NCBI RefSeq assembly: GCF_014644495.1
Contig: NZ_BMKU01000001.1
Coordinates: 124,001 to 188,000 of the forward strand
Length of the DNA stretch: 64,000 bases
Source of the DNA: Pseudarthrobacter polychromogenes
GTDB lineage: Bacteria > Actinomycetota > Actinomycetes > Actinomycetales > Micrococcaceae
Direction: 5' to 3'
The position numbers were made by a program, and so were the translations under genes. Within the stretch, counting starts at the first letter, position 1, and each line of letters begins with the position of its first letter. Positions 1 to 64,000 of this stretch are shown piece by piece. The notes under the pieces were generated by a model. That model ran no database searches. It was given only the letters and a program-made list of their open reading frames with translations, and had not been told where the DNA came from.

Positions 1-2
1 AG

Positions 3-206
3 CAGGTAGCCGAAGAGCTGAACGTTGGCTTACCTATGGTGCGTTCCCTTGTGAAGACTGGCGAGCTGCGTGCTCTCCAGGTCGGTGGCCGCCGGGTCTG
101 GCGCGTCGGCGCGCAGGACCTAGAGGACTACATCAGCCAGGCGTACGCCATTACGGCCGACAGGATCGCCGCCGGGGAGTTAGCCGACGAGGTGCCCGAA
201 GCCTGA
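3..206 (+). CDS. Excisionase/BldC-like HTH protein, 3' part
   Basis: The frame is open from the window edge and ends in TGA; 67 codons are visible, so the start lies outside. The visible part is a small winged HTH of the HTH_17/excisionase/BldC type: helix-turn-helix with QVAEELNVGLPMVRSL, then a wing with VGGRRVWRV, then a short helix (DLEDYISQAY). Such proteins bind DNA as small regulators or as phage excisionases. It reads rightward, like the nuclease gene downstream, with 136 bases between. It could be a host BldC-type regulator just outside the prophage or a phage gene; the sequence does not decide. Confidence 0.75.
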   Translation, partial: QVAEELNVGLPMVRSLVKTGELRALQVGGRRVWRVGAQDLEDYISQAYAITADRIAAGELADEVPEA

Positions 207-342
207 CGGGAAAGGCAACGGCCACATACGCAGTTCGGATGCTCGAAATTGTCACATTCGAGGTGGAATGGGCGTTAGGGCATTCAATGTCAGAGGGGAG
301 AAGTAACATCCAAATTAGCGCCGAAGGGGACGCACCTTATTA

Positions 343-1866
343 GTGGGGGAATGGATGTTCAAAGTTCTTTCTTGGTCGGCTTCACTTTTGCTGACCGCAA
401 CAGCAGCGGTTGCTATACCGCAGACAGCGTCTGCTGCTGAAACTGCCAGCGCGGCAAGCGTTCTGGCATCGCTGGTTGTAGCCGAAGAAGTAAATTCCGG
501 TTATGACCGCACGTATTTCCAGCACTGGATTGACGCAGACGGTGACGGCTGCGACACCAGGTCTGAAGTTCTTCAGGAAGAGTCAAAGGCTCCGGTCACG
601 ATGAGCTCCGGCTGCACCGTCGCTACCGGGCAGTGGGTATCGCGCTACGACGGGCAAACATGGGTCAACGCTTCCGACGTGGACATCGATCACATGGTGC
701 CACTGGCTGAAGCCTGGGGCGCTGGCGCCCAAGCATGGAGCCCTGAGCAGCGGCGCGATTTCGCCAACGACATGACCTTGAACGTTGCTCTGGAAGCCGT
801 CACCGACGAGGTCAACCAGTCAAAGAGCGACCGGGACCCGGCAGAGTGGATGCCTTCCATGGCTGGAACGTCCTGCGACTATGCAACCGACTGGGTGCTC
901 GTGAAGTACCGGTGGCAACTGAGCATCGACCCGGCGGAACATGCAGCTCTCGCCTCGACCATGGGTGACGCCTGTGGCGCTAGAACAGTGACACTTCCTG
1001 CTGTCGCCATAGTCGCGCCAGCACCACCACCAGCGCCCGAACCAATCAGCTTCAGCGATGTGACGCCTGCAACGCAGTTCTACACAGAAATCTCTTGGCT
1101 CGCGGCTCAGGGAATCTCCACAGGCTGGGTCGAAAACAACATACGGACGTACCGTCCGCTCAGCCCAGTGAACCGCGACGCTATGGCAGCATTCATGTAC
1201 CGCCTCGCAGGTAAGCCGGACTTCACTCCGCCGGCCGTCTCGCCCTTTAGTGATGTGCCTGTCGGCACTCAGTTCTACAAGGAGATCACTTGGCTCGCAC
1301 GGCAGGGGATCACTACTGGTTATGACGATGGCACCTATCGGCCGCTCCAGCCTGTGAACCGTGACGCTATGGCAGCGTTCCTGTATCGCTTCGCTGGCAA
1401 CCCCTCGTTCCAGCCTCCGGCGACTTCCCCCTTCGTCGACGTCACGACCGGGAACCAGTTCTATCAGCAGATTACCTGGCTGGCTTCCAAGGGCATTTCT
1501 ACGGGCTGGGACATTGGCAATGGCTGCCGGGCCTTCAACCCCGTTCAGCCCGTCGCCAGGGATGCCATGGCGGCCTTCATGTACCGGTTCGTCAACGGCG
1601 GTACGGGATCTGTCGGCGGCGGATGCAATCCGCCAGCGCCTCCGGCCCCGGCTCCTAGCCCGACCCCTACGCCAGTGCCGCCTCCGGCTCCCACCCAGCC
1701 GGCCAATCCTGGTGACACCAGAAATTGCACCGGCAGCACAGGCTTCAGTACTTGGCGCGAAGCTCAAAACTGGTTTGAGTACTACTACCCCTACTACGGA
1801 GACATAGCTCGACTGGACGGGAACGGCGACGGGATCGCATGTGAAGGCCTTCCCGGCGCGCCCTAG
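343..1866 (+). CDS. Secreted DUF1524 nuclease with SLH repeats and Excalibur domain
   Basis: A 507-residue exported protein. An N-terminal hydrophobic signal with an Ala-rich cleavage region occupies about residues 5-32. A DUF1524/HNH-type nuclease domain follows (about 50-210), with the conserved GDGCDTR segment near 70, DIDHMVPL near 115 (likely catalytic His) and SDRDPAEW near 163. Three S-layer-homology repeats follow (about 236-420; each FSDV/FVDV...FY..I.WLA..GI.TG...RDAMAAF.YR), then a Pro-rich linker and a C-terminal Excalibur motif with DGNGDGIACE. This suggests a surface-anchored or secreted, Ca-dependent DNase. Start is uncertain: GTG 343, or ATG 355 with GGGGA just upstream. It appears AT-richer than the chromosome at the right of the window and is related to the nuclease at 47912. 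Confidence 0.85.
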   Translation: MGEWMFKVLSWSASLLLTATAAVAIPQTASAAETASAASVLASLVVAEEVNSGYDRTYFQHWIDADGDGCDTRSEVLQEESKAPVTMSSGCTVATGQWVSRYDGQTWVNASDVDIDHMVPLAEAWGAGAQAWSPEQRRDFANDMTLNVALEAVTDEVNQSKSDRDPAEWMPSMAGTSCDYATDWVLVKYRWQLSIDPAEHAALASTMGDACGARTVTLPAVAIVAPAPPPAPEPISFSDVTPATQFYTEISWLAAQGISTGWVENNIRTYRPLSPVNRDAMAAFMYRLAGKPDFTPPAVSPFSDVPVGTQFYKEITWLARQGITTGYDDGTYRPLQPVNRDAMAAFLYRFAGNPSFQPPATSPFVDVTTGNQFYQQITWLASKGISTGWDIGNGCRAFNPVQPVARDAMAAFMYRFVNGGTGSVGGGCNPPAPPAPAPSPTPTPVPPPAPTQPANPGDTRNCTGSTGFSTWREAQNWFEYYYPYYGDIARLDGNGDGIACEGLPGAP

Positions 1867-1879
1867 CTAGACAAGAGAA

Positions 1880-1917
1880 AGCGGCCCCGGAACCCCCTAG
1901 GAGGTTCCGGGGCCGCT
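1880..1917 (+). terminator. Strong hairpin terminator after nuclease gene
   Basis: A perfect 15-bp stem (AGCGGCCCCGGAACC paired with GGTTCCGGGGCCGCT) with an 8-base loop begins 13 bases after the nuclease stop codon. There is no long T-run, which is common for actinobacterial terminators. Confidence 0.8.
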
Positions 1918-2206
1918 GCTATTTCCGCGACGTTGGCCAGTCGTTAACGTGCCGGGCGTATCGTCCGGGAACCGGTGCAGTAACGGCCCTCATGGGATCT
2001 ACGGCGGCGGTAGGTGGTCCGCTCCGCTCCTTGGGGGCTGAGCGGGCCACTGCCCTCCGGGCAGCGAAAGACCCCGCAGCGATGGGGGATCACGCGGGGT
2101 CCTTCTAGGCTGCTCCACACATTGGGGGAACGTGTAGTAGCCGTAGACCAATCTAGTAGTAAGTCTACTTACCTTCAAAATCGCGAACCACGATTCGTTG
2201 GGGAAC
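1918..2206. other. Non-coding stretch with a second hairpin and a short palindrome
   Basis: No convincing gene is seen between the nuclease terminator and the promoter at 2207. It contains a GACCCCGC/GCGGGGTC hairpin (2070-2101, 16-base loop) and a perfect GTAAGT-CT-ACTTAC palindrome (2159-2172) lying about 35 bases upstream of the next promoter's -35 box. The palindrome is a candidate operator. No tRNA or known RNA fold was recognised. Confidence 0.5.
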
Positions 2207-2234
2207 TTAACCGGTCTTATATGCCACTTATACT
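2207..2234 (+). promoter_or_regulatory. Promoter of a leaderless operon
   Basis: TTAACC (2207-2212), a 16-base spacer, and TATACT (2229-2234) form a sigma-70-type promoter. Only six bases separate the -10 box from the ATG at 2241, so transcription would start at or next to the A of the start codon, giving a leaderless mRNA. No ribosome-binding site precedes that ATG, which fits. Confidence 0.55.
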
Positions 2235-2240
2235 CGTCTC

Positions 2241-2378
2241 ATGGGGATTCTCAAGCGCATAGGTCAGTGGTTCGACAGGCAGCTCCTGAAGCAGGATATG
2301 GACTTTCATTGCGAGCACCAGCCAGTCGGCGCATGCTCTGAGGCCTGCGAGGCACAAGTCCACGCCGAGCGCTGGTAA
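2241..2378 (+). CDS. Small leaderless protein, unknown function
   Basis: A 45-residue ORF directly downstream of a good promoter with no room for a 5' leader. It starts MGILKRIGQWFDRQLL, an amphipathic basic helix, and continues into a segment with three spaced Cys and several His (CEHQPVGACSEACEAQ), a possible metal site. Its stop shares one base with the next gene's start (TAATG), so the two are probably co-translated. Function unknown. Confidence 0.5.
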   Translation: MGILKRIGQWFDRQLLKQDMDFHCEHQPVGACSEACEAQVHAERW

Positions 2379-2575
2379 TGATCATGAAAGATGTTCGGCC
2401 TGACACGCACGGGCGGGCTAAGAGGGCTGCTGCCGGCCTCCTAGGAAGCCTGCTTCTAATCGTCGGCCTTCTCATGTGGGAGTCGAGGGGTGCGTTTTTC
2501 CCCGAGGCCACAGCCCTGTCAGTTATCGGAGCGGTGATCTTTTCATACGGGGCGTTCAAGGATTCGCCCTCTTGA
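2378..2575 (+). CDS. Small two-TM membrane protein
   Basis: 65 residues; ATG overlaps the previous stop by one base. A basic N-terminus is followed by two hydrophobic helices (about 18-34 and 42-58) separated by a short loop, so it is an integral membrane hairpin. Its TGA overlaps the TTG start of the next gene. Being translationally coupled to an O-antigen-ligase-like protein, it may act as its small partner; that is inference. Confidence 0.6.
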   Translation: MIMKDVRPDTHGRAKRAAAGLLGSLLLIVGLLMWESRGAFFPEATALSVIGAVIFSYGAFKDSPS

Positions 2576-3906
2576 TAGTCGTCGCTGCGGGGGTTCTCAG
2601 TGCCGTATTCCTTGGAGCAGTCGCTCTTCACCATCCGAAGTATCTTGCGCCGATCTTCCTAGCCGTGGGCTTGCTGGCATGCCGACCATCAGCGGTTGGT
2701 GAGCGGTGGCCTTGGCTTGGTCCCGCGATAGTACTCATAGGCGCAGCGCTGACGCTGCTGACACCCAAGGATGATGAGCCAGCGCGGCGGATTCCAGCAT
2801 GGCCGGGCGTGGTGTTCTTTGCGGGCTACGTTTGGTTGATCTTACGGGAATCCCTTGTGGGTGACGATGCCTTTAGCTTGGTGTCCTCGTCAGTATCGGT
2901 GTTCCTGCCTGTCCTCGCTTTCCTCCTTGCGGCAAGGAACTTGGAGGTTCAGCGCAAGACCTCAAATGTTTTCGTGTGGATCATTACCGCGTCTTCCGCG
3001 TCCGTGGTTGTCAGCATGGCACTGGGCCTCATTGTGGGGTACGGCGCGTTGCGGCTGGGAGCACTACCCATCGGGTATGAGCGGCTAGGCTCGGGGCTGA
3101 TGTTCCCCTTCTCGCTCACCTACGGCAACAGTTCTGATGGGGTCACCCGATTCCTTGGGCTTGGGCGAGAACCTGGCATGGGCGCTATCTTCATCGGCTA
3201 TGCATTCTTCGCCATGCCCGCCGTAAAGCGCGCAATACTCTACCGAGGCGTCCTCTTGGTCGCCCTCATGGGCACACTCTCAACAGCCGGCATTGGGTTG
3301 TTCGCTGTGGCTCTCGGCCTCTACTTTGTATTCGGCAGCAAGAAGCGCAATCTGATTGTCCGCGCCGCCGCGATTGGTGCGAGTGTGTGGGCCATCAATG
3401 TAGCGCTCTACGACACTCGCTTCGGCTTTCTCAGCAAAATCGAAACGGTCTCTAACCTAGACAGAACCAGGGCCACCACCGCCGGTATCGAAGCATTCTT
3501 CAATAACCCTTTCCTCGCAACCACGAACATGCCGCTATCCTCGATCAACATGGTGGCCGGCATTGCCCTAACGGGCGCCCCGTGGTTCCTTCTCATGCTG
3601 GCCTATATGGCGTCCCCTGTCCTGCATGGTGGGATGCGGCGGTGGCAAACCTATGCGGGCGGGTTCATCCTTGTCACTATGCTGACTTCCCAGCCTCTCT
3701 ACGGATCGACATCTGTCATGATTCTGGTGATCATGCTGCTCTCATCGATCCGTAGAGACGTGCCGACCTTAGGAGGGGATATGGATCCAGTCACGGGTGG
3801 CCGTGCGGCGGAAACCTATCCGGACCGACGTGTTGTCGGCGGAAAGCGTGGCAATGGTGTTAAATCCTCGCCGGGCTTGTTGGCACCGCAACGCCTCCAA
3901 CGTTGA
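2572..3906 (+). CDS. O-antigen-ligase/polymerase-like membrane protein
   Basis: About 444 residues with roughly ten to twelve hydrophobic segments. The stretch around [18 protein letters not shown] and [20 protein letters not shown] resembles the Wzy_C/O-antigen ligase core; family members join or polymerise glycans at the outer face of the membrane. Start chosen is TTG 2572, overlapping the previous TGA and preceded by AAGGA at 2558-2562; an in-frame ATG at 2476 would lie inside the upstream gene. The 3' end overlaps the convergent tail gene by 47 bases. In a prophage, such a protein could alter surface polysaccharide or block superinfection (inference). Confidence 0.7.
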
Positions 3907-5779
3907 TGTATTCACGCCGGTCGGTTACGTTCCTCACTGCTTCCGCGACCTTCGGCGCAAGGGTTCGGGTGCTTGAGTAACCGGTCGGGTGAACACCATC
4001 TAGCGCATCCCCAGCCGTCCACCACCCGGCAGTGTCAACGTAGCGGACCCGCGCCGAACCTGCCGCCGAAACCGCCGCCTGGAGCGGTGCGGCCTGACGG
4101 CCTGAGAACGGACGCAGGACGACTATCTGCGTGGTGATTGGGGTTGCCGCGAGAAGCCCATTGATGACGGTCGCCGCTTCTGTGGTGACAGCCGGAACGT
4201 CCGTCGATCCGTCGTTGTGGCCCAGGCTGATGATGATGATGTCTGGGACCACCGTGAAGGGCCGCGCCTGCCCGCTCCACAAGGATGTGTAGGAGCTTGC
4301 GAGCTTGGGGACGCCGCCCTGCCCGCTCACGGTCCAGCCCGTACCGCCGAAGCCCACACAGCCGACCTCTGCGCCCAGTAGCCCGCCGAGCTGGTACGCC
4401 CAGCCCACGGACGAGTCGGAGCCGTCCGGGGTTGTGACGTTCAGGAGGTTCTTGTACCCCTCCACGATGCTGTCCCCGAACACCAGCGCCACCTTGGACG
4501 CTTTGCTGGTTGCCTTGAGGGAGGCTGCCGTTTCGCCCGTCGCTTCCACTCCTGTCAGTGAGACGTGGGCGTTCTGCGGGCTCCACCGTGGCACGAACTC
4601 CGATGTGGACATGACGACTAGTTCAACCGTGTGTTCCGGCCATGCGTTGGTTGTTGGCAGCGTGAGGATGACTTCGGATGCGAGTGTTGCCCGCTGCCAC
4701 CCGCCGTCATCCACCCGGTACTTGAGGATCGGGAGAGGCGAAGAAACTCCGGCCATGTCGAACGTGAGCTTGACCTTTGCGGGGCTGCCCGCGACGGCGA
4801 AGCGCAGATATGCGCCGGGGTTGATGGTCTTAGCCCGGACGCTGCTGACATCCCAATTCTCGGGGCTGTAAACAAGACTGGCGTTGTTGGGGGCGAAAAC
4901 TACGGTTGCGCCGACATTGGGGACGCCTGAGACTTCCGCCGAGGCTGCTGACTTGTTGCCGGTACTGTCTACGGCCTTCACCGCGTAGTAGTAGGTGTTC
5001 GGGCTTGACACGGCGGAATCAAGGTACTGGGTCTGACCTGCCGCGGTGGTGCCGATGGGTGTGGTCAGCGGTACGGGCGATGATGTTGCCCGGAACACTT
5101 CGTAGGAGGGGCTGCCGGAACTGTCCGTCGATGTCGTCCACGAAACCAGGAGGGTGCCGGGTCCGGGCGCGGTGGCAAGTCCAGTTGGCACGGTCGGGGG
5201 CGTAGTGTCGGGTACTTCGTCAGAGCCCGAGTTCTCAAGGTGGAACAGTGCGGTAGTGTTCGCGTCAACTTCGAACGCTGTTGCTGAGGGCGTGAACGCT
5301 GCCGTGTAGCGAACGTTGTTGCTGAACCGCACTTCATCAATGGAACCAACCCACGGATACGTTGCGGCGATGCCGTAGTGCCCGATCCGCGTTGACGCAG
5401 AGAAGGCAAAGGCTGACGTGTGGGTGCTGGTTGCCGCGCTCACGCCGTCTACCCACAGTGTGTAAACGGTCCCTGACACTGTCAGTGCGAGATGGTGCCA
5501 CAGCCCGTCATTAATCGGGACCGTGCTGCTGACCGCGAGCCCGGGGCGTCCGAACGCTGCCTTGCCGGTATTGTCCTTGCCCAGCCAGAGCTGGCTGCCA
5601 CTGTTGCCAACTGCAACGCTAATTGCCCCGGAGTGGGTGGTGTTGACCCAAGCTTCAAGGGTTCCGGCAGGCGACGATACGTCGCCGCCGATCTGGAGCA
5701 CCCCGCCTGTGAGGCCGTACCCGATCTTGGCGAGCCCGTAGGTGGTTGCGTTGATGACCGTTGCGTCATGGGCTCCCAT
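3860..5779 (-). CDS. Tail-tip protein with LamG, FN3 and SGNH hydrolase domains
   Basis: 639 residues. An N-terminal LamG/concanavalin-like fold (about 25-185) is followed by a fibronectin type III domain (about 195-290; starts [11 protein letters not shown]), a beta-rich module (about 290-420) and an SGNH/GDSL esterase (about 425-625) with block I FGDSIVEG, block III-like LGHND and block V DGVHPTGY. The likely role is a receptor-binding or depolymerising tail tip that de-acylates surface glycans. It is the last gene of the leftward tail operon and starts at the stop of the previous gene. Confidence 0.8.
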
Positions 5780-6171
5780 CAGGAGTTATCCTTCCAGATG
5801 TCGTTAGCCAGCCAGGTTGTGGGCTGCACCGGGCCAATGTATGTCACCGCAACAGCCCCGGCAGGACGGGCCGGATAAGCCCCACCGGAGTAGACCAGGA
5901 CCGTCCCATAAGTGGCAGAAAGTGCCGCAATGGTTTCGGGCCCGGAGGTGACCTGCTGGGCCACGGAAGCGTCGTCAGCAACCCCCGGAGGGCCCTGAAC
6001 TCCGGGTTCCCCCTGAGAGGCGTAGGGCCGGCCATTCCATGCCGTGACCCCGTCGCCCAGTTTCATCTTGCCGGTGTCAGATTCCACACCCGGCTCGCCC
6101 AGGCCGAGCACCGGGTTCGCGCCTGCCCACTCTTCTGCTGTGCCCCGCCGGAGCTGTATGCGCTGTGCCAT
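5779..6171 (-). CDS. Tail-tip N-terminal domain protein with collagen-like segment
   Basis: 130 residues. The first ~45 ([12 protein letters not shown], then [17 protein letters not shown] and WNGRPY) match the short adsorption-apparatus attachment module seen at the N-terminus of many phage fibres. A brief Gly-Pro repeat ([10 protein letters not shown]) follows, then about 70 residues of unknown fold. Probably anchors or adapts the SGNH protein, whose start touches its stop. Confidence 0.7.
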
Positions 6172-6380
6172 CAGACACCGCCTCCATCCATGAATTGTTC
6201 CGTGGCGTACACCGAGGTTGGTGTGCCGCCGTCGTAGTGTGCAGGGATGCGCTCCTGCAGGGCGGCGATCAGTTCCTCAGCCGTTTGTGCGTTGTCAGCG
6301 ATCATCTCGGCGCCGCGCTTGACCAGTTCCGTTGCGCTGTCCGGTTTCTTGAATCCGTTCGGGGTTACCTCAACGGCCAT
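6171..6380 (-). CDS. Small tail-region protein, unknown
   Basis: 69 residues, acidic, largely helical (ATELVKRGAEMIADNAQTAEELIAALQERI), no membrane segment. Its stop overlaps the ATG of the next gene. No function recognised; its position suggests a small virion or fibre accessory protein. Confidence 0.6.
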   Translation of the reverse strand: MAVEVTPNGFKKPDSATELVKRGAEMIADNAQTAEELIAALQERIPAHYDGGTPTSVYATEQFMDGGGV

Positions 6381-6389
6381 GCCGGCCTC

Positions 6390-6692
6390 CTACTGTTTGT
6401 CGGGCGCGAGCCAGGGGAGATAGCGGCGGGCGAAGTCGATGGCGCGGGGGAGGGCCATGATGCGGGTGATCACGGCCGCCACGCCGGTGACGAGGGCGGC
6501 CACGCCCAGCAGCCACAGCCGGAACCCTTCAGGGAGTTGCTCCCCGAACTGGTCCAGGAACGCCTGGACTATCTCCGGGAGCAGCAGCGCGAACGCGAGG
6601 AACGCGGGGATGCCAACCTGGACGATGGTCCGGATGACCGCCCGCCACGGGTACTGCGCCTGGGTGGTCGTCTCTGCGCGATGGTCAGCCAT
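6390..6692 (-). CDS. Putative holin
   Basis: 100 residues with two membrane segments (about 22-42 and 62-85) and a basic C-terminus (RRYLPW...DKQ). It lies directly after the endolysin gene and overlaps it by 8 bases. Size, topology and position fit a class II holin, which would open the membrane at lysis. Sequence family not recognised. Confidence 0.65.
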   Translation of the reverse strand: MADHRAETTTQAQYPWRAVIRTIVQVGIPAFLAFALLLPEIVQAFLDQFGEQLPEGFRLWLLGVAALVTGVAAVITRIMALPRAIDFARRYLPWLAPDKQ

Positions 6693-7620
6693 TGTCCTGC
6701 TCTCCGTTCTGCACTGCCGGGGCGAGGGCCTTGCCGAGGGCGGCGAGGACTTCCACGGCGATTGTCTGGGGGATGATGCCCTTCAGGGCTTCCGCGACGG
6801 CCTGCGGGTCAGCCTGCCCGGGGCGAGTGGCCTCGATCAGGCCCACGATGTAGCCGCCGTCGTCCTTGTTCAGGGTCTTGCCGGCAGCCTCCATCAGATG
6901 CAGGTACTGCAGGTCGCGCTGGTTGTTCATGTACGCGCCGTCGTCCTTGTTCAGGTACTGGGCGTTCTGCCACTCCAGATCCTTGCGGAGCGTGCCGCCA
7001 TCGGCTTTGGTGAGCAGGTTGGCCTGCATCCAGTTCCGGTCGTCGTCGTCGAGTTTTGCCATGAGAGCCTCCAAGGGTGTGATGGTGCCTGAGTAGTTGA
7101 GGGCGGCCGTGGTGCGGGGCCGGATGAAACCGATCAGCCCCTGGCGGGGCAGGTACTGGATGGTTGCCGGGCCGGAGCTCCACTGCGGGTAGGGGTTGTC
7201 TGCCCGGGAGGAGGTGCTGTTCTGGGACATGCACAGCAGCTGGGCGCCGCTGTCCCGGACCAGGACGGCGACGTGCGTGGCGGGGTAGTACCAGTAGGAG
7301 TCGCCCCACACCGGGATGTCGCCGAGCTGGCCGGCGGCGTCGGAACTGATCAGCTCGTAGGCGGCGGCGATCTCCGGGGTCTGCGGGAAGCAGTCCACCA
7401 TGTTGCCCGCCCAGCCCGGCCACCGCCCCCGCTTCAGGCCGGTGTCTCCGGTGTTGATGACCGGTAAGCCCAGGATTTGCGACCAGTGCGCGGCGAGGTC
7501 CCAGCACTGTGCGCCGAATCCCTGGTTGGTGGGGTTCCAGTCCATGTTGATGTACCGGCCCTGCACCTGGGGGATCCACGCGCCCTGTCTGTCCTGAATC
7601 GCTTGGAGTGTGAGCGTCAC
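6685..7620 (-). CDS. CHAP-domain endolysin
   Basis: 311 residues from GTG 7620, whose GTGA overlaps the preceding stop; longer in-frame starts would run through that gene. The N-terminal half (about 1-165) is a CHAP-type amidase/peptidase: Cys in FGAQCWDLAAHW, a disordered middle, and His in PATHVAVLV. These enzymes cleave peptide cross-links in the wall. The C-terminal part is rich in repeated KDDG/ADGG segments (LNKDDGAYM, LNKDDGGYIV), a probable wall-binding or structural module. It sits inside the lysis cassette. Confidence 0.8.
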   Translation of the reverse strand: MTLTLQAIQDRQGAWIPQVQGRYINMDWNPTNQGFGAQCWDLAAHWSQILGLPVINTGDTGLKRGRWPGWAGNMVDCFPQTPEIAAAYELISSDAAGQLGDIPVWGDSYWYYPATHVAVLVRDSGAQLLCMSQNSTSSRADNPYPQWSSGPATIQYLPRQGLIGFIRPRTTAALNYSGTITPLEALMAKLDDDDRNWMQANLLTKADGGTLRKDLEWQNAQYLNKDDGAYMNNQRDLQYLHLMEAAGKTLNKDDGGYIVGLIEATRPGQADPQAVAEALKGIIPQTIAVEVLAALGKALAPAVQNGEQDNG

Positions 7621-8042
7621 GGGGCGGCCTCCTCTTTCAGGTCGATGTAGGGCTGCTGGGGCGGGTTGTCCTGCAGGCGGAGTACGTGCCAGTTGGCGGT
7701 GAGGTTGGCCCATGCGTCGCGGAAGGCGCGGACAGCCCGGCGGAGGGACTGGATGGTGTCAGCCTGCGCTTCGACCTTGGCCCGGAGCTCCCGGACTTCG
7801 CCGCCGAGGCTTTCGCGCTCTTTGCGTTCCAGATCGACGTCGGCGCGCAGCCTGGTGACATCGGTGCGGAGGTCATCTGCTACGGCCAGGGCCATCTGCT
7901 GGGAGACGTGGGCTGCGGCGACGTCCGCGTCACGCTTCTTGATGGGGGCCTCCTTGCGGTTGGCCATATATCCCCAGAACCCTGCACCGCCCAGTGCGGC
8001 GAACAGGGCAACGACGATGGCCACGACAGTCTGTTCACTCAT
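7617..8042 (-). CDS. Membrane-anchored coiled-coil lysis-cassette protein
   Basis: 141 residues from ATG 8042, coupled to the upstream stop by ATGA. One N-terminal membrane helix (about 5-24) is followed by a long charged coiled coil (about 45-115), then a short C-terminal segment. This is the topology of spanin-like or holin-accessory proteins of actinophages. It immediately precedes the endolysin. Confidence 0.65.
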   Translation of the reverse strand: MSEQTVVAIVVALFAALGGAGFWGYMANRKEAPIKKRDADVAAAHVSQQMALAVADDLRTDVTRLRADVDLERKERESLGGEVRELRAKVEAQADTIQSLRRAVRAFRDAWANLTANWHVLRLQDNPPQQPYIDLKEEAAP

Positions 8043-8530
8043 TCGGTCCCCCGTGACTCCTCCCGCACAGCAGCCAGTGTGGTTCTGGTATTGCGCTCGA
8101 TCAGGATCAGGGACAGGAACCGGAGCAGCGCGGCCGCGGCCAGGCCCAAGGGAACCATCCACGAGGATGTGGCGCCCGGGAAGTGGAACGCCACAGCGAT
8201 GCCGTACCCGGCGAGCCCCGCGGTCACAAACAGCCAGCCGAACCGTTCTATGTGCCAGCCGCGGCTGACGGTCTCACCGGTCCAGTGCAACCCCAGCAGG
8301 GACAGCCAGCCGCCGACGGTCAGGCATGCCGAGACCACGAAGCCGATATGGGCGGGCAGCCGCATCATGCTCGAGGAAGGGTTGTAGCTGCCCCCGGACG
8401 CGAGGGCCGCGACCATGAGCGCGCCGAACAGGAAGCAGAGCACGCCGATGGCGTTGTCGAAGGGATGGACCAGGAGTCGGTCATACCACCGGGCAGGGTT
8501 GCGGGTGGGCTGGTAGACGTGTGTAGGCAT
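8039..8530 (-). CDS. Four-TM membrane protein of the lysis cassette
   Basis: 163 residues with four hydrophobic helices (about 28-47, 60-80, 95-113, 125-145). It is first of the three lysis-region membrane genes and is coupled to its neighbours at both ends. It may be a holin or holin regulator; no enzymatic motif is seen. Confidence 0.65.
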   Translation of the reverse strand: MPTHVYQPTRNPARWYDRLLVHPFDNAIGVLCFLFGALMVAALASGGSYNPSSSMMRLPAHIGFVVSACLTVGGWLSLLGLHWTGETVSRGWHIERFGWLFVTAGLAGYGIAVAFHFPGATSSWMVPLGLAAAALLRFLSLILIERNTRTTLAAVREESRGTE

Positions 8531-9117
8531 CAGATGGTCCAGCTGATGGAAACGAAAACTGTGTACCCTGTGCCGAGTGTGATGGGCCCGCCGGATGTGG
8601 AGCGGGCCACGATGGAGCCGCCACTGTTGAGGATGAGCTGCGGCTGGGCGTACAAGGACCCGGTGTTGGAATGCACCACGGCTATGAACGAGGCGTTCGA
8701 TGGTGGCCGGAACCCGGCAGGGATGGCACCAATGATGATCACGCTGTCACCCGTGGTAACGGGAATATCCGGGCCTGTTCGGGTCATCTGGAAGGACGCC
8801 GTGACCTGGGTGAACCCGTCAGTGACGGTGCGCATGAGCCCGCCGTTGATGTCCCAGAAGCCGTCCTCGACAAGTTCTGTGGATGCGATGACGGGGGAAC
8901 GGTGCCATTTGGCACCGTCCCACACCTCGGTGGGGCAGCCGGCCAGGTCCAGGCGCCGCACCGTAAGGCCTGAGTATTTCGTGAGCCCGTCCCGCTGCGT
9001 TTGACCGGAGACGAGGACAATCACGTTCGTGGTGTCACCCATTTCCGCGAGGTCGTTGGTCAGGTCGTAGTCGTCGCTGTTCGTGGGGACCTTGATCCCG
9101 TTCTCGAGGGTCTGCAT
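8530..9117 (-). CDS. Putative minor tail/virion protein
   Basis: 195 residues from ATG 9117, which overlaps the upstream TAA (TAATG). It starts MQTLENGIKVPTNSDDYDLT and is beta-rich throughout, ending in an aromatic strand (VFVSISWTI). Proteins with this opening lie downstream of tail hub genes in many actinophages. No catalytic motif. Longer in-frame starts fall inside the upstream gene. Confidence 0.65.
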   Translation of the reverse strand: MQTLENGIKVPTNSDDYDLTNDLAEMGDTTNVIVLVSGQTQRDGLTKYSGLTVRRLDLAGCPTEVWDGAKWHRSPVIASTELVEDGFWDINGGLMRTVTDGFTQVTASFQMTRTGPDIPVTTGDSVIIIGAIPAGFRPPSNASFIAVVHSNTGSLYAQPQLILNSGGSIVARSTSGGPITLGTGYTVFVSISWTI

Positions 9118-10076
9118 TATGCGCTCCAGTTCAGGATGAGTTTTCCGGATTCGGGATCGTCCAAACGGGAATTGAATCCGGCGTAGGGGTTCCCGGCGAT
9201 GCTGATACCGCCGCCGCCGACGAGGGCCGCGGCGAAGCTGATGGGAAGGTCGGTCCACCCGCCGCCGTAACGCGCCGGGACGGTGAAGTCGTGCGGGCCT
9301 GCCACGCGGTTGACGTCGCCGCCGGGGCGGGCGCCGCTGGTGTGGGCGTAGATGTGGATCACTGCTGGGTCGTTGTAGTTGCCGGCGGAGATCCTGGCTG
9401 GGAGGCGCAGGCGGATCCGGGTGATGGTTTTGCCCTGCAGCTCCGGCCGTGGCGCGCCGTAGAACCATGCCCCGGTCACAGTGTTGCCCGCCCACGTGCC
9501 GGTGTAGACGTCCTCGCCACCGTTGCGGCTCGTGGCGTAGGACCCCCACCCGCCGGGCCCCCACCAGGTGTCTGAGGCTGAGGCGATTAGCGGGGTTTCA
9601 CCCGACGCCACCACGGGAGGCGGTGGTGGTGGCGGGGCTTCCGGTGGTTTAGCCACGGTCTGGATCTTCCCGATGACCGTGGGGGTGGCCGCGTCCCACG
9701 TAATGTAGACCGGGTCCCCGAGGTCGTAGGAGCCGATGGCCCTGTCCGTGGTGTAGGAGATGCCGTCAGCGCCCGTGAAGACCACACGGTTCGACGGGCC
9801 GGCCGGGAGGAAGTCCGTTACCGTGCCCGTGGAGGGGCGGGGCTGGTCGGTGTAGCCGCCCATGACCCAGGCGCTGTACTGCCCGCGGCCCTCGTTGGTG
9901 ATGTCTACCAGCAGGTTGCCGCCCTGGACCGGCTGGATCGGGTCCAACCAGCGGCAGCCCACAAGCTTCCCGCCGATGTTCACCGCCCACGTCGCACCGT
10001 CCCAATAGGCGGTCCCGTACGTGCGCCGGGTGCTACCTTCCGGGATGGCCTCAAGCGTGTGTTTGAAACCATCCAC
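9117..10076 (-). CDS. Minor tail protein with Pro-rich linker
   Basis: 319 residues in two parts: an N-terminal beta domain (about 1-135) with an OB-like look, a poly-Pro linker (about 145-160, APPPPPPPVV), and a C-terminal domain (about 165-319) that resembles a carbohydrate-binding jelly roll (IRLRLPARIS...). Likely part of the distal tail or receptor-binding apparatus, between the hub-like protein upstream and the fibre genes downstream. Confidence 0.7.
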   Translation of the reverse strand: MDGFKHTLEAIPEGSTRRTYGTAYWDGATWAVNIGGKLVGCRWLDPIQPVQGGNLLVDITNEGRGQYSAWVMGGYTDQPRPSTGTVTDFLPAGPSNRVVFTGADGISYTTDRAIGSYDLGDPVYITWDAATPTVIGKIQTVAKPPEAPPPPPPPVVASGETPLIASASDTWWGPGGWGSYATSRNGGEDVYTGTWAGNTVTGAWFYGAPRPELQGKTITRIRLRLPARISAGNYNDPAVIHIYAHTSGARPGGDVNRVAGPHDFTVPARYGGGWTDLPISFAAALVGGGGISIAGNPYAGFNSRLDDPESGKLILNWSA

Positions 10077-10084
10077 GGGGCCTC

Positions 10085-11383
10085 CTAGGGCAAGTCGTTC
10101 CAGATGATGTCCGGGAGGGCGCCCCAGGTCGCGGGCATCCTGTCCCAGGTGAGTTCAGGCAGGCCCGCCGTGATGTGGTCGGCCCATTCGGTGCGTGACA
10201 GCGCGGCGATGACGTCGGTGTAAGAGCAGGAGACGGTCAGCGTGGTGGGGCCGGGGACGTTGGTCCCTGACCTGCGGATCCCGGTGATGGTCCCCAGGAG
10301 GTAGGCGACGTGCCCCACTGCGAGGGGGTAGCCGACCTCGATGCGGTCCCCGGCCTGCAGCTCAGGCCGGGGGGACACGTCAACCGACAGTTCAATGGCG
10401 AGTGATTCGAGGAACTCGTCGCGCATCTGTTCGCCGTAGGCGACTGCCTGCTCGTAGGTGGTGATCATTTCGGAGGTGTAGAAAGTGTGGGCTTTGCCGT
10501 GGTCACCGCCGAAACGCAGCGGACCGGCCTCGATGTACACAACAGCGCGGACTGGTGCGTCCGTGGCCGCGTCTTTGCCTTCCACCACCCAGGCGTTCTT
10601 CAGCCCGTCAATGGATTGCTTCCGCTTGACGTTGACCATGCACTTGCCCGGTTCTACCCGCCACACCGGCGGTCCGTTGCGGGGGTAGACGTGGCACTCC
10701 CCGTCCCCGCCCATCCGGTACCGCGCCCCTACCCGCGCCAGGAGGTCCTGGCCCGCCTCGAGGCGTTCGCGGTCAAAGACTAGGAGCCGGGACACCGGCA
10801 GGTCTTCCACACCCTCATCCACGACCACGGGAAAGTGTTCTTGTGTGAGGCGTCGGAACTCGGACAGCGTCGTAGCCTGTGGCCCCGGCGACTCCGGACC
10901 TTCAAGTTTGTCGATGTCAGCGTTGAACGTGAGGTCCACCGCTTCGAGCTTCACCACCGCTTTCACGATGGGCCGGAACCGTTTGTGCGGCCCAAGGACC
11001 CCGTCCGGCTGCGCGTACCCGTACTCGTCAATGGGCCGCCAGTCGATGACCTCGTCCGGGGTGTTGTCCGCGATCCGGAACCGGCCGAAGTTCACCGCCC
11101 CGGCGCCGCCCACCCGGTAGATGAATTGCAGCTGCGTGCCACCGACACCGAGAGCGTCATCAAACCGCCACGCACCAAGTTTCCCTTCCGGGTCCGCGAC
11201 GGTCAGGGACACCTGCTGGCCGATCTTGACGTTGTCGCCGGCGCTGTCCTGCCCGCCCCAGTCAATGACATCCAAGGGTTCGGGCAGGACCAGCGACCCG
11301 CCGCGCCACGCCCACACGGTGAGTGTGTCTGCCGGGCGGGAACCTTCAAGGGCCCGGTCAGTGGCTTCATCGATAGGACGCAA
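10085..11383 (-). CDS. Minor tail protein, hub-like
   Basis: 432 residues. The N-terminus has a beta-rich pattern (TLTVWAWRGGSLVLPEPLDV...VSLTVADPEGKL) typical of distal tail/hub proteins that follow the tape measure and Dit genes. A conserved DRERLEAGQDLLARVGARY segment lies in the middle. It is encoded between the Dit-like protein and the Pro-rich minor tail protein. No enzymatic residues recognised. Confidence 0.75.
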   Translation of the reverse strand: MRPIDEATDRALEGSRPADTLTVWAWRGGSLVLPEPLDVIDWGGQDSAGDNVKIGQQVSLTVADPEGKLGAWRFDDALGVGGTQLQFIYRVGGAGAVNFGRFRIADNTPDEVIDWRPIDEYGYAQPDGVLGPHKRFRPIVKAVVKLEAVDLTFNADIDKLEGPESPGPQATTLSEFRRLTQEHFPVVVDEGVEDLPVSRLLVFDRERLEAGQDLLARVGARYRMGGDGECHVYPRNGPPVWRVEPGKCMVNVKRKQSIDGLKNAWVVEGKDAATDAPVRAVVYIEAGPLRFGGDHGKAHTFYTSEMITTYEQAVAYGEQMRDEFLESLAIELSVDVSPRPELQAGDRIEVGYPLAVGHVAYLLGTITGIRRSGTNVPGPTTLTVSCSYTDVIAALSRTEWADHITAGLPELTWDRMPATWGALPDIIWNDLP

Positions 11384-11386
11384 CGG

Positions 11387-12226
11387 TCAGCCTCCGATCG
11401 GGTTCTTCAGGTCATCCAGGTAGGTTTTGCCCGCCATCAGGTCCTGCTTCTGCTGGTAGGTGGACATCAGGATGTTCACGTCGCCGTAGCTGAACGTTGC
11501 AGTGAGGACCCTGATCGCAGGGGCCTCCACGACGTCGGACACAAGGTCCCACCACGTGAGTTTGCCGCCCATCATGACGTTCACCGGGGTCTGCCGTGCC
11601 TTCGCGTTCGCGAGGTGCATGGTCCCTTCCAACTCCAGCCCACCCCATTCCGGGAGGGGCCGGAACACGAGCTGCGCCGTGGACCTCAGGAGCTTCTTCA
11701 GTTGGGCGTTCTGCTCTGCTGAGCGGGTGCCGATGGACGTGTCCAGGCCCATCTCCGCCATCCGCTCGCCGAACAGGGCCATGGGCTTGGCCGAGCCCAT
11801 GATCTTGAAGATGGACACGTCGGCGTTGTATTCCATCGACTGCAACGCTTGGGCACGGAGGTAAATGTCGCCGTCGTGCTTGCGCTGCCCCACCACGGGG
11901 ACCGAGCTCTGGGGGACCATCGCGTCGCTAATCCACCCCGTGGTCGATGGGAGGAACACCGGCGCGGAGGTGGTTCGGGAGGTGCCCAGCGGCCCGCTGA
12001 GCACCTCCACCTCGTATCGGACGTCCCTGCCCAGTGGGCAGTAGAAGTCCGTGACGTATGTGGCGTCGTTCATCGTGACCCGCCTGTATCCGGACACCGG
12101 TGCGCGGGCCCCGTCCGCGATCCGCCAGAGGGTGATGAGGGAATTTCCCACACCCAAGCCCGTGATCGTGATGCCGGCACGGTCGCAGGGTGCGCCCATC
12201 AGCGCTTCAACTGTCACAGCGACCAC
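11387..12226 (-). CDS. Distal-tail-like minor tail protein
   Basis: 279 residues, immediately downstream of the tape measure (3-base gap), the usual place for the distal tail (Dit) protein. The first half is an immunoglobulin-like beta domain; the second contains TWWDLVSDVVEAPAIRVLTA. Function by synteny. Confidence 0.7.
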   Translation of the reverse strand: MVAVTVEALMGAPCDRAGITITGLGVGNSLITLWRIADGARAPVSGYRRVTMNDATYVTDFYCPLGRDVRYEVEVLSGPLGTSRTTSAPVFLPSTTGWISDAMVPQSSVPVVGQRKHDGDIYLRAQALQSMEYNADVSIFKIMGSAKPMALFGERMAEMGLDTSIGTRSAEQNAQLKKLLRSTAQLVFRPLPEWGGLELEGTMHLANAKARQTPVNVMMGGKLTWWDLVSDVVEAPAIRVLTATFSYGDVNILMSTYQQKQDLMAGKTYLDDLKNPIGG

Positions 12227-12229
12227 TGG

Positions 12230-14093
12230 TCACCCCTTCCTAATGAAACGCGACTGGCCGTCCGCCGTGGCAATAGCCCCCGCAGCTTCCTGCCGGGCGA
12301 CACCACGGAAGGTTGCCCACGTGGCGTCGGCGTTGAGTTCAAGCCGGCCAACGAGTTCCAGCGGACCACCCTGCCCGCCCCCTGCAGAAACGGCCGTTTG
12401 GCTGTACCCGCTGAAGGACTGGACCTGCCCATACCCGCCAGCCATGGACTTCGACGGCGCGGAGTACTGGCCCGCGAATACGTCGTCCAAGTTCAGGCCG
12501 TCATTGACTGCCCGCAGCCAGTGATCATTCCGCTTGGATTGCGGCTCGTTGATAATCCACTCGCCGGAACGGATGTTGTAGGGAGATCCGTTCTGCGTTA
12601 CTGCCCGGATGTTGTCCACATAAGGGTTGCGAGGCGGGACCCCTGGGACCTTTCCGCCGCCGGCGAACCCGACCAACCCGCCCATGTACCGATCGGAACC
12701 GTACAGGCCGCCGCCTTCAGGCTCCCCGCCGTCAGCCAGCCGCACGCGCTGCTCATAGTTGATGCGGTGCGTCTCTTCGCGGATCGCAATCAGGACATCC
12801 TTACGCGAGGGGATTCCTTCGACGGCGCCCTTGACGTTCTGCGCCTTGGCCATGGTGTCGGCGTAGTTCTGGATCGCCGTCTCGATAGGCACGTTCTTCG
12901 GGATCGACAGGGCCGACCTTGCCAGGTCGTCTGCTTTCTCCTCGGACGCACCGAAGGCCCGGGCCGTGTCGTACAGGGACTTGTAGGTATTGCCGAGCTT
13001 GACGCCCAGCTCGTCCTGCGTCGCCCCGTTGTTCGCCATCGCCTGGGTGGTGGCGATCGCTTTCTGTGCGACATCCCCAAAAACGGCGCTTGCACCCCGC
13101 CCGGCCGCCGACGTTAGATCGAAGGAGCCGGTAGCGGCATCGAGCACCGCGTTCCCGGCGGACTGTGAGGCGTTGACCTCGTCGATCTTGACCTTCAGCC
13201 CATCCAGAGCCTCCTGGTAAGCCGACTCGGCGTCACGCGCCGAGAGGGTGGCAAGGCCCGTCTGGAACATGATGTCCAGCAGCTTGGAGAGCGACACGAC
13301 TGTACCGTCCGCTGCGAGGCCCATGTCCTCGAGCTTCTTGGCAGCCTCTTCCGAGACCTGTGCCTGGTAGGCCTCGGCAGCAGCAGCACCCTCTGTCGTG
13401 GACTGGATCTCCTGCATACGCGGAGGGATCTTGCCCAGCGCCAGTTGGTGCAGTTCCTCACTCGTCAGCTTCAGCCCAAGGGCCGTGCCCTGCCGCTTTA
13501 GCTCCTCGGTGTACTGCGGCATCAGCTTCAGCATCTGCTCTGTCGACAGGCCAGTTTTGCCCTGCGCCTCGGCGGACTTGTTCGCTTCATCCGTGAGGAT
13601 CTTGAACGACTCGCCCGCCTTCTGCGCTCCGCCGTTCTGCACCAAGGACACAAGGGTGTTGTCAAGGCCTTTGACGCTGTCCCGGAACTGCTGCGTCCTA
13701 GAGGTGCCGCCAACCATGTCGCCGGCCCAGTTGTTCAGATTGTCGTACCAGTTGAACTCGTTCACCCGGACCAGCGCGTCACCAACGCCGTTGATCTGAG
13801 TGCCGAGCCCGCCTGTGTTCCGCACGACATCGTCAAGGTCTGAGGTCGACATTTTCAGAGTGAGGAACGCCTGAGCATAGTCCTCAACGCTCTTTCTGTC
13901 CCCCTCCCAGATCTTGGAGATCGCTCCGGCAACCTGCAGCGCAACAAGCCCACCAGCTGCTATGGTCGCGGCCTTACCGACCTTGCCGAGCCCGCCCGCG
14001 AGCTTGGGTGAGGACTCCGCGAGTTCATCGAAGGCCCGCTTCGTCTCAAGGACCTTCGGGAACGTAGTCAGGAAGGCGCCGCCAACCAGGGCG
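12230..14093 (-). pseudogene. Tape measure protein, C-terminal part (frameshifted)
   Basis: This frame stays open up to about 14190 but has no start codon before ATG 13852. Between 14093 and 13852 it reads a plausible tape-measure continuation (LVGGAFLTTFPKVLETKRAF, then AGGLVALQVAGAISKIWEGD). The rest is alanine/glutamine-rich helix, typical of tape measures, and the C-terminus ends in SRFIRKG. It must continue the N-terminal part at 14068-15330 by a shift near 14091-14096. Translation from ATG 13852 alone would give a 540-residue fragment. Confidence 0.75.
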
Positions 14094-15330
14094 CGCCGCC
14101 AGCTGTGGCCGTCAGGCCTAGCCCCGTCTGCAGTAGAGGGGCAGGAATCTGGCCGATCGAGTCCAGCAGCGCGTCCGCACTCTGGGCGAGCGAGCGGAGT
14201 ACCTCGTTCGCTCCGGACCCCGACTTGAGGAACACGGAGTCCAGGGACCCGCCTACCTTTTCAATGTCCCCGGCAAGGTTGTCCTGCTTGATTGCTGCGG
14301 TAGTGGCCGCGTATCCGGAGTCGTTGACCTTGGCGGTCCAGTCCGCGATGCCCTTAGCGCCCTGCTCGTACAGGACGTTGGCGGCGCGGACAGCGTCGGA
14401 CCCGAAAATGATCTTCATCGACGCGTTGCGCTGCTCGTCGGTCAGGCCCTTCATGGAGTTCTGGAGGACCCCGGCAAACTTGGACAAGCCAATGAACTTG
14501 CCCTGCTGGTCGTATGCGGAGATGCCCAGCTTGTTCATCTCCGCCGCTGCCTCTTTCGAGTTCGGCGTCAGGGCCATCAGCATGGTCTTGAAAGAGGTAC
14601 CTGCATCGGAGCCGATGAGCCCGGCTGAGGCGAACGCAGACAACCCGCCCGTGGTTTCCTCGATGGACAAACCTGTCGAGGCGGCGATCAGGCCGCCCTG
14701 CTTCAGAGCGTTCCCGAGATCTTCCACTGAGCCCTGGGCTTTGCCCGCACCGGCGGCCAGGAGGTCCGCGAGATGGGGGATCTGGTCGCCCTTGAGCTTG
14801 AACTGGACCATGGCCGTGGCAGCCAGCTCAGCGGCGTCAGCCACCTCGATGGACCCGGCAGCGGCCAGCGACAGGGAACCGGCCAGGCCGCCGCCGAGAA
14901 TGTCCTTCGTGGAGACGCCAGCCTTAGACAGCTCCGTGATGGCGTCAGCGGCTTCGCGTGCCGAGTAGGACGTATCGGCGCCGGCCTTGATCGCCGCGGC
15001 GCGCAGCTGTTCCATGTCCCCGGCGGATGCGTGCGTGGCTGCCTGGACTTCGGACATGGCTTTGTCGAAGTCCATGTAGGACTTGATGGCAAGACCAACG
15101 CCGATTCCGACAGCGGCGCCGAAGCCGAGTAGGGCCCCGCCGGACTTGGTCCAGGCTTCTTCGTGCCGGTTCGCGGACTGCACCATCTGGCCGAGTGCAC
15201 TGGTCGACTTCCCGGCCGTCTCGGTCGCGGTCTTCCCGACCTGTTCCGTGACCTTGGAGGCCTCCTGCATCTGCTTCCGGAACTCACCAATTTCGGCGCG
15301 GATCCGGACAACTACGGAGCGTTCAGCCAC
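14068..15330 (-). pseudogene. Tape measure protein, N-terminal part (frameshifted)
   Basis: About 420 residues from GTG 15330, preceded by GGAGGG with five bases spacing. The N-terminus (ERSVVVRIRAEIGEFRKQM) and the region MDFDKAMSEVQAATHASAGD are typical of TP901-type tape measures, which set tail length. The frame ends at 14068 with the out-of-frame tail APWLAAPS; the natural continuation lies in the -1 frame. A whole gene would encode about 1030 residues. A 1-bp loss or 2-bp GC gain in the tract GGCGGCGCGCCC (near 14091-14097) explains it. Confidence 0.8.
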
Positions 15331-15371
15331 GGCGACCCTCCATCTTGATTCAGTTGTGGTTTGATGCAGGG

Positions 15372-15566
15372 ATGACTGCACAGACTAAGAAGCCCGGGGA
15401 CGCTCTTATCGGATGGGGCGCGATGATCGCCATCCTTGGCGTGGTTATTTACTTCATCGCACTCGTGTCAGGAGGCGCCGGGAACCCGTTTCTGGCGTTC
15501 GCGATGGTGGTGGTCGGGATCCTGCTCGCGATCCTCGGCTACGTGAAGAAGAACGCGAACCGCTAG
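15372..15566 (+). CDS. Small two-TM membrane protein in a tail-module slot
   Basis: 64 residues from ATG 15372 (GCAGGG upstream). It has two hydrophobic helices (about 14-33 and 38-56) and basic ends. It is on the strand opposite to the entire tail operon, starts 41 bases from the divergent tape-measure start, and its TAG shares the palindrome CTAG with the stop of the convergent GT gene. Candidate lysogen-expressed moron; function unknown. Confidence 0.65.
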   Translation: MTAQTKKPGDALIGWGAMIAILGVVIYFIALVSGGAGNPFLAFAMVVVGILLAILGYVKKNANR

Positions 15567-15919
15567 TCCCAGCCCTCGACCTCCCGGAGGACGATCTTCT
15601 GGCCGGGGAACGTGGTCCGGTTCTTCTCCGCCTTCATCGCCTCGATCGGGGCGCAGCCTTCGCAGATGACCTGGTCGTCGGCCTCGTGCCGGCCGACGTT
15701 GTGGTCTCCGCGGGCGACGGAGTGGTGGAGCCCGCAGCCGGGGCACAGCCCGTCCTCGTATGCGGTGAGGGCGAGGGCCATGACCCGGTCCACGTAGCTC
15801 CACACGCCGTCGTCCTTGCGGCCCCGCATGACCGTCTGCGGGACCTTCCAGTCCCGGGCGGTGCGGGCCTCTAGGAGGATATGCCCGTTTCGTCGGTCTG
15901 CGAGGGCTTCAACGATTTT
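15563..15919 (-). CDS. Tail assembly chaperone, frameshift extension (GT part)
   Basis: This reading frame is open far upstream and overlaps the end of the G-like gene. After a -1 slip on CCCAAAA (15916-15922) the fusion continues IVEALADRRNGHILLEART and then the region starting at ATG 15829, giving a G-GT product of about 320 residues. The extension holds a zinc-ribbon-like pair (CPGC...CEGC). Such fusions help load tail tube subunits onto the tape measure. Separate translation from ATG 15829 (88 residues) cannot be excluded. Confidence 0.75.
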   Translation of the reverse strand, partial: KIVEALADRRNGHILLEARTARDWKVPQTVMRGRKDDGVWSYVDRVMALALTAYEDGLCPGCGLHHSVARGDHNVGRHEADDQVICEGCAPIEAMKAEKNRTTFPGQKIVLREVEGWD

Positions 15920-16524
15920 GGGACGGTCACCTGAGGAGCCTCTACTGATGCGCGGGAGTAGGCCCGGGATAGCAGAGCGATCTGCGAGTCGCCGACCTTG
16001 GTGTACAGCTTGCGGACCTGCTCCACTGAAAGCCGCGGCGAAACCACGGCGGCGGCGATGGTGCGGATCGACACTTCACGCTCGATGACCTTGTCCGCTG
16101 CTGCGTTGGCCATGTTCCGGGCGATGGTGTTGATCTCGTTCGGCTGCGTGATCTCCAGGCGCTTGCACTTCTCTCGCGCCTCTTTGCGGGCGGCAGCGGC
16201 GGCGGCGTCAGCCTCAGTCTTCATGTCGGACTTGGCGCTCTCCTCGATGGCGTTCTGTTCCTGGTCGTCCAGGAAAGACACGCGGAAGACCAGCTTCGAT
16301 GCGTCCAGAGCGAGGTAGAGGGCGTCGATCTTCTCCTGGAGCTTCCCACCGGTGGACTCGCCGGCGGCGCGGTCCTCTTCGGGAGTGTCGGCGGTGGCGC
16401 GCTGCTGCGCTTCGAGCTCGTCGATGTCAGCCAGCAGGTCGGGGCGGCCGTACAGGGTGACGGAGCGTTCCGTGCGCTGGATGCCGTCGAGCCAGTTGTC
16501 GAGGTTGAATTCTTCGGTGGTCAT
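15871..16524 (-). CDS. Tail assembly chaperone (G-like)
   Basis: 217 residues, acidic and helical, with an Ala-rich coiled middle (EADAAAAAARKEAREKC). It lies between the tail tube protein and the tape measure, the standard position of lambda-G-type chaperones. A slippery CCCAAAA sits 16 codons before its stop, in the phase needed for a -1 shift (C CCA AAA). AGGAG is 11 bases upstream of the start. Confidence 0.85.
   Translation of the reverse strand: MTTEEFNLDNWLDGIQRTERSVTLYGRPDLLADIDELEAQQRATADTPEEDRAAGESTGGKLQEKIDALYLALDASKLVFRVSFLDDQEQNAIEESAKSDMKTEADAAAAAARKEAREKCKRLEITQPNEINTIARNMANAAADKVIEREVSIRTIAAAVVSPRLSVEQVRKLYTKVGDSQIALLSRAYSRASVEAPQVTVPKSLKPSQTDETGISS
15916..15922 (-). promoter_or_regulatory. 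-1 ribosomal frameshift slippery site CCCAAAA
   Basis: On the minus strand the heptamer C CCA AAA lies in the zero frame of the G gene. Slipping back one base gives CCC AAA and enters the open GT frame. This matches the X XXY YYZ rule and the known gene arrangement. Confidence 0.8.
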
Positions 16525-16619
16525 AGGGTTTCAGGCTCCTAAGTTGTGGGTTGCTGCAGGCTCAAGTGGTGGAAAGGGTGGCTGGGCGGAGCCTGAATAC
16601 GCCCAGCCACCCGGCTTTG

Positions 16620-17138
16620 TTACGCGGCGGCGACTACTGCGCGCTCGTCCACGTTGTCCTGCACCGAGAAGTTCACCTTGAACTTCTCGTAACCTGCGCC
16701 GGACGGGGAGAGGACCTGCGGGGTGCCGGTCAGCACGTGGAAGACCCGGACCTCATCGGCGGCGGCGAAGGGAACCTCGTGGGCCTTCTCGCCATCGGCG
16801 ATCTGGCCGATGCGCTCCACCAGGTAGCCCTCGATGCCCTTGCCGGTGAACGTGGTCCACGCCTTGTCGTCGGCGGCGTCCTTCCAGCGGAACATGTCGA
16901 ACGCGGCCTCGTAGTTCGTGCGGCCAGGAACCGTGGAGTTCGAAGAAGCGCACGCTGCGGGGTCGTTGATCGCGTCGTCACCGGTGGAACCGAGTGCGTA
17001 GTTCGCGGCGGTCACGTTGCAGGAAAGCTCCAGCACGCCGGCGCCAGTCAGCTCCGGCAGGGTGGGGGAGTGGTAGTTCGCGAGGTCGGGAACAAAGATG
17101 AGCCGACGGTTCGCGTCGGTGAGCATTTTCTGGCCCAT
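16620..17138 (-). CDS. Major tail tube protein
   Basis: 172 residues, starting MGQKMLTDANRRLIFVPDLA. Size, beta-rich composition and position (between tail terminator region and chaperones) fit a siphovirus tail tube subunit. The motif TGKGIEGYLVERIG lies mid-protein. A ~95-base gap separates it from the chaperone gene. Confidence 0.8.
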   Translation of the reverse strand: MGQKMLTDANRRLIFVPDLANYHSPTLPELTGAGVLELSCNVTAANYALGSTGDDAINDPAACASSNSTVPGRTNYEAAFDMFRWKDAADDKAWTTFTGKGIEGYLVERIGQIADGEKAHEVPFAAADEVRVFHVLTGTPQVLSPSGAGYEKFKVNFSVQDNVDERAVVAAA

Positions 17139-17141
17139 GGC

Positions 17142-17366
17142 TTACTTGCCTGCTTTCTTGGACGGGGTGAGGGAGAGCTGCGGGAACCGGCCGTCGAGCC
17201 AAGTTTCCGGGACTGGCCGGTCGAGCTTCTTGCCCGTCTCCGTGTTGTAGACGTAGACGAACTTGCGGGGGTCGTGCTCGCGGCCCTCGACTGTTTCGGG
17301 GATGGCGGGTTCGGTGACCGTGTCCACGGGTGTGGCGGGTTCAGTCACCTGGGTGCGGGTTGCCAC
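17142..17366 (-). CDS. Small tail-region protein, unknown
   Basis: 74 residues from GTG 17366 with AAGGAGG six bases upstream. The first half is Pro/Thr/Val-rich and probably disordered; the second has KFVYVYNTETGKKLDRPVPE and a basic end. It lies 3 bases upstream of the tail tube gene. No domain recognised. Confidence 0.65.
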   Translation of the reverse strand: MATRTQVTEPATPVDTVTEPAIPETVEGREHDPRKFVYVYNTETGKKLDRPVPETWLDGRFPQLSLTPSKKAGK

Positions 17367-17377
17367 GGTGGGCCTCC

Positions 17378-17812
17378 TTAGTTGGTGGTGAGTCGCCACA
17401 TCAGTGGCATATAAAACCGGGCCGGGGTGACCTGGTTGTCTGCGATCACATCGGTACGGAAACCGTCTGGATCGGGCTTGATGAACCCGGCGCCGATGGG
17501 AAGATTCGTGAGGGCCAGCCGGACCTGGTCGGCAAGGACCCGGGAATGGCTCCCGGTGGGGCCGGTGCAGTTGGTCTGGAAGCGGAAATCGCTGATGTCC
17601 ACGTCGGTGAGCATGGTCAGGTCCCGCTCACCGGGCAGGTCAGTCGGCGCTCCTGCGAAGATCACGACGTACGGCCGGATGTACCCGCTCGCGTCCTTTG
17701 GCAGGGTGGTGGGGACGTTGGTGTCGAACACGTTCCCGGGCCAGAGGTGGGCGAGGCCTTGGATCTGGGTTTGAACCCGGGCGAAGAGGAACGCTCCACT
17801 AGGTGCCGCCAT
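17378..17812 (-). CDS. Tail terminator-like protein
   Basis: 144 residues. Pattern and position fit tail terminator/completion proteins: after the HK97-gp10-like gene and before the tail tube. Contains TNLPIGAGFIKPDPD. Start overlaps the upstream gene by 14 bases. Confidence 0.65.
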   Translation of the reverse strand: MAAPSGAFLFARVQTQIQGLAHLWPGNVFDTNVPTTLPKDASGYIRPYVVIFAGAPTDLPGERDLTMLTDVDISDFRFQTNCTGPTGSHSRVLADQVRLALTNLPIGAGFIKPDPDGFRTDVIADNQVTPARFYMPLMWRLTTN

Positions 17813-18173
17813 TGGCTGTCCTCTCCGCGAGTTGTTCCATGGCCTGGGTGAAGACCGGAGTCTGCCGGTCCAGTGCCGGGCCCATGAACGCGGCCGGCCC
17901 CTTCCGGCTTGTGCCGAATTCGACGTACACGCCGTACTCGGCGGTTGGCCCTACCTCGGCCTCAAGCACCCCGGACTGGCCGACGGTGCGGAGGTCGGAG
18001 TGGCCGATGGAGCTTTTCAGGTTTCCTGTGTCCACGGGCACGAAAGACTTCGCGTCCCTCTCGACGTCCAGAGTCGTCTTGCGGACCACTGCCTGGGCGC
18101 CGGGGCCAATGTTCGCTGCTGCCTGGGTGAACGATGTGGCGAGCTTGTTGAAGTCGGACGCGTCGATGTCCAT
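17799..18173 (-). CDS. HK97 gp10-like head-tail connector
   Basis: 124 residues. Hallmarks of the HK97-gp10/neck family are visible: FVPVDTGNLKSSIG in the middle and AEYGVYVEFGTSRKGPAAFM near residues 75-100. Members sit at the head-tail joint or close the tail. Confidence 0.8.
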   Translation of the reverse strand: MDIDASDFNKLATSFTQAAANIGPGAQAVVRKTTLDVERDAKSFVPVDTGNLKSSIGHSDLRTVGQSGVLEAEVGPTAEYGVYVEFGTSRKGPAAFMGPALDRQTPVFTQAMEQLAERTANGGT

Positions 18174-18180
18174 GGCCGCC

Positions 18181-18606
18181 TCAGTTCTGGGTGAGCGTGT
18201 CGGTGCAGACGATGTCGCGTTCCCACATCAGCGCCCCGTGCTGCACGTCAGTGGCGTTGAGGGTCCGGCCGATCAGGAGCGGGTCGGAGGATGCGGTGAC
18301 CTTGCAGAAGTCGCCGTCCTGTTCGCCTGCCCGAATCTCCGGGGCGTCCATGGGGATGGAAACTAGGTATTTGCGTTCCTGCAGGGGCTGGTCCGCGACC
18401 AGCGCGCCGGTGACGGTGTTGATCTGCTGGACGTTGGCTGTGCACTGGTGGAACGGTTCTGGCCCTGTCCAGCCATCAGGGAGCGGCCACGGTTCGGGTG
18501 CACCGCGGTGGAACCACTCCACAACGGCGGTTTGGGTGCCCGTGGCTGCGCCCCGGTGGTGTTCAGCCCAGTTCGCTGGGATCACCCGGGTGTTTGGGAG
18601 CGGCAT
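18181..18606 (-). CDS. Head-tail connector (DUF6093-like)
   Basis: 141 residues, beta-rich (RKYLVSIPMDAPEIRAGEQDGDF). The order adaptor - this gene - gp10-like fits a head-tail stopper. Family assignment to DUF6093 is from memory of actinophage proteins of this kind and is tentative. Confidence 0.65.
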   Translation of the reverse strand: MPLPNTRVIPANWAEHHRGAATGTQTAVVEWFHRGAPEPWPLPDGWTGPEPFHQCTANVQQINTVTGALVADQPLQERKYLVSIPMDAPEIRAGEQDGDFCKVTASSDPLLIGRTLNATDVQHGALMWERDIVCTDTLTQN

Positions 18607-19035
18607 CTAGTACCTCCACTCCGCGCCCTCAGGCTTGGCAGCGTCGCCGAACGGGACGACGTCAAAGAAGCCCTCAGCGGCTGCCGCGTCGTCGGCGTTG
18701 GCCTTCGCGTCGTACTGGTCTGCGAGGGCCCGCAACTCGGCGGAGACCTTCGCGCCGTCGGTCGCCCGGTCCTGGGTCCGGATGACTTTCGAGGTGAGCA
18801 CCTCGGACGCTGCGATGACGCGGAGTGCCTGCGCGGAGGCCCGGTAGACGTTGTCCGCGTTCATGTTCAGGAACACGGTCAGCTGCGCGTCGGTGAACAG
18901 CCGGTTCGCGGGGGTGTCGTCGGTGTCCGTGATGTAGAGGCGGACCTTGCCCGCGGCCGTGGCGTAATCGATCACGCCGTCCGTGGTGGAGAACTCGCTG
19001 TCCGGCGTGCCGCCGTCGTAGACCTGCTCGCTCAA
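18607..19035 (-). CDS. Head-tail adaptor-like protein
   Basis: 142 residues, helical, with FTDAQLTVFLNMNADNVYRA, matching the common layout of phage gp6-like adaptors (short helices after a flexible N-terminus). It is the first gene after the capsid gene and its downstream hairpin. Its stop abuts the next gene's start. Confidence 0.7.
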   Translation of the reverse strand: MSEQVYDGGTPDSEFSTTDGVIDYATAAGKVRLYITDTDDTPANRLFTDAQLTVFLNMNADNVYRASAQALRVIAASEVLTSKVIRTQDRATDGAKVSAELRALADQYDAKANADDAAAAEGFFDVVPFGDAAKPEGAEWRY

Positions 19036-19072
19036 GGCGCGCCTCCTGTGAAGTTATGGGGGTCCGGAGTGC

Positions 19073-19108
19073 GCGGCCCTGCTGGATTGATTTGCCCAGC
19101 AGGGCCGC
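19073..19108 (-). terminator. Hairpin between capsid and adaptor genes
   Basis: A perfect 13-bp stem GCGGCCCTGCTGG/CCAGCAGGGCCGC with a 10-base loop lies in the only sizeable gap of the structural operon (19036-19163). It has no U-tract, so it may be a partial terminator or mRNA-stabilising structure that keeps capsid message in excess. Confidence 0.65.
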
Positions 19109-19163
19109 CCGGGAGGGATGATGATCAGCCGCCCCGTTATGGCCCGGTCACTCCGGAAGTTGG

Positions 19164-20240
19164 TTAGGCGCCGCCGTTGGACGCGTACACGCCCGTGGTG
19201 AAGCCCTTGTCGATGCCGAAGAACGTCCGGCCGCGGTACCAGATCGTGTCATCGTTGAAGCTGCCTTCTTCGATGCTGATCTGGCCGCCGCCGACGGCCT
19301 CGCCCTGGTCGCGCTTGACGCGGATGTCGACGTTCCCGTCGTGACCCTCAAGGCCCGTGTCGATGATCGAGGGAAGGGTCGAGCCCTTGCCCTGGACCAG
19401 CGCCCACGCCTTGCCCTGGTTCGCGCCGAGGGACTTGCCCAGGCGGCGGGAGACTAGCAGCGTCACGACGCCGCGGAAGGGGTTGGCGATCTCGGTCTTG
19501 GTGACCTTCGAACCGACCGTCACTTCCATGCTGAGCTTCTCGGCGTTCAGGATGCGGTTCGCCTCAGACTGCAGGGCGGGACCGACCATGAGGACGAGGT
19601 TGGTGGTGTCGACCAGGTCGGCGCGGTGGTCCTCGCGGAGCGCGAGCTCCTTGAGTGCCGCGTCCAGGGACTCCGGGGTGAGGGCCACGTTCGCGACCGT
19701 GTCGAAGAACGCAGGGTCCCAGGCGCCGGCCTCGACCAGCAGCTCGGCCACAGCGCTGTTCTTGGCCTTGACGGCGCCGGACCCCAGCAGGGTCGGGAAG
19801 TTCGCGAGGTCGGTGAACAGGCGGCGGAGGCGCAGCTCGAACGTGAGCCCGTAGGACTTGCCGTACTTGGCGGTCCCGTGGGTCAGGTCGGTCTCGTTGA
19901 GAGTGCCGCCCTTGTACTCTTCGCCCTCGCGGACGCGTTCGAACTCGTCGCCGGACCACAGGTCGATGAGCTTGTGACGCTCGAAGTCCGGGGCCGTGGT
20001 GTGCGTTAGCACCGGCTCGAACTCGTCCACGGCCGCCTTCTGCGCGGCTACAGCCTTCTTGGTGAAGGCGGCGCCGAGGAGGACGGGGAAGTCCGAGGTG
20101 CTGAAAGCTTCAGCGACCTCGGCCTGGGCGATCGCGCCGCCGGAGCGGCCCTGGCCGAAGAACTTGGCGGCCTCGAAGACCCGCTCTTCGCGGGTCGGGG
20201 CTTTCCGCCACCCCTTGTTGTCAAACAGATCCATTGTCAT
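19164..20240 (-). CDS. Major capsid protein
   Basis: 358 residues, following protease/scaffold and cement genes. Mostly mixed alpha/beta, with a helical N-terminal region (VAEAFSTSDFPVLLG), a central YKGGTLNETDLTHGTAKYGKSY loop region and C-terminal strands. Pattern is of the Mu gpT/HK97-type capsid subunit. Only structural gene of the right size at this position. AGGAG is seen upstream of the start. Confidence 0.85.
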   Translation of the reverse strand: MTMDLFDNKGWRKAPTREERVFEAAKFFGQGRSGGAIAQAEVAEAFSTSDFPVLLGAAFTKKAVAAQKAAVDEFEPVLTHTTAPDFERHKLIDLWSGDEFERVREGEEYKGGTLNETDLTHGTAKYGKSYGLTFELRLRRLFTDLANFPTLLGSGAVKAKNSAVAELLVEAGAWDPAFFDTVANVALTPESLDAALKELALREDHRADLVDTTNLVLMVGPALQSEANRILNAEKLSMEVTVGSKVTKTEIANPFRGVVTLLVSRRLGKSLGANQGKAWALVQGKGSTLPSIIDTGLEGHDGNVDIRVKRDQGEAVGGGQISIEEGSFNDDTIWYRGRTFFGIDKGFTTGVYASNGGA

Positions 20241-20245
20241 TCTCC

Positions 20246-20596
20246 TTATGCCAGGGCGGCGGTGTTGGTGATCTTGCCGTGCGGTGCGACCTCGACGACG
20301 CCGGAGCCGGTGCCCTTGGCGGCGTTGGCGACACCGAACGGGTAGTTGCCCGTCGCGGTGGCCGTGAGGGCGTTGGCGCCGGTGATGTAGACCTGCTGCG
20401 CTTCGGTCAGGGCGCCCGTGACGGTCAGGTCGTAGGAGCCGTCCAGCCAGAGGGTGAACTTCTCACCGGCCGCGGCGCTGGTCTGGGCCACGCCCACGTA
20501 CTGGCCGATCCGGTACGGGTTGCCGGAGACGGCGCCACCGGCGGGCGCGGTGAGGGAGATGTGGCGGTTGTGGGTGTAACGCTGGTTCTTAGCCAT
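20246..20596 (-). CDS. Capsid cement/decoration protein (DUF2190-like)
   Basis: 116 residues, glycine/alanine-rich and beta-rich, with the typical opening for DUF2190 cement proteins (GGAVSGNPYRIGQYVGVA) and a late NYPFGVANAAKGTGSGVVEV. It would stabilise the capsid surface. Lies 5 bases upstream of the capsid gene. Confidence 0.75.
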   Translation of the reverse strand: MAKNQRYTHNRHISLTAPAGGAVSGNPYRIGQYVGVAQTSAAAGEKFTLWLDGSYDLTVTGALTEAQQVYITGANALTATATGNYPFGVANAAKGTGSGVVEVAPHGKITNTAALA

Positions 20597-20610
20597 GGTC
20601 GGTGACTCCC

Positions 20611-21009
20611 TTAGAGCGCGTTGACGACGTCGTCGTCAGTGATCGTGATGGCCTCTTTGGCGTCGGTGTGCCCCACGCCGCGGACGGTGCCGGCGCCGTT
20701 GGCGACCTGCAGTTCGGCGATGGACTCGGCGACGTCGGTGGCGAGTGCCTCGGCGTCGAGGACGCCGTTCTCCTTCACCGGGTAGCCCTTGGACAGCCGT
20801 GCGGCGGTCTTGGGGGCGGAGATGCCGGCGGTGGTGAACGCGGCTTCCACGACGGCGGCGGCGGCCGCGTCGTTCGCTTCGGTCAGGCCAGCCTCAGCCG
20901 TGGTGGCGCGGTTGGTGGCGGCGGATACTTCTGCTTCCAGCGCGGTGGCCCGGCCGGACTGTGCGACGAGGTCAGCGTGGACGCTTTCCTCAATCTGAAT
21001 GGTGGCCAT
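20611..21009 (-). CDS. Nested scaffold protein, internal start
   Basis: An in-frame ATG at 21009 is preceded by AAAGGAG (21017-21023) with about seven bases spacing, far better than chance. It would give a 132-residue protein (MATIQIEESVHADLVAQSG...), the coiled-coil scaffold part of the protease gene. This mirrors lambda C/Nu3. Expression is inferred. Confidence 0.55.
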   Translation of the reverse strand: MATIQIEESVHADLVAQSGRATALEAEVSAATNRATTAEAGLTEANDAAAAAVVEAAFTTAGISAPKTAARLSKGYPVKENGVLDAEALATDVAESIAELQVANGAGTVRGVGHTDAKEAITITDDDVVNAL

Positions 21010-21828
21010 GGGTGGCTCCTTTTCATTTTCGGTAACCCCAGCCGGGACCGGCGGGGAATCTTTGGACTCCTGCGAGGGAGTTTCTACGGGGACGTAGTTG
21101 GTGACTCGACGGACCTCGACGAGGTCGCCAGTGAGTTCGACCGTGACGTCGCTGATCGAGTAGGTCTGCTGCCAGGTCTTCGCTTCACCGGCAGATTCCT
21201 GGGCGAACCAGACACTCGAGTCGTCGTAGTCGAGGACCCACACCCACACGCCGTCGTCTTCGTAGGCGTCGCGGACGGCTTTGCTGATGGCCTCGCGGAC
21301 ATCGTTCGCGGTGGCCTCGACTGCGCGGCCAGCGATGGACTCGAGGACCTTCTCGACCTTCCCGCCACGGCCTGCGACGGTGACAAAATCCACCCGGTTC
21401 AGCGCGTCGGGGTAGAGCTTCTCGACGATGGTTCCCTTGCGGCCCTCGGCCTCCCCGATGGTGACGTCCGCCCCTGCCGAGATCGAGGTCCCGATGTACT
21501 CGGCGAACTCGGTGATCACGTCCCGGTACTGGGAACCGAGCATCGCCTCGGCGACGAGACGTTCCCCGTCCCACACGGCGTCCTCTGTCAGGACTGCGGC
21601 GAGGGTCTTGACCGAACCTGCGGGCTGCTCGCGGCGCTCCGTGGTGGACATGTGGTCGATGTGCATTTGGGTGCCCTTGGCGAAGACCTTATCCGCGGCT
21701 GCCTGCTCCAGCAGCTCCGGGGAGTAGTAGCCGGAGGAACCCCAGCCGGGAGTGATGAGCTGGATGAGGAGCTTCCCGGGGCCGCCAGCGGTACTGAGCG
21801 TCCCTGCCTCGTGAATGAGCTTGGCCAT
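20611..21828 (-). CDS. Capsid maturation protease fused to scaffold
   Basis: 405 residues. The N-terminal part (about 1-190) matches actinophage capsid proteases: MQMH-like IDHMSTTERREQPAGS and a VTIGEAEGRKGTIVEKLYPDALNRVDFV region. The C-terminal part (about 275-405) is a charged Ala-rich coiled coil ending in a small basic/acidic domain, as in scaffolds. An internal start with a strong ribosome site separates the two (see nested gene). Confidence 0.8.
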   Translation of the reverse strand: MAKLIHEAGTLSTAGGPGKLLIQLITPGWGSSGYYSPELLEQAAADKVFAKGTQMHIDHMSTTERREQPAGSVKTLAAVLTEDAVWDGERLVAEAMLGSQYRDVITEFAEYIGTSISAGADVTIGEAEGRKGTIVEKLYPDALNRVDFVTVAGRGGKVEKVLESIAGRAVEATANDVREAISKAVRDAYEDDGVWVWVLDYDDSSVWFAQESAGEAKTWQQTYSISDVTVELTGDLVEVRRVTNYVPVETPSQESKDSPPVPAGVTENEKEPPMATIQIEESVHADLVAQSGRATALEAEVSAATNRATTAEAGLTEANDAAAAAVVEAAFTTAGISAPKTAARLSKGYPVKENGVLDAEALATDVAESIAELQVANGAGTVRGVGHTDAKEAITITDDDVVNAL

Positions 21829-21851
21829 TGACAGCCTCCTAAAATGGGTGT

Positions 21852-22019
21852 GTGGGCCTTGACGACCGGAACGACAGTGCGGGCGTGCCTGGGGAGTGCC
21901 CCGGGCACGACTGGAAGGTCCACGGGATTTATCTGCGGTCGACGGGCGGATCGATGTCCGTGGCGTGTAAGTGGTGCGGTGCCGTGCAGTACGAGCCGTC
22001 CCTCAGCGACGGGACCTAA
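21852..22019 (+). CDS. Small Zn-ribbon-like protein in a head-module slot
   Basis: 55 residues from GTG 21852. It has ECPGHDW and later CKWCGAVQ, a plausible metal-binding C-H...CxxC set, within a compact hydrophilic protein. It is rightward among leftward head genes: its start is 23 bases from the divergent protease start and its TAA overlaps the TAG of the MuF-like gene (CTAA). A longer overlapping frame from 21844 has no protein-like features. Confidence 0.55.
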   Translation: MGLDDRNDSAGVPGECPGHDWKVHGIYLRSTGGSMSVACKWCGAVQYEPSLSDGT

Positions 22020-23059
22020 GCGGCGAGATCCTTGACGGGCGTGGCGGTGTAGGAGTCCCGCCAGCCGGCCGTGGCCTTCTTGGTGGACAGGTCCGCCCAG
22101 GAGATCTCACCGGACTGCAGCAGCTCCAGCCGTTTCGGGCCCATGATGTCGCGCTGCGTTTCCGGGGTGAGGTTGTTGAACACTGCCTGCGCGTCCTGTG
22201 TCAGAGAGGGTGGTTCCTCGATGTCGAAGCCGAGGTCCTTCCACGACTTGGTGATGGTGACGCGGGCGCAGCGGCCGTTCTGGTGATCGTTGGGCCCGTC
22301 CTGGTCGAGCGGGTAGCGGGTGCCGTGCTTGGCCCAGCAAGAGGGGCAAGTGCGGGCGGTGAGAGAGGCGTGCCATTCCCACCCTTCGAGAATGGTCTTG
22401 TTCGCCTTCTCGGAAGCCTTTGTGGCTGCCCGGTGCGCGTCGAGGGTCTCGGTGCGGGCGATGGTGAGCGCCCGGGTGAGTCCGCCGTTGAACCGCTGCT
22501 CTGTTTGCTGCAGCATCCGCCGAGCAGTTGCCCTTGGGTTCTCACCGACGGCGATGCCGCGGATGAGTTCCCGCTTCATGACCCGTTCCACGTCAGCCGG
22601 CAGGGGCTTGGTCGCGGAGTGGATCTGCTCGGTGGTGCGTTCTACGATGGCGGCCAGGGCCTCCGGAGACATCCGGGTGAAGCTGACCGATGCGCCCGCC
22701 GTGTTGGGTGGGAGTTGGGAGCCGATGAGCGCCTCATGCCCGTCCAGCGCGTCGAGGACCGCGGTGCCGACGTCGTTGGTGATGACCCCATCCGTGGTGC
22801 GGGCCAGCTCGTTGAGCATGATCCGCGCCTGCTGCAGCGCATCCCTCAGCCGGATGTTTTTCGCCGCAACAGCCCGGGACACTTTCCCGTCAGCAGCCCC
22901 CGCCAGGAGCTCCACGAAAGCCGTCTCGAACTCCGGCTCCAGCACGTCCCACGCCTCCACCCACGCCCGGGTGAGAGCGAGGGTCTGGGCGTCGGTCATC
23001 CTGTCGAGGTCGGCGCGGAGGCGGTCAACGATGCGGAGAGTCTCAGCCGTGACCGCCAT
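22016..23059 (-). CDS. MuF-like minor head protein
   Basis: 347 residues. The C-terminal half carries the Mu protein F signature: LTIARTETLDAHRAA, then TARTCPSCWAKHGTRYPLD and HQNGRCARV, with Cys/His that may bind metal. The N-terminal half is helical. Encoded directly after portal with GGGAGG in the 9-base gap. Such proteins help in head assembly or are injected with the DNA. Confidence 0.85.
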   Translation of the reverse strand: MAVTAETLRIVDRLRADLDRMTDAQTLALTRAWVEAWDVLEPEFETAFVELLAGAADGKVSRAVAAKNIRLRDALQQARIMLNELARTTDGVITNDVGTAVLDALDGHEALIGSQLPPNTAGASVSFTRMSPEALAAIVERTTEQIHSATKPLPADVERVMKRELIRGIAVGENPRATARRMLQQTEQRFNGGLTRALTIARTETLDAHRAATKASEKANKTILEGWEWHASLTARTCPSCWAKHGTRYPLDQDGPNDHQNGRCARVTITKSWKDLGFDIEEPPSLTQDAQAVFNNLTPETQRDIMGPKRLELLQSGEISWADLSTKKATAGWRDSYTATPVKDLAA

Positions 23060-23068
23060 GGGGCCTCC

Positions 23069-24598
23069 CTACTTCAGTGCTGCTGCCGGGTCCTGCCCGT
23101 CCCGGAATGCCTTGGTGGCCACATCCCCGGCGGTTGTGTCGGTGTCGAGGAGGTTGCCGTCGTCGTCGGTGATCTTCTCGATCCATTCGTCGACGTCCGG
23201 GATCTTGAGGACCTGCAGCGCCAGGCGGATCAGCGGCAGCTTGGGCACGTCGGGCATGCCGTCCGCGGCGACGATCGCGTCGATGAGGACCTTCACGTCG
23301 ACCTCGTCCAGGCCCGGGAAGGTTACTTCCACGGTCGCTGCGGCCGGATCGGTGAACTCGACCTTGAGGCGGTCGTCGTCCCGGACTGCGGTGCCGAGCC
23401 TGCGGAGCGGGCCCTGCGGCGCGATGACGGCCTGTTCGATGGCGTACCCGACACTGTCGCGGATGACTTCGGCGTGGAGCTGCTGCCGTGCCTGAAACGT
23501 CAGCCTCGTGGGGAGGTCGAGCGTCTCGGCGGTGGCGCGTGCACCGGTCTGCCCCGGGTCGGCCAGGGCGATCGTGACGGGGATGCCCATCGCGGTCGCT
23601 GCCATGGTCGCCAGCGGCCTCGACGATTCCGAATCCAGAGTCGCGCCGGACTTCGGCATCGCCTCGATCTTCTGATCATCCGACATGCTGACAGAGGAAC
23701 CGGCCGGCACATTCGCGAGGCCTTGCAGCGCGGCGCGCTTCGACTGCGACGCGGCCGCCGTCTTCGAGGAGGACACGAAGGCGATCTTCGCCAGCGCCTT
23801 CATCAGCAGCGCCCAGTCCTCCAGGAAGCCCTTGTGAGACAGAGCCCAGGGGATCGCGGCGTAGGAGTCGCCGATGCCGAACTTCCAGTTCTGCGAGGCG
23901 TTGACCTTCACGTGCCGCACGGGGGCATCCCAGAGCACGGGGACACTGTCGATGCGGAGCGTCTTCATGCGGGGCTGGTACTTCAGCGCAGGGTAGTACG
24001 CCTTCATCTGGGCGTCTTTACCGTCCGCGCCCTGCTCCACCCATTGCCGCAGGTAGAACCACGGGGTGGCCTTGTCCCCGGGCGCGGTGATGACGTCCTG
24101 GATCTCGTCGAAAGGGATGGTCCGGACTTTCACCCGGCCCGTTAGAGGATTCGTGAAGTGGGTGAGGAAGAAATTGCCCTCATCGAACAGGGTGCCCTCG
24201 TATTGCTGCCGGGCCTGCGCGCCGAAGAAAGCTTCCCGGTTGCCCTCATCATCGATGAACGCCTGCACCACATCGTTGACATCCTGGTCGACGGCTGCGA
24301 TGGTGACACCCTGCCCCCACACGTACGCGTGGCGGACCTCCCGTCCGCGCTTGATGATCGGGTTCGCGATGCCGAACAGGCGGCCCATCTCCGCGGCCTT
24401 GATCAGACCGTCACGGCTGAACTCCTGCTGGTACTGCTCGCTGAGCTTCATCCAGCCGGTGTTCTCGCGGGCGAGCTCCAGCTGCGCGAGCGATTCCTCG
24501 AGGCGGTACTGCAGCGTCGCCACAGTGCCCTCAGCGATCTTCCCCTCAGCAGTCGTGGCTGCCTCTTGCAGGCCCAGCAGTTGGCGGAACATGCCCAT
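23069..24598 (-). CDS. Portal protein
   Basis: 509 residues between terminase and MuF-like protein. Typical features: an N-terminal coiled coil, LFGIANPIIKRGREVRHAYVWG, a wing region, then a long helical stem/crown with LADPGQTGARATAETLDLPT. It forms the ring through which DNA is packaged. AGGAGG lies five bases before the start. Confidence 0.85.
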   Translation of the reverse strand: MGMFRQLLGLQEAATTAEGKIAEGTVATLQYRLEESLAQLELARENTGWMKLSEQYQQEFSRDGLIKAAEMGRLFGIANPIIKRGREVRHAYVWGQGVTIAAVDQDVNDVVQAFIDDEGNREAFFGAQARQQYEGTLFDEGNFFLTHFTNPLTGRVKVRTIPFDEIQDVITAPGDKATPWFYLRQWVEQGADGKDAQMKAYYPALKYQPRMKTLRIDSVPVLWDAPVRHVKVNASQNWKFGIGDSYAAIPWALSHKGFLEDWALLMKALAKIAFVSSSKTAAASQSKRAALQGLANVPAGSSVSMSDDQKIEAMPKSGATLDSESSRPLATMAATAMGIPVTIALADPGQTGARATAETLDLPTRLTFQARQQLHAEVIRDSVGYAIEQAVIAPQGPLRRLGTAVRDDDRLKVEFTDPAAATVEVTFPGLDEVDVKVLIDAIVAADGMPDVPKLPLIRLALQVLKIPDVDEWIEKITDDDGNLLDTDTTAGDVATKAFRDGQDPAAALK

Positions 24599-24607
24599 AC
24601 TGGCCTC

Positions 24608-26104
24608 CTAGACCGGGCTGATCGACCAGCCCTGTGCGTTGTACTCGTCGTAGACGTCGGGTTCGATGAGCCGGCCCTGGTTCAGCAGCGGCATGAGCAG
24701 GAGCCGGTTGATGGCCTGCGATAGTGCGTCGATGGTGTCGTCGTGGGCGCTGTTGGGGAAGTTCTTGGCTTCCTCGACGAGCTCCTCGACGTTGGGCAGC
24801 AGCTCCGGGTCCGGCAGGACGATGTTCCGCGACTCGGCCAGCGGGGAGATGGCTGAGGCCCTGGCGTACTTGGACCCTTCCGGCTCGATGGGGATGAGCC
24901 CGAAGATGCGTTGCTGCAGCGCGTTGATGACCGCGGGCCCGTTGGCTTTGTCCTCGACCAGCTTCGCGAGCGACTGCGGCCACTTCTTGGACATCGCCTC
25001 GATCGCGTTGCACGTGGCGGTGAAGTTCAGGCGCGCCCTCACCATGTCCAACAGGTAGGCGTTGACGCCGATGCGGAGCCACACCTGACCGACGACGTAG
25101 TCGGAGGATTTGGTGTCCTTGAACGCGAGGTCCCACGACTGGATGAGTTCGTGGTCGTCGCGGCCGATGCCGGGCACGTGCATGACGCCGTTGCCTTGGT
25201 CGATCCAGAGCGGCTGCGAGTACCGCGCCCATTCGGCGGGGAACACGCCACCGGATTCGGGGGAGGGGCGGCCCTGGTACAGGCTCGCCCAGGTGCGGGC
25301 TCCGGCCGTCGCTTTACGCATGAGCCACTGCTTGAGCGTGCGGCCACGGGCGGAGACCATGAACTCGCCCGGCTTACGGCCGAGCGGGTCCGTCTCGCCC
25401 TTTTCGGGGCGGTGGTCAGCCTGGGCGGGGATGTTGAGGATCTTCCAGCCGGCTTCTTTGTCCCGCTCCATGAGGCGGCCTGCGAGGTCGTCCTGGTGCC
25501 AACGGGTGAGGATGACGATCACCGGCGCACCGGGCGCGAGGCGGGCGCTGGCGGCGTCTGTCCACCAGTCCCACACGTTGTCCCGGTACGTTTCGGAGTC
25601 CGCTTCTTTGCGGTCCTTGATCGGGTCGTCAATGATCATCATGTCCGCGGGGCGGCCGGTCACACCAGCACCGATACCCACGGAGAGGACGCCGCCCTGG
25701 TGGCCTTCGAGGGTCCACTCGTGCACAGCGCCGTTGTCGTTGGCGATGCGGAGATCGATCTCCGGGGTGGAGGTGATCCGGTTTCGGATGGCCCGGCCGT
25801 TGCGGTTGGCGAGGTTCTGAGCATACGAGGCGGTGACGATCCGGAGGTCCGGGTTCTGGGTGAGCGCCCAGATGGGGAAGTCGTTGGCCACCCGGACCGA
25901 CTTGCCCTCCTGCGGGGCCATGCAGACGATGAGGCGTGAGTCGGGGGTGTTGAATGCCTCGACGAGGGCCTTGTCGATCAGGTCGAGCGCGGGTGTCTGG
26001 ACGGTCTTCGGGTTGGTCGCCCGCGCCATCTCCCCGGGGGTTGCCCACTTGGCTTTGACCGGCTCGAACATGCGGGCCGCAGCTTCCCACATGTCCACGG
26101 TCAC
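24608..26104 (-). CDS. Terminase large subunit
   Basis: 498 residues from GTG 26104 (AAAGGGGG upstream). ATPase: deviant Walker A in MAPQEGKSVR (about residue 60) and Walker B DMMIIDDPI (about 155), then a coupling-like VIVILTRWHQDDL. Nuclease domain in the C-terminal half with SWDLAFKDTKSSDYVVG and later acidic residues (HDDTIDAL). It packages DNA into the procapsid and cuts it. A ten-base gap separates it from portal. Confidence 0.88.
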   Translation of the reverse strand: MTVDMWEAAARMFEPVKAKWATPGEMARATNPKTVQTPALDLIDKALVEAFNTPDSRLIVCMAPQEGKSVRVANDFPIWALTQNPDLRIVTASYAQNLANRNGRAIRNRITSTPEIDLRIANDNGAVHEWTLEGHQGGVLSVGIGAGVTGRPADMMIIDDPIKDRKEADSETYRDNVWDWWTDAASARLAPGAPVIVILTRWHQDDLAGRLMERDKEAGWKILNIPAQADHRPEKGETDPLGRKPGEFMVSARGRTLKQWLMRKATAGARTWASLYQGRPSPESGGVFPAEWARYSQPLWIDQGNGVMHVPGIGRDDHELIQSWDLAFKDTKSSDYVVGQVWLRIGVNAYLLDMVRARLNFTATCNAIEAMSKKWPQSLAKLVEDKANGPAVINALQQRIFGLIPIEPEGSKYARASAISPLAESRNIVLPDPELLPNVEELVEEAKNFPNSAHDDTIDALSQAINRLLLMPLLNQGRLIEPDVYDEYNAQGWSISPV

Positions 26105-26122
26105 GGGTGGCCCCCTTTACGG

Positions 26123-26545
26123 CTAAAAATCCATATCTTTAGCAATCTTCTCGACGTTCTTCGCGTGGGCCTCGGCTTGGGCTTTTCGTTCTGCCTCTGC
26201 GGTAGCGTCACGTCGGTGCTGGGCCTCGGAGAGCTCGTTTACCTTTGCTACCACGCCTTGAAGGGTCTTCAGATGGTAATCCCGGACCTCTTCAATGGTG
26301 GTTTTGCTGAGAACAAATTCTGTGCCGTAGCAGCGCGCTGTGCCAGGTCTGTGCATGGTTGTAGAAGAAGGCGGGTTATCCCATACGGCGACCATTGCTT
26401 CCTGCTCCGCCCCGGTGAGGGGCCGGGACAGGGAAAGCGGCACTGCGTAGAGGGCTGAGCCGGGCGAACCATCGTTGCTGGGCGTACCCACCAGCGATGT
26501 CTTGACGCCAGTGATACTGAATGGGACGAATGTTTTCTCAGTCAT
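26123..26545 (-). CDS. Hypothetical phage protein
   Basis: 140 residues from ATG 26545. The N-terminal half is beta-rich (VPFSITGVKTSLVG...YAVPLSLSRPL); the C-terminal third is a charged helix (NELSEAQHRRDATAEAERKAQAEAHAK). No known domain. It lies between a terminator-rich gap and the terminase large subunit and may share its transcript. Confidence 0.65.
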   Translation of the reverse strand: MTEKTFVPFSITGVKTSLVGTPSNDGSPGSALYAVPLSLSRPLTGAEQEAMVAVWDNPPSSTTMHRPGTARCYGTEFVLSKTTIEEVRDYHLKTLQGVVAKVNELSEAQHRRDATAEAERKAQAEAHAKNVEKIAKDMDF

Positions 26546-26680
26546 GAAGTCAGTCTGCCATCGCGGGCCGACAAACTGGTGAGCGCGCCGGGTGGTTTTG
26601 TGCCAGGCCCCGCCGTGGTGCACCTTGGCGGGGTCCGGCGTTGCAACGGTCGCCCGCCGTTGCGCGGGTAAAAGTCTGTG

Positions 26681-26706
26681 GCCCGCCGGCTCATGTTCCG
26701 GCGGGC
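26681..26706. terminator. Symmetric hairpin in structural-module leader
   Basis: Perfect 9-bp stem GCCCGCCGG/CCGGCGGGC with loop CTCATGTT in a 398-base gene-free stretch (26546-26943). No T-run on either side. May insulate the structural operon from upstream transcripts. Apart from this and the next hairpin, I see no gene in the gap. Confidence 0.5.
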
Positions 26707-26871
26707 TATTCAGTTGTGCTCCCGCCTCAGCCTCGTGGGCTTTTCGGTGGGGGAGGGTGCGCGGCCTGTGTGGGCAGGTCCGTCCATGGCAGGGTTGAAA
26801 GGTAGAACCCCGGCCGGCCTTCACTGGGTGAGTACGCAAAACCATGTGTTGACCCGGGCCGCGCAAGCAAA

Positions 26872-26903
26872 AGAACCCGCCTACTGGGGGATTGGCGGGT
26901 TCT
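26872..26903 (-). terminator. Intrinsic terminator
   Basis: Perfect 10-bp stem AGAACCCGCC/GGCGGGTTCT, 12-base loop, followed on the minus strand by TTTGC, giving a TTCTTTT tract. It lies 40 bases after the stop of the 26944 gene and would end the leftward transcript there, so the late operon probably has its own promoter between 26546 and 26871. Confidence 0.75.
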
Positions 26904-26943
26904 GGCGGTAGAGACACGTATGCCCTACGCGCACTATTGTGCC

Positions 26944-27609
26944 TCATGCTGGTAGTAATTGCAACTGTCGCTCGTTTTCCATGGCAGCGGCTTTCGCTGC
27001 TGCGTCGACTTCGGCCTGGCGGAGTTTGGCGGCGAGGGCGTGGAGGTCCTTCCCCTGCCACTGGGTGCCGCAGTTGAGGCACTTCGCGACCCCGCCCAGC
27101 GCGGCGATGGCGTGCCCGATCCTCGTGCGTTCCCCGTCGACGTTGTCCCACGCCTCGGTCGCGTGGCATTCGGGGCAGGCGCCCGGGATCTCACCCTTAC
27201 GGATCGGGTGAAGAGTGTTCTTGATCTTCTCCACCCAGCCCTGGCACCAGACCATGCAGTCGTCCGCATGGGTGGGCTCGTGCGTTGCGATGCTGGGGGA
27301 CTGCGCCCATGCCGCCCAGGTCAGGAGCTGCTGCTCGATGGACCCGTAGTTCTGCCCGGTGATGTGCACGTGCCATTCCTGGACGACGGACTGGATGGCT
27401 CGGTAGTCCATGGTGGCTTGCAGTGCGAGTGGGGCGCTGGGTCCGGTGCTGTGGCCGCTGGCCCCACCCCTCTGGTCCTGCTTGCACGCGTACCGGAGTT
27501 GCTGCAGCAGGGGGAGGACATCGACAAGTTCCTTCCGGCCGCCGTCCCGCTCGATCATGGTTTTGTGTGGTCGTGCGAGCTGGTGGACCAGTTCGTTCAG
27601 TGACGCCAA
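26944..27609 (-). CDS. Phage protein with zinc ribbon, unknown
   Basis: 221 residues. Helical N-terminus (LNELVHQLARPHKTMIERDG), a middle region with WHVHITGQNYG, and a C-terminal zinc ribbon (CPECHATEAW ... CLNCGTQW, about 147-185). A long helical tail follows. Similar proteins sit near terminase in actinophages. It is a one-gene unit: an operator dyad 38 bases upstream of its start and a terminator downstream. Confidence 0.65.
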   Translation of the reverse strand: MASLNELVHQLARPHKTMIERDGGRKELVDVLPLLQQLRYACKQDQRGGASGHSTGPSAPLALQATMDYRAIQSVVQEWHVHITGQNYGSIEQQLLTWAAWAQSPSIATHEPTHADDCMVWCQGWVEKIKNTLHPIRKGEIPGACPECHATEAWDNVDGERTRIGHAIAALGGVAKCLNCGTQWQGKDLHALAAKLRQAEVDAAAKAAAMENERQLQLLPA

Positions 27610-27646
27610 TACTCCCCCTAGGAATGCGAATGGTACATGCTAGTGT

Positions 27647-27663
27647 AACAAGTTTTAGTTGTT
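27647..27663. promoter_or_regulatory. 17-bp operator-like dyad (variant)
   Basis: AACAAGT-TTT-AGTTGTT: one half-site mismatch from the perfect dyads at 31814 and 40498. Lies in the divergent region between the 27609 (leftward) and 27725 (rightward) genes. Confidence 0.55.
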
Positions 27664-27724
27664 TCCGGAGGAAATATCTCCTCAGCGGAACCTCTACTTC
27701 GCTTACTCCCATTAACATCGGGCT

Positions 27725-28147
27725 ATGCAACCCATGGCGGACTTCATCGGGGAACTCTTCGGGCCCAGCTGGACTGCCCAGGGCGTCGCAGCTGTCATTT
27801 CTTCGGGCATTGCCCTGTTGGCTGTCGGCATTTCGTCTCGTGTTGCTTGGCGTCAGGGAGTCAAGACGAGGCAGCACGTGGACGAAGTCGACGCGAAGCA
27901 GGCGGAACGTGAGCGTGAATTCAAGGGCCGCGAACACTGGTGGGAACGATTTTCGTGGGCATGCGTTGAGTTCACAGCAGATGACGAAGACAGGATCAAA
28001 GTCGGCCTAATAGTTTTATCGGACCTCGCCACCTCTTCCTGGGCAAGTGAGGGCGATAAGCTATTAGTAGCGTCTGTATTGAAGGAGCTAGTTGACATCG
28101 CCGTGGAAGAAGGGGTGTATGACAGTGCGGAAGATGAAAGCCAATAA
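27725..28147 (+). CDS. Single-TM protein with cytosolic helical domain
   Basis: 140 residues (or 137 from ATG 27734). One membrane helix (about 18-40, AAVISSGIALLAVGISSRVAW), then a basic linker with charged coiled coil (KTRQHVDEVDAKQAEREREF) and a small acidic helical domain. Rightward, in a slot between leftward genes; followed by an overlapping second gene. Candidate lysogen-expressed exclusion or defence protein; no known family recognised. Confidence 0.6.
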   Translation: MQPMADFIGELFGPSWTAQGVAAVISSGIALLAVGISSRVAWRQGVKTRQHVDEVDAKQAEREREFKGREHWWERFSWACVEFTADDEDRIKVGLIVLSDLATSSWASEGDKLLVASVLKELVDIAVEEGVYDSAEDESQ

Positions 28148-28571
28148 TCCAATCGTCATCGAGGCGGCCAAGAACCGGGCACGGATCCTGGCGAGTCTAG
28201 GTCTTGTCGTGGATGAGAAGACGGCACGAATTGCTTCCCGTAAGACCGTTGAGCGGCCTCCTTCTGACTACACGGATACTGCCGCAAGCGATCTGCCGTT
28301 AGTGTCTGATGTACTAAAAGATGTCGTTCAGCAGGCTGCGCAGGAAGCCCCCTCTGAGTCCCAGCCGCGTTCCGGCAAGTTCGAACAGTTTGTCATCTAT
28401 TCCAAATATGGCGGGCACAAAATTAAGGCCCGGAGCGGCGATTACATTGTGCTGCGCGCCAAGGACCTTCTAGTCAGCAACGAGCCGACTCAGGCCAGCG
28501 CGGAAACAGATGGTAAGGAAGATGGCACGCCGAAGGACCCTACATATCGCGTCCGCCGGCCAAAGCCCTGA
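28119..28571 (+). CDS. Soluble protein paired with the TM protein, unknown
   Basis: 150 residues from ATG 28119, with AAGGGG five bases upstream; overlaps the previous gene by 29 bases and the convergent terminase small subunit by 32. Basic N-terminus, a middle region with VSDVLKDVVQQAAQE, then FEQFVIYSKYGGHKIKARSG and LRAKDLLV. The tight pairing suggests it acts with the preceding membrane protein. No domain recognised. Confidence 0.55.
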   Translation: MTVRKMKANNPIVIEAAKNRARILASLGLVVDEKTARIASRKTVERPPSDYTDTAASDLPLVSDVLKDVVQQAAQEAPSESQPRSGKFEQFVIYSKYGGHKIKARSGDYIVLRAKDLLVSNEPTQASAETDGKEDGTPKDPTYRVRRPKP

Positions 28572-29160
28572 GTTCACGCGGGACAATTTCTGGCACGAGC
28601 CGCTGCTGCTCCAGGGACAGCCCGAGGGCGTTGAGGATCCTGCGGATGGCGTCGGCGACTAGGGCGCCTTGTGATTCGGCGAGCTTGACCTTGCGCTCTT
28701 CGATCCCGGCCCTGAGTGCGAGGGAGCAGACCTTGGCGAGGTGGTCGCGTTCCTTCATGTAGAGCTCGTACCAGACTGAGGGGCCGGCCTTTTCGGTAGT
28801 TACGTCCACGACGCCCTGGGGCCCGACGCCCTGGTCGGTCTGCGTGCGGCCCCAGACCAGATCGTCGTTTTGCAGCTCCTGCACTTTCTCCCGCAGCCAG
28901 GCGACGTGCCCCGCTGTCCAGTGGATCTCGTCCAGCAGGGCTTTCCCGGGGTCGATGTCGATGGGGAGTCCGAGGGTGCGGACGGCTGTCTCCATCTGCT
29001 TCTGCGCCGCAGCCGTGGCCAGTCGACGCTCTGCTGCTGCCTTGACCTGCGGCGCCTTGCCGCCATGCCGGACGCAGCGCTTGCCACCCTTGATCGGGGG
29101 AGCGCCGCAAGGGTTACCGTCACGCTTCTTAGCGCCACATATGCTTGTTGAGGCGGTCAT
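28540..29160 (-). CDS. Terminase small subunit-like protein
   Basis: 206 residues. N-terminal Cys/His cluster CGAKKRDGNPCGAPP...CVRHGGKAP, common in actinophage small terminase proteins, followed by a helical body (LREKVQELQNDD, WYELYMKERDHLAKV). It would recognise phage DNA for packaging. It lies 2.4 kb upstream of the large subunit, separated by two other transcription units, which is unusual. Confidence 0.7.
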   Translation of the reverse strand: MTASTSICGAKKRDGNPCGAPPIKGGKRCVRHGGKAPQVKAAAERRLATAAAQKQMETAVRTLGLPIDIDPGKALLDEIHWTAGHVAWLREKVQELQNDDLVWGRTQTDQGVGPQGVVDVTTEKAGPSVWYELYMKERDHLAKVCSLALRAGIEERKVKLAESQGALVADAIRRILNALGLSLEQQRLVPEIVPRELRALAGGRDM

Positions 29161-29174
29161 CGCTTCTCACTTTC

Positions 29175-29750
29175 ATGGGGGTCGTAGTTCAAATGCAGGA
29201 CACCAAGTTTCTGACTGAGGAATGGTTTTGGGCGGCCGTCGCGGCGGTAGTGGGCAGTGCAGCGATCATCGGCGCGTTCTTTTCCTGGCTTACCGCCGTC
29301 ATCATCAGGCATCGTGAACAGCCCGAAGCTGACTGGGCGGTGATGATGCACGGCTATGCGACCGAGGAAGATGTACCTGGAGTGAATGAAGCTGGCGTCC
29401 ACCTCTCAGGGCGCATTTCGAATGCCGGTGACGGCGGAGCGTTCCGTGTGCGTCTCGAGTCCAGAAACTGTAAGGCTGGTTTCACGCCGGCTGACACGCA
29501 GGGGATGGTCGCCAAGTCCTTCATGCCGCCCGGGGCGGACCTGTCCTTCTGGATCGAGATGGACCTAGACAGCTGGAACGATGCGGAAGTCGACATCGTG
29601 TGGACGGCGCCGCCCACTAGGCTAAGGAAAGAGATGCGGTCACCCCTGAATCCGAAGGATTTCATGGATCCACCGGGGGTTCCTTTCACTGACCCGGACA
29701 CCGGCGTGGTCTCCGAACGACCCGTGACTACCTTGTCTGCGGGTAGTTAG
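29175..29750 (+). CDS. Single-TM protein with extracytoplasmic/cytosolic beta domain
   Basis: 191 residues from ATG 29175, 14 bases from the divergent small-terminase start (ATG 29193 is an alternative). One membrane helix (about 16-38, WFWAAVAAVVGSAAIIGAFF) is followed by a beta-rich, Ig-like region (HLSGRISNAGDGGAFRVRLE ... IEMDLDSWNDAEVDIVW). Rightward in a leftward region; same layout as the genes at 27725 and 33953. Function unknown. Confidence 0.6.
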   Translation: MGVVVQMQDTKFLTEEWFWAAVAAVVGSAAIIGAFFSWLTAVIIRHREQPEADWAVMMHGYATEEDVPGVNEAGVHLSGRISNAGDGGAFRVRLESRNCKAGFTPADTQGMVAKSFMPPGADLSFWIEMDLDSWNDAEVDIVWTAPPTRLRKEMRSPLNPKDFMDPPGVPFTDPDTGVVSERPVTTLSAGS

Positions 29751-29900
29751 CTGTAGAGGCGAGCGTGAGGGAGCGCCAGCAGTAGTTTGCGGCGCGATCG
29801 CCGGGACCAGAATCAAGGACGATCCGGGAGTCACGAACTAGTCCACATTTCGGGAGTCTCCGGTTTCACCTGTCGTCTTGGGAGTACCGTTAAAAAGTGA

Positions 29901-29935
29901 CGGGCTCCCCAGTCCTTGCAAAACATGGGAGCCCG
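29901..29935 (-). terminator. Hairpin terminator
   Basis: Perfect 9-bp stem CGGGCTCCC/GGGAGCCCG with a 17-base loop, followed on the minus strand by TCACTTTTTAA. It would end leftward transcripts from the early small-gene operon. The rest of 29751-30050 shows no convincing gene. Confidence 0.6.
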
Positions 29936-30050
29936 CCGCTTGTCCGATAAGTACCGAACGAGCTGGTACCCTCTGAGTCCATGGTTGCACGGGCATGTGG
30001 CGCAAACAAGGACCCAGGACGGGGCAGGCCGGCTGGATTGGAGTGCGGCC

Positions 30051-30173
30051 ATGCCGCATAACAAGAAGCGCCATCGCTGCAAGCATTGCAAGGGCAGGCA
30101 GTCGGGCCCGGTTGGTTGTATGGGGTGGAGGGCGGTGTACGTCCTCGTCAGCCTGATCAACCTGCTGATGTAG
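30051..30173 (+). CDS. Possible small Cys-rich protein
   Basis: 40 residues, with HRCKHCKGRQSGPVGC (a possible Zn knuckle) and a hydrophobic C-terminus (YVLVSLINLL). GGAG lies eight bases upstream. Too short for certainty. Confidence 0.35.
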   Translation: MPHNKKRHRCKHCKGRQSGPVGCMGWRAVYVLVSLINLLM

Positions 30174-30232
30174 CGGGCGGGGTGCGCGGGCGTCATCGGC
30201 GCCCGCGCATTCGTTTGCCTGGCCAAAACTGC

Positions 30233-30364
30233 TCACGCTGCCTCCTCGAGTTCTTGTGGTTCCCCGGTGCAGCAGCATTTGCGGGCGCCGCCGGTTTCGT
30301 TGTGGGTGATCGCGGCGCACTTGGCGTTCCCGTGCCAGTGCCCGCAATGGTTGCAATGCCACAT
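30233..30364 (-). CDS. Small Cys/His-rich protein
   Basis: 43 residues from ATG 30364 (AAAGGG upstream). MWHCNHCGHWHGNAKC and a later CCC triplet make a likely zinc-binding micro-protein, ending in an acidic tail. At the end of the leftward early operon. Longer in-frame starts have no protein-like features. Confidence 0.5.
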   Translation of the reverse strand: MWHCNHCGHWHGNAKCAAITHNETGGARKCCCTGEPQELEEAA

Positions 30365-30433
30365 CTTCGGGGCCCTTTCGATTAGGTGGAAACAGTCCTG
30401 TTCACTACGCGGATGGGTGGGTAACCTCTCCCT

Positions 30434-30607
30434 ATGAGTGAAGATGATCCGATAACCCCTGCTGATCTCGCCCGGGAGTTGGGCAAGAATCCGAAACGTA
30501 TCCGGGACTATCTGCGGGATCAGTACGGCACGCTGCCGCCGGATGAAACGCGCTGGTTCCCGACTCCTGAGCAAGTGGCTGATGTTCGCCGCCACTTCGG
30601 GGCTTGA
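30434..30607 (+). CDS. Small HTH DNA-binding protein
   Basis: 57 residues, ATG 30434. ITPADLARELGKNPKRIRDY followed by a short linker and TPEQVADVRRHFG form a compact helix-turn-helix resembling the DNA-binding domains of Lsr2-like and small phage regulators. It is rightward, alone, facing the leftward early operon; an AACAG-TC-CTGTT palindrome precedes it. A regulator or excisionase is possible. Confidence 0.6.
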   Translation: MSEDDPITPADLARELGKNPKRIRDYLRDQYGTLPPDETRWFPTPEQVADVRRHFGA

Positions 30608-30664
30608 TGGGCTGGTCCACGCGGAGCCGGCCGAACCACTCGATACGGGTCTCAGGCTGGGCGG

Positions 30665-30994
30665 TCACGCTGCGGCCTTCTGGAAGGGGATCGGGTAGAG
30701 CTCGCCGGCGTTGTTGCGCCATTGCTTGTTCAGGTGGACCCTGATGCGCAGTTCCTTGATGTTGCGCGGCTCCCAGCACTGGTAGTCGTCCTCGTTGAAG
30801 GACTCGTCATAATCGATGTAAGGGATCATCGCTTCGCAGTGGAGGCACTGCTTCCAGGCGTAGGCCATGCCGTCCCAGACGCAGAACTGGCGGCTGTAGA
30901 CCTCGCCGTGGTCAATGGTGCGGTCGCAGGTGGCGCACTTATGGGCTCTGCGCGCCCGTGGGTGGGTGTGCTGCCCGAAGAAGGTCCCGCTCAT
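30665..30994 (-). CDS. Zn-finger phage protein, unknown
   Basis: 109 residues from ATG 30994, coupled to the upstream gene by ATGA. An early Zn-ribbon-like set (CATCDRTIDHG ... QCLHCEAM) and a C-terminal region with RVHLNKQWRNN. Possibly nucleic-acid binding. Second to last gene of the early small-gene operon. Confidence 0.6.
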   Translation of the reverse strand: MSGTFFGQHTHPRARRAHKCATCDRTIDHGEVYSRQFCVWDGMAYAWKQCLHCEAMIPYIDYDESFNEDDYQCWEPRNIKELRIRVHLNKQWRNNAGELYPIPFQKAAA

Positions 30995-31251
30995 GCGACG
31001 GCCTTGAGTGCGGCTTCGCATTCGCGGACCCGTTCACCAGCGACTTGCACACTGGCCCAGTCACCCCGACGCCCTACGGCTGCTTCCACGGCGCGGGTGT
31101 ATGCCGCGTCGGCCGCCTCCAGCGCGGTCGTGAGGCGTTTCCGTTCGTGGATCCGGGCGACGAGGGTTTCGCCTTCAGTGTCGGCGATCAGGCCCCGCAG
31201 CCTCACCTGGTCGGCGAGGCCCTGCACGATCTGGGTGTCATGCTCGGCCAT
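30991..31251 (-). CDS. Small helical protein, unknown
   Basis: 86 residues from ATG 31251 with AGGAGG eight bases upstream. Almost wholly helical and charged, predicted coiled coil (RIHERKRLTTALEAADAAYTR). No known family. Part of the leftward early operon. Confidence 0.6.
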   Translation of the reverse strand: MAEHDTQIVQGLADQVRLRGLIADTEGETLVARIHERKRLTTALEAADAAYTRAVEAAVGRRGDWASVQVAGERVRECEAALKAVA

Positions 31252-31280
31252 GGCGCCCACCTCCTGGAGTTCCCCGGCCG

Positions 31281-31415
31281 TCACTGGCCGGCCTCCACAA
31301 GGTACGCGCCGCGGATCTGGGCGATCTGGTTGAGGGCCTCGTTGGTGGTGATGTTGCCGAGGTAGAAGGTCTCCATCACGTTCCCGATCCTGTCCATGGC
31401 TTCCTCGGCGGTCAC
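31281..31415 (-). CDS. Very small phage protein
   Basis: 44 residues from GTG 31415, whose GTGA overlaps the upstream stop. Sequence includes METFYLGNITTNEALNQIAQ, a regular helix. Overlap geometry and codon-like composition support it; function unknown. Confidence 0.5.
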   Translation of the reverse strand: MTAEEAMDRIGNVMETFYLGNITTNEALNQIAQIRGAYLVEAGQ

Positions 31416-31717
31416 TTGGCGGTCTCGACGATCTCAGCGACGCGGTATTCCCAGTGGATACCGGCGGTCTTGCAGTCGTCGCTCCACTCGTCGGCGAACG
31501 CCTGGGCTGATTCGCGGTGCTTGTGCTGGTGACCGACCATGATCCCGCCACGGTCCACGACGATGTAGCCAATGACCTTGGGCTTGCGGTAGCCGAGGCT
31601 CTGAAGGTGGTGGGCGAGCGGGCCGGCGAGGTCCACGTCGGGGCCTCCCGTGACGGGGGCTTTGCGGATGTCGTCCGCAATAGCTTCGGTGGTTCTGGTC
31701 CGAGTCTGAGTACTCAT
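31412..31717 (-). CDS. Early-operon protein, unknown
   Basis: 101 residues; AAAGGA nine bases upstream of the ATG. An alpha/beta protein with VIGYIVVDRGGIMVGHQHKHRE and a C-terminal strand (YRVAEIVETAK). It is the first gene of the unit that begins downstream of the operator dyad at 31814. Confidence 0.6.
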   Translation of the reverse strand: MSTQTRTRTTEAIADDIRKAPVTGGPDVDLAGPLAHHLQSLGYRKPKVIGYIVVDRGGIMVGHQHKHRESAQAFADEWSDDCKTAGIHWEYRVAEIVETAK

Positions 31718-31813
31718 CGGGGTTTTTCCTTTTCGTGGTCCGGCTGGGATTGCAGTCCGCGTGGCCGGGGGTTTTCGGGTACCCCCAGCCTAGCAACTAT
31801 AGCTTGCAGTAGC

Positions 31814-31830
31814 AACAACTGTTAGTTGTT
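31814..31830. promoter_or_regulatory. 17-bp operator dyad with leftward promoter
   Basis: Perfect AACAACT-GTT-AGTTGTT. Read on the minus strand, a possible promoter CTAACA-N18-TATAGT overlaps it, reading toward the 31717 gene. The site also overlaps the stop codon of the upstream 31822 gene. Confidence 0.6.
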
Positions 31831-32193
31831 CAGGTGGTCGCGGGAAAGCGTGAGGAGCGCGACGAGGTCACCCATCGTCAGCGTCACCCACTGGTCCTCC
31901 GGCCGCCCCTTCCCGTGGCGTTTGTGAACCACCATCCCAGCGAGGGCGTCGTCGTTCCCGCGCTCCGTCTCAGCCTCACCAGCCCACGGGCCCAGCAGCG
32001 TCTTCGCCGCGTTCTTGCACTCGATCACCAGCCGGTGGCCGTGGTGGCGGAGCCCGGCAATGTCGCCCCGGTCCTTCGCCCCCGCCTTCACCCTGCGGTC
32101 GATCCTGTCGTCCACGTGCTCGGCGAGGTAGTCGGCCACCATCCGCTCGAACGACGTGCCGGCCTTCTTCGCTGATGCCCTGGTCCTGGTCAT
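31822..32193 (-). CDS. Holliday-junction-resolvase/PD-(D/E)XK-like nuclease
   Basis: 123 residues. SFERMVADYLAEH, KDRGDIAGLRHHGHRLVIECKN (Asp...Glu-x-Lys) and a C-terminal helix match the small restriction-endonuclease-like fold used by Hjc-like resolvases and VRR-type nucleases. It would process replication or recombination intermediates. Last gene of its unit. Confidence 0.7.
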   Translation of the reverse strand: MTRTRASAKKAGTSFERMVADYLAEHVDDRIDRRVKAGAKDRGDIAGLRHHGHRLVIECKNAAKTLLGPWAGEAETERGNDDALAGMVVHKRHGKGRPEDQWVTLTMGDLVALLTLSRDHLNN

Positions 32194-32405
32194 GTTCTTC
32201 TCCTCAGTTGGATCAAATCGTACTCGTGGCTTGTGCGCCTCAGAATCGTTCCTAAGCGCCTGTCAGAACCCGGGATGACCAATCACCCCGCCCCACCCCT
32301 TTCGGAGCGTCCTGGCCCTGCTGGCGGCTCGCTGGACTGGGTGCATGTCGGGGGTGCTGGATCGGGGGTGTTTGGTGGCCCCGTAGGGGAGGGTTTGGGT
32401 GGTGA
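32194..32405. other. Gene-free stretch between early genes
   Basis: About 210 bases, G/T-rich on the plus strand, without an ORF that looks coding. No hairpin or promoter stands out. Confidence 0.4.
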
Positions 32406-32849
32406 TCATGCTGCGGCCTTGTGGGTGCGGCGTTGCCTGTGTTGGCGGCGTTCTGCGATCGGGTCGTAGTTGATGTGGTTGATGCCGAGTTTGATGGCGC
32501 CTGTCGCGTAGGTTGGCGCGGTTTCGATGCTGCGGAGCACTGCGCGGTGTTCGCCTGCTTCGTGGTGGGTCCAGGCGGTGCGGGGGAAGTAGCGGCGGAT
32601 GGTTTCGGCGTCGGCGCCTTCGGTTGCGTGGATCTCTTTGTGTGACCAGCCGTCGTAGAGCATTTGCCAGATGGTGTGGAGGCGTTCCTCGGTCATTGGT
32701 CGGCCGCGGTAGGGGTGGCTGAGGCCGAGTTCTACGCGGATGCGGCGGATGCTGTCGGGGTGGCAGCCCAACTGCTCAGCGATGACCCGGGTCGTTACGC
32801 CTTGGGTGATGAGGCTGCGGACGTGGTCGCGGTCGATTCTGGCGTTCAT
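32406..32849 (-). CDS. Double HTH regulator-like protein
   Basis: 147 residues from ATG 32849 (ATGA overlap with upstream gene). Two helix-turn-helix units: RSLITQGVTTRVIAEQLG (residues ~12-40) and TIWQMLYDGWSHKEIHATEG (~60-95), then AETIRRYFPRTAWTHHEAGE. The second half resembles the 72-residue protein at 36074. Likely DNA-binding; role in replication or regulation unknown. Confidence 0.65.
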   Translation of the reverse strand: MNARIDRDHVRSLITQGVTTRVIAEQLGCHPDSIRRIRVELGLSHPYRGRPMTEERLHTIWQMLYDGWSHKEIHATEGADAETIRRYFPRTAWTHHEAGEHRAVLRSIETAPTYATGAIKLGINHINYDPIAERRQHRQRRTHKAAA

Positions 32850-33259
32850 GATGCTTGCTCCGTTTCTGGTTCGTGGTGTTTGCCGAGTGCGTGGTGTGGG
32901 CGTTGGCCGGTTTTGATTTCTGACCAGCAGCAGCGGCAGTTGTGGGCTTGTTCGCCGATGTGGTCCTTGCAGGGTGGCCCGGGTGGGATGTGGGCGCCGG
33001 ACTCCTGGACTGGCTGGTCCCAGTGCTTGCCGGGCTGGTAGATGACCGCTGGTGTGCGGGCGACTGGTGTGCCGTCCGGGTTCCGCCTCGTGGCTGCTGT
33101 GACTGCTGCCTGGGCGAGTTGGGGGAACGTTCCGGGGTGGTCGCGGTTCCGGCCGATGAGGGTCATGAGTGCCGGGGTTCCCCATTCGGGCCGGAGCTGG
33201 TGGAGGATGCCTGCCAACGCTTCGGCTTGGGGTTTTGTGATGGGCTGATGGTCAGTCAA
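32846..33259 (-). CDS. Phage protein, unknown, with Cys cluster
   Basis: 137 residues: helical N-terminus (KPQAEALAGILHQLRPEWGT) and a C-terminal Cys/His region (CKDHIGEQAHNCRCCW) that may bind zinc. It follows the replication-like gene and precedes the HTH protein. Function unknown. Confidence 0.6.
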   Translation of the reverse strand: MTDHQPITKPQAEALAGILHQLRPEWGTPALMTLIGRNRDHPGTFPQLAQAAVTAATRRNPDGTPVARTPAVIYQPGKHWDQPVQESGAHIPPGPPCKDHIGEQAHNCRCCWSEIKTGQRPHHALGKHHEPETEQAS

Positions 33260-33280
33260 GTGTTCTGCTCCTCACGCGTT

Positions 33281-33377
33281 ACCTAAGTGACGATTGACTG
33301 ATTTCTTTAGCCGGATCTCTTTGAAACTGTTGTTGAAACAGAAGGTGAGATAGGCACTTAGGTGAGTAGTTAAGTGT
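33281..33377. promoter_or_regulatory. Inverted-repeat cluster upstream of 33259 gene
   Basis: ACCTAAGTG (33281-33289) and CACTTAGGT (33355-33363) are exact reverse complements; TTAAGTG follows at 33371. This 189-base AT-rich gap (33260-33448) likely holds the promoter of the 33259-32406 unit under a regulator with a CACTTA half-site. Confidence 0.45.
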
Positions 33378-33448
33378 TTATGTTTATGGTGCTAATGCTT
33401 TGCTAACCGTTTGCTATAGCAGGTGCTATGGCAGCTGCTAAGCGTTTG

Positions 33449-33838
33449 CTACCCGGTTTGGCAGTGGTGGCAGCCGGGGTCTGTGACGCCTTTCTTCTTG
33501 TGGTGGCGGACGTGAGCCCCGAACGCGCCGGCCTCTGCCTTGTTCGCCTGGTACGTCTCGATCTGCACCCTGGAGTGCTGGTGTGCGAGGTAGTCGTGCA
33601 GTTCGTATGTGCCGTCCTCCAGCGCCGTCACGAGCCCTGCCTCGATGAGTTCCTTCCCGGCCTTGGGCCCCCTGTTATTCAGTTCGAGCTTGGTGAATTT
33701 CCCGTCTGATCTGGCGTCGTTGCAGTCCGCTATCAGCTCCACGTGCAACCGGAAGGCCCGGTCACTGAGGGCCCTGATCTTCCGGTGTCTGGGGTATTCG
33801 TTGGTGAGCGTGAAATACGGCCTCGTGTCCTTGGCCAC
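33449..33838 (-). CDS. Replication-initiator-like winged-helix protein
   Basis: 129 residues from GTG 33838 (AAAGGA seven bases upstream). PYFTLTNEYPRHRKIRALSDRAF and KELIEAGLVTALEDGTYELHDYLAHQ resemble the N-terminal DNA-binding domain of phage replication/replisome-organiser proteins. The end carries a Cys/His pair (DPGCHHCQTG). Family assignment tentative. Confidence 0.55.
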   Translation of the reverse strand: MAKDTRPYFTLTNEYPRHRKIRALSDRAFRLHVELIADCNDARSDGKFTKLELNNRGPKAGKELIEAGLVTALEDGTYELHDYLAHQHSRVQIETYQANKAEAGAFGAHVRHHKKKGVTDPGCHHCQTG

Positions 33839-33940
33839 GGCTCTTTCCTTTCTGGTGGCGCCAGAACCAGCAGCACTCGCTGCGAACAAGCGCTGCTGGT
33901 TCCTGAGGGCATGGCTAAGCAGCTCTAATTTAACTGGCTA

Positions 33941-33946
33941 TATGAT
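33941..33946 (+). promoter_or_regulatory. -10 box of a leaderless gene
   Basis: TATGAT (within TATATGAT) ends six bases before ATG 33953, the same spacing as at 2229-2241. No ribosome site or good -35 box is present, fitting a leaderless transcript. Confidence 0.4.
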
Positions 33947-33952
33947 TCGAAA

Positions 33953-34516
33953 ATGCTATGGGGAATAGCGCCTGAGTCTTGGGCCCAGTTGTGGAGTGGC
34001 GTCATCGGCTCATTCGTGGCGGCAATAATCGGCGGCTTGGTAGCGCTTTGGGTCGTTCGCCTGACGAACGGGCAGCAGAAACAGCACGCCTCTGATGCAC
34101 GGCAGATAGCAGCTATCGCAGATCTGCTGGCGGCGGTCTCAGCCATGGAAAAGAAGTATGGGGATGGGCCTGTCGCCATCCAAGATCTTTTGTTGGTGGT
34201 CCAGGCGGCTGCGATTCGCTGGGTGATCGAGGCAGACGATGAGAAGCTTTCAGGCGAGCTAGCCCACTGGCCGTACCACATGGGGACTCTGGCTTTGAAG
34301 ACGCATGCGAACTTTGACAGCGACAAGAGAGAGACGTACTTGACGTGGCTTTTCAATGCTGGAAGCGACCTTACTTTGTGCGGTATGGCTTGGCCGAAGG
34401 GAACTCCGTCTACTCGTGACGCCCACGTGTTGCTGCTGACCGTCCGTCGAACGGAGAGGGTGGCCGCCATGAAAGCACTTGAGGAAGTGGAATCTGCCAA
34501 GACCGAGACTGGGTAG
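33953..34516 (+). CDS. Single-TM moron-like protein
   Basis: 187 residues. One membrane helix (about 15-36, SGVIGSFVAAIIGGLVALWVV) and a helical soluble domain (SDARQIAAIADLLAAVSAMEKK ... HMGTLALKTHANFDSDKRET). It is rightward, apparently AT-richer than its neighbours, and ends 4 bases before the end of the convergent methyltransferase. Same architecture as 27725 and 29175. The opposite-strand reading there lacks protein-like features. Confidence 0.6.
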   Translation: MLWGIAPESWAQLWSGVIGSFVAAIIGGLVALWVVRLTNGQQKQHASDARQIAAIADLLAAVSAMEKKYGDGPVAIQDLLLVVQAAAIRWVIEADDEKLSGELAHWPYHMGTLALKTHANFDSDKRETYLTWLFNAGSDLTLCGMAWPKGTPSTRDAHVLLLTVRRTERVAAMKALEEVESAKTETG

Positions 34517-34520
34517 AGAT

Positions 34521-36077
34521 TCATGGGCTGACCAGCGTCTCGGCCATGCAGGCGACGAGGTCGCGGGCGGCGGGCGGGGTGACGGCGTTGCCGGCCATCT
34601 TGACCTGTTCGCGTTTGTTGCCGAGCATGATGTATTCCTTCGGAAAGGCCATGCCTGCCTTGATCTCGTGGGGCTCCAGCATCCGGAATTCGCAGTCGTC
34701 GATGTCCGGGACCTTCCACTCGGCCAGGCCGTGGTGCAGCCCGTTGGCGGCGAAGGTGTCGAGCGGCTGCCCGACGTCCTTTGGCGCGTTGGTCCCGCGG
34801 AGTGTTGTGATCATCGCGAAGCGGTCGACGGTGGTGATGGTGGGGATGGCCTTGGAAGTCGGTTGCATCTGGCCGTTGCCGTAGTACTCCATGAGCATGT
34901 GATGGCCTGGCTGTGTGATCAGCGACTGGTGGCCGGCGGTGGTGAGCGTGCGCATGACCTCACCCGCCGGAGTGGACATCTCGGCCCCGGAACCGCGACT
35001 TGAGTTGTTCCGCATAAGCAGCGGCGGAACGAGCAGCCCCGTCTCGTTCCGGGTGGTCTGGGTCCGCATGGCATCCGCTGCCAGCTGTGCCTGCTTGCCC
35101 TCGCGGCCCTCCACAGGGACCAGCAGTGACCGTGTGTAGGCCGTTGTCTGGGTCTGGAAAGGCTCGGCGTTGACGGCGCTGATGATCTGCGAGCCGCGGA
35201 CTGAGTCGATGGATACCGGCTCCTGCCCGTACTTGGCGAGGCCAGCGATGATCCTGGCCATGGTCTTCGGCGCGAGTGGCCGTTTTCGGTCGCCGATGCG
35301 CTCCCCGCGAAGGGTCCAGTCGATGGCGTGGGAGGCAGGCAACCAACCGGGCTCTACGATCTGGTTGCGGCAGGAGGCGTGGGGGCAGCGGTAAACGTAC
35401 TGGGCGCGGTAGCGGCCCCACTGCTCGGTCTTCTTGAAGACCTGCATGGCGTCGACAACCTGGTCGCAGCTGGAGCAGTAGGCCTTGGGCCGGAAGTACT
35501 TCTCCGTGTCCGGCGTCTTGTTGCCTTTGAGCCAGAAGAGGACGTACATGCGGTCGCGGGACTGCGGCGCGGGGAGCCCTCCGTGCTGGGCGTGCATGCT
35601 GTTGAGGTACTGGATCTTGTGCTCGTAGCCGAGGGACTTCATGGCCATCAGCCAGGCGTCGAACATGACCCATTTTGCGGCGTCGACGACGTTCTCGGTG
35701 ATGATGGCGCGGTAGCGGTGGACTTCTGCGAAGCGGGGCACGTCCCACATGGTGGCGCGGGACCGGTCTGCGGCCTCGTCGGGGAGGGTGTCGCCGAACA
35801 GGTCGGCCTGGTTGGTGACGCGCTTGCGGCCCTTGGCCACGGAGTGGTTCGTGCATTCCGGGGAGGCCCAGAGGATGTCCGAAGTGGCGATGTAGCGCGG
35901 GTCCGTCTCTTTGATGTCGGCCTGGACGTGGACGGTGTCCGGGTGGTTGGCGTTGTGCGACTCGAGGGCCTTGTCCCAGTGGTTGAGGGCGGTGCGGACG
36001 GTGATCCCTGGGAGCGACGTCGCTCCGGTGCTGGATCCGCCGGCGCCGCAGAACATGTCCGTCATGGTCAGGCTCAT
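34521..36077 (-). CDS. DNA (cytosine-5) methyltransferase
   Basis: 518 residues. C5-MTase motifs: I (MFCGAGGSSTGA, residue ~8), IV with catalytic Cys but as SPECTNHS instead of PPCQ, VI (ITENVVDAAKW), VIII (QSRDRMYVLFW) and X (MAGNAVTPPAARDLV). Between VIII and IX lies a Zn-ribbon (CSSCDQVVD ... CPHASC) as target-recognition region. No restriction partner is nearby, so it probably protects phage DNA. Coupled to the HTH gene upstream by ATGA. Confidence 0.85.
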   Translation of the reverse strand: MSLTMTDMFCGAGGSSTGATSLPGITVRTALNHWDKALESHNANHPDTVHVQADIKETDPRYIATSDILWASPECTNHSVAKGRKRVTNQADLFGDTLPDEAADRSRATMWDVPRFAEVHRYRAIITENVVDAAKWVMFDAWLMAMKSLGYEHKIQYLNSMHAQHGGLPAPQSRDRMYVLFWLKGNKTPDTEKYFRPKAYCSSCDQVVDAMQVFKKTEQWGRYRAQYVYRCPHASCRNQIVEPGWLPASHAIDWTLRGERIGDRKRPLAPKTMARIIAGLAKYGQEPVSIDSVRGSQIISAVNAEPFQTQTTAYTRSLLVPVEGREGKQAQLAADAMRTQTTRNETGLLVPPLLMRNNSSRGSGAEMSTPAGEVMRTLTTAGHQSLITQPGHHMLMEYYGNGQMQPTSKAIPTITTVDRFAMITTLRGTNAPKDVGQPLDTFAANGLHHGLAEWKVPDIDDCEFRMLEPHEIKAGMAFPKEYIMLGNKREQVKMAGNAVTPPAARDLVACMAETLVSP

Positions 36078-36292
36078 GTTGTGAGTCCTTTCGTGAGTTG
36101 GGTGTATCGGTTGAGGGCCCGGAAGTCGCCGCCCTCTTGGTAGGTCCAGCCTTTGCCGGGGAAGTGTTTGCGGATGGTTTCGCGGGCGAGGCCGGTGGTG
36201 CGGCAGACTTCGCGCTGGGATGCACCGTCGTTGAGGAGGTCGGCTGCCTGGTTGAGGAGTTCCTGGCTGGGCGGCCGTTTGAGCTTCTTCAT
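36074..36292 (-). CDS. Small HTH protein
   Basis: 72 residues from ATG 36292 (ATGA overlap with upstream stop). LLNDGASQREVCRTTGLARETIRKH is a clear HTH, followed by FPGKGWTYQEGGDFRAL, similar to the end of the 32406 protein. Likely DNA-binding partner or regulator of the methyltransferase operon. Confidence 0.65.
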   Translation of the reverse strand: MKKLKRPPSQELLNQAADLLNDGASQREVCRTTGLARETIRKHFPGKGWTYQEGGDFRALNRYTQLTKGLTT

Positions 36293-36420
36293 TTGGTGCA
36301 TCCGCGGCATTCGCCGGTGGAGTTCAGCGGCCCCTCGCAGGACGAGCACGTAGGGACTGTTGTGGCTTTGCGGGGTGCGGTGAGTGCGGGCTTAGGCGGT
36401 TTTAGGGCGAGGGTCTTCAC
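36289..36420 (-). CDS. Small Zn-knuckle protein
   Basis: 43 residues from GTG 36420, GTGA overlap with the nrdH stop. A basic Pro/Ala-rich N-terminus and CSSCEGPLNSTGECRGC, a four-Cys zinc site. Typical actinophage micro-gene; function unknown. Confidence 0.55.
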   Translation of the reverse strand: MKTLALKPPKPALTAPRKATTVPTCSSCEGPLNSTGECRGCTK

Positions 36421-36734
36421 GAGGCGGCCTCCAGCGCCGTCTCGTCGCGGTGGGTGATGTGCTTGCGGATGTTGTGGGGCTGCAGGCCGGACCAGTGTTT
36501 CTCCCCGTCTGGTGCGGAGACGACGACGGTGGGCGCCTGGCGGTAGCCGAGCGTCTCGGTCACGTACGCGAAGGCTGCCTGGTCGGTCTCCATGTCCACC
36601 TCGGTGTAGGTGACGCCAGCCTTGTCGAGGAGGTCTTTCGTTTTGCCGCAGCCCCAGCATTCGGACTTGGTGTAGACGGTCACGGCGACGCCGTCGCGGG
36701 CTTCGATGCGGGGCTGGATTTCGGTGATGGTCAA
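36417..36734 (-). CDS. nrdH: NrdH-like glutaredoxin
   Basis: 105 residues. Thioredoxin fold with redox motif CWGC (VYTKSECWGCGKTKDLL, ~residue 25), cis-Pro in RQAPTVVV and a C-terminal WSGLQPHNIRKH like NrdH. It would supply electrons to ribonucleotide reductase during phage DNA synthesis. No nrdEF in the window, so it must use the host enzyme. Confidence 0.85.
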   Translation of the reverse strand: MTITEIQPRIEARDGVAVTVYTKSECWGCGKTKDLLDKAGVTYTEVDMETDQAAFAYVTETLGYRQAPTVVVSAPDGEKHWSGLQPHNIRKHITHRDETALEAAS

Positions 36735-36762
36735 GGGTTTCTCCTACTGGTAGTGGTTGCGA

Positions 36763-36793
36763 ACGCCTGCCACTCGTTTCTGAGGGCAGGCGT
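36763..36793 (-). terminator. Hairpin after ssb
   Basis: 9-bp perfect stem ACGCCTGCC/GGCAGGCGT with a 13-base loop in the 76-base gap between ssb and nrdH. No U-tract; may be an attenuator within the early region. Confidence 0.5.
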
Positions 36794-36810
36794 CCGCGGG
36801 GTGATTGTTG

Positions 36811-37272
36811 TCAGAAAGGGGGTTCCGTGTCGGTGGTGGTGCCGCCCCAGGCGCTGCTGGTGTCGGCTGCCTGGCCGCCGCCCCAGCTACCGCCGCCGCT
36901 GGAGGCTTGGCTGCTGCTCTGCTTCCTTGGGCCCGCCCAGCGGAGATCAGGGCCGAGGCTGCTTACCTCGATCTCCTGCACCGTGCGCTGCTGCCCCTCC
37001 TTGGTTTCATAAGAGCGGGAGGTCACTTCGCCGTAGGCGATGACTGCCTGCCCCTTCTGTAGGGTCTCGGCCACGTTCTCAGCCAGATCCCGCCAGGCGG
37101 AGCAGCGGAAGAAGTTGGCCGGCTTGTCCTTCCACTCGTTGCTGTTCTTGTCGAAGACCCGGGCGTTCTGGGCGATGGTGAAGTTCGCCACGGCCGCGCC
37201 GGATGGAGTAAAGCGGAGTTCGACGTCGTTGACGAGACGCCCAAGGATTGTGATGTTCAGTTCGCCTGCCAT
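36811..37272 (-). CDS. ssb: Single-stranded DNA-binding protein
   Basis: 153 residues from ATG 37272. OB-fold with NITILGRLVNDVELRFTPSG, FFRCSAWRDLAENVAETL and YGEVTSRSYETKEG, then a Gly/Ser-rich linker and the acidic C-terminal tip DTEPPF, which docks partners. Part of the recombination module with RecT and the exonucleases. Confidence 0.88.
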   Translation of the reverse strand: MAGELNITILGRLVNDVELRFTPSGAAVANFTIAQNARVFDKNSNEWKDKPANFFRCSAWRDLAENVAETLQKGQAVIAYGEVTSRSYETKEGQQRTVQEIEVSSLGPDLRWAGPRKQSSSQASSGGGSWGGGQAADTSSAWGGTTTDTEPPF

Positions 37273-37274
37273 GA

Positions 37275-37988
37275 CTACGCTGCTTTCTGCTGGGTTTGGA
37301 TGGGCCATTCACCGTTGACGACGGCCGCGGGGTCTTTCCTTCGGAAGTACTCCTGGAGGGAGGCGCACTGCTCGGCCCGCCACCGGACCTGCCATCCGTG
37401 AAGGGTGGCCGCTGGCACGGCCAGAGCGGGGTATGCATCCGGGAGGCGCCGGGCAATCTGCATGGCCGCCAGGACATCCGCCTCCGCGTTATGCGCGTTC
37501 TCCAGCTGGACGCCGTAGACGCCGGCTACATCGACGAGCTTTCGCGATCCTCGGCGGAACTTGTCCGCTTGCTTGTCGATCACGAACGGATCGATCACGG
37601 GGAAGCTCATATCGAGAGGCGCCTCCTCGTAGCGAATGAGCTCCTGCTGAAAGAGGGTCAGGTCATACGCTGCGTTGAACGCCACGAGTGCCATGTCCGG
37701 ATGTTCGGAGGCGAACGCTTGGATCACAGCGCGGATCTGGGGGAGCGCTTCCTCCGGGTTCTCCCCATGGGCGATGACCACCTCAGTGGTTACGCCGTGG
37801 ACGCTGGCTGCTTCCTCCGGGATCTCAATGCCCGGGTTGATCAGCCAGCTGTGCCGCTGGGAAGGAGCTTCCGGGGATGCCTTGATGACGATGGAGCAGG
37901 TGACAATGCGGTCTTCGAAGACGTTGACTCCGGTGGTCTCGAGGTCAAAGCCAAGCAACGGACCCTCGTGGTAGGCGCCGCCCGTCAC
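37275..37988 (-). CDS. DnaQ-like 3'-5' exonuclease
   Basis: 237 residues from GTG 37988 (GTGA overlap with recT stop). DEDDh signature: FDLETTG (motif I), FNAAYDLTLF (motif II), ENAHNAEADVLAAM (motif III with His-x4-Asp). Acts as a proofreading-type or recombination exonuclease. Two bases upstream of ssb. Confidence 0.82.
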   Translation of the reverse strand: MTGGAYHEGPLLGFDLETTGVNVFEDRIVTCSIVIKASPEAPSQRHSWLINPGIEIPEEAASVHGVTTEVVIAHGENPEEALPQIRAVIQAFASEHPDMALVAFNAAYDLTLFQQELIRYEEAPLDMSFPVIDPFVIDKQADKFRRGSRKLVDVAGVYGVQLENAHNAEADVLAAMQIARRLPDAYPALAVPAATLHGWQVRWRAEQCASLQEYFRRKDPAAVVNGEWPIQTQQKAA

Positions 37989-38965
37989 TGGGCACCTGCC
38001 TGCGCGAGGCCCCACTGGGCGTCGACGTCGGGAAGGACGCCGTCAGCGTCGGCCGGGGGAGTCTCGGCCTCCTCAATGAACCGCGAGGCCTCGGCTTTGG
38101 TGAGTTCCTTGGAAGAGTTGAGGGTGCGGCCGGTGAACTGGGAGAGTTCGGCCAGGCCGGACTCGCGGTCGTTGGCGCCGAGCTTTCCGAGGATGACGTG
38201 GATCTTGGTGAGCTGCGCCGACGTCGCCACGGGCTCACCCGGCGTTTCCACCGGTTCGGGGGTGACCTCGTCCTGGGGTGCCTCGTGCACGACCTCTGGC
38301 AGGTCGGGTGCGGGCGCCTTGGCACGGGTGACGGTGCGCTTCGCCTTCGGCTCGGCAGCCGGGGCGGCCCCGGGGGTCTGCTCGCCGAGGTCGTCCAGCT
38401 CCACCTCTTCCACGGAGGTCGCGGCGATGCCGGTGAGGACGTCGGGGGCGATGACGCGGCAGATCTCGGCCTGGCACTTGGCGGTGAGCATGCCGATGGG
38501 GTCCGTCTGGTACTTCTTGTTCGACGTGTAGCCGGCCTTCTGTGCGCGGGCGATGGTCCACTCAACACGGGTGAACGTGGTTTCGCCCTTGCGGCGGCCT
38601 TCGTAGATGACGCGCTGCTCTGTCGCTTCGATGCGGCGGATGGTGTGGCCTGCCTGCATGACGAGGGCTGCCATGGTCCGGGCGTACATGGACGGCCGGC
38701 CGGAGACGACAAAGATGTTCGCCAGCGCGTTCATGGGGTCGAGGCCGAGGGACTTACCCGCGAGGATGGCAGCCGCGGCGGCTTCGGGCTTGCCCCGGAA
38801 GGACTGGGGGACGAACTCGGTGCTGCAGAGGGCGGTGCCGAGCTGGTGGGCTGCGGCGAGTTCCTGCGCCCATTCCATGAGGGACACGGTCGCGGCCGTT
38901 GCGGGCAGGGCGTTGGCGTTGAACGCGGCCATCGGGGCCGCCTGCGGGATAGCTACTTCGGACAT
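37985..38965 (-). CDS. recT: RecT-family ssDNA-annealing recombinase
   Basis: 326 residues from ATG 38965. RecT core: FRGKPEAAAAAILAGKSLGL, NIFVVSGRPSMYARTMAALV, GYTSNKKYQTDPIGML and KCQAEICRVIAPD. The Ala/Pro/Glu-rich C-terminal third is disordered. It anneals complementary single strands made by the exonuclease encoded upstream. Confidence 0.85.
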   Translation of the reverse strand: MSEVAIPQAAPMAAFNANALPATAATVSLMEWAQELAAAHQLGTALCSTEFVPQSFRGKPEAAAAAILAGKSLGLDPMNALANIFVVSGRPSMYARTMAALVMQAGHTIRRIEATEQRVIYEGRRKGETTFTRVEWTIARAQKAGYTSNKKYQTDPIGMLTAKCQAEICRVIAPDVLTGIAATSVEEVELDDLGEQTPGAAPAAEPKAKRTVTRAKAPAPDLPEVVHEAPQDEVTPEPVETPGEPVATSAQLTKIHVILGKLGANDRESGLAELSQFTGRTLNSSKELTKAEASRFIEEAETPPADADGVLPDVDAQWGLAQAGAQ

Positions 38966-38966
38966 T

Positions 38967-39812
38967 TCAGGCTGCTTTCTGTTCGGTGGTGACCGGGGCG
39001 CCAACGATGGCTTCCCGGAGCTTGGTGGTCTTGTGCGTGTAGGCGGCAGCAAGGAACATCGCGTAGTGGCCGCGCATCTCGTCGCGGTTCCTCGCCAGCG
39101 GGTAGAGGGTTGTGCCGAGTGGCGCGTCGCCGTAGCGGGCGTTCTCCCCGTCACGATCCATGGGCGTCACATGGGCGACATAGGTGGCCACGATCTCGGG
39201 GAGTGGCTGCTCATTGCCGTCCTCGTCCATATAGAACTCGGCCAGGGAGTAGGCGGCGCACTGCAGCCCGGTCTCGCCGTAGACGTACTTGGAGGTCTTG
39301 AGGTCGATCATGACGGGCTTGCCGTCGTTGAGCAGGGGAGAGGTGCCGATCATGTCGAACTTGCCCGCGTACCAGTCCTTGCGGCTCGCGCACGGCCGCT
39401 CCATGAGGAGGGGCGTGATCTGGAACTGGTCGAGGAAGGCCGCGTAGCCCTCGACGTATCCGACCAGGTCGTCCGGGACGTCGTCGACGGTGCCGGTGGT
39501 GGCCAGCGCTTCGGCGAAGTCGTGCACGGCTGTACCGCGTACCCCGGCCTCGTCACGGACCTTGGCAGGGATACCTGCGAGTTCGCGGACCATGTCGACG
39601 TCGTCACGGTTCCGGAGGGATTCGATCTCTGCCGGGTTCGCCTCGACGTATTCGGCGACGGTCTTCCCGGACCAGTAGATGAGTGCCGGCTTCGGGATGC
39701 CGCCGTTGAGGATGGTGGTCACACCGGTCACGGGCAGGCCGTCCAACTTATAGCGGTGGCCGTTGTGGGTGAAGGTGAGGCCCTTGACTGGGGTCTTGGT
39801 CTTGGTGGTCAT
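38967..39812 (-). CDS. RecB/Cas4-like exonuclease, RecE analogue
   Basis: 281 residues. PD-(D/E)XK nuclease: GTAVHDFAEAL, KFDMIGTSPLLNDGKPVMID and LKTSK, with QCAAYSLAEF (QxxxY motif), matching the RecB-type exonucleases that partner RecT in actinophages. One base upstream of recT. Confidence 0.8.
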   Translation of the reverse strand: MTTKTKTPVKGLTFTHNGHRYKLDGLPVTGVTTILNGGIPKPALIYWSGKTVAEYVEANPAEIESLRNRDDVDMVRELAGIPAKVRDEAGVRGTAVHDFAEALATTGTVDDVPDDLVGYVEGYAAFLDQFQITPLLMERPCASRKDWYAGKFDMIGTSPLLNDGKPVMIDLKTSKYVYGETGLQCAAYSLAEFYMDEDGNEQPLPEIVATYVAHVTPMDRDGENARYGDAPLGTTLYPLARNRDEMRGHYAMFLAAAYTHKTTKLREAIVGAPVTTEQKAA

Positions 39813-39907
39813 TGCGTTTCCCTTTGCTGGTCGATGTCGTCGCAGGTGCAGTCGGTGCAGGTGTGGTGGCCTTGCGGGCAGAGCCCGTGGCCGCGGCAGT
39901 CACACAT
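39809..39907 (-). CDS. Cys-rich micro-protein
   Basis: 32 residues with six Cys (MCDCRGHGLCPQGHHTCTDC...). ATG 39907 overlaps the previous gene's end and its TGA overlaps the exonuclease start (ATGA), so coupling supports a real gene. Function unknown. Confidence 0.5.
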   Translation of the reverse strand: MCDCRGHGLCPQGHHTCTDCTCDDIDQQRETQ

Positions 39908-40031
39908 CGCAGTCGCCGGTGGGGCACGCTCCGGGCCGGTGGGCGAGATGCAGGTCCGCTTGGTCGTTGCGGATGGCCCAGGGGATGAACGTGGCGGCCA
40001 TGACTGCTCCGGCGAGGAGTGCGGCGATCAT
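39900..40031 (-). CDS. Small membrane-anchored protein
   Basis: 43 residues from ATG 40031, ATGA overlap with the upstream stop. N-terminal hydrophobic helix (IAALLAGAVMAATFIPWAI), then a short tail with two Cys. Early-operon micro-gene; function unknown. Confidence 0.5.
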   Translation of the reverse strand: MIAALLAGAVMAATFIPWAIRNDQADLHLAHRPGACPTGDCDV

Positions 40032-40393
40032 GCTGCCAACTCCCAGTGGTTGCGGAATCCGCTGATGATGTCGTCGATGGCGGTGATGAGCTGGCCTTCG
40101 AGGTACTCGGCGAGTTCGGGGCCGTTGTCCCATGTGCCGGAGGCGTTGTGGTGGTGGTCCTCGTGCCGCCCTTGTTCAAGTGCCGCTAGTTCGTCCAGCC
40201 AGTTCAAAGCGTTTTCGACGTCAGACGGAAGGATGAATATCTCGAGTGCTCCAGTGATCCGACAGGCGAGGCGTTCTGCGTCCTGGTCCGCGTTGGCGAC
40301 GGTCTCGTGGTAGCTGACGATCATGTGTCGGGCGATGGCTGCGGCCTGCTGCTTGGTGAAGAAGTAGCTACTGGTAAGATTGGTGCTGTTCAT
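40028..40393 (-). CDS. First gene of the recombination operon, unknown
   Basis: 121 residues, helical (KQQAAAIARHMIVSYHETVA), with LEGQLITAIDDIISGF near the end. It is the first gene behind the promoter/operator at 40474-40514, followed by four to five overlapping genes leading to recT. No domain recognised. Confidence 0.6.
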   Translation of the reverse strand: MNSTNLTSSYFFTKQQAAAIARHMIVSYHETVANADQDAERLACRITGALEIFILPSDVENALNWLDELAALEQGRHEDHHHNASGTWDNGPELAEYLEGQLITAIDDIISGFRNHWELAA

Positions 40394-40473
40394 CGCAGGA
40401 TTCCTTTTCGTGGTTGCGGTGGGCGTGAGGTCCGTGGGTTGCAGCCCGCGGGCCTCTTTTTGTTGATGGTTCT

Positions 40474-40514
40474 ACTGTAACTGCTACTCGCGACAAAAAC
40501 AACTACGAGTTGTT
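40474..40514 (-). promoter_or_regulatory. Leftward early promoter with 17-bp operator dyad
   Basis: On the minus strand TTGTTT (40502-40497), 17-base spacer, TACAGT (40479-40474). The -35 box lies inside the perfect dyad AACAACT-ACG-AGTTGTT (40498-40514), so a repressor bound there would block it. Confidence 0.65.
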
Positions 40515-40516
40515 TT

Positions 40517-40732
40517 TTATGCGACTTGAAGAGGCTGCTTATCCCTCACCTTGTACGCCCACTGCACCGACGAACCAAGCACGGCCGCGACCTCCGGGCC
40601 ACGGCAGCCGGCATCGAACGCGGCACGCACAGCCTCCCGCTTCCTGTCCTGGGCAGCGGCCGCCGCCGTCTCAGCCTCAACCGCGGCCGTGTGTGCCTCG
40701 GCCAGCTCCTTCAAAGCCTTGTCCTTCTTCAC
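40517..40732 (-). CDS. Small HTH protein
   Basis: 71 residues: a charged Ala-rich helix (AEAHTAAVEAETAAAAAQ) and a C-terminal HTH (AFDAGCRGPEVAAVLGSSVQ). Likely small DNA-binding regulator; overlaps the preceding gene by four bases. Confidence 0.55.
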   Translation of the reverse strand: MKKDKALKELAEAHTAAVEAETAAAAAQDRKREAVRAAFDAGCRGPEVAAVLGSSVQWAYKVRDKQPLQVA

Positions 40733-40938
40733 TGGTTACTCCTTGTCGCCTGGTAGTAGTCGATTGCTTTCGGCGGGATCCGCCACGGGCTCGTCTTCCC
40801 GCCCGTCTTGTACGCGCCCCTGAGCGCCTGGGTCTGGCAGTGCTTCTTCACGGTCTGCTGCGGCTCTGCCAGCATGACTGCGACCTCAGGAACGGTGTAT
40901 GCGAGGCGGGGGAGTTCCTTAGTCTTAGGCGCCGGCAC
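40729..40938 (-). CDS. Excisionase-like winged HTH
   Basis: 69 residues from GTG 40938. LAYTVPEVAVMLAEPQQTVK then KTGGKTSPWRIPPKAIDYY is an HTH_17/MerR-like wing of excisionase type. In a prophage with a tyrosine integrase 3 kb away, this is the best Xis candidate, though a transcription factor is possible. Confidence 0.55.
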   Translation of the reverse strand: MPAPKTKELPRLAYTVPEVAVMLAEPQQTVKKHCQTQALRGAYKTGGKTSPWRIPPKAIDYYQATRSNQ

Positions 40939-41203
40939 GTGGCACACCCCGCCATGCGTGAAGGAACCCGCCATGCCGAGACTTCCGGCGGCTGGACGAG
41001 TAGTCCGCCTTCGTGATCAGGCCGCGCTTGGATGCCGTGCCGAAGACGCTGCCCCACTGGTTCTGATGCTTCGGCGGCTCCGGTACACCGCGCTCCCGCA
41101 GCGTGTCCGCCGTGAACGTCGCTCCGGTCTTCGCCAGGTCCTCAATCTCCTCCAGGGCTCGGACCTTCCATGGAACCTCCGGTTCAAGAACTGCTGCTTT
41201 CAT
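40925..41203 (-). CDS. Winged-helix-like phage protein
   Basis: 92 residues. VPWKVRALEEIEDLAKTGAT, FTADTLRERGVPEPPKHQNQ and VFGTASKRGLITKADY resemble a winged helix found in actinophage early genes. Possibly replication- or DNA-associated. Overlaps the excisionase-like gene by 14 bases. Confidence 0.6.
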   Translation of the reverse strand: MKAAVLEPEVPWKVRALEEIEDLAKTGATFTADTLRERGVPEPPKHQNQWGSVFGTASKRGLITKADYSSSRRKSRHGGFLHAWRGVPRAGA

Positions 41204-41394
41204 GACAGGTCCTCCTCGTCGATCGAGATAGTGCCGACCAAGAAGCGTTCACGGCGACCACGGGCACTGGCCTGCAGCTGCTCGATGTCCGCGGCTTCCT
41301 CTGCTGCTTCCCGGTCGGTGTAGACCTCTTCGCCGTTGATCTCAGGTTGGCCGGAAGCTTGGTTGTATTCCACCACCACGAATCCGATCTCCAT
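41200..41394 (-). CDS. Small acidic protein, unknown
   Basis: 64 residues from ATG 41394 (TGATG overlap). IGFVVVEYNQASGQPEINGE, then an acidic helix and a basic RGRRERF segment. No family recognised. Confidence 0.55.
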   Translation of the reverse strand: MEIGFVVVEYNQASGQPEINGEEVYTDREAAEEAADIEQLQASARGRRERFLVGTISIDEEDLS

Positions 41395-41702
41395 CAGCGC
41401 AGCCCCTTCATGAGCTTCTGCAGCTGGATTCGCTCGGCGTTGTCCGTGACGACGACGTCGGTGACGCCGTCCCACGCGCAGACCTCCAGCGCTTCGCGGC
41501 CGGTTGCGACTTCGATCACACCGCCGTTGATCGGCAGCGGTTCGATATGGCCGGCGCTGATGAACCCTGCGCCAGTGACGTAGTAGCCCTCGGTGCCGCC
41601 GATGGTGGCGACGCCGGAGCGCAGGCGGCCGAGTTTGGACGCGCCGTCGCGGAAGCCGGGCCAGTATCGGACGGGCGTTCCTTGCTGTAGTTCGGTGGTC
41701 AT
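41394..41702 (-). CDS. Beta-rich early protein, unknown
   Basis: 102 residues from ATG 41702. A small-barrel-like pattern (GTPVRYWPGFRDG ... RLRSGVATIGGTEGYYV) and a C-terminal helix. Coupled to both neighbours. Function unknown. Confidence 0.55.
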   Translation of the reverse strand: MTTELQQGTPVRYWPGFRDGASKLGRLRSGVATIGGTEGYYVTGAGFISAGHIEPLPINGGVIEVATGREALEVCAWDGVTDVVVTDNAERIQLQKLMKGLR

Positions 41703-41881
41703 TCGGTATTTTCCGTTTCTGTTGGTGTGGTGAGGGTCCAGCCCATGAGGGTTTCCAGCTCGAGTAGTGCGTTGTGGAGTTCGTCGGCGGTTGCCATCCC
41801 GCACCCGGTGTCCTCGATGAGGTCGCGGAGTTTCTGTGTGCGGGCGGGCGCTTGGGTGGGGGTTTGAGTGGCTGAGACCAT
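41699..41881 (-). CDS. Small helical protein, unknown
   Basis: 60 residues with a Thr/Ala-rich start and an amphipathic helix (ADELHNALLELETLMGW). Between the cro-like gene and the next early gene; no known family. Confidence 0.55.
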   Translation of the reverse strand: MVSATQTPTQAPARTQKLRDLIEDTGCGMATADELHNALLELETLMGWTLTTPTETENTE

Positions 41882-41902
41882 GGGCTGTTTTCCTCTGTGT
41901 GG

Positions 41903-42178
41903 TTATGCGGCTTGCGGGACGGGTTGGCGTTTGGTGCCTGCCGCGTTTGTCATCCTGGGCACGCGTGTGTCCTCGTGGCGTGTGAAGAGTTCGTCGACGT
42001 CGCGGCGGAGCCACTTGGCGATCTGTGTCGCCAGGTCTTCTGAGCAGCGGGTCATGGTGCCGGTTTCGAGTGCGGAGATGGCCGCTTGGGTGCAGTTGCA
42101 CAGCGAGGCGAGCTGGCGCTGTGAGTAGCCTTCCCGTTCGCGGCGCTTCTTCAGCGTGGCCGTGCTGATGGGCTTCAT
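41903..42178 (-). CDS. Cro/C1-type HTH regulator (lytic side)
   Basis: 91 residues from ATG 42178 with GGGGAGG five bases upstream. HTH_3 fold: LKKRREREGYSQRQLASLCN, then CTQAAISALETGTMTRCSED. It is divergent from the repressor at 42442 and heads the leftward early genes, the classic Cro position. It probably binds the inverted repeats in between. Confidence 0.75.
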   Translation of the reverse strand: MKPISTATLKKRREREGYSQRQLASLCNCTQAAISALETGTMTRCSEDLATQIAKWLRRDVDELFTRHEDTRVPRMTNAAGTKRQPVPQAA

Positions 42179-42269
42179 GTTGACCTCCCCCCGGAGTCTT
42201 GTTCTTGGGCGCCTCGTGGATGCGCGCCTCTTTGCGTCTGTCTTGGTGCTGCCTCTTTGGTACTCGTAC

Positions 42270-42332
42270 ATCTAACTACCTTTCTCGTTGGCGTGACAAG
42301 TGAAGCTTGCAGCAATTGTCTTTCACTTGTCA
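42270..42332 (-). promoter_or_regulatory. Leftward immunity promoter with paired operators
   Basis: TGACAAGTGAA (42294-42304) and TTCACTTGTCA (42322-42332) are a perfect 11-bp inverted repeat with a 17-base spacer. On the minus strand TTGTCA-N18-TTAGAT (-10 at 42275-42270) reads toward the cro-like gene, its -35 inside one arm. A consensus TTGACA lies in the other arm but lacks a -10 box. Confidence 0.6.
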
Positions 42333-42377
42333 AGACTGCGGCTGTTTTCTCCCGCGATTACTGGGCTTTAGACGGTT

Positions 42378-42425
42378 TACTTGTATTTGAAAAACTTCTG
42401 ATCGCTCGTACAAGTAGTACAACTA
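42378..42425 (+). promoter_or_regulatory. Repressor promoter with TACAAGTA-type sites
   Basis: TACTTGTA (42378-42385), its reverse complement TACAAGTA (42409-42416) and TACAACTA (42418-42425). TTGAAA-N16-TACAAG is a plausible rightward promoter for the repressor gene, overlapping these sites, which suggests autoregulation. Confidence 0.5.
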
Positions 42426-42441
42426 GGGCAAGGATTGAGCC

Positions 42442-42927
42442 ATGCACAACAGACCCAAGACGTTGAAGGACGTGGCGCAAGCCGCATCCGACAACAACGG
42501 CGGCGCTGGGGGGCGCCAACTGGGCCGAATCGCAGAGAAAGCAGGACTGACGATCGCCTACACAACGATCGACAAAATCCTCGCCGGCACCTACACATCG
42601 CGACCAGGAAAGAAGACCCTTGAAGCACTCGCCCAGCTCGCAGGCCTACCACTAGCAGTCGTTTACGAGGCCGCTCAGATGGAACTCCCACAAGCACGAC
42701 TCGCAGACCAGCTACCACCCGACGTTGATTCGCTCACCCCGGAGCAGCGCCGCATCGTGATCGACCTCGCACGGCTCTTCGTCAAACAGAACCGCGAACT
42801 CGCAAAGTTCGAGGTCGCCGTAAAGAACACCTACGAATACGACGAGGACACACAGGCAAACCAGCGCCTGGCCGCCCGCGAACAAGACCCCATGATCGGG
42901 CACGACCAGCTGCCCGAAGACACCTAA
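42442..42927 (+). CDS. Immunity repressor (HTH)
   Basis: 161 residues, AAGGA seven bases upstream. N-terminal HTH region with RQLGRIAEKAGLTIAYTTID and KKTLEALAQLAGLPLAVVYE, a linker, and a helical C-terminus (SLTPEQRRIVIDLARLFVKQ) but no visible LexA-type protease dyad. Divergent from the cro-like gene. Induction may instead involve the nearby ImmA-like peptidase. Confidence 0.7.
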   Translation: MHNRPKTLKDVAQAASDNNGGAGGRQLGRIAEKAGLTIAYTTIDKILAGTYTSRPGKKTLEALAQLAGLPLAVVYEAAQMELPQARLADQLPPDVDSLTPEQRRIVIDLARLFVKQNRELAKFEVAVKNTYEYDEDTQANQRLAAREQDPMIGHDQLPEDT

Positions 42928-42950
42928 GACCACCTGAAGGAAACACTCAC

Positions 42951-43325
42951 ATGTCAGAAGGAAAAGCCCTCCGCCGGCTCATTAACGAACGCCGAGGGGA
43001 CCGCAACAACGGGGAACTGTCCCGCGACTGCGGCGGCATCCCCACCCAGTCTCGCCTGCAGCAGCTCGCGAACAAGCCCATCAAGACCTTCCCGGACCCG
43101 GACACCATCCGCGGGCTCGCCCGTGGCCTAAACGTCACCATTGAGCAGGTCATCTCCGCCTGCGCTGCTGATCTGGACCTGCCTATGGGAGCACCGGACG
43201 ACTCCGCCCTCGTTCTCGGCGGCGCCCGCTACCTGCCCGACACGTCTCAGCAGCTCCTCGTGTCCCTCTCCCGCGAGATGCAGCGCCTCTCCGACGTAAC
43301 AAACGCCGCCGGGAAGTCCCACTAA
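42951..43325 (+). CDS. Second HTH regulator of the lysogeny operon
   Basis: 124 residues, starting 23 bases after the repressor. RDCGGIPTQSRLQQLANKPI and DTIRGLARGLNVTIEQVISA look like an HTH_3 variant, followed by a helical C-terminus (QQLLVSLSREMQRLSDV). It may form a two-part repressor with its neighbour or be a separate regulator. Confidence 0.6.
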   Translation: MSEGKALRRLINERRGDRNNGELSRDCGGIPTQSRLQQLANKPIKTFPDPDTIRGLARGLNVTIEQVISACAADLDLPMGAPDDSALVLGGARYLPDTSQQLLVSLSREMQRLSDVTNAAGKSH

Positions 43326-43363
43326 AGACTCGTTGTCGGTGCCGGTCTGTAAGTTCTCGCCCT

Positions 43364-43765
43364 ATGGGGTACGAGCAGAAGGCCGAAGAAATGGGTGTGA
43401 GGATTCTCTACAAGAACCCGCCCAACGGCTGGTGGGGTTGCTGGGACCCCGACAAGCGCCGCATCCTCATTCACCCCGCACTGGGCTATATCCAGCGCCG
43501 CTCGACCGCCTGGCATGAACTCGGCCACGCCCACTACGAGCACGTAGGGTGTAACCCGAAACAGGAACTGCAGGCCCGCGAGTGGGCTGCCCGTCACCTC
43601 ATCAAACCGCAGGCGTTCATCGACGCTGCCCGGATCACTGACGACCTCCTCAGCATCGCCCACCGTCTCCACGTCATGCCCGACGACGTCAAAGCGTGGG
43701 AGAAATCCCTGACCCTGGAGGAGCTCATCCACATACGGAAGGAAATCAATGGGCACCCTGACTGA
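43364..43765 (+). CDS. ImmA/IrrE-family metallopeptidase
   Basis: 133 residues (or 124 from ATG 43391, which has a better upstream sequence). Zinc protease signature HELGHAHYEH near residue 50 and a downstream helical domain (EWAARHLIKPQAFIDAARIT). ImmA-type enzymes cleave phage or ICE repressors after DNA damage. Sits in the repressor operon, so it is the likely induction switch. Confidence 0.8.
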   Translation: MGYEQKAEEMGVRILYKNPPNGWWGCWDPDKRRILIHPALGYIQRRSTAWHELGHAHYEHVGCNPKQELQAREWAARHLIKPQAFIDAARITDDLLSIAHRLHVMPDDVKAWEKSLTLEELIHIRKEINGHPD

Positions 43766-43994
43766 CCGGGAGAAGGGCATCCTGCAACTTGCCGTCGCCC
43801 CGTACAAGTACCCGGCCGCCCGGGAACGCCAGGCAGCGGAGGAGTTCCAGCTGACGCCCGTGCGTTTCTGGCAGGAGGTCAACCGCCTCACCGACCACCC
43901 AGGCGCATACTCCTGGGACCCGCGCACCGTGAACCTGTTGTTCCGCCGGCGCATCCACCGCGACCGGCCGCGCCTCGCCTCGAGGATCCTCTGA
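43749..43994 (+). CDS. DUF3263-like protein
   Basis: 81 residues: LTDREKGILQLAVAPYKYPA and FQLTPVRFWQEVNRLTDHPG match the small DUF3263 helical family common in actinobacteria. Overlaps the peptidase by 17 bases and the integrase by one (GATG). Role unknown; perhaps DNA binding. Confidence 0.7.
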   Translation: MGTLTDREKGILQLAVAPYKYPAARERQAAEEFQLTPVRFWQEVNRLTDHPGAYSWDPRTVNLLFRRRIHRDRPRLASRIL

Positions 43995-45142
43995 TGGCCA
44001 GGGTAGAAGACCTCTGGGTCCGCAAGGACAAGACCCGCACCCCCGTGTACGGGAAGGGCAAAAGGTACCGGGCCGAGTGGACCCCGCCCGGGCAGAACAA
44101 GCAGCGCAAAAGCTTCGCTACCAAGGCCGCGGCCATGGACTTCCTCGCCGAACAGGTCGACGGGATGAACAAGGGCACCTACGTGGCCCGGCGGAAGCGC
44201 GTCCTGCTGGCCGACTATGCCGAGATGTGGCAGAAGCACCAGCTGCACCAGCGCGCATCCTCGCGGGAGCAGATCTCGGCGAAGTTCAAGAACTACATCC
44301 TGCCGTCCTTCGCGAACCGGGCGCTGGACGCGGTGCAGCGCGCCGACGTGCAGGAAGCTGTGGGGGAGTGGTCCGAGACGCTGGCCCCGTCCACGGTGAA
44401 GGTGACCTACGGTTACCTTGCCTCCATGTACAAGGCCGCGGTGCTGGATGGGCTGATCGCCAAGACCCCCTGCGTCGGGGTGAAGCTCCCCACGGTGGAG
44501 GACGTGCCTGTCGTTCCGCTGCGCATGGAGAAGGTGCAGGACCTGGCCGACCGGATCTGGAAGCCGTACCAGCCCATGGTGGTGTTCTGCGCCGCGACCG
44601 GGCTGCGGTCCTCCGAGCTCCGCGGCCTGACCTGGGACCGGGTGGACTTCGACGCGGCCATGATCAGCATCGACCGGCAACTCATCGGCAGCAACTCCGC
44701 CGACCCCGTGTGGGGCCCGTTGAAGACCAAAGCCAGCCGGCGCCGGATCCACATCGGCAACCATTCCATGCAGCTGCTGAAGACCCTGCACGCCGGGCCG
44801 CAGGGTGTGGGCGGACTGGTCTTCCACTCGTCCGGCCGCGCCATCGTGAGGCACACAGCGAACGAGGCATGGCGGAACGTCCGAACCAAAGTGTCCGGGC
44901 TGGGGGATGGGTGGCATGAACTCAGGCACTACCACGCGAGTCAGCTCATTGCCGGGGGCATGTCCCCGGTGGCGGTTGCCCACCGCCTGGGGCACAAGGA
45001 CGCAACCGAGACGCTCCGTACTTATGCCCATCTTTGGCCGGACGATGACACCAAGGCGGCGGCCATCACGGACGGTGGTGTTACGTTGGATGTCATGGCG
45101 TTTGCCCATGGATTGCCCATGGACGACGAGGATGGCCGCTGA
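43994..45142 (+). CDS. int: Tyrosine integrase
   Basis: 382 residues. N-terminal arm-binding region (RAEWTPPGQNKQRKSFATKA), SAM-like core-binding domain (about 60-170) and catalytic domain with Arg in TGLRSSELRGL, HELRHYHASQLI (His-x2-Arg) and LGHKDATETLRTYAHLW (His, Tyr). It cuts and rejoins attP and attB. Rightmost prophage gene, so the right att site should lie just beyond. Confidence 0.9.
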   Translation: MARVEDLWVRKDKTRTPVYGKGKRYRAEWTPPGQNKQRKSFATKAAAMDFLAEQVDGMNKGTYVARRKRVLLADYAEMWQKHQLHQRASSREQISAKFKNYILPSFANRALDAVQRADVQEAVGEWSETLAPSTVKVTYGYLASMYKAAVLDGLIAKTPCVGVKLPTVEDVPVVPLRMEKVQDLADRIWKPYQPMVVFCAATGLRSSELRGLTWDRVDFDAAMISIDRQLIGSNSADPVWGPLKTKASRRRIHIGNHSMQLLKTLHAGPQGVGGLVFHSSGRAIVRHTANEAWRNVRTKVSGLGDGWHELRHYHASQLIAGGMSPVAVAHRLGHKDATETLRTYAHLWPDDDTKAAAITDGGVTLDVMAFAHGLPMDDEDGR

Positions 45143-45232
45143 TGGCGGGGATTCAGTCAGAACCCGGCGTATCGGTCAACCCATCCATCCACACTGGTTT
45201 GACCTTGGACGATGTGTTGGGGATCCTGAACC
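45143..45232. other. Likely right prophage junction (att region)
   Basis: The 90 bases between integrase and the chromosomal tspO-like gene are where an attachment core is expected. I could not find a matching repeat near the left end of the window, so the core is not defined. A short frame here (...TLDDVLGILNRARKS) has no start or partner and may be a host gene remnant. Confidence 0.35.
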
Positions 45233-45778
45233 GTGCCCGCAAATCATGACCCGCAAGTCAGCCCCGGCGCTGCTCGTCCGCAGCAAGTCCCCGGACGCAG
45301 CCAACAGGCTGTTGCCCTGGCCGGCTTCTTTTCGCTCTCCCTGGCCGCATGGGCCGCGGCGTCGGTCCCCATCATCCTGCATTCCAGCGGCTGGTTCGCG
45401 GGGTCGGTCAAAGCCCCCTGGATGCCGCCCGGCTGGATGTTCAGGAGCATGTGGATGCTGCTGTACGCCGCGGTTGCGGTGGCCGCCTGGCTGGTCTGGC
45501 GCAAGGGAGCCCTCACCGGAGGCACGCTGGCGGGCTACCTCACCCAGTTGGTGCTCAACGCCGCATGGCCGCTGGCCTTTTTCGGACTCTTTCCCGTGTT
45601 TGGCGGTGCGTCCCTCTGGGCGGCTTTCCTGGTGATCGCCGCCCTTGGCACCTCGGTTGCCTTCCTCATCCTGCGCTTCGGTCCGGTCAGCCCCGCAGCA
45701 GGCCTGTTGATGCTGCCCTACCTGTCCTGGGTGGTTTTCTCCTCCAGCCTCAATCTCTATTCGGCCCTCCACAACTGA
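45233..45778 (+). CDS. TspO/MBR family membrane protein
   Basis: 181 residues from GTG 45233 (no alternative start upstream of the core). Five membrane helices; TspO hallmarks KAPWMPPGWMFRSMWMLLYA, LNAAWPLAFFG and PYLSWVVFSSSLNLY. TspO proteins bind porphyrins and cholesterol-like ligands. The ~30-residue N-terminal extension is atypical and may reflect prophage integration. Confidence 0.75.
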   Translation: MPANHDPQVSPGAARPQQVPGRSQQAVALAGFFSLSLAAWAAASVPIILHSSGWFAGSVKAPWMPPGWMFRSMWMLLYAAVAVAAWLVWRKGALTGGTLAGYLTQLVLNAAWPLAFFGLFPVFGGASLWAAFLVIAALGTSVAFLILRFGPVSPAAGLLMLPYLSWVVFSSSLNLYSALHN

Positions 45779-45878
45779 TGTCCTGGCGCAACGGCTTTAC
45801 CTGTGAGTGATTTCACTCGATCAGGGCCGAATTACGGACGCCAGCCAATTTAGAATGGATGCGGACGCAGGAGTTCTC

Positions 45879-45911
45879 CCGCCGGAGTTGCGTTCGCAGC
45901 CGGCGGTTTTT
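45879..45911 (+). terminator. Intrinsic terminator after tspO-like gene
   Basis: CCGCCGG/CCGGCGG stem with a 14-base loop, followed by TTTTTCTTT. Located 100 bases after the tspO-like stop; separates it from gap. Confidence 0.8.
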
Positions 45912-46033
45912 CTTTGCGTGTGATCCAGGCGCCCGGGGGCCGACCCCCGCGGGCGCAGGCGCCCCTGCACGACATGTGGTGGCCGACAACCGTGTACGAG
46001 GACGTACACGGCTGAACCGAGGAAGGTATTTCT

Positions 46034-47512
46034 GTGAGCCAGACGTCAGATTCTTGTCTTGATACGTGGATGGGCCGCGAGGCCCTCGCCGAGGCCATGA
46101 TCCCGGTGATCGGCCGGCTGTACCGCGAAAACAACGTGGTCACCAGCATCCACGGCCGGAGTTTGATCAACAAGTCCACCATGAACATCCTCAAGGCGCA
46201 CCGCTTTGCGCGCCGCATGAGCAAGGACGAACTGCTGCTGGAGGAGACCGCTCCGCTCCTGAACACCCTGGCCAACCTGGAGCTCGGCGCGGCAGCGATC
46301 GACATTGCACGGCTGAACCAGAAGTTCAAGGAAGAGGGCAACGGCGCCACCCTTGAAGAATTCCTCCGCGCGGAACTGGCCGACGTCGTCGGCAAGCGCG
46401 GCGGCGATGACCGCACCAGCACCGATGTGGTGCTTTACGGCTTCGGCCGGATCGGCCGGCTCCTGGCCCGCCTCCTGATCGAAAAGGCCGGCGGCGGCCA
46501 CGGCCTCCGGCTTCGCGCCATCGTTGTGCGCAAGGGCTCGGACAACGATCTCTCCAAGCGGGCCAGCCTGCTGCGCCGCGACTCCGTGCACGGTTCCTTT
46601 GAAGGCACCATCCGGATTGACGAGGAAGCCAACACCATCACGGCCAACGGTGTCCAGGTGCAGGTCATTTACTCGGACAACCCGGCCACCATCGACTACA
46701 CCGCCTACGGCATCAGCAACGCCCTGGTGGTGGACAACACCGGACGCTGGCGTGACGCGGAAGGCCTCTCCCAGCACCTGCAGAGCAAGGGCGTTGCGCG
46801 GGTGCTCCTGACTGCCCCCGGCAAGGGCGACCTGAAGAACATCGTGCACGGCATCAACCAGGGCACCATCGAGGATACGGACAAGATTGTGTCCGCAGCG
46901 TCCTGCACCACCAACGCCATCACGCCGGTGCTCAAGGCCATCAACGACAAATTCGGCGTGGTCCACGGGCACGTGGAGACCGTCCACTCCTTCACCAATG
47001 ACCAGAACCTGATCGACAACTTCCACAAGGGCGACCGCCGCGGCCGGTCGGCGGCACTGAACATGGTGATCACGGAGACCGGCGCCGCCAAGGCCGTGGC
47101 CAAGGCCCTCCCCGAACTGCTTGGCAAGCTGACCGGCAGCTCCATCCGCGTCCCCACCCCGGACGTGTCCCTGGCCATCCTGAACCTGAGCCTGGAGAAC
47201 GGGACCACCAAGGACGAGGTCAACAACTACCTGCGGGAGATGTCCCTGCACTCGGACCTGCGCAAGCAGATCGACTACATCGACTCACCCGAAGTGGTGT
47301 CCACCGACTTCGTCGGTTCCCGCCGCGCGGGCATCGTTGACGGCCTGGCCACGATCTCCAACGAGAAGAACCTGGTGCTCTACGTCTGGTACGACAACGA
47401 GTTCGGTTACAGCTGCCAGGTGGTCCGCGTCATGGAGGAGATGGCTGGCGTGAACCCGCCGTCGTTCCCGGCCAAGGAAACTGCAGCCGCCCTCGCGGCC
47501 ATCGCCGTTTAG
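46034..47512 (+). CDS. gap: Glyceraldehyde-3-phosphate dehydrogenase, extended type
   Basis: 492 residues from GTG 46034 (AGGAAGG eight bases upstream). An N-terminal helical extension of ~125 residues precedes the Rossmann domain (YGFGRIGRLLARLLIE) and catalytic domain with active Cys in SAASCTTNAITPV, then SFTNDQNLIDNFHKGDRRGR and WYDNEFGYSCQVVR. Extended GAPDHs are found in actinobacteria and are thought to favour gluconeogenic or NADP use. Confidence 0.9.
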   Translation: MSQTSDSCLDTWMGREALAEAMIPVIGRLYRENNVVTSIHGRSLINKSTMNILKAHRFARRMSKDELLLEETAPLLNTLANLELGAAAIDIARLNQKFKEEGNGATLEEFLRAELADVVGKRGGDDRTSTDVVLYGFGRIGRLLARLLIEKAGGGHGLRLRAIVVRKGSDNDLSKRASLLRRDSVHGSFEGTIRIDEEANTITANGVQVQVIYSDNPATIDYTAYGISNALVVDNTGRWRDAEGLSQHLQSKGVARVLLTAPGKGDLKNIVHGINQGTIEDTDKIVSAASCTTNAITPVLKAINDKFGVVHGHVETVHSFTNDQNLIDNFHKGDRRGRSAALNMVITETGAAKAVAKALPELLGKLTGSSIRVPTPDVSLAILNLSLENGTTKDEVNNYLREMSLHSDLRKQIDYIDSPEVVSTDFVGSRRAGIVDGLATISNEKNLVLYVWYDNEFGYSCQVVRVMEEMAGVNPPSFPAKETAAALAAIAV

Positions 47513-47587
47513 GTTTCCGGCCAGGGTCTCCTGATTTCCCGGCTGATGATGCTGGAATCAGCCGGGAAACGGGACCACACTGGTGGA

Positions 47588-47797
47588 ATGGAAAATGATT
47601 CGACGCTCCAGCACGAAACAACCCTTGAGCACGCCCTCGACATCGCCAAAGCCAACCACAAGGAGGCTGTCCGGCTGCTTGAGGGCGCCCGCGCCGCCCA
47701 CAAAACGGGCGACGTCGGAGAGGACCGGGTGCGCCAGCTCGAAGGGCTGCTGGCTATCGCCGAGGAAGACCTCCGAAGAGTGATGCGGGAGCAGTAA
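47588..47797 (+). CDS. Small helical protein, unknown
   Basis: 69 residues from ATG 47588; charged coiled coil (TLEHALDIAKANHKEAVRLL). Typical actinobacterial hypothetical of unknown role, between gap and a nuclease gene. Confidence 0.55.
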   Translation: MENDSTLQHETTLEHALDIAKANHKEAVRLLEGARAAHKTGDVGEDRVRQLEGLLAIAEEDLRRVMREQ

Positions 47798-47911
47798 CCC
47801 CGCCGGTGTAACCTTCCACTCTCCCTCCACACTGTGGATATCAGCGGGGGTGCCGGACGGGGTGTCCTAGGCTCGTCTGGTGCATGAGAGTACGGCAAGG
47901 CCAGGAACCCC

Positions 47912-48709
47912 ATGACCGTGAGCTGGTCCTCCTATCGGCGGGCGAGACGGCGTTCACGCCAGGCGTGGGGAATCCTGGCGGCAGCTGCAATAGCGGCCAT
48001 GGTGGCCCTGTCCTGGTTCTTCACCGCCGGACAGTTTGCCGCAGCGGAGCCTGCGGTTTCCGGCCCCACTGAAGCTCCTGTCTTTGAGCCCGCGTGGATG
48101 AAACCTGTTAAGGCTGTGCACCCGGTGCCCGCAGGTTCTGCCCTTGCCGCACTGGACGGGCTGGCCGTCAAGGGACGCGCCGCCGCGTCGGACTACAGCC
48201 GGGATGCCTTTGGCCAGGCCTGGCAGGACGTGGACCGGAACGGCTGCGATACCCGCAATGACATCCTGCGCCGCGACCTCACCGACGTAGTGCTGACGGA
48301 CGGCTCCGGATGCCGGGTGGCAGCCGGTACGTTCCATGAGCCCTACACCGGGCAGTTCGTGGACTTCCGCCGCGGCTCAGACAGCAGCCGGGCGGTCCAG
48401 ATAGACCATGTGGTTGCCCTCGGTGACGCCTGGCAGAAAGGCGCACAGTCGCTGACGGCGGGGGAGCGCCAGAACCTCGCCAACGATCCACTGAACCTCA
48501 TTGCCGCAGATGGTCCTGCCAACCAGAAGAAGGGCGCCGGTGACGCCGCCACCTGGCTTCCCAAAAACACGTCGATCCGCTGCCACTATGTGGCCCGCCA
48601 GGTTTCAGTGAAGGCCGCCTACGGCCTGTGGGTCACAGAAGCGGAGAAGGACGCCATGAAGCGCGTCCTGGGTTCCTGCCCCGGCCAGCAGACGGTTGTG
48701 GCCCGCTGA
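47912..48709 (+). CDS. Secreted DUF1524/HNH-type nuclease
   Basis: 265 residues. N-terminal membrane/signal helix (about 19-38), then the DUF1524 domain with DRNGCDTRNDIL, QIDHVVALGDAW (His), LANDPLNLIAADGPANQKKG (Asn) and WLPKN. It lacks SLH and Excalibur modules. Homologous to the nuclease domain at 343-1866 and probably the resident version. Likely extracellular DNA degradation. Confidence 0.82.
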   Translation: MTVSWSSYRRARRRSRQAWGILAAAAIAAMVALSWFFTAGQFAAAEPAVSGPTEAPVFEPAWMKPVKAVHPVPAGSALAALDGLAVKGRAAASDYSRDAFGQAWQDVDRNGCDTRNDILRRDLTDVVLTDGSGCRVAAGTFHEPYTGQFVDFRRGSDSSRAVQIDHVVALGDAWQKGAQSLTAGERQNLANDPLNLIAADGPANQKKGAGDAATWLPKNTSIRCHYVARQVSVKAAYGLWVTEAEKDAMKRVLGSCPGQQTVVAR

Positions 48710-48821
48710 GCCGGAACCCGGCTGTACCGCGTCCGACCTCCCCCGTTGCTGCCGCCGGGCACAGGCAATCAGGCGGCGCGCGCCGTCGGGCCTTGTTGTC
48801 CTGACGAGGTGCTTGAGCTAC

Positions 48822-49520
48822 TCATTCGCCCCGACCGTGCACCGGCCTGGCGTTTGCTGGTGGTTCTCCGACCTCGTGGATGGCGTGGCCGCCGCATGCC
48901 GTCTTGGTCACGCTGGCTCGCTCGATGCCCGAGACGGCGAACCATCGCATCGCGTTGCGCAATCGGCACCACCCAACCAGGTACCACTGGCCGTTGGTGG
49001 AGGCGAACAGCACCGGCTCAACGTCGCGGGTGGTCGAGGTCCCGTCTCTCGATGTGTAACGAATGCGGATCACCCGCTGCTCGGCCATCGCCTCTTCCAG
49101 TGCCGACTTGATTGCGCGCGAAGAGGCGGGAAGCGCGTTGACCCAGACGCGGTGGGCCAGCTCGTCGGCCCGCGCCCGGGTTTTGGGATCGAGGACGTCC
49201 AGGATCTTTTGGACGCCTGCTGCTGCCAGATCGGCGTAGGGGGCATCGGGTGCAGCGGCCACGGCTGCCATGAGCGCCACGGCCTGCGCAGGGGACAGGC
49301 TGACAGGCGGCAGGGACCCGCCTGCAGCCAATCCGTAGCCACCGCCCGGACCAGGGCGGGACCATATAGGCGCGCCGCTGTTCTCCAACGCATCGAGGTC
49401 TCTCTTGATTGTGCGCACGGATACCTCAAACTCTTCCGCCAACCGTTCGGCGGAAACCCCCCTCGTGCCGCTGCGCCGCAACATCTCCGATAGCGCATGG
49501 AGCCTTTCGACTCGCTTCAC
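48822..49520 (-). CDS. WYL-domain transcriptional regulator
   Basis: 232 residues. N-terminal HTH_11 (SAERLAEEFEVSVRTIKRDL), then a WYL domain with RIRYTSRDGTSTTRDVEPVL, WYLVGWCRLRNAMRWFAVSG. Divergent from the hydrolase gene 73 bases away, which it most likely regulates. Of the YafY/DeoR-like type. Confidence 0.85.
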   Translation of the reverse strand: MKRVERLHALSEMLRRSGTRGVSAERLAEEFEVSVRTIKRDLDALENSGAPIWSRPGPGGGYGLAAGGSLPPVSLSPAQAVALMAAVAAAPDAPYADLAAAGVQKILDVLDPKTRARADELAHRVWVNALPASSRAIKSALEEAMAEQRVIRIRYTSRDGTSTTRDVEPVLFASTNGQWYLVGWCRLRNAMRWFAVSGIERASVTKTACGGHAIHEVGEPPANARPVHGRGE

Positions 49521-49593
49521 AGTTCAAGCCCCGGCGAATTCATGACATAAATAGTGACATACCCTTGTCCGAAGTGCCTGCGAGGGTATTGAC

Positions 49594-50334
49594 ATGACAA
49601 CTACTGCAAGCAGTCCGATCATTATTCTCATTGCCGGCCACTGGCTGGGCGCTTGGGCATGGGACGAAGTGCTTGAACACCTGACAACCGACCACTCCCG
49701 TGCAACCGCGATGACACTGCCCGGTCTCGACGTGGACGATCCCGAGCGTGCGGCGAGGACTCTCGACGATCAAGCCGCAGCGGTCCTGGACGTCATCACC
49801 CAACTCGGGGCCTCCGAGGATCAGCCCGCAACCCTCGTCGCTCACAGCGGGGCGAACGCGCCCGTCAGCCTCGTCCTTGACCGACACCCTGAGCTAGTCC
49901 AGCGAGTGGTGTGGGTGGACTCCGGCCCTGTGGTGACGGGAAGCGCCTTCGGCCCAGGCATCCCGGAGGGGTTGGAGGAGCTTCCGCTGCCGTCCCTCGA
50001 CGTCCTCGCGCAGCAGGCGAGCCTCGAGGGCCTGAGCGCAGAGGTCCTCGAGCGTTTTCGGGCCCGGGCCGTCCCTGAGCCCGGCACCGTGCTTCGTCAG
50101 CCCGTCGTGCTCACGAACGATGCCCGCCGCAAGGTCCGGACCACACTCGTGTGCTGCTCGATCCCGAGCGCGCAGGTGCTGGAGTTGGCCCGCGCAGGCC
50201 ATGCCATGTTTGCCGAAGTCGCGAACATCGAGCACCTTGACGTCATTGACCTCCCGACGGGGCATTGGCCTATGTGGAGCCGTCCCCGCGACCTGGCCAA
50301 GGCCATTCAGTCAGCGGCTTCCCGAACCAACTGA
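49594..50334 (+). CDS. Alpha/beta hydrolase
   Basis: 246 residues. Oxyanion region IAGHWLGAWAWDEVL, nucleophile elbow AHSGANAP (Ser ~91), acid Asp in DLPTG region preceding, and His in TGHWPMWSRP. Probably an esterase or lactonase acting on an unknown small substrate. Likely controlled by the divergent WYL regulator. Confidence 0.8.
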   Translation: MTTTASSPIIILIAGHWLGAWAWDEVLEHLTTDHSRATAMTLPGLDVDDPERAARTLDDQAAAVLDVITQLGASEDQPATLVAHSGANAPVSLVLDRHPELVQRVVWVDSGPVVTGSAFGPGIPEGLEELPLPSLDVLAQQASLEGLSAEVLERFRARAVPEPGTVLRQPVVLTNDARRKVRTTLVCCSIPSAQVLELARAGHAMFAEVANIEHLDVIDLPTGHWPMWSRPRDLAKAIQSAASRTN

Positions 50335-50439
50335 ACTGCGCACTGCCGCCTGATTCCAGGGCTCGTGGCCCACGGTCAACACTATGGGTCGGGCGATACC
50401 GGGCAGGCCAGCCGATGCAAACGTGTCCGGTCATTACAC

Positions 50440-51012
50440 CTAGTGGCCGAACGGGTCCGGATCCACGCCGGGCATCCACGTCAGGCCGGGAACACCCCAG
50501 CCGTTCTTCTTAGCCAGCTTCATGGCCTTGCGCTTGTAACGGTCCATGAGCCGGTTCACGTATAGCTTGCCGTCCAGGTGGTCATATTCGTGCTGGATCA
50601 CGCGGGCAAACCAGCCCGTGGCCTCGAACTTGACCGGCTGGCCGAACCCGTCGAAACCTTCAACACGCGCCCATTCGGCGCGCTTGAGCGGGTATTGTCC
50701 GCTGGGAAAGGACAGGCACCCTTCTTCTTCCTCGTCAGGATCCGGAACAGCGCCGGAAATCTTTGACAGCGTCAGGACGGGGTTGACCACCACGCCGCTG
50801 GGAGGAGCGTCGTCGTCGTTGGCGTACTTGTACACGAAGATTCTTTTGCCAACCCCTACCTGGGGCGCCGCCAGGCCCACGCCGTTGGCGGCGTCATTCG
50901 TTTCGAACATGTCCGCTATCAGGGTGCGCAGTTCGTCGTCGAATACTTCCACCTCGGAAGCCCGGCGGTGCAGTACGGGTTCTCCCCAGATGGTGATTGG
51001 CAGAACGGTCAT
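50440..51012 (-). CDS. def: Peptide deformylase
   Basis: 190 residues from ATG 51012; longer frames upstream run into the terminator. Three PDF motifs: GVGLAAPQVG, EGCLSFP and QHEYDHLDG (Cys and two His bind metal). Removes N-formyl groups from new proteins. Confidence 0.92.
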   Translation of the reverse strand: MTVLPITIWGEPVLHRRASEVEVFDDELRTLIADMFETNDAANGVGLAAPQVGVGKRIFVYKYANDDDAPPSGVVVNPVLTLSKISGAVPDPDEEEEGCLSFPSGQYPLKRAEWARVEGFDGFGQPVKFEATGWFARVIQHEYDHLDGKLYVNRLMDRYKRKAMKLAKKNGWGVPGLTWMPGVDPDPFGH

Positions 51013-51066
51013 CTTCAGGTGGTCCTTCGGCGGTGTTTCGTGCAAAAAGAGAGTGTGCACAGCAGT

Positions 51067-51111
51067 CAAAAAAATAAGGAGGCCGCACCGGATATCCGGT
51101 GCGGCCTCCTT
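51067..51111 (-). terminator. Terminator of tRNA-His
   Basis: Fully palindromic 36-base hairpin (AAGGAGGCCGCACCGGAT and its complement, 51076-51111) followed on the minus strand by ATTTTTTT. Ends the tRNA transcript just before def. Confidence 0.85.
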
Positions 51112-51141
51112 GGAGGACGGCTGCACATACCGTCCCGTGAG

Positions 51142-51215
51142 GGTGAGCTACGGGGGTTGAACCCGCGACCTCCTGGACCACAACCAGGCGCTCTGCCAAC
51201 TGAGCTAAGCCCACC
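51142..51215 (-). tRNA. tRNA-His (GTG)
   Basis: Full cloverleaf on the minus strand: acceptor GTGGGCT/AGCTCAC, D-arm GCTCAGTTGGCAGAGC, anticodon stem CCTGG-TTGTGGT-CCAGG with anticodon GTG, T-arm GCGGGTTCAACCCCCGT-like. An encoded G at -1 pairs with discriminator C73, the tRNA-His hallmark. Confidence 0.95.
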
Positions 51216-51342
51216 ATGTACCTGCAGATTTACCGGCGGACCGGCCCTCTGGAAAGGCAACTCATATAGCTTACCTGCTCTTCAGGGGTGCTTTGTCCAC
51301 TTTTGCCCTTTTCACGGAAAAAACCCCGAAAGGTGGCGCAGA

Positions 51343-51969
51343 TTACGTTTCAGGCTGCCCGTCTCCGGCCGCCGTGATGCGCTTGGCGATCCGCTGCGCT
51401 GTGGCGCTGTCCGGTCCCGGGGAGGGCACGAACACAGCCTCGCGGTAGTAGCGGAGCTCGTCAATGGAGTCCTTGATGTCCCCCAGGGCGCGGTGCCCGC
51501 CCTTCTTCGCCGGCGACTGGAAGTAGGCTCGGGCGAACCAGCGGCGCGAAAGCTCCTTGATGGTGCTGACGTCAATCACCCTGTAGTGCAGGTGCTCCAC
51601 TACTGCGGGCATGTCGCGGGACAGGAACACCCGGTCGGTCCCCACGGAGTTGCCGCCCAGCGGTGCCTTGCGGGGGTCCGGGACCCATTTGGAGATGTAT
51701 TCCATGACGGCGGCCTCGGCCTCGGCCATTGTCTTGCCGTGGGGGAGTTCCTTAAGGAGCCCGGACTTCGTGTGCATGTCCCGGACAAAGTCGTTCATCT
51801 GGGCCAGCGCGGCGTCATCGGGTTTGATGACCACATCGACGCCGTCGCCAAGGATGTTCAGTTCCGAATCGGTAACCAGGGCCGCCACCTCGATCAGGGC
51901 ATCGTTCTTGATGTCCAGACCGGTCATTTCACAGTCGATCCAGACGATTCGTTCGTTAGATATAGGCAC
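51343..51969 (-). CDS. orn: Oligoribonuclease
   Basis: 208 residues. DEDDh exonuclease: WIDCEMTGLD, IEVAALVTDSELNIL, RVIDVSTIKELSRRW and GGHRALGDIKDSIDEL. Degrades 2-5 nt RNA to mononucleotides, essential in many actinobacteria. Confidence 0.92.
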   Translation of the reverse strand: MPISNERIVWIDCEMTGLDIKNDALIEVAALVTDSELNILGDGVDVVIKPDDAALAQMNDFVRDMHTKSGLLKELPHGKTMAEAEAAVMEYISKWVPDPRKAPLGGNSVGTDRVFLSRDMPAVVEHLHYRVIDVSTIKELSRRWFARAYFQSPAKKGGHRALGDIKDSIDELRYYREAVFVPSPGPDSATAQRIAKRITAAGDGQPET

Positions 51970-52119
51970 CGGACCAGCCTACCGTTTCACCTCCCGGCCA
52001 CCGGCCGGTGCTAGGATTTCGGAGACGCGGCGGGTCGTGCCGCTCCCGTGGTGACGCGCCCCGGCCGGTTCCATCCCGCCAGGCGGAACCGCAAACGAGA
52101 AAGATTGGACGTTCCTGAG

Positions 52120-53676
52120 ATGACGGCGCCTGTGCCTGCGACGAGGGAGACGGCGGCCGCCGCTACTGCCGCAGCGGGCGGTGCGGAAGTGGATAATCCC
52201 CGTTCGCCGCTCCTTGCCGGATTCGTGGGCTCCATGTTCATGCTGATCGGATCCCTGGGCGTGGGCTGGCTGGCTCCGGTTTCGGAACTCCGCCGGATGC
52301 CGTTGTTCATCTGGATGCGTGCTGAAGCTGCCGGCGTGGCCCTTTCCATCATCCTGCTGGCCGTCGGCGGCATGCTCCTGGTGCGCGCCTGGCTCAGGCT
52401 CGGGCAGAGGGTGCGTGTGTGGGGCGTCGAGGCACGCAAAGCCACCCTGATGGCTGTCGTGGCATGGGGGTTGCCCATGATGTTTAGCGTGCCCCTCTTC
52501 AGCCGGGACGTCTACGCCTACATCGGGCAGGGCCGGCTGATGGTGGAGGGCTTCAACCCGTACGAGAACGGCATCTCGGCACTGTCCAACTACTTCCAGC
52601 TGGGCGCGGACAAGATGTGGACCGAAGCCCCCGTTCCTTACGGCCAGCTCTTTTTGTGGATCGAGCAGTTCGTCGTCTGGTCCACCAACGTCCAGCCCGA
52701 GGCCAGCGTGATGCTGTTCCGCCTGGTGGCGCTTGCAGGAGTTGTGCTGTGCGTTATCTACGTTCCCAAGCTCGCTGAGCTCCACGGCGTCAACCCGCAC
52801 CGTGCCCTGTGGCTGACTGCCGCCAACCCGCTGTTCCTGACGAACTTCATCGCCAGCGTCCACAACGACGCCCTGATGATCGGACTGGCACTGGCCGGAC
52901 TCTATTACTCCGCCACCCACAGGGTTGTCCGCGGCGTTGTCCTGGTGACCCTCTCCATCGCCATAAAGCCCATCACCATCGTGTTCCTGCCGTTCATTGG
53001 GCTTCTGTGGGCGGGCAAGGACGCGGGCTGGGTCCGGAAGTTCACGTTCTGGGGCCTGACGGCAGCGCTAAGCCTGGGCATCCTGGCCGCGATGAGCCTG
53101 GTCAACGGTTTCGGCTTCGGCTGGATCAATGGACTCTCAGCCCCGGGGAGCATCTCCATCTGGTACGCGCCTGTGGGGCTGATCGGCATGGTGGTCGCCT
53201 CGCTGGCCAACTCGTTCGGACTCGACGGTGCCACCCTGGCAGGTTTTGTGTCCGACGCCGGGAAGCTGCTTGCCGTGGGTGTCATCGCCTGGCAGATCTT
53301 CCGCGGGGACCATGACCGGCTGATCCGCCGCCTCACCCTTGCCTTTGCCGCCGTGGTCCTGCTGGCTCCCATGATCCAGTCCTGGTACGTCGTCTGGCTG
53401 ATACCGCTCTTCGCCGTTACCGGCATCAGGAACGACTGGCAGGTCAAAGCGCTCTACTTTGTTGTCTCCTTCTTCATGATCTATGCCATTTCGGACCAGC
53501 TGGAAGTCTTCCCCTACCTGCAGACCGAGGACCTGGGATTTGCGCTCGCCCTGGCACGCGTGGCCGCGGCCGTGACCGGCCTGCTCTTCGGCCTGTACCT
53601 GATTTTCTGGGATCCGCGCACCCGCCGGCTGTTCCGCAAGACCCACGGGAACGTCGTCGAACGCCCCGTTATATAG
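52120..53676 (+). CDS. Polyprenol-phosphomannose-dependent alpha-mannosyltransferase (GT-C)
   Basis: 518 residues from ATG 52120; about 13 membrane helices. GT-C signature FSRDVYAYIGQGRLMVEGFN with Asp-based catalytic loop, followed by PYGQLFLWIEQFVVW and HNDALMIGLALAGLY. Similar to MptA/MptB enzymes that build alpha-1,6-mannan cores of lipomannan-type glycans. Overlaps the convergent alkylation-repair gene by 8 bases. Confidence 0.8.
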   Translation: MTAPVPATRETAAAATAAAGGAEVDNPRSPLLAGFVGSMFMLIGSLGVGWLAPVSELRRMPLFIWMRAEAAGVALSIILLAVGGMLLVRAWLRLGQRVRVWGVEARKATLMAVVAWGLPMMFSVPLFSRDVYAYIGQGRLMVEGFNPYENGISALSNYFQLGADKMWTEAPVPYGQLFLWIEQFVVWSTNVQPEASVMLFRLVALAGVVLCVIYVPKLAELHGVNPHRALWLTAANPLFLTNFIASVHNDALMIGLALAGLYYSATHRVVRGVVLVTLSIAIKPITIVFLPFIGLLWAGKDAGWVRKFTFWGLTAALSLGILAAMSLVNGFGFGWINGLSAPGSISIWYAPVGLIGMVVASLANSFGLDGATLAGFVSDAGKLLAVGVIAWQIFRGDHDRLIRRLTLAFAAVVLLAPMIQSWYVVWLIPLFAVTGIRNDWQVKALYFVVSFFMIYAISDQLEVFPYLQTEDLGFALALARVAAAVTGLLFGLYLIFWDPRTRRLFRKTHGNVVERPVI

Positions 53677-54373
53677 CCGGCGCCAGGTGGCGGACCGCCT
53701 CCCTTCGGCTCAGGGGACTCATGGCTGCGGCGTGTCCAGCCACAAAGGCGGCCACCCACCCAGGGTCCGTTTTGCCGTACTCGCGCAGTGCCCAGCCTAT
53801 GGCCTTCCGGATGAAGAACTCCTGGTCCGCCAGGTTCGCTTCCACAACGCGCGCCAGCAGCACGGGATCAGTTGCGGCCTTCGCCTTGAGCTACGACAGG
53901 ATGGCGGCCCGCCGGATCCAGAAGTCCGGATCGGTGCTCCAGCGGAGCAGCACGCCCGTCATCTCCGCCCGGTTGGCCTGGAGAAGCCCGCACAGCCGTC
54001 CAGCCGTGCCGTCCACAAAATCCCACCAGGCGCCACTGCGGATGAATTCCTCGTAGACCGGCAGCATGCCCATGTCCCCGGCAGCCAGTCGGTTGGCAGT
54101 CAGGTCGATTGCTGCATACCGTTCCTCCCGCGCAGTTGCGCCGCGCCACAGCTCCAGGGCAGTGGCACGGAGCTGGCCCGGCGACTCGAAGGGGGCCCCG
54201 GCGGCCGCAGTTGACGCGATTCGGCGCACCTCGGGCACGCGCACTCCGAGGCAGGGCATCGTGGACTTCATGTAGGCCCTCGCACCGGCTCCCCTCACGG
54301 GATCGGACCGTTCCTGCAGCGCCATGCGGATGGCAGAGAGCACCCGGACATTCACCGCGTCCCTATGGTTCAT
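53669..54373 (-). pseudogene. AlkD-like DNA alkylation repair gene with in-frame amber
   Basis: 235 codons from ATG 54373. HEAT-repeat glycosylase: SDPVRGAGARAYMKSTMPCL, WWDFVDGTAGRLCG, then after the stop ADQEFFIRKAIGWALREYGK. A TAG at 53891-53893 splits it (RRAAILS-TAG-LKAKAATDP); the frame is otherwise intact both sides, so a CAG-to-TAG change of a Gln codon is the simplest reading. AlkD flips out alkylated bases. Could also be a sequencing error. Confidence 0.8.
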
Positions 54374-54457
54374 GGTGCAACTGTAGCCAGCACGGGGGAG
54401 CGGCAGAGCAAGTGCGGCGTTGCTGCTGGAGGAGATCTGCGCAGGTGCGCTAGGCTG

Positions 54458-54469
54458 GTTAGCGCTAAC
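54458..54469 (+). promoter_or_regulatory. LacI-type operator
   Basis: GTTAGCGCTAAC, perfect 12-bp palindrome with central GCGC, upstream of the aldose epimerase gene (start 54497). Fits a LacI-family site, possibly for the regulator at 56172. Confidence 0.6.
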
Positions 54470-54496
54470 AAGAACGTCCCTGCCCTGAGGATTTCC

Positions 54497-55399
54497 ATGC
54501 CATCCACGGAACACAGTATTGCCAGCGGCCCCTACACTGCGCTCGTCACAACCCGCGGGGGCGCGCTGCGGGAGTTGCGGCACCGGGGACGGGATCTCGT
54601 GGTGGGTTTTGGTCCGGAGGGGCGGATCCCCGACTACCGCGGAGTCATCTGCGTGCCGTGGCCCAACCGGCTGGCGGACGGCAGGTACACCTACGCCGGC
54701 AAGGACTTCGAAGCTGTGATCAACGAGCCCGAGCGCGGCTCCGCACTGCACGGGCTCGCCACCGGGCAGGACTGGGAGCTGCGGCAGGCAGCCGCGGACT
54801 CGGTGGTGCTGGCCTGCAGGATCGGCGCCGGCCGGCACTACCCGTCCGACCTGGAGGTCTCCGTGACCTATTCGCTGGGTCCTGGCGGGCTGCGCAGCAC
54901 GGTGAGCACGGTGAATGTTGGACAGGCCACCGCCCCCTACGGAGTGTGCCCCCATCCGTACCTGGTGGCAGGGCAAGGGAAACTGGATGACTGGACCCTG
55001 GAACTGCCGGCACACGAATTCCTGGAGGTGACGCCGGACAGGCTCCGCCCAACAGGCATGAAGAGCGTGGAACGGCACGAATTCGACTTCCGCAGCCCCC
55101 GCCGGCTTGGTTCCCTGAAGATCGACCACGCCTTCACCGGGATCTCCCGGGACAAACAGGGGGTGGCCCGCGTCCGGGTACAGGACCCGGCGGGAACGGG
55201 CGTGGAACTGGAATGGGGTGCCGAGTGGCCATGGGTGCAAATCCACACCGCCGACAAACCCGTGGGTCCGGACCGCCTGGGACTGGCCGTCGAGCCCATG
55301 ACCTGCCCGCCGGACGCCTTCAACTCAGGCACTGACCTGCTCCACCTCACGCCCGGGGAGTCGCACGCGGCGTCCTGGACCATCCGGGCACTCGGCTAG
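54497..55399 (+). CDS. Aldose 1-epimerase family protein
   Basis: 300 residues from ATG 54497 (TGAGGA five bases upstream). Galactose-mutarotase fold: VCPHPYLV (His), AVEPMTCPPDAFN (Glu) and HGLATGQDWEL. Interconverts sugar anomers. Its operator palindrome links it to the sugar operon on the right. Confidence 0.85.
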   Translation: MPSTEHSIASGPYTALVTTRGGALRELRHRGRDLVVGFGPEGRIPDYRGVICVPWPNRLADGRYTYAGKDFEAVINEPERGSALHGLATGQDWELRQAAADSVVLACRIGAGRHYPSDLEVSVTYSLGPGGLRSTVSTVNVGQATAPYGVCPHPYLVAGQGKLDDWTLELPAHEFLEVTPDRLRPTGMKSVERHEFDFRSPRRLGSLKIDHAFTGISRDKQGVARVRVQDPAGTGVELEWGAEWPWVQIHTADKPVGPDRLGLAVEPMTCPPDAFNSGTDLLHLTPGESHAASWTIRALG

Positions 55400-56169
55400 T
55401 CCCGGCCGCCTGCCGCGGAAGGCGGGGAGGCCCAGCCCGCTCGTTCCAGCCAGGCGGCGCACAGCCGCGTCCACTGGTCCGGCCCCGGTTCCTCCGCCGC
55501 GAGGCCAAGGCCATGGCGCCCGCGGGGAAAAACGTGCAGTTCAGCAGGAACGCCGGCCCGCATGAGTGCCCCCGCGTAGTCCAGGCTGTGGCTGGCCGGG
55601 ACGGCCGCGTCATCCGCAGTGTGCCAGACGAACGCCGGAGGGGTTGCTGCCGTCACGTTCCGTTCTGCGGAGAGTTCATCAAGAAGGTCCGACGACGGCG
55701 CGCTGCCAAGGAGGTTGTCCACCGACCCCTGGTGCACGGACTGCGTATAGGACACTACGGGGTAGCACAGCACGGCCAGGTCCGGGACAGCTTCCGGCAC
55801 GTCCAGGCGGGCGCTTCCGGTTGACGTGGATGTGGACAGCGTGGCGGCAAGGTGCCCGCCGGCGGAAAAGCCGAGGACGCCCACCCGGTCCGGATCCACT
55901 GCGAGGCCGTGGGATCCGTTGCGGATATGCAGCATGGCCTCCTTGGCGTCCTCCAGGGGTGCCGGGTGCCGGTCAGGTGCCACGCGGTACCTCAGCACGA
56001 ACGCGTGGATACCCAGGGCGGCGAGCCACTCGCCCACAGGCTCGGCTTCGTGGTCGGCCTGGCGGGCATAGCCGCCGCCGGGCAGGATCAGGATGGCCGG
56101 ACTGGTCCCTCCCGCACCCCGGCTACCGGCCGGGTGATGGGCTGGGATGCTCGTCAGTGCGGACTTCAT
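55396..56169 (-). CDS. Alpha/beta hydrolase, acetyl-esterase type
   Basis: 257 residues. LILPGGGYARQADHEAEPVG (oxyanion GGG), nucleophile GFSAGGHLAA (Ser ~110), Asp in HTADDAAVP and His in PRGRHGLGLA. Related to BD-FAE/xylan acetylesterases. Starts two bases after the LacI gene and probably shares its transcript. Confidence 0.85.
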   Translation of the reverse strand: MKSALTSIPAHHPAGSRGAGGTSPAILILPGGGYARQADHEAEPVGEWLAALGIHAFVLRYRVAPDRHPAPLEDAKEAMLHIRNGSHGLAVDPDRVGVLGFSAGGHLAATLSTSTSTGSARLDVPEAVPDLAVLCYPVVSYTQSVHQGSVDNLLGSAPSSDLLDELSAERNVTAATPPAFVWHTADDAAVPASHSLDYAGALMRAGVPAELHVFPRGRHGLGLAAEEPGPDQWTRLCAAWLERAGWASPPSAAGGRD

Positions 56170-56171
56170 TC

Positions 56172-57260
56172 CTAGGCCACCGCCTCGGTGCTGCGCCGAA
56201 GCGTAACTTCACCTGTGACGGTCGGCTGTTCTTCGTCCTCGTCTGCATCGTTGCCGCCGGAAAGGCGGGCCGTAGCCCGGGTTGCAAGCCGGCCGATTTC
56301 CTCCAGCGGCAGCCGCACGGTGGAGAGTGCCGGGCGGAAGTCCCGCAGAGTTTCGATGTCGTCGAAGCCGGCGATGGTGGCGTCCCTGGGTATCCGAAGC
56401 CCTTCAGCGCGCAGTGCCGCCGAGGCGCCGATGGCCATGACGTCATTAACGGCGAAGATGCACAGCTTGGGGGCCGCGGCTTCCCCGCCCCCGGACGCGC
56501 CGGCCTTGATCCTGGCCGCCAGCTGGAGGCCGGCTTCATAGCCGCCCGCGCGGTTGAAGGCCGTGCGCAGGATCTCGGCGGGTGCGCGGCCTGCCCGGGC
56601 CAGGCCTTCCTGGAAGCCACGGATCCGGTCGTCGGACGTGAGGAGGCCTTCCGGGCCGCCGATAATGACGAAATCTCCGTCCCGGCCGGCAGCGAGTTCA
56701 CCTGCCAGGGCCCCCGCGAGCTCCTGGTTGGGCACAGCCACTACGTGATAGCCCTCGGCGGCGGTGGCACCGACCACAGCGTGGCCCACGACGGCTACCC
56801 TGCCGCCGTTGCGGCAGTACCGGTCAAGCTCCGCCGCGAGTTCAGTGTTGTCGTCCTGGTCCTCTGTCCGGCACGAGCGGGATCCCGCAATGACGATCGA
56901 GTCGGCACGCCGGGCAGCGAAGGCTGCAACGGCTTCGCGCTCCTCGCCGGGGGCCCCGCCGGTGGTGGCCAGGAGCACCATCTTGCGCTGCTCCCGGGCG
57001 GCAGCCTGGACGCCCCTGGCTATGGCTGCGAAATAGGGGTCGGCGATGTCGTGGACGATCAGGCCGATGAGGCCCGAGCTGGATTTCGCGAGCCCCTGGG
57101 CCTGGGCATTGGGAATGTACCCCAGGGATTCGGCCGCCTGGCGCACCCGGTCCGCGATGTCCTTGCCCGGCTTGCGTGCCGAGCCGTTCAACACCCGGGA
57201 CGCGGTGGCGGGGGAGACCCCGGCCAGCCGGGCCACCTCGGTAAGGGTACTTGCAGCCAC
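56172..57260 (-). CDS. LacI-family regulator
   Basis: 362 residues. N-terminal HTH and hinge: LTEVARLAGVSPATASRVLN, then periplasmic-binding-like effector domain. Divergent from the Gfo/Idh operon with two LacI-type operators between them, so it most likely represses that operon and itself. Confidence 0.9.
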   Translation of the reverse strand: MAASTLTEVARLAGVSPATASRVLNGSARKPGKDIADRVRQAAESLGYIPNAQAQGLAKSSSGLIGLIVHDIADPYFAAIARGVQAAAREQRKMVLLATTGGAPGEEREAVAAFAARRADSIVIAGSRSCRTEDQDDNTELAAELDRYCRNGGRVAVVGHAVVGATAAEGYHVVAVPNQELAGALAGELAAGRDGDFVIIGGPEGLLTSDDRIRGFQEGLARAGRAPAEILRTAFNRAGGYEAGLQLAARIKAGASGGGEAAAPKLCIFAVNDVMAIGASAALRAEGLRIPRDATIAGFDDIETLRDFRPALSTVRLPLEEIGRLATRATARLSGGNDADEDEEQPTVTGEVTLRRSTEAVA

Positions 57261-57324
57261 AGGATCTCCTGGATAACGGGGGCCAATAAGGGGTCACAAC
57301 ATTATGGCAGTTTGAAGTTCTTCC

Positions 57325-57388
57325 GGAAAGCGCTTGCCAACTGTTACCCCCTCGTGCATCATTGTCGTAGTGGGAATGCGCTTTCCCA
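57325..57388. promoter_or_regulatory. Two LacI-type operators in the divergent region
   Basis: GGAAAGCGCTTGCC (57325-57338) and TGGGAATGCGCTTTCCCA (57371-57388; palindromic apart from one central pair). Both sit between the LacI gene and the Gfo/Idh operon. Confidence 0.7.
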
Positions 57389-57429
57389 GACCAGCTTGAG
57401 TACAACTGCTCACTCACCGTGGAGGACAC

Positions 57430-58599
57430 ATGGGCTTCGAAACAAAAACCATCCGCATCGCCATGAACGGCATCACCGGACGGATGGGCTACCGCCAGCA
57501 CCTGCTGCGGTCCATCCTTCCCATCCGCGATGCAGGCGGATTCACCCTGGAAGACGGCACCCGCGTCCAGGTTGAACCCATCCTCGTGGGCCGGAACGAA
57601 GCCAAGATCCGCGAACTCGCCGAAAAGCATAAGGTCGCTGAATGGACCACGGACCTGGAATCGGTCATCAACGATCCCACCGTGGATGTCATCTTCGACG
57701 CCTCCATGACCAGCCTCCGCGCAGCCACCCTGAAGAAGGCAATGCTCGCCGGAAAGCACATCTTCACCGAGAAGCCCACGGCGGAAACCCTTGAAGAGGC
57801 CATCGAACTTGCCCGCATCGGCAAGGAAGCCGGTGTCACGGCCGGCGTCGTGCACGACAAGCTGTACCTGCCCGGCCTGGTCAAGCTGCGCCGCCTGGTG
57901 GACGAAGGCTTCTTCGGCCGCATCCTTTCCATCCGCGGGGAGTTCGGCTACTGGGTCTTCGAAGGCGACATCCAGGCCGCGCAGCGCCCCTCCTGGAACT
58001 ACCGCAAGGAAGACGGCGGTGGAATGACCACTGACATGTTCTGCCACTGGAATTACGTCCTTGAGGGCATCATCGGCAAGGTCAAGAGCGTCAACGCCAA
58101 GACCGCCACCCACATCCCGGCGCGCTGGGACGAGGCAGGCAAGGAATACAAGGCCACGGCGGATGACGCCTCCTACGGCATCTTCGAGCTCGAGACCCCG
58201 GGCGGCGACGAAGTCATCGGCCAGATCAACTCGTCCTGGGCAGTGCGCGTCTACCGCGATGAACTGGTGGAGTTCCAGGTTGACGGTACCCACGGCTCCG
58301 CCGTCGCAGGCCTGAACAAGTGCGTCGCCCAGCAGCGCGCCCACACCCCCAAGCCGGTCTGGAACCCGGACCTGCCCGTCACCGAGTCCTTCCGCGACCA
58401 GTGGCAGGAAGTCCCGGCCAATGCCGAGCTGGACAACGGCTTCAAGCTGCAGTGGGAAGAATTCCTCCGCGACGTCGTCGCCGGCCGCGAGCACCGCTTC
58501 GGGCTGCTTTCCGCCGCCCGCGGCGTCCAGCTTGCCGAGCTCGGCCTGAAGTCCAACGATGAACGCCGCACCCTCGACATCCCGGAGATCACCCTCTAA
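57430..58599 (+). CDS. Gfo/Idh/MocA-family oxidoreductase
   Basis: 389 residues. Starts at AGGACAC-ATG. Rossmann domain opens with IRIAMNGITGRMGYRQH, then DVIFDASMTSLRAATLKKAM and GKHIFTEKPTAETLEEA (EKP motif), and a C-terminal substrate domain. NAD(P)-dependent sugar or cyclitol oxidation. Forms a tight operon with the DUF993 and isomerase genes (TAATG overlap). Confidence 0.85.
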   Translation: MGFETKTIRIAMNGITGRMGYRQHLLRSILPIRDAGGFTLEDGTRVQVEPILVGRNEAKIRELAEKHKVAEWTTDLESVINDPTVDVIFDASMTSLRAATLKKAMLAGKHIFTEKPTAETLEEAIELARIGKEAGVTAGVVHDKLYLPGLVKLRRLVDEGFFGRILSIRGEFGYWVFEGDIQAAQRPSWNYRKEDGGGMTTDMFCHWNYVLEGIIGKVKSVNAKTATHIPARWDEAGKEYKATADDASYGIFELETPGGDEVIGQINSSWAVRVYRDELVEFQVDGTHGSAVAGLNKCVAQQRAHTPKPVWNPDLPVTESFRDQWQEVPANAELDNGFKLQWEEFLRDVVAGREHRFGLLSAARGVQLAELGLKSNDERRTLDIPEITL

Positions 58600-59813
58600 T
58601 GACCTCGCTCATCCTTCCCTCCCACGACGGCGGCACCCGCGAATACCGGCTGCAGGGCGGCACCTCCTGGGCCCGCCCCACCGCCCCGCTGACTGCCCGG
58701 CGTGCCTACGCTGCCGCGCACGTCATCCCGGAAGTCCTCGCTGACAACACCCCCGGCGCCCCAGCCCGGCTCGACTGGGACGCAACCATGGCCTACCGCC
58801 ATGAGCTGTGGTCCTACGGGCTCGGCGTGGCAGATGCCATGGACACCGCCCAGCGGGGCATGGGCCTTGACTGGGCAGCCACCCAGCAGCTCATCAAGCG
58901 GACAGGCGTCGAGGCAGCCTCGGTGGTCTCAGCCGGAAACGCGGCGACAGCCGGGAAGTCGGTCCGGGACCTGGTCTCCTGCGGCGCCGGCACGGACCAG
59001 CTGGACATCGACTCCCTGCCGGCCGGCGAAGCCGGCATCAAGGCCGTGCTTGAGGCCTACCGCGAACAGATCGCCGTGATCACCGAAGCCGGCCCCAAGG
59101 TCATCCTGATGGCCTCGCGTGCCCTGGCCAAGGTTGCCAACGGCCCTGACGACTACCTGAAGGTCTACTCCACCCTGCTGCAGGAAGTGGACCAGCCGGT
59201 GATCCTCCACTGGCTTGGCACCATGTTTGATCCCGCCCTGGCCGGCTACTGGGGTTCGGACGATGTCGCAACCGCCACCGGGACATTCCTGGGCCTCATC
59301 AAGGACCATGCGGACAAGGTGGACGGCGTCAAGGTCTCCCTGCTGGATGCCGGCCATGAGGTTGCCCTCCGCGCGGCCCTCCCCGACGGCGTCCGCCTCT
59401 ACACCGGCGACGACTTCAACTACCCCGAACTGATCGACGGCGACGGCACCCACCACTCGGACGCCCTCCTGGGCATCTTCGCAGCCATCTACCCGGCCGC
59501 CTCGGTTGCACTGCAGAACTACGACGCCGGCAACGCCGCCAAGGCACGCGAAATCCTGGACTCCACGCGGGAACTGGGCAAGCACATCTTCAGTGCCCCC
59601 ACGTTCTACTACAAGACCGGTATCGCGTTTATGTCCTGGCTCAACGGCAGGCAGCCCGGCTTCCAGATGGTGGGCGGCCTGCACTCCGGCCGGTCCGTGT
59701 GCCACCTTGCCCGGACCTTCGAACTGGCGGACCGGGCCGGCCTGCTGAGGGACCCCGCACTGGCTGCGTTCCGGATATCCGACTACCTGCGGATCAACGG
59801 GGTGGGCGTGTGA
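58599..59813 (+). CDS. DUF993 family protein, aldolase-like
   Basis: 404 residues; long TIM-barrel-like protein with YREQIAVITEAGPKVILMAS, LHWLGTMFDPALAGYWGSDD, and FLGLIKDHADKVDGVKVSLL, which carries a Lys at the end of a strand (DGVKVSL), reminiscent of dihydrodipicolinate-synthase-type aldolases. Second gene of the operon. Reaction unknown to me. Confidence 0.8.
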   Translation: MTSLILPSHDGGTREYRLQGGTSWARPTAPLTARRAYAAAHVIPEVLADNTPGAPARLDWDATMAYRHELWSYGLGVADAMDTAQRGMGLDWAATQQLIKRTGVEAASVVSAGNAATAGKSVRDLVSCGAGTDQLDIDSLPAGEAGIKAVLEAYREQIAVITEAGPKVILMASRALAKVANGPDDYLKVYSTLLQEVDQPVILHWLGTMFDPALAGYWGSDDVATATGTFLGLIKDHADKVDGVKVSLLDAGHEVALRAALPDGVRLYTGDDFNYPELIDGDGTHHSDALLGIFAAIYPAASVALQNYDAGNAAKAREILDSTRELGKHIFSAPTFYYKTGIAFMSWLNGRQPGFQMVGGLHSGRSVCHLARTFELADRAGLLRDPALAAFRISDYLRINGVGV

Positions 59814-60658
59814 CCAGCACTTCAGATTTCGCGCGCCTCTCCATCAACAGCGCCACCACCAAGAAGTGGACCCTCGCCCAGGTGGTAGACGGCTGCGTCA
59901 ACGCCGGGATCCCCGCCATCGGTCCCTGGCGCGACCGCGTGGAGGAAGCCGGCCTGGACAAGGCGGCCCGCCTGATCAAGGACGCCGGCCTTCGCGTTTC
60001 CTCCCTGTGCCGGGGCGGATTCCTCACCGCGCCGGACGCGGAGGGGCAGGCCGCGGCACTCGCGGACAACCGGGCGGCCATCCTGGAAGCCGTCGCGCTG
60101 GACACCCGGGAGCTGTTCCTGGTGGTCGGCGGGCTGGCTCCGGGGGAGAAGGACGTGGTGGCTGCACGCCGTCGGGTCGCGGACCGCCTGGCAGACCTGG
60201 TCCCCTTCGCAGAGGAGAACGGGGTCCGCCTGGTCCTGGAGCCGCTGCACCCGATGTACGCCGCGGACCGTGCCCTGATCTCCACCCTGGGACAGGCGCT
60301 GGACCTTGCGGCACCGTTCGACGCCTCCACGGTGGGCGTCGCCGTCGACACTTTCCATGTCTGGTGGGATCCCGAACTCAAGGCGCAGATTGCACGCGCC
60401 GGCCGGGAGGACCGCATCGCTTCCTACCAGGTGTGCGACTTCAACATGCCCATCGCTGCCGATCCGCTGCTGTCCCGCGGATACATGGGCGACGGCGTGG
60501 TGGACTTCGCCACCATAGGCACCTGGGTGCGCGACGCCGGGTACACCGGTGACATCGAAGTGGAAATCTTTAGTCAGGAGATCTGGGACACGGACGGCAA
60601 CACAGTCCTGTCCACAGTGAAGGACCGCTACGCGGAGCTTGTCCTCCCGTACGCCTGA
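59810..60658 (+). CDS. Sugar phosphate isomerase/epimerase (AP endonuclease 2 fold)
   Basis: 282 residues from GTG 59810 (GTGA overlap). TIM barrel with metal-ligand pattern VLEPLHPMY (Glu), VDTFHVWWDP (Asp/His), and DIEVEIFS (Glu). Likely isomerises the sugar product of the dehydrogenase. Last gene of the operon. Confidence 0.82.
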   Translation: MTSTSDFARLSINSATTKKWTLAQVVDGCVNAGIPAIGPWRDRVEEAGLDKAARLIKDAGLRVSSLCRGGFLTAPDAEGQAAALADNRAAILEAVALDTRELFLVVGGLAPGEKDVVAARRRVADRLADLVPFAEENGVRLVLEPLHPMYAADRALISTLGQALDLAAPFDASTVGVAVDTFHVWWDPELKAQIARAGREDRIASYQVCDFNMPIAADPLLSRGYMGDGVVDFATIGTWVRDAGYTGDIEVEIFSQEIWDTDGNTVLSTVKDRYAELVLPYA

Positions 60659-60730
60659 CACGCTCTGGATCTCCTGTCCAGACCGCGGGCTCCTGCTAAC
60701 GTCACGGCAGGAGCCTGCGCCCCACCAAAA

Positions 60731-60760
60731 AGACCCGGACCGCGTGCGCGGTCCGGGTCT
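60731..60760. terminator. Bidirectional terminator
   Basis: 12-bp stem AGACCCGGACCG/CGGTCCGGGTCT, loop CGTGCG, with TTTTCC on the plus side and TTTTT on the minus side. Ends the convergent isomerase and xylB transcripts. Confidence 0.85.
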
Positions 60761-60777
60761 TTTCCATGCGCCGGGTG

Positions 60778-62196
60778 CTAGGCGTGCATCGAGGCGAACC
60801 GGCGGTAGCGGGCCAGCACACCGCCGTCGTCCTTGCCTGCGGGGAGGTCGACGGCGTCAAGCGCCCACTGCGGGAAGTGTCCGGTGAGTGCCCCGGCGGC
60901 CTGGCGGGCGGCGCCGTCGGCCACATATTCGCCGAGGCGCGGTACGCTGATGCCGACTCCCAGCAGCTGTGCCGCCGCCTGCTGAACGGCCGTGGACTGG
61001 GCGCCGCCGCCCACCAGTATGACCCGCCGGGCCTCCACCCCCTGGTCCTGGAGGGCTGCCAACCCGTCCGCCAGGGAACACACAACGCCTTCGACGGCGG
61101 CACGCGCCAGGTTGGCAGGCGTGTAGTTCGCGCGGGTAATGCCGTGCAGCGAGCCGGTGGCATCCGGCAGGTTGGGGGTGCGCTCGCCGTCGAAATAAGG
61201 CACAAGGGTCAGGCCGCCGGCGCCGCTTTCGGCTGACAGCGCCAGCTCGTTGAACTCCCCAATGCTCACGTCCAGTAGTGCAGCCGTGGCATCAAAAACA
61301 CGGCTGGCGTTCAGCGTGCACACCAAGGGGAGGTAGTGCCCTGCGGCGTCGGCGAAGCCAGCCACCAGCCCGGACGGATCAGCAGCAGGAGTGCCGGACA
61401 CGGCAAAGACCGTGCCGGAAGTGCCCAGCGACATCACTACATCGCCCACGCCGGCGCCCACACCCAGTGCCGCTGCCGCGTTATCCCCGGCACCCGCGGC
61501 CACGAGGACGCCTGAGGAAGCCTTGCCCGCCACGTCCAGGGGACCCAGGACGTCGGGAAGGTGCGGAACATGCCCCAGCGACGACTTCAGGACCTCCGGA
61601 AGGTACGCGCCCGCCGCGGTCGAGTAATAACCCGTCCCGGATGCGTCCGAACGGTCCGTTGCCAGGGCGTCAAGGTTTCCGGGGCCGCTGCCGGGGCCGT
61701 GGCCCAGAAGCCGCCAGGTCAGCCAGTCGTGCGGCAGGCACACGGCCGCTGTCTTCGCCGCATTGTCCGGCTCGTTTGCAGCCAGCCAGTGCAGCTTGGT
61801 CAGCGTCAGCGACGCTACCGGGACGGTGCCCGTGGCGCTGGCCCAGTAGCGGGCGCCGGCGGCAGCGTCGCCGTCGCCCGCGGTGGCAATCAGTTCCTTC
61901 GCCGCACCGGCGCTCCGCGTGTCGTTCCACAGCAGCGCAGGCCTGACCACTTCACCTTCGCTGTCCAGGCAGACCATGCCGTGCTGCTGGCCCCCAACGG
62001 ACACTGCAGCCACGTCCTCCAGCCCACCGGCCGCTGCCACTGCCTCCTGAAGGGCAGCCCACCAATGGTCGGGGTGGACTTCGGAGCCCTCAGGGTGGCT
62101 GGCCCGGCCCTGGCGGACCAGTGCTCCGGTGTCCGCATCACGGATCACCACTTTGCAGGACTGGGTGGAGCTGTCGATGCCTGCTACGAGTGCCAT
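60778..62196 (-). CDS. xylB: Xylulokinase
   Basis: 472 residues from ATG 62196. FGGY kinase: [59 protein letters not shown] and [15 protein letters not shown]. Phosphorylates xylulose. Starts 4 bases after xylA. Confidence 0.92.
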
Positions 62197-62200
62197 ATCT

Positions 62201-63388
62201 TTAGCGTGCGTTGAGGAGGTGTTCGATGGCGAGCTGGTTGAGGCGGACGAATGCGAAGGAGCGTTCGGCGGCTTTGTCGGCGTTGAAGTCTTCGAAGGCG
62301 GTGGCGTCGGCGAGCAGGTCGGCGGTGGTTTCGCCGGCGGCGAGGGTGGGCTCGCCGAGCTCGAAGACGCCGGAGGCGGTGAGGGCTTCCTGGACCTGCG
62401 GGTCGGCGCGGAAGGCGAGGGCGCGTTCCTTGAGCAGGAGGTACATGGACATGTTGGACTTCGCGGATTCCCAGACGCCGTCGTAGCCGTCGGTGCGGGA
62501 GGGCTTGTAGTCGAAATGGCGGGGGCCGTCGTAGCGGGGTCCGCCGCCGGGGAAGCCGTTCTCGAGCAGGTCAACGGTGAAGAAGGCGCTGGTGAGGTCG
62601 CCGTGGCCGAACACGAGGTCCTGGTCGTACTTGATGCCGCGCTGGCCGTTGAGGTCGATATGGAAGAGCTTGCCGGCCCACAGTGCCTGGGCGATGCCGT
62701 GCGTGAAGTTCAGTCCGGCCATCTGCTCGTGCCCGGTTTCGGGGTTCAGGCCCACGATGTCGCCGTGTTCGAGCTGTGCGATGAACGCCAGGCCATGCCC
62801 GACGGTGGGGAGGAAGATATCGCCGCGGGGTTCGTTGGGCTTGGGTTCGAGGGCGATGCGCAGTTTGTAGCCCTTGTCCTTGATGTAGGCGGCGGCGGTG
62901 TCCACGCCTTCCTTCATCCGGTCCAGGGCTGCCGAAAGATCCTTGGACCCGTCGTATTCGCTGCCCTCACGCCCGCCCCACATCACGAAGGTTTCGGCGC
63001 CGAACTCGGCAGCGGAGTCGATGTTGCGCAGCACCTTGGACAGGGCAAAGCGGCGGATGGAGCGGTCGTTGGAGGTGAAGCCGCCGTCCTTGAACACCGG
63101 GTGGCTGAAAAGGTTGGTGGTCACCATCGGGACCTTCAGGCCGGTCTCGGCCAGGGCTGCCTTGAAGTTCTTCAGGATCAGTTCCCGCTCCGAAACCGTG
63201 GCATCGAAGGGCACCAGGTCATTGTCGTGGAAGGTGATGCCGTAGGCGCCGAGTTCCGCCAGCCGGTGCACGGCCTCCACGGGATCCAGGTCCGCGCGGG
63301 TGGCAACACCGAACGGATCGGCACCGGTCCAGCCAACGGTCCAGAGGCCAAAGGTGAACTTGTCAGCGGGAGTCGGGGAGAGAGTCAT
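62201..63388 (-). CDS. xylA: Xylose isomerase, actinobacterial type
   Basis: 395 residues. Opening [17 protein letters not shown], catalytic [10 protein letters not shown] (His/Asp), [13 protein letters not shown] (metal Glu), [27 protein letters not shown]. Converts xylose to xylulose. First gene of the xyl operon; divergent from the ROK regulator. Confidence 0.95.
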
Positions 63389-63429
63389 GATGCATCCTTG
63401 CAGTCAGTTTGCCGCCGGTTGGGCAAGTT

Positions 63430-63446
63430 AGTTTATCGCTTGAACT
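63430..63446. promoter_or_regulatory. Putative XylR operator
   Basis: AGTTTATCGCTTGAACT, an imperfect 17-bp dyad in the xylA-xylR divergent region, similar to ROK-type sites. Confidence 0.5.
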
Positions 63447-63520
63447 ATATAAGCGTGACTACGCTAGGGTCAATAGGGGCCGAAGGAAACGGTCCCGGAT
63501 CGAACCCAAGGAGAGCGGCC

Positions 63521-64000
63521 ATGGCGAGCACCGCACCTGCTACTGCACCGTCCGATGCCGGGGCGCCGGGCAACATGGCGGACGTGCGGCGGAACAACCT
63601 CGCCCTGGTCCTTGGCAGGGTGGTGCAGTCACCCGCCGGATTCCACCTGACCCGGGCCCAGCTGGCTGCGGCCACAGGGCTGACAAAAGCATCCGTTTCG
63701 AGCATCGTCCTGGATCTCCTGGACGCCGGCATCCTCCGCGAAGTCGGCCTGAGCAGGCAGGGGGAGCGGGGCCGGCCGGGGGTGGGGCTGGAGCTGAATC
63801 CGTCACGGGGCGTCATGGGTATGGAGATCAACGTTGATTACATTGCCGCGGGCGTGACGAGCCTCTCCGGGGAGCTCGTGGTGAAAGAGGTCCGGGAAAG
63901 GGACAACCGGGACAGTGCAAGCGGCGCCGTGATGTCGGCCCTCGCCGAGCTGGCCTCGGGGGTGCGGCTGGCGGCGTCTGCCCTGGGTGTCGACGTCCTG
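63521..64000 (+). CDS. xylR: ROK-family xylose repressor, 5' part
   Basis: 160 codons visible from ATG 63521 (AAGGAG seven bases upstream); runs off the window. Winged HTH (FHLTRAQLAAATGLTKASVS, then SIVLDLLDAGILREVG) with GERGRPGVGLELNPSRG, start of the ROK sugar-binding domain. NagC/XylR type; expected to repress xylAB without xylose. Confidence 0.85.
   Translation, partial: MASTAPATAPSDAGAPGNMADVRRNNLALVLGRVVQSPAGFHLTRAQLAAATGLTKASVSSIVLDLLDAGILREVGLSRQGERGRPGVGLELNPSRGVMGMEINVDYIAAGVTSLSGELVVKEVRERDNRDSASGAVMSALAELASGVRLAASALGVDVL

Follow-up and report, generated by a model that had tools for sequence, protein, structure and literature searches.

Seven rightward units lie within the leftward lytic genome of an Arthrobacter-type prophage in Pseudarthrobacter polychromogenes (the window, a 64,000-nt stretch of contig NZ_BMKU01000001.1); phages TripleJ and Kukla are its relatives. 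The units are probably autonomous morons, most with leaderless starts, which occupy recurrent slots among lytic operons in a temperate, Triplejayvirus-like lineage and are expressed from the quiescent prophage. Every unit was found where a preliminary description had placed it (Table 1), and the four overlaps of convergent stops which it listed are all correct (15563-15566, 22016-22019, 28540-28571 and 3860-3906). Such overlaps leave scant space for terminators of the units' own. Unit 2241-3906 consists of three ORFs and unit 27725-28571 of two. The distance between start and divergent gene had been given as 14-50 bases; this is so for three of the six units which have a divergent neighbour (42, 23 and 14 bases) and not for the other three (115, 69 and 63 bases). 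The proposed layout of an N-terminal transmembrane (TM) segment plus soluble domain in 27725, 29175 and 33953 agrees with hydropathy, which gives 33953 a second hydrophobic stretch (residues 74-92). No homology connecting these three proteins came up in the general homology searches. As a candidate att site, an exact repeat of at least 12 bp shared by 1-2300 and 45100-46100 was sought and not found.

Table 1. Rightward units of the window. Start signals are -10-like hexamers with their spacing and start codon; LLR is the log-likelihood ratio from codon statistics of the ORF frame versus the five other frames.
Feature	Position	Strand	Start signal	LLR	Description
Slot A unit	2241..3906	+			ORFs 2241-2378 and 2378-2575, membrane protein ending at 3906
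Slot A ORF1	2241-2378	+	TATACT-N6-ATG	-0.8	45 aa, Cys/His rich
Slot A ORF2	2378-2575	+		8.4	65 aa, one hydrophobic segment
Slot A ORF3	start 2476 or 2665, end 3906	+		59.3 (2665-3906)	membrane protein, weak Wzy_C likeness
Slot B	15372..15566	+	TTTGAT-N6-ATG	17.7	64 aa, two TM segments; flanked by the genes for tail assembly chaperone and tape measure protein
Slot C predicted -10 element	21840..21845	+	TAAAAT		6 nt ahead of start codon
Slot C	21852..22019	+	TAAAAT-N6-GTG	6.3	55-aa CCHC zinc-ribbon protein; antisense, flanked by the MuF and protease genes
Slot D1 gene 1	27725..28147	+	TAACAT-N6-ATG	14.9	N-terminal TM (18-36) plus soluble region, 140 aa
Slot D1 gene 2	28119..28571, start 28092 or 28119	+		24.3 (28092)	last third includes GroES C-terminal stretch
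Slot D2	29175..29750, likely start 29193	+		24.0	N-terminal TM plus soluble domain
Slot D3	30434..30607	+	TAACCT-N6-ATG	-0.5	57 aa, weakly HTH-like; weak Pfam and PADLOC matches
Slot D4	33953..34516	+	TATGAT-N6-ATG	24.5	membrane-anchored helical protein, 187 aa

Leaderless actinobacterial genes are described as having a TANNNT hexamer whose first T stands some 12 nt upstream of the start codon, without a Shine-Dalgarno motif (PMC3160421, PMC3898074). Five of the seven units lack a Shine-Dalgarno motif and have TANNNT exactly 6 nt ahead of the start codon. The hexamer of 15372 has a single mismatch to TANNNT; for the window's 29175 a leaderless signal is not clearly recognisable. The pattern was first spotted on these seven units, and the relatives provide the independent test. 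Among 22 related phages, prophages and contigs, TANNNT at a spacing of 5-7 nt precedes 22 of the 45 antisense first genes and 7 of the 724 lytic genes; after removal of the window's own rows, 21 of 41 antisense first genes have it. The spacing in the relatives peaks at 6-7 nt only, and an identical peak is seen in 331 host genes. The binomial P for five of seven units is about 2e-9 at the lytic-gene rate and 0.002 at the host first-gene rate; many rows are mutually related, so these P-values overstate independence. The first genes of the slot A cassettes of Kukla (gp34) and TripleJ (gp35) have TANNNT-N6-GTG. The remaining antisense first genes (23/45) lack TANNNT at a spacing of 5-7 nt; antisense genes adjoining terL in G380, G432 and G042 have Shine-Dalgarno motifs instead of the leaderless signal. 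No -35 consensus was found among 33 leaderless starts, which were picked for carrying TANNNT-N6. The leaderless start signal in most of these antisense units is a feature newly seen here.

The start-signal scans permit several in-frame starts per gene, equally for antisense, lytic and host genes. The comparison of antisense with lytic genes excludes G040C10 and G133C31 (misread by the codon model), V043 (whose region is that of G248) and G375, G063 and G176C3 (no terL anchor). In the contig scan, L186 and L187 were removed as duplicates; L188 and L198 were retained, though each represents a phage identical or almost identical to that of a genome row (G176C7 and G204C3, respectively). MuF matches in G011, G165, G280, G014, G324, weak G026, G438, G429, G445 and at a second place in G102 lie outside the full-region comparison.

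Expression of the units in the lysogen is inferred, with good support, because host-type leaderless promoters are predicted on most of them and are nearly absent from lytic genes, and because related prophages are alike and the structural block of the virulent relatives Montesquieu and LuckyBarnes lacks antisense genes of this sort. The signal is of the host type, so host polymerase should read the units in a quiescent prophage. Morons are recognised by a promoter of their own, which is predicted for five of the seven units and also in relatives, and by insertion between genes which are adjacent in relatives. Insertion of this kind is seen for slots C and B: in Montesquieu and LuckyBarnes, gaps of 19 and 23 bp separate the MuF and protease genes which flank slot C elsewhere, and the chaperone and tape measure genes adjoin each other in LuckyBarnes and almost do so in Montesquieu.

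The expectation that the slots would prove variable among related prophages was borne out for slots A and D. Slot C is instead near-fixed among the temperate members. Slot B is intermediate: its sequence is divergent, whereas its place and topology are constant. Counterparts of slot B are found in Kukla, TripleJ, G072, G116, G204 and G076, and two hydrophobic segments are present in 7/7 of the proteins. Slot C orthologs share place and strand in nearly all temperate relatives seen. In IMG/VR, slot C is antisense in all 33 unique loci, and 30 of these have the signal at the conserved spacing; by inspection, the homologs of MinS1 and MT835568 are without it. The Cys and His residues are invariant in an alignment which omits G042 (Cys for His in the zinc motif), G416, G050, G375, Kukla and TripleJ. 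AlphaFold gives three strands at low confidence (pLDDT 57.8). A by-product of the Shine-Dalgarno sequence of the opposite-strand protease gene was considered as the origin of the slot C -10 element and rejected; a TANNNT-type hexamer lies there in 14 of 303 sense genes with GGAGG, a set which includes the slot C protease genes.

GC-rich DNA yields many false ORFs (287 of at least 50 aa overlap the first 40 kb), and neither 30434 nor the first slot A ORF has codon support; the latter is supported by its promoter and place only, and the coding status of 30434-30607 is undecided. It is nevertheless very improbable that chance antisense frames account for most of the rightward ORFs. Codon scores are positive for the main gene in six of the seven units, which look coding; genes are annotated at matching places in Kukla (gp4, gp16) and TripleJ (gp4, gp17); and slot C orthologs evolve at dN/dS 0.04-0.37. 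On the precise geometry of the starts, the codon scores and dN/dS, antisense artefacts were rejected as the main source of these ORFs.

Two other explanations accept the units and assign them different roles. Their antisense promoters could matter more than their proteins: transcription in the lysogen would oppose the lytic operons and, through interference or antisense RNA, hold down late genes that leak, with the short ORFs secondary. In favour, the units lie antisense with overlaps at gene ends, and the place and strand of slot C are fixed; it is unlikely, however, since purifying selection acts on the slot C protein, whose Cys and His are invariant, and in relatives the other slots are empty or differ in content, variation for which promoters acting alone would have no use. 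It is likewise improbable that some units, above all slot C, are lytic or virion-assembly genes in reverse orientation (a head factor, for example) with an incidental leaderless start. Slot C invariably lies between two head genes, and D_HF5_3 looks temperate yet is without it; but both virulent relatives have the same head genes and no slot C, and such starts are found in 7 of 724 lytic genes. Expression of moron-like units from the quiescent prophage is preferred to either.

Comparable genes are found in other phages. The HK97 moron gp15 is encoded between the tail chaperone and the tape measure gene and has one predicted membrane helix. Slot B has a similar place in the tail gene region and likewise encodes a membrane protein, with two helices rather than one; the two are compared by place and membrane nature only. 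A superinfection-exclusion effect is described for gp15 (PMC10883804). Tab, the tail assembly blocker of Pseudomonas phage JBD26, is a moron described as a small minus-strand gene of the late operon, located between the small and large terminase genes, with its own promoter and constitutive expression from the prophage; it is paired with an anti-Tab, and the tape measure protein is its proven target (PMC10884400). The window's units are also small antisense genes inside late operons with their own predicted promoters. They differ from Tab in occupying several slots and in their predicted leaderless starts; the partner and proven target are Tab's. Ltp-type lipoproteins of TP-J34 are prophage-encoded and exclude superinfection at the membrane (PMC3952083, PMC10883804); everything in TP-J34 except the lysogeny module is reported to be transcribed in one direction (PMC3952083). 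The window's relatives have antisense genes near the tail genes which are lipoprotein-like by description, whereas no such gene was called near the tail genes in the window. Actinophage genes expressed in lysogens include Gordonia phage CarolAnn 43/44, adjoining the repressor (PMC6426606), and gene 90 of Adephagia, which lies at the right end of the genome and has a predicted leaderless transcript (PMC11373665). The window's units appear to share lysogenic expression with these genes, and the leaderless start with Adephagia gene 90, but are scattered through head, tail and pre-terminase genes.

No clear function of the small proteins emerged from searches of PHROGs, Pfam and PADLOC, and none of the units had a substantial match to a defence or exclusion family. 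With PADLOC-DB 2.0.0, eight proteins gave no convincing defence match and one weak one (30434 to mad1, E 0.0053). The ORF 2476-3903 matches O-antigen ligase/polymerase PF04932 (Wzy_C) with E 2e-5 and 24.9 bits, under the Pfam cut-off of 31.7, so this weak likeness suggests only a protein which works like such an enzyme. Slot A and its counterparts are predicted to encode surface-glycan-type enzymes. The role in superinfection exclusion or defence which the preliminary description suggested is plausible by analogy with Tab, HK97 gp15 and Ltp, and from the putative glycan enzymes of slot A.

In most units a host-readable TANNNT is sited so that transcription should begin at the start codon and give a leaderless mRNA, and the units would be expressed from the quiescent prophage independently of the lytic programme. 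Most may counter superinfection from the membrane or cell surface, a step with less support. The slot B protein might act on the incoming tape measure protein and so block genome entry; slot A might alter surface glycans; the D genes may be membrane-anchored effectors, and slot C a lineage-core zinc-ribbon protein. It is possible, though rather doubtful, that the units form a dispersed lysogeny programme, in which fixed head, tail and pre-terminase slots take single-gene antisense leaderless cassettes that are swapped gene by gene with the repressor circuitry untouched. Its anchor would be the near-universal antisense CCHC microprotein, as a new lysogeny-specific factor beyond a mere accessory. 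If the units are indeed expressed in the lysogen, an antisense gene in a lytic operon with TANNNT-N6/7-start flags a lysogen-expressed actinophage gene without RNA-seq, and the rule supplies candidate superinfection-exclusion genes. Slot C poses a testable question: what role an antisense zinc-ribbon gene, retained between two head genes in temperate phages and absent from virulent relatives, plays in lysogeny.

Among the D slots, a tblastn search of phage records with 27725, 28119 and 33953 gave no match at E 0.01; the sole match of 29175 was to Bifidobacterium phage PMBT6 (29.5%, two records). Proteins in G204 and G116 look like that of slot D2, as judged by eye. The AlphaFold model of 33953 is helical (pLDDT 65.9), and Foldseek found no PDB match to it at E <=0.001. 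The 33953 family is present in 18 of 390 genomes, and 11 of 12 loci have the leaderless signal. The product of slot D1 gene 2 resembles the C-terminus of the host GroES.

The window contains a prophage related to TripleJ (Triplejayvirus) and Kukla, whose DNA is 78-79% identical in matching pieces that make up 32-35% of the first 25 kb; the window TerL has 82% protein identity. At the right end, rightward genes occupy the place of Kukla's repressor region. The lytic operons run leftward, and the seven rightward units singled out in the preliminary description are thus antisense to them. All seven are open frames at the positions claimed, with the claimed stop overlaps, and the observation is confirmed and sharpened here. 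The coding score against the five other frames is clearly positive for the main gene of six units; that of unit 30434 is not. The first unit consists of three ORFs and the one at 27725 of two. These units are probably morons, autonomous genes inserted in a phage lytic operon, and as such of a known kind. In the tape measure gene (12230-15381), which is split, the similarity to its TripleJ and Kukla counterparts lies in two different frames meeting near 14090; the cause is either a tail-defective prophage or an assembly error at that place. The protein encoded directly left of the prophage (343-1866) has GmrSD_C, SLH and Excalibur domains.

Rightward units and main anchor genes of the prophage
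Feature	Position	Direction	Hexamer six bases before start codon	Basis
Slot A unit	2241-3906	rightward (+)	TATACT	
Slot B unit	15372-15566	rightward (+)	TTTGAT	
Slot C unit	21852-22019	rightward (+)	TAAAAT	
Slot D1 unit	27725-28571	rightward (+)	TAACAT	
Slot D2 unit	29175-29750	rightward (+)		
Slot D3 unit	30434-30607	rightward (+)	TAACCT	
Slot D4 unit	33953-34516	rightward (+)	TATGAT	
Terminase	24608-26104	leftward		likeness to Kukla/TripleJ genes
MuF	22016-23059	leftward		PF04233
Portal, protease, capsid, tail, tape measure genes	down to ~3860	leftward		likeness to Kukla/TripleJ genes
Integrase	43994-45142	rightward, right end		PF00589, E 1e-19

Five of the seven units begin in the same way: TANNNT, exactly six bases, then the start codon; all five lack a Shine-Dalgarno motif. 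No clear hexamer was found before either start of the D2 unit (29175 or 29193). Inner operon genes and the genes at 42442-43994 of the window do not show a TANNNT-N6 start. Across 22 related phages, prophages and contigs, TANNNT at a spacing of 5-7 precedes an in-frame start in 22/45 antisense first genes versus 7/724 lytic-strand genes (21/41 antisense first genes with the window's own four rows removed). Among these 45 genes, 13 have the motif at spacing 6, 7 at spacing 7 and at most three at every other spacing; lytic genes of the same genomes have no peak at 6-7. A second scan, of antisense frames outside lytic genes in 37 genomes and contigs, gave 35 N6/7 matches in the structural block versus 3-15 at other spacings, and 27 versus 7-18 upstream of terL. 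The host peaks at the same geometry (33 genes at N6, 15 at N7 and 0-7 elsewhere, among 331 called genes in 400 kb of the same genome).

In Actinobacteria, leaderless genes are described as marked by TANNNT some 12 bp upstream of the start (PMC3160421, excerpt), and M. tuberculosis promoters have TANNNT and no conserved -35 (PMC3898074, excerpt). Because phage and host share the geometry and it matches this published mark, host polymerase appears sufficient to read the signal-bearing units; the surrounding lytic genes are of another type. Judged from such start regions, predicted expression of the units in the lysogen is well supported. Adephagia gene 90 is a comparable actinophage gene, lysogenically expressed with a predicted leaderless transcript (PMC11373665, excerpt).

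Slot C, between MuF and protease, is occupied in temperate relatives by an antisense gene whose product is mostly 48-60 aa long and has the zinc-ribbon pattern C-x2-H ... C-x2-C. The four motif residues are invariant in 18/18 aligned sequences; in prophage G042, outside this alignment, Cys replaces His. The frame is found in all 17 host-family prophages having both anchors, and comparison of the window gene with ten orthologs gives dN/dS values of 0.04-0.37. Searched at the protein level, IMG/VR yielded 40 loci, 33 of them unique; the gene is antisense in the slot in 33/33 and has the signal in 30/33. MinS1 and MT835568 carry the gene without the signal. It is absent from Montesquieu and LuckyBarnes, where the flanking genes are 19 and 23 bp apart and which their authors describe as virulent and lytic (PMC9331655, excerpt; PMC6588365), and from a contig resembling Montesquieu (L193). 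It was not found in V041 (gap 11), V040, V042/L190 and L202, nor in D_HF5_3, whose annotated RecT and antirepressor make it look temperate. This distribution is suggestive of a tie to temperate life. Searches of an open-access library turned up no report combining multiple slots, leaderless starts as the rule and an antisense zinc-ribbon gene that is near-universal, which is weak evidence of absence. TripleJ gp4 is the slot C gene, annotated as '3-oxoacyl-ACP reductase', at odds with a 55-residue zinc-ribbon protein; in BIM BV-113 the gene (23959-24123) is unannotated. MinS1 (MZ923504.1, labelled Microcystis phage) shares 59.6% TerL identity with the window and codes for an Lsr2 family protein besides having the slot C gene; it looks actinobacterial, and the host label may be wrong.

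In the window, Kukla, TripleJ and four relatives (G072, G116, G204, G076), slot B, flanked by the tail assembly chaperone and tape measure genes, encodes a protein of 64-84 aa in antisense orientation. All seven proteins have two hydrophobic segments at pairwise identities of 21-51%, and three genes (TripleJ, G072, G116) have the strict signal at spacing 5-7. In G075 and BIM BV-113 a different two-TM protein with the signal is placed earlier in the tail operon instead; the BIM BV-113 gene (~27.6-27.8 kb) is unannotated. HK97 gp15 presumably occupies the same position, between chaperone and tape measure. Changes to the tape measure region allow escape from exclusion by gp15, as from that by Ltp (PMC10883804, excerpt). 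Because of that position and that escape, the slot B protein may act at the membrane to block genome entry in a way matched to a tape measure type. By such analogy, an exclusion or defence role of the units is plausible.

The remaining slots vary in content. Slot A encodes a Wzy_C-like membrane protein (below the Pfam cut-off) in the window and an acyltransferase (PF01757) in Kukla; Kukla gp34 and TripleJ gp35, which head their slot A cassettes, start with TANNNT-N6-GTG. G050 has an antisense rhamnosyltransferase-like gene (PF11316) 20-21.6 kb from terL. An antisense signal-peptide/lipoprotein-like gene lies 16-18.6 kb downstream of the terL start in five relatives (G432C1, G416C2, G075C1, G106C14, G176C7), with the signal in 5/5; this slot is empty in the window. 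The antisense genes just upstream of terL differ among relatives: the signal is present in G416, G075, G116, G050, BIM BV-113, L184 and L200, whereas G432 and G042 lack it and G380 has it only before an inner start codon. The family of unit 33953 occurs in 18/390 host-family genomes. TANNNT at N6 or N7 precedes 11 of 12 loci examined (the window's included), several of them single genes between opposite-strand neighbours, and 5/5 IMG/VR contigs, of which two distinct ones are new. By tblastn, three contigs (G063C1, G176C3, G375C4; L059, L060, L048) have MuF relatives without other syntenic head genes; in G063 a stretch like a tape measure N-terminus follows MuF. The second ORF of the D1 unit (28119-28571) has, close to its C-terminus, a stretch of about 30 residues that matches the C-terminus of host GroES, and its N-terminal part aligns poorly; such matches occur in 85/390 genomes, many at 45-53% identity, and Pfam Cpn10 is weak. 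A protein with a GroES piece is odd inside a prophage.
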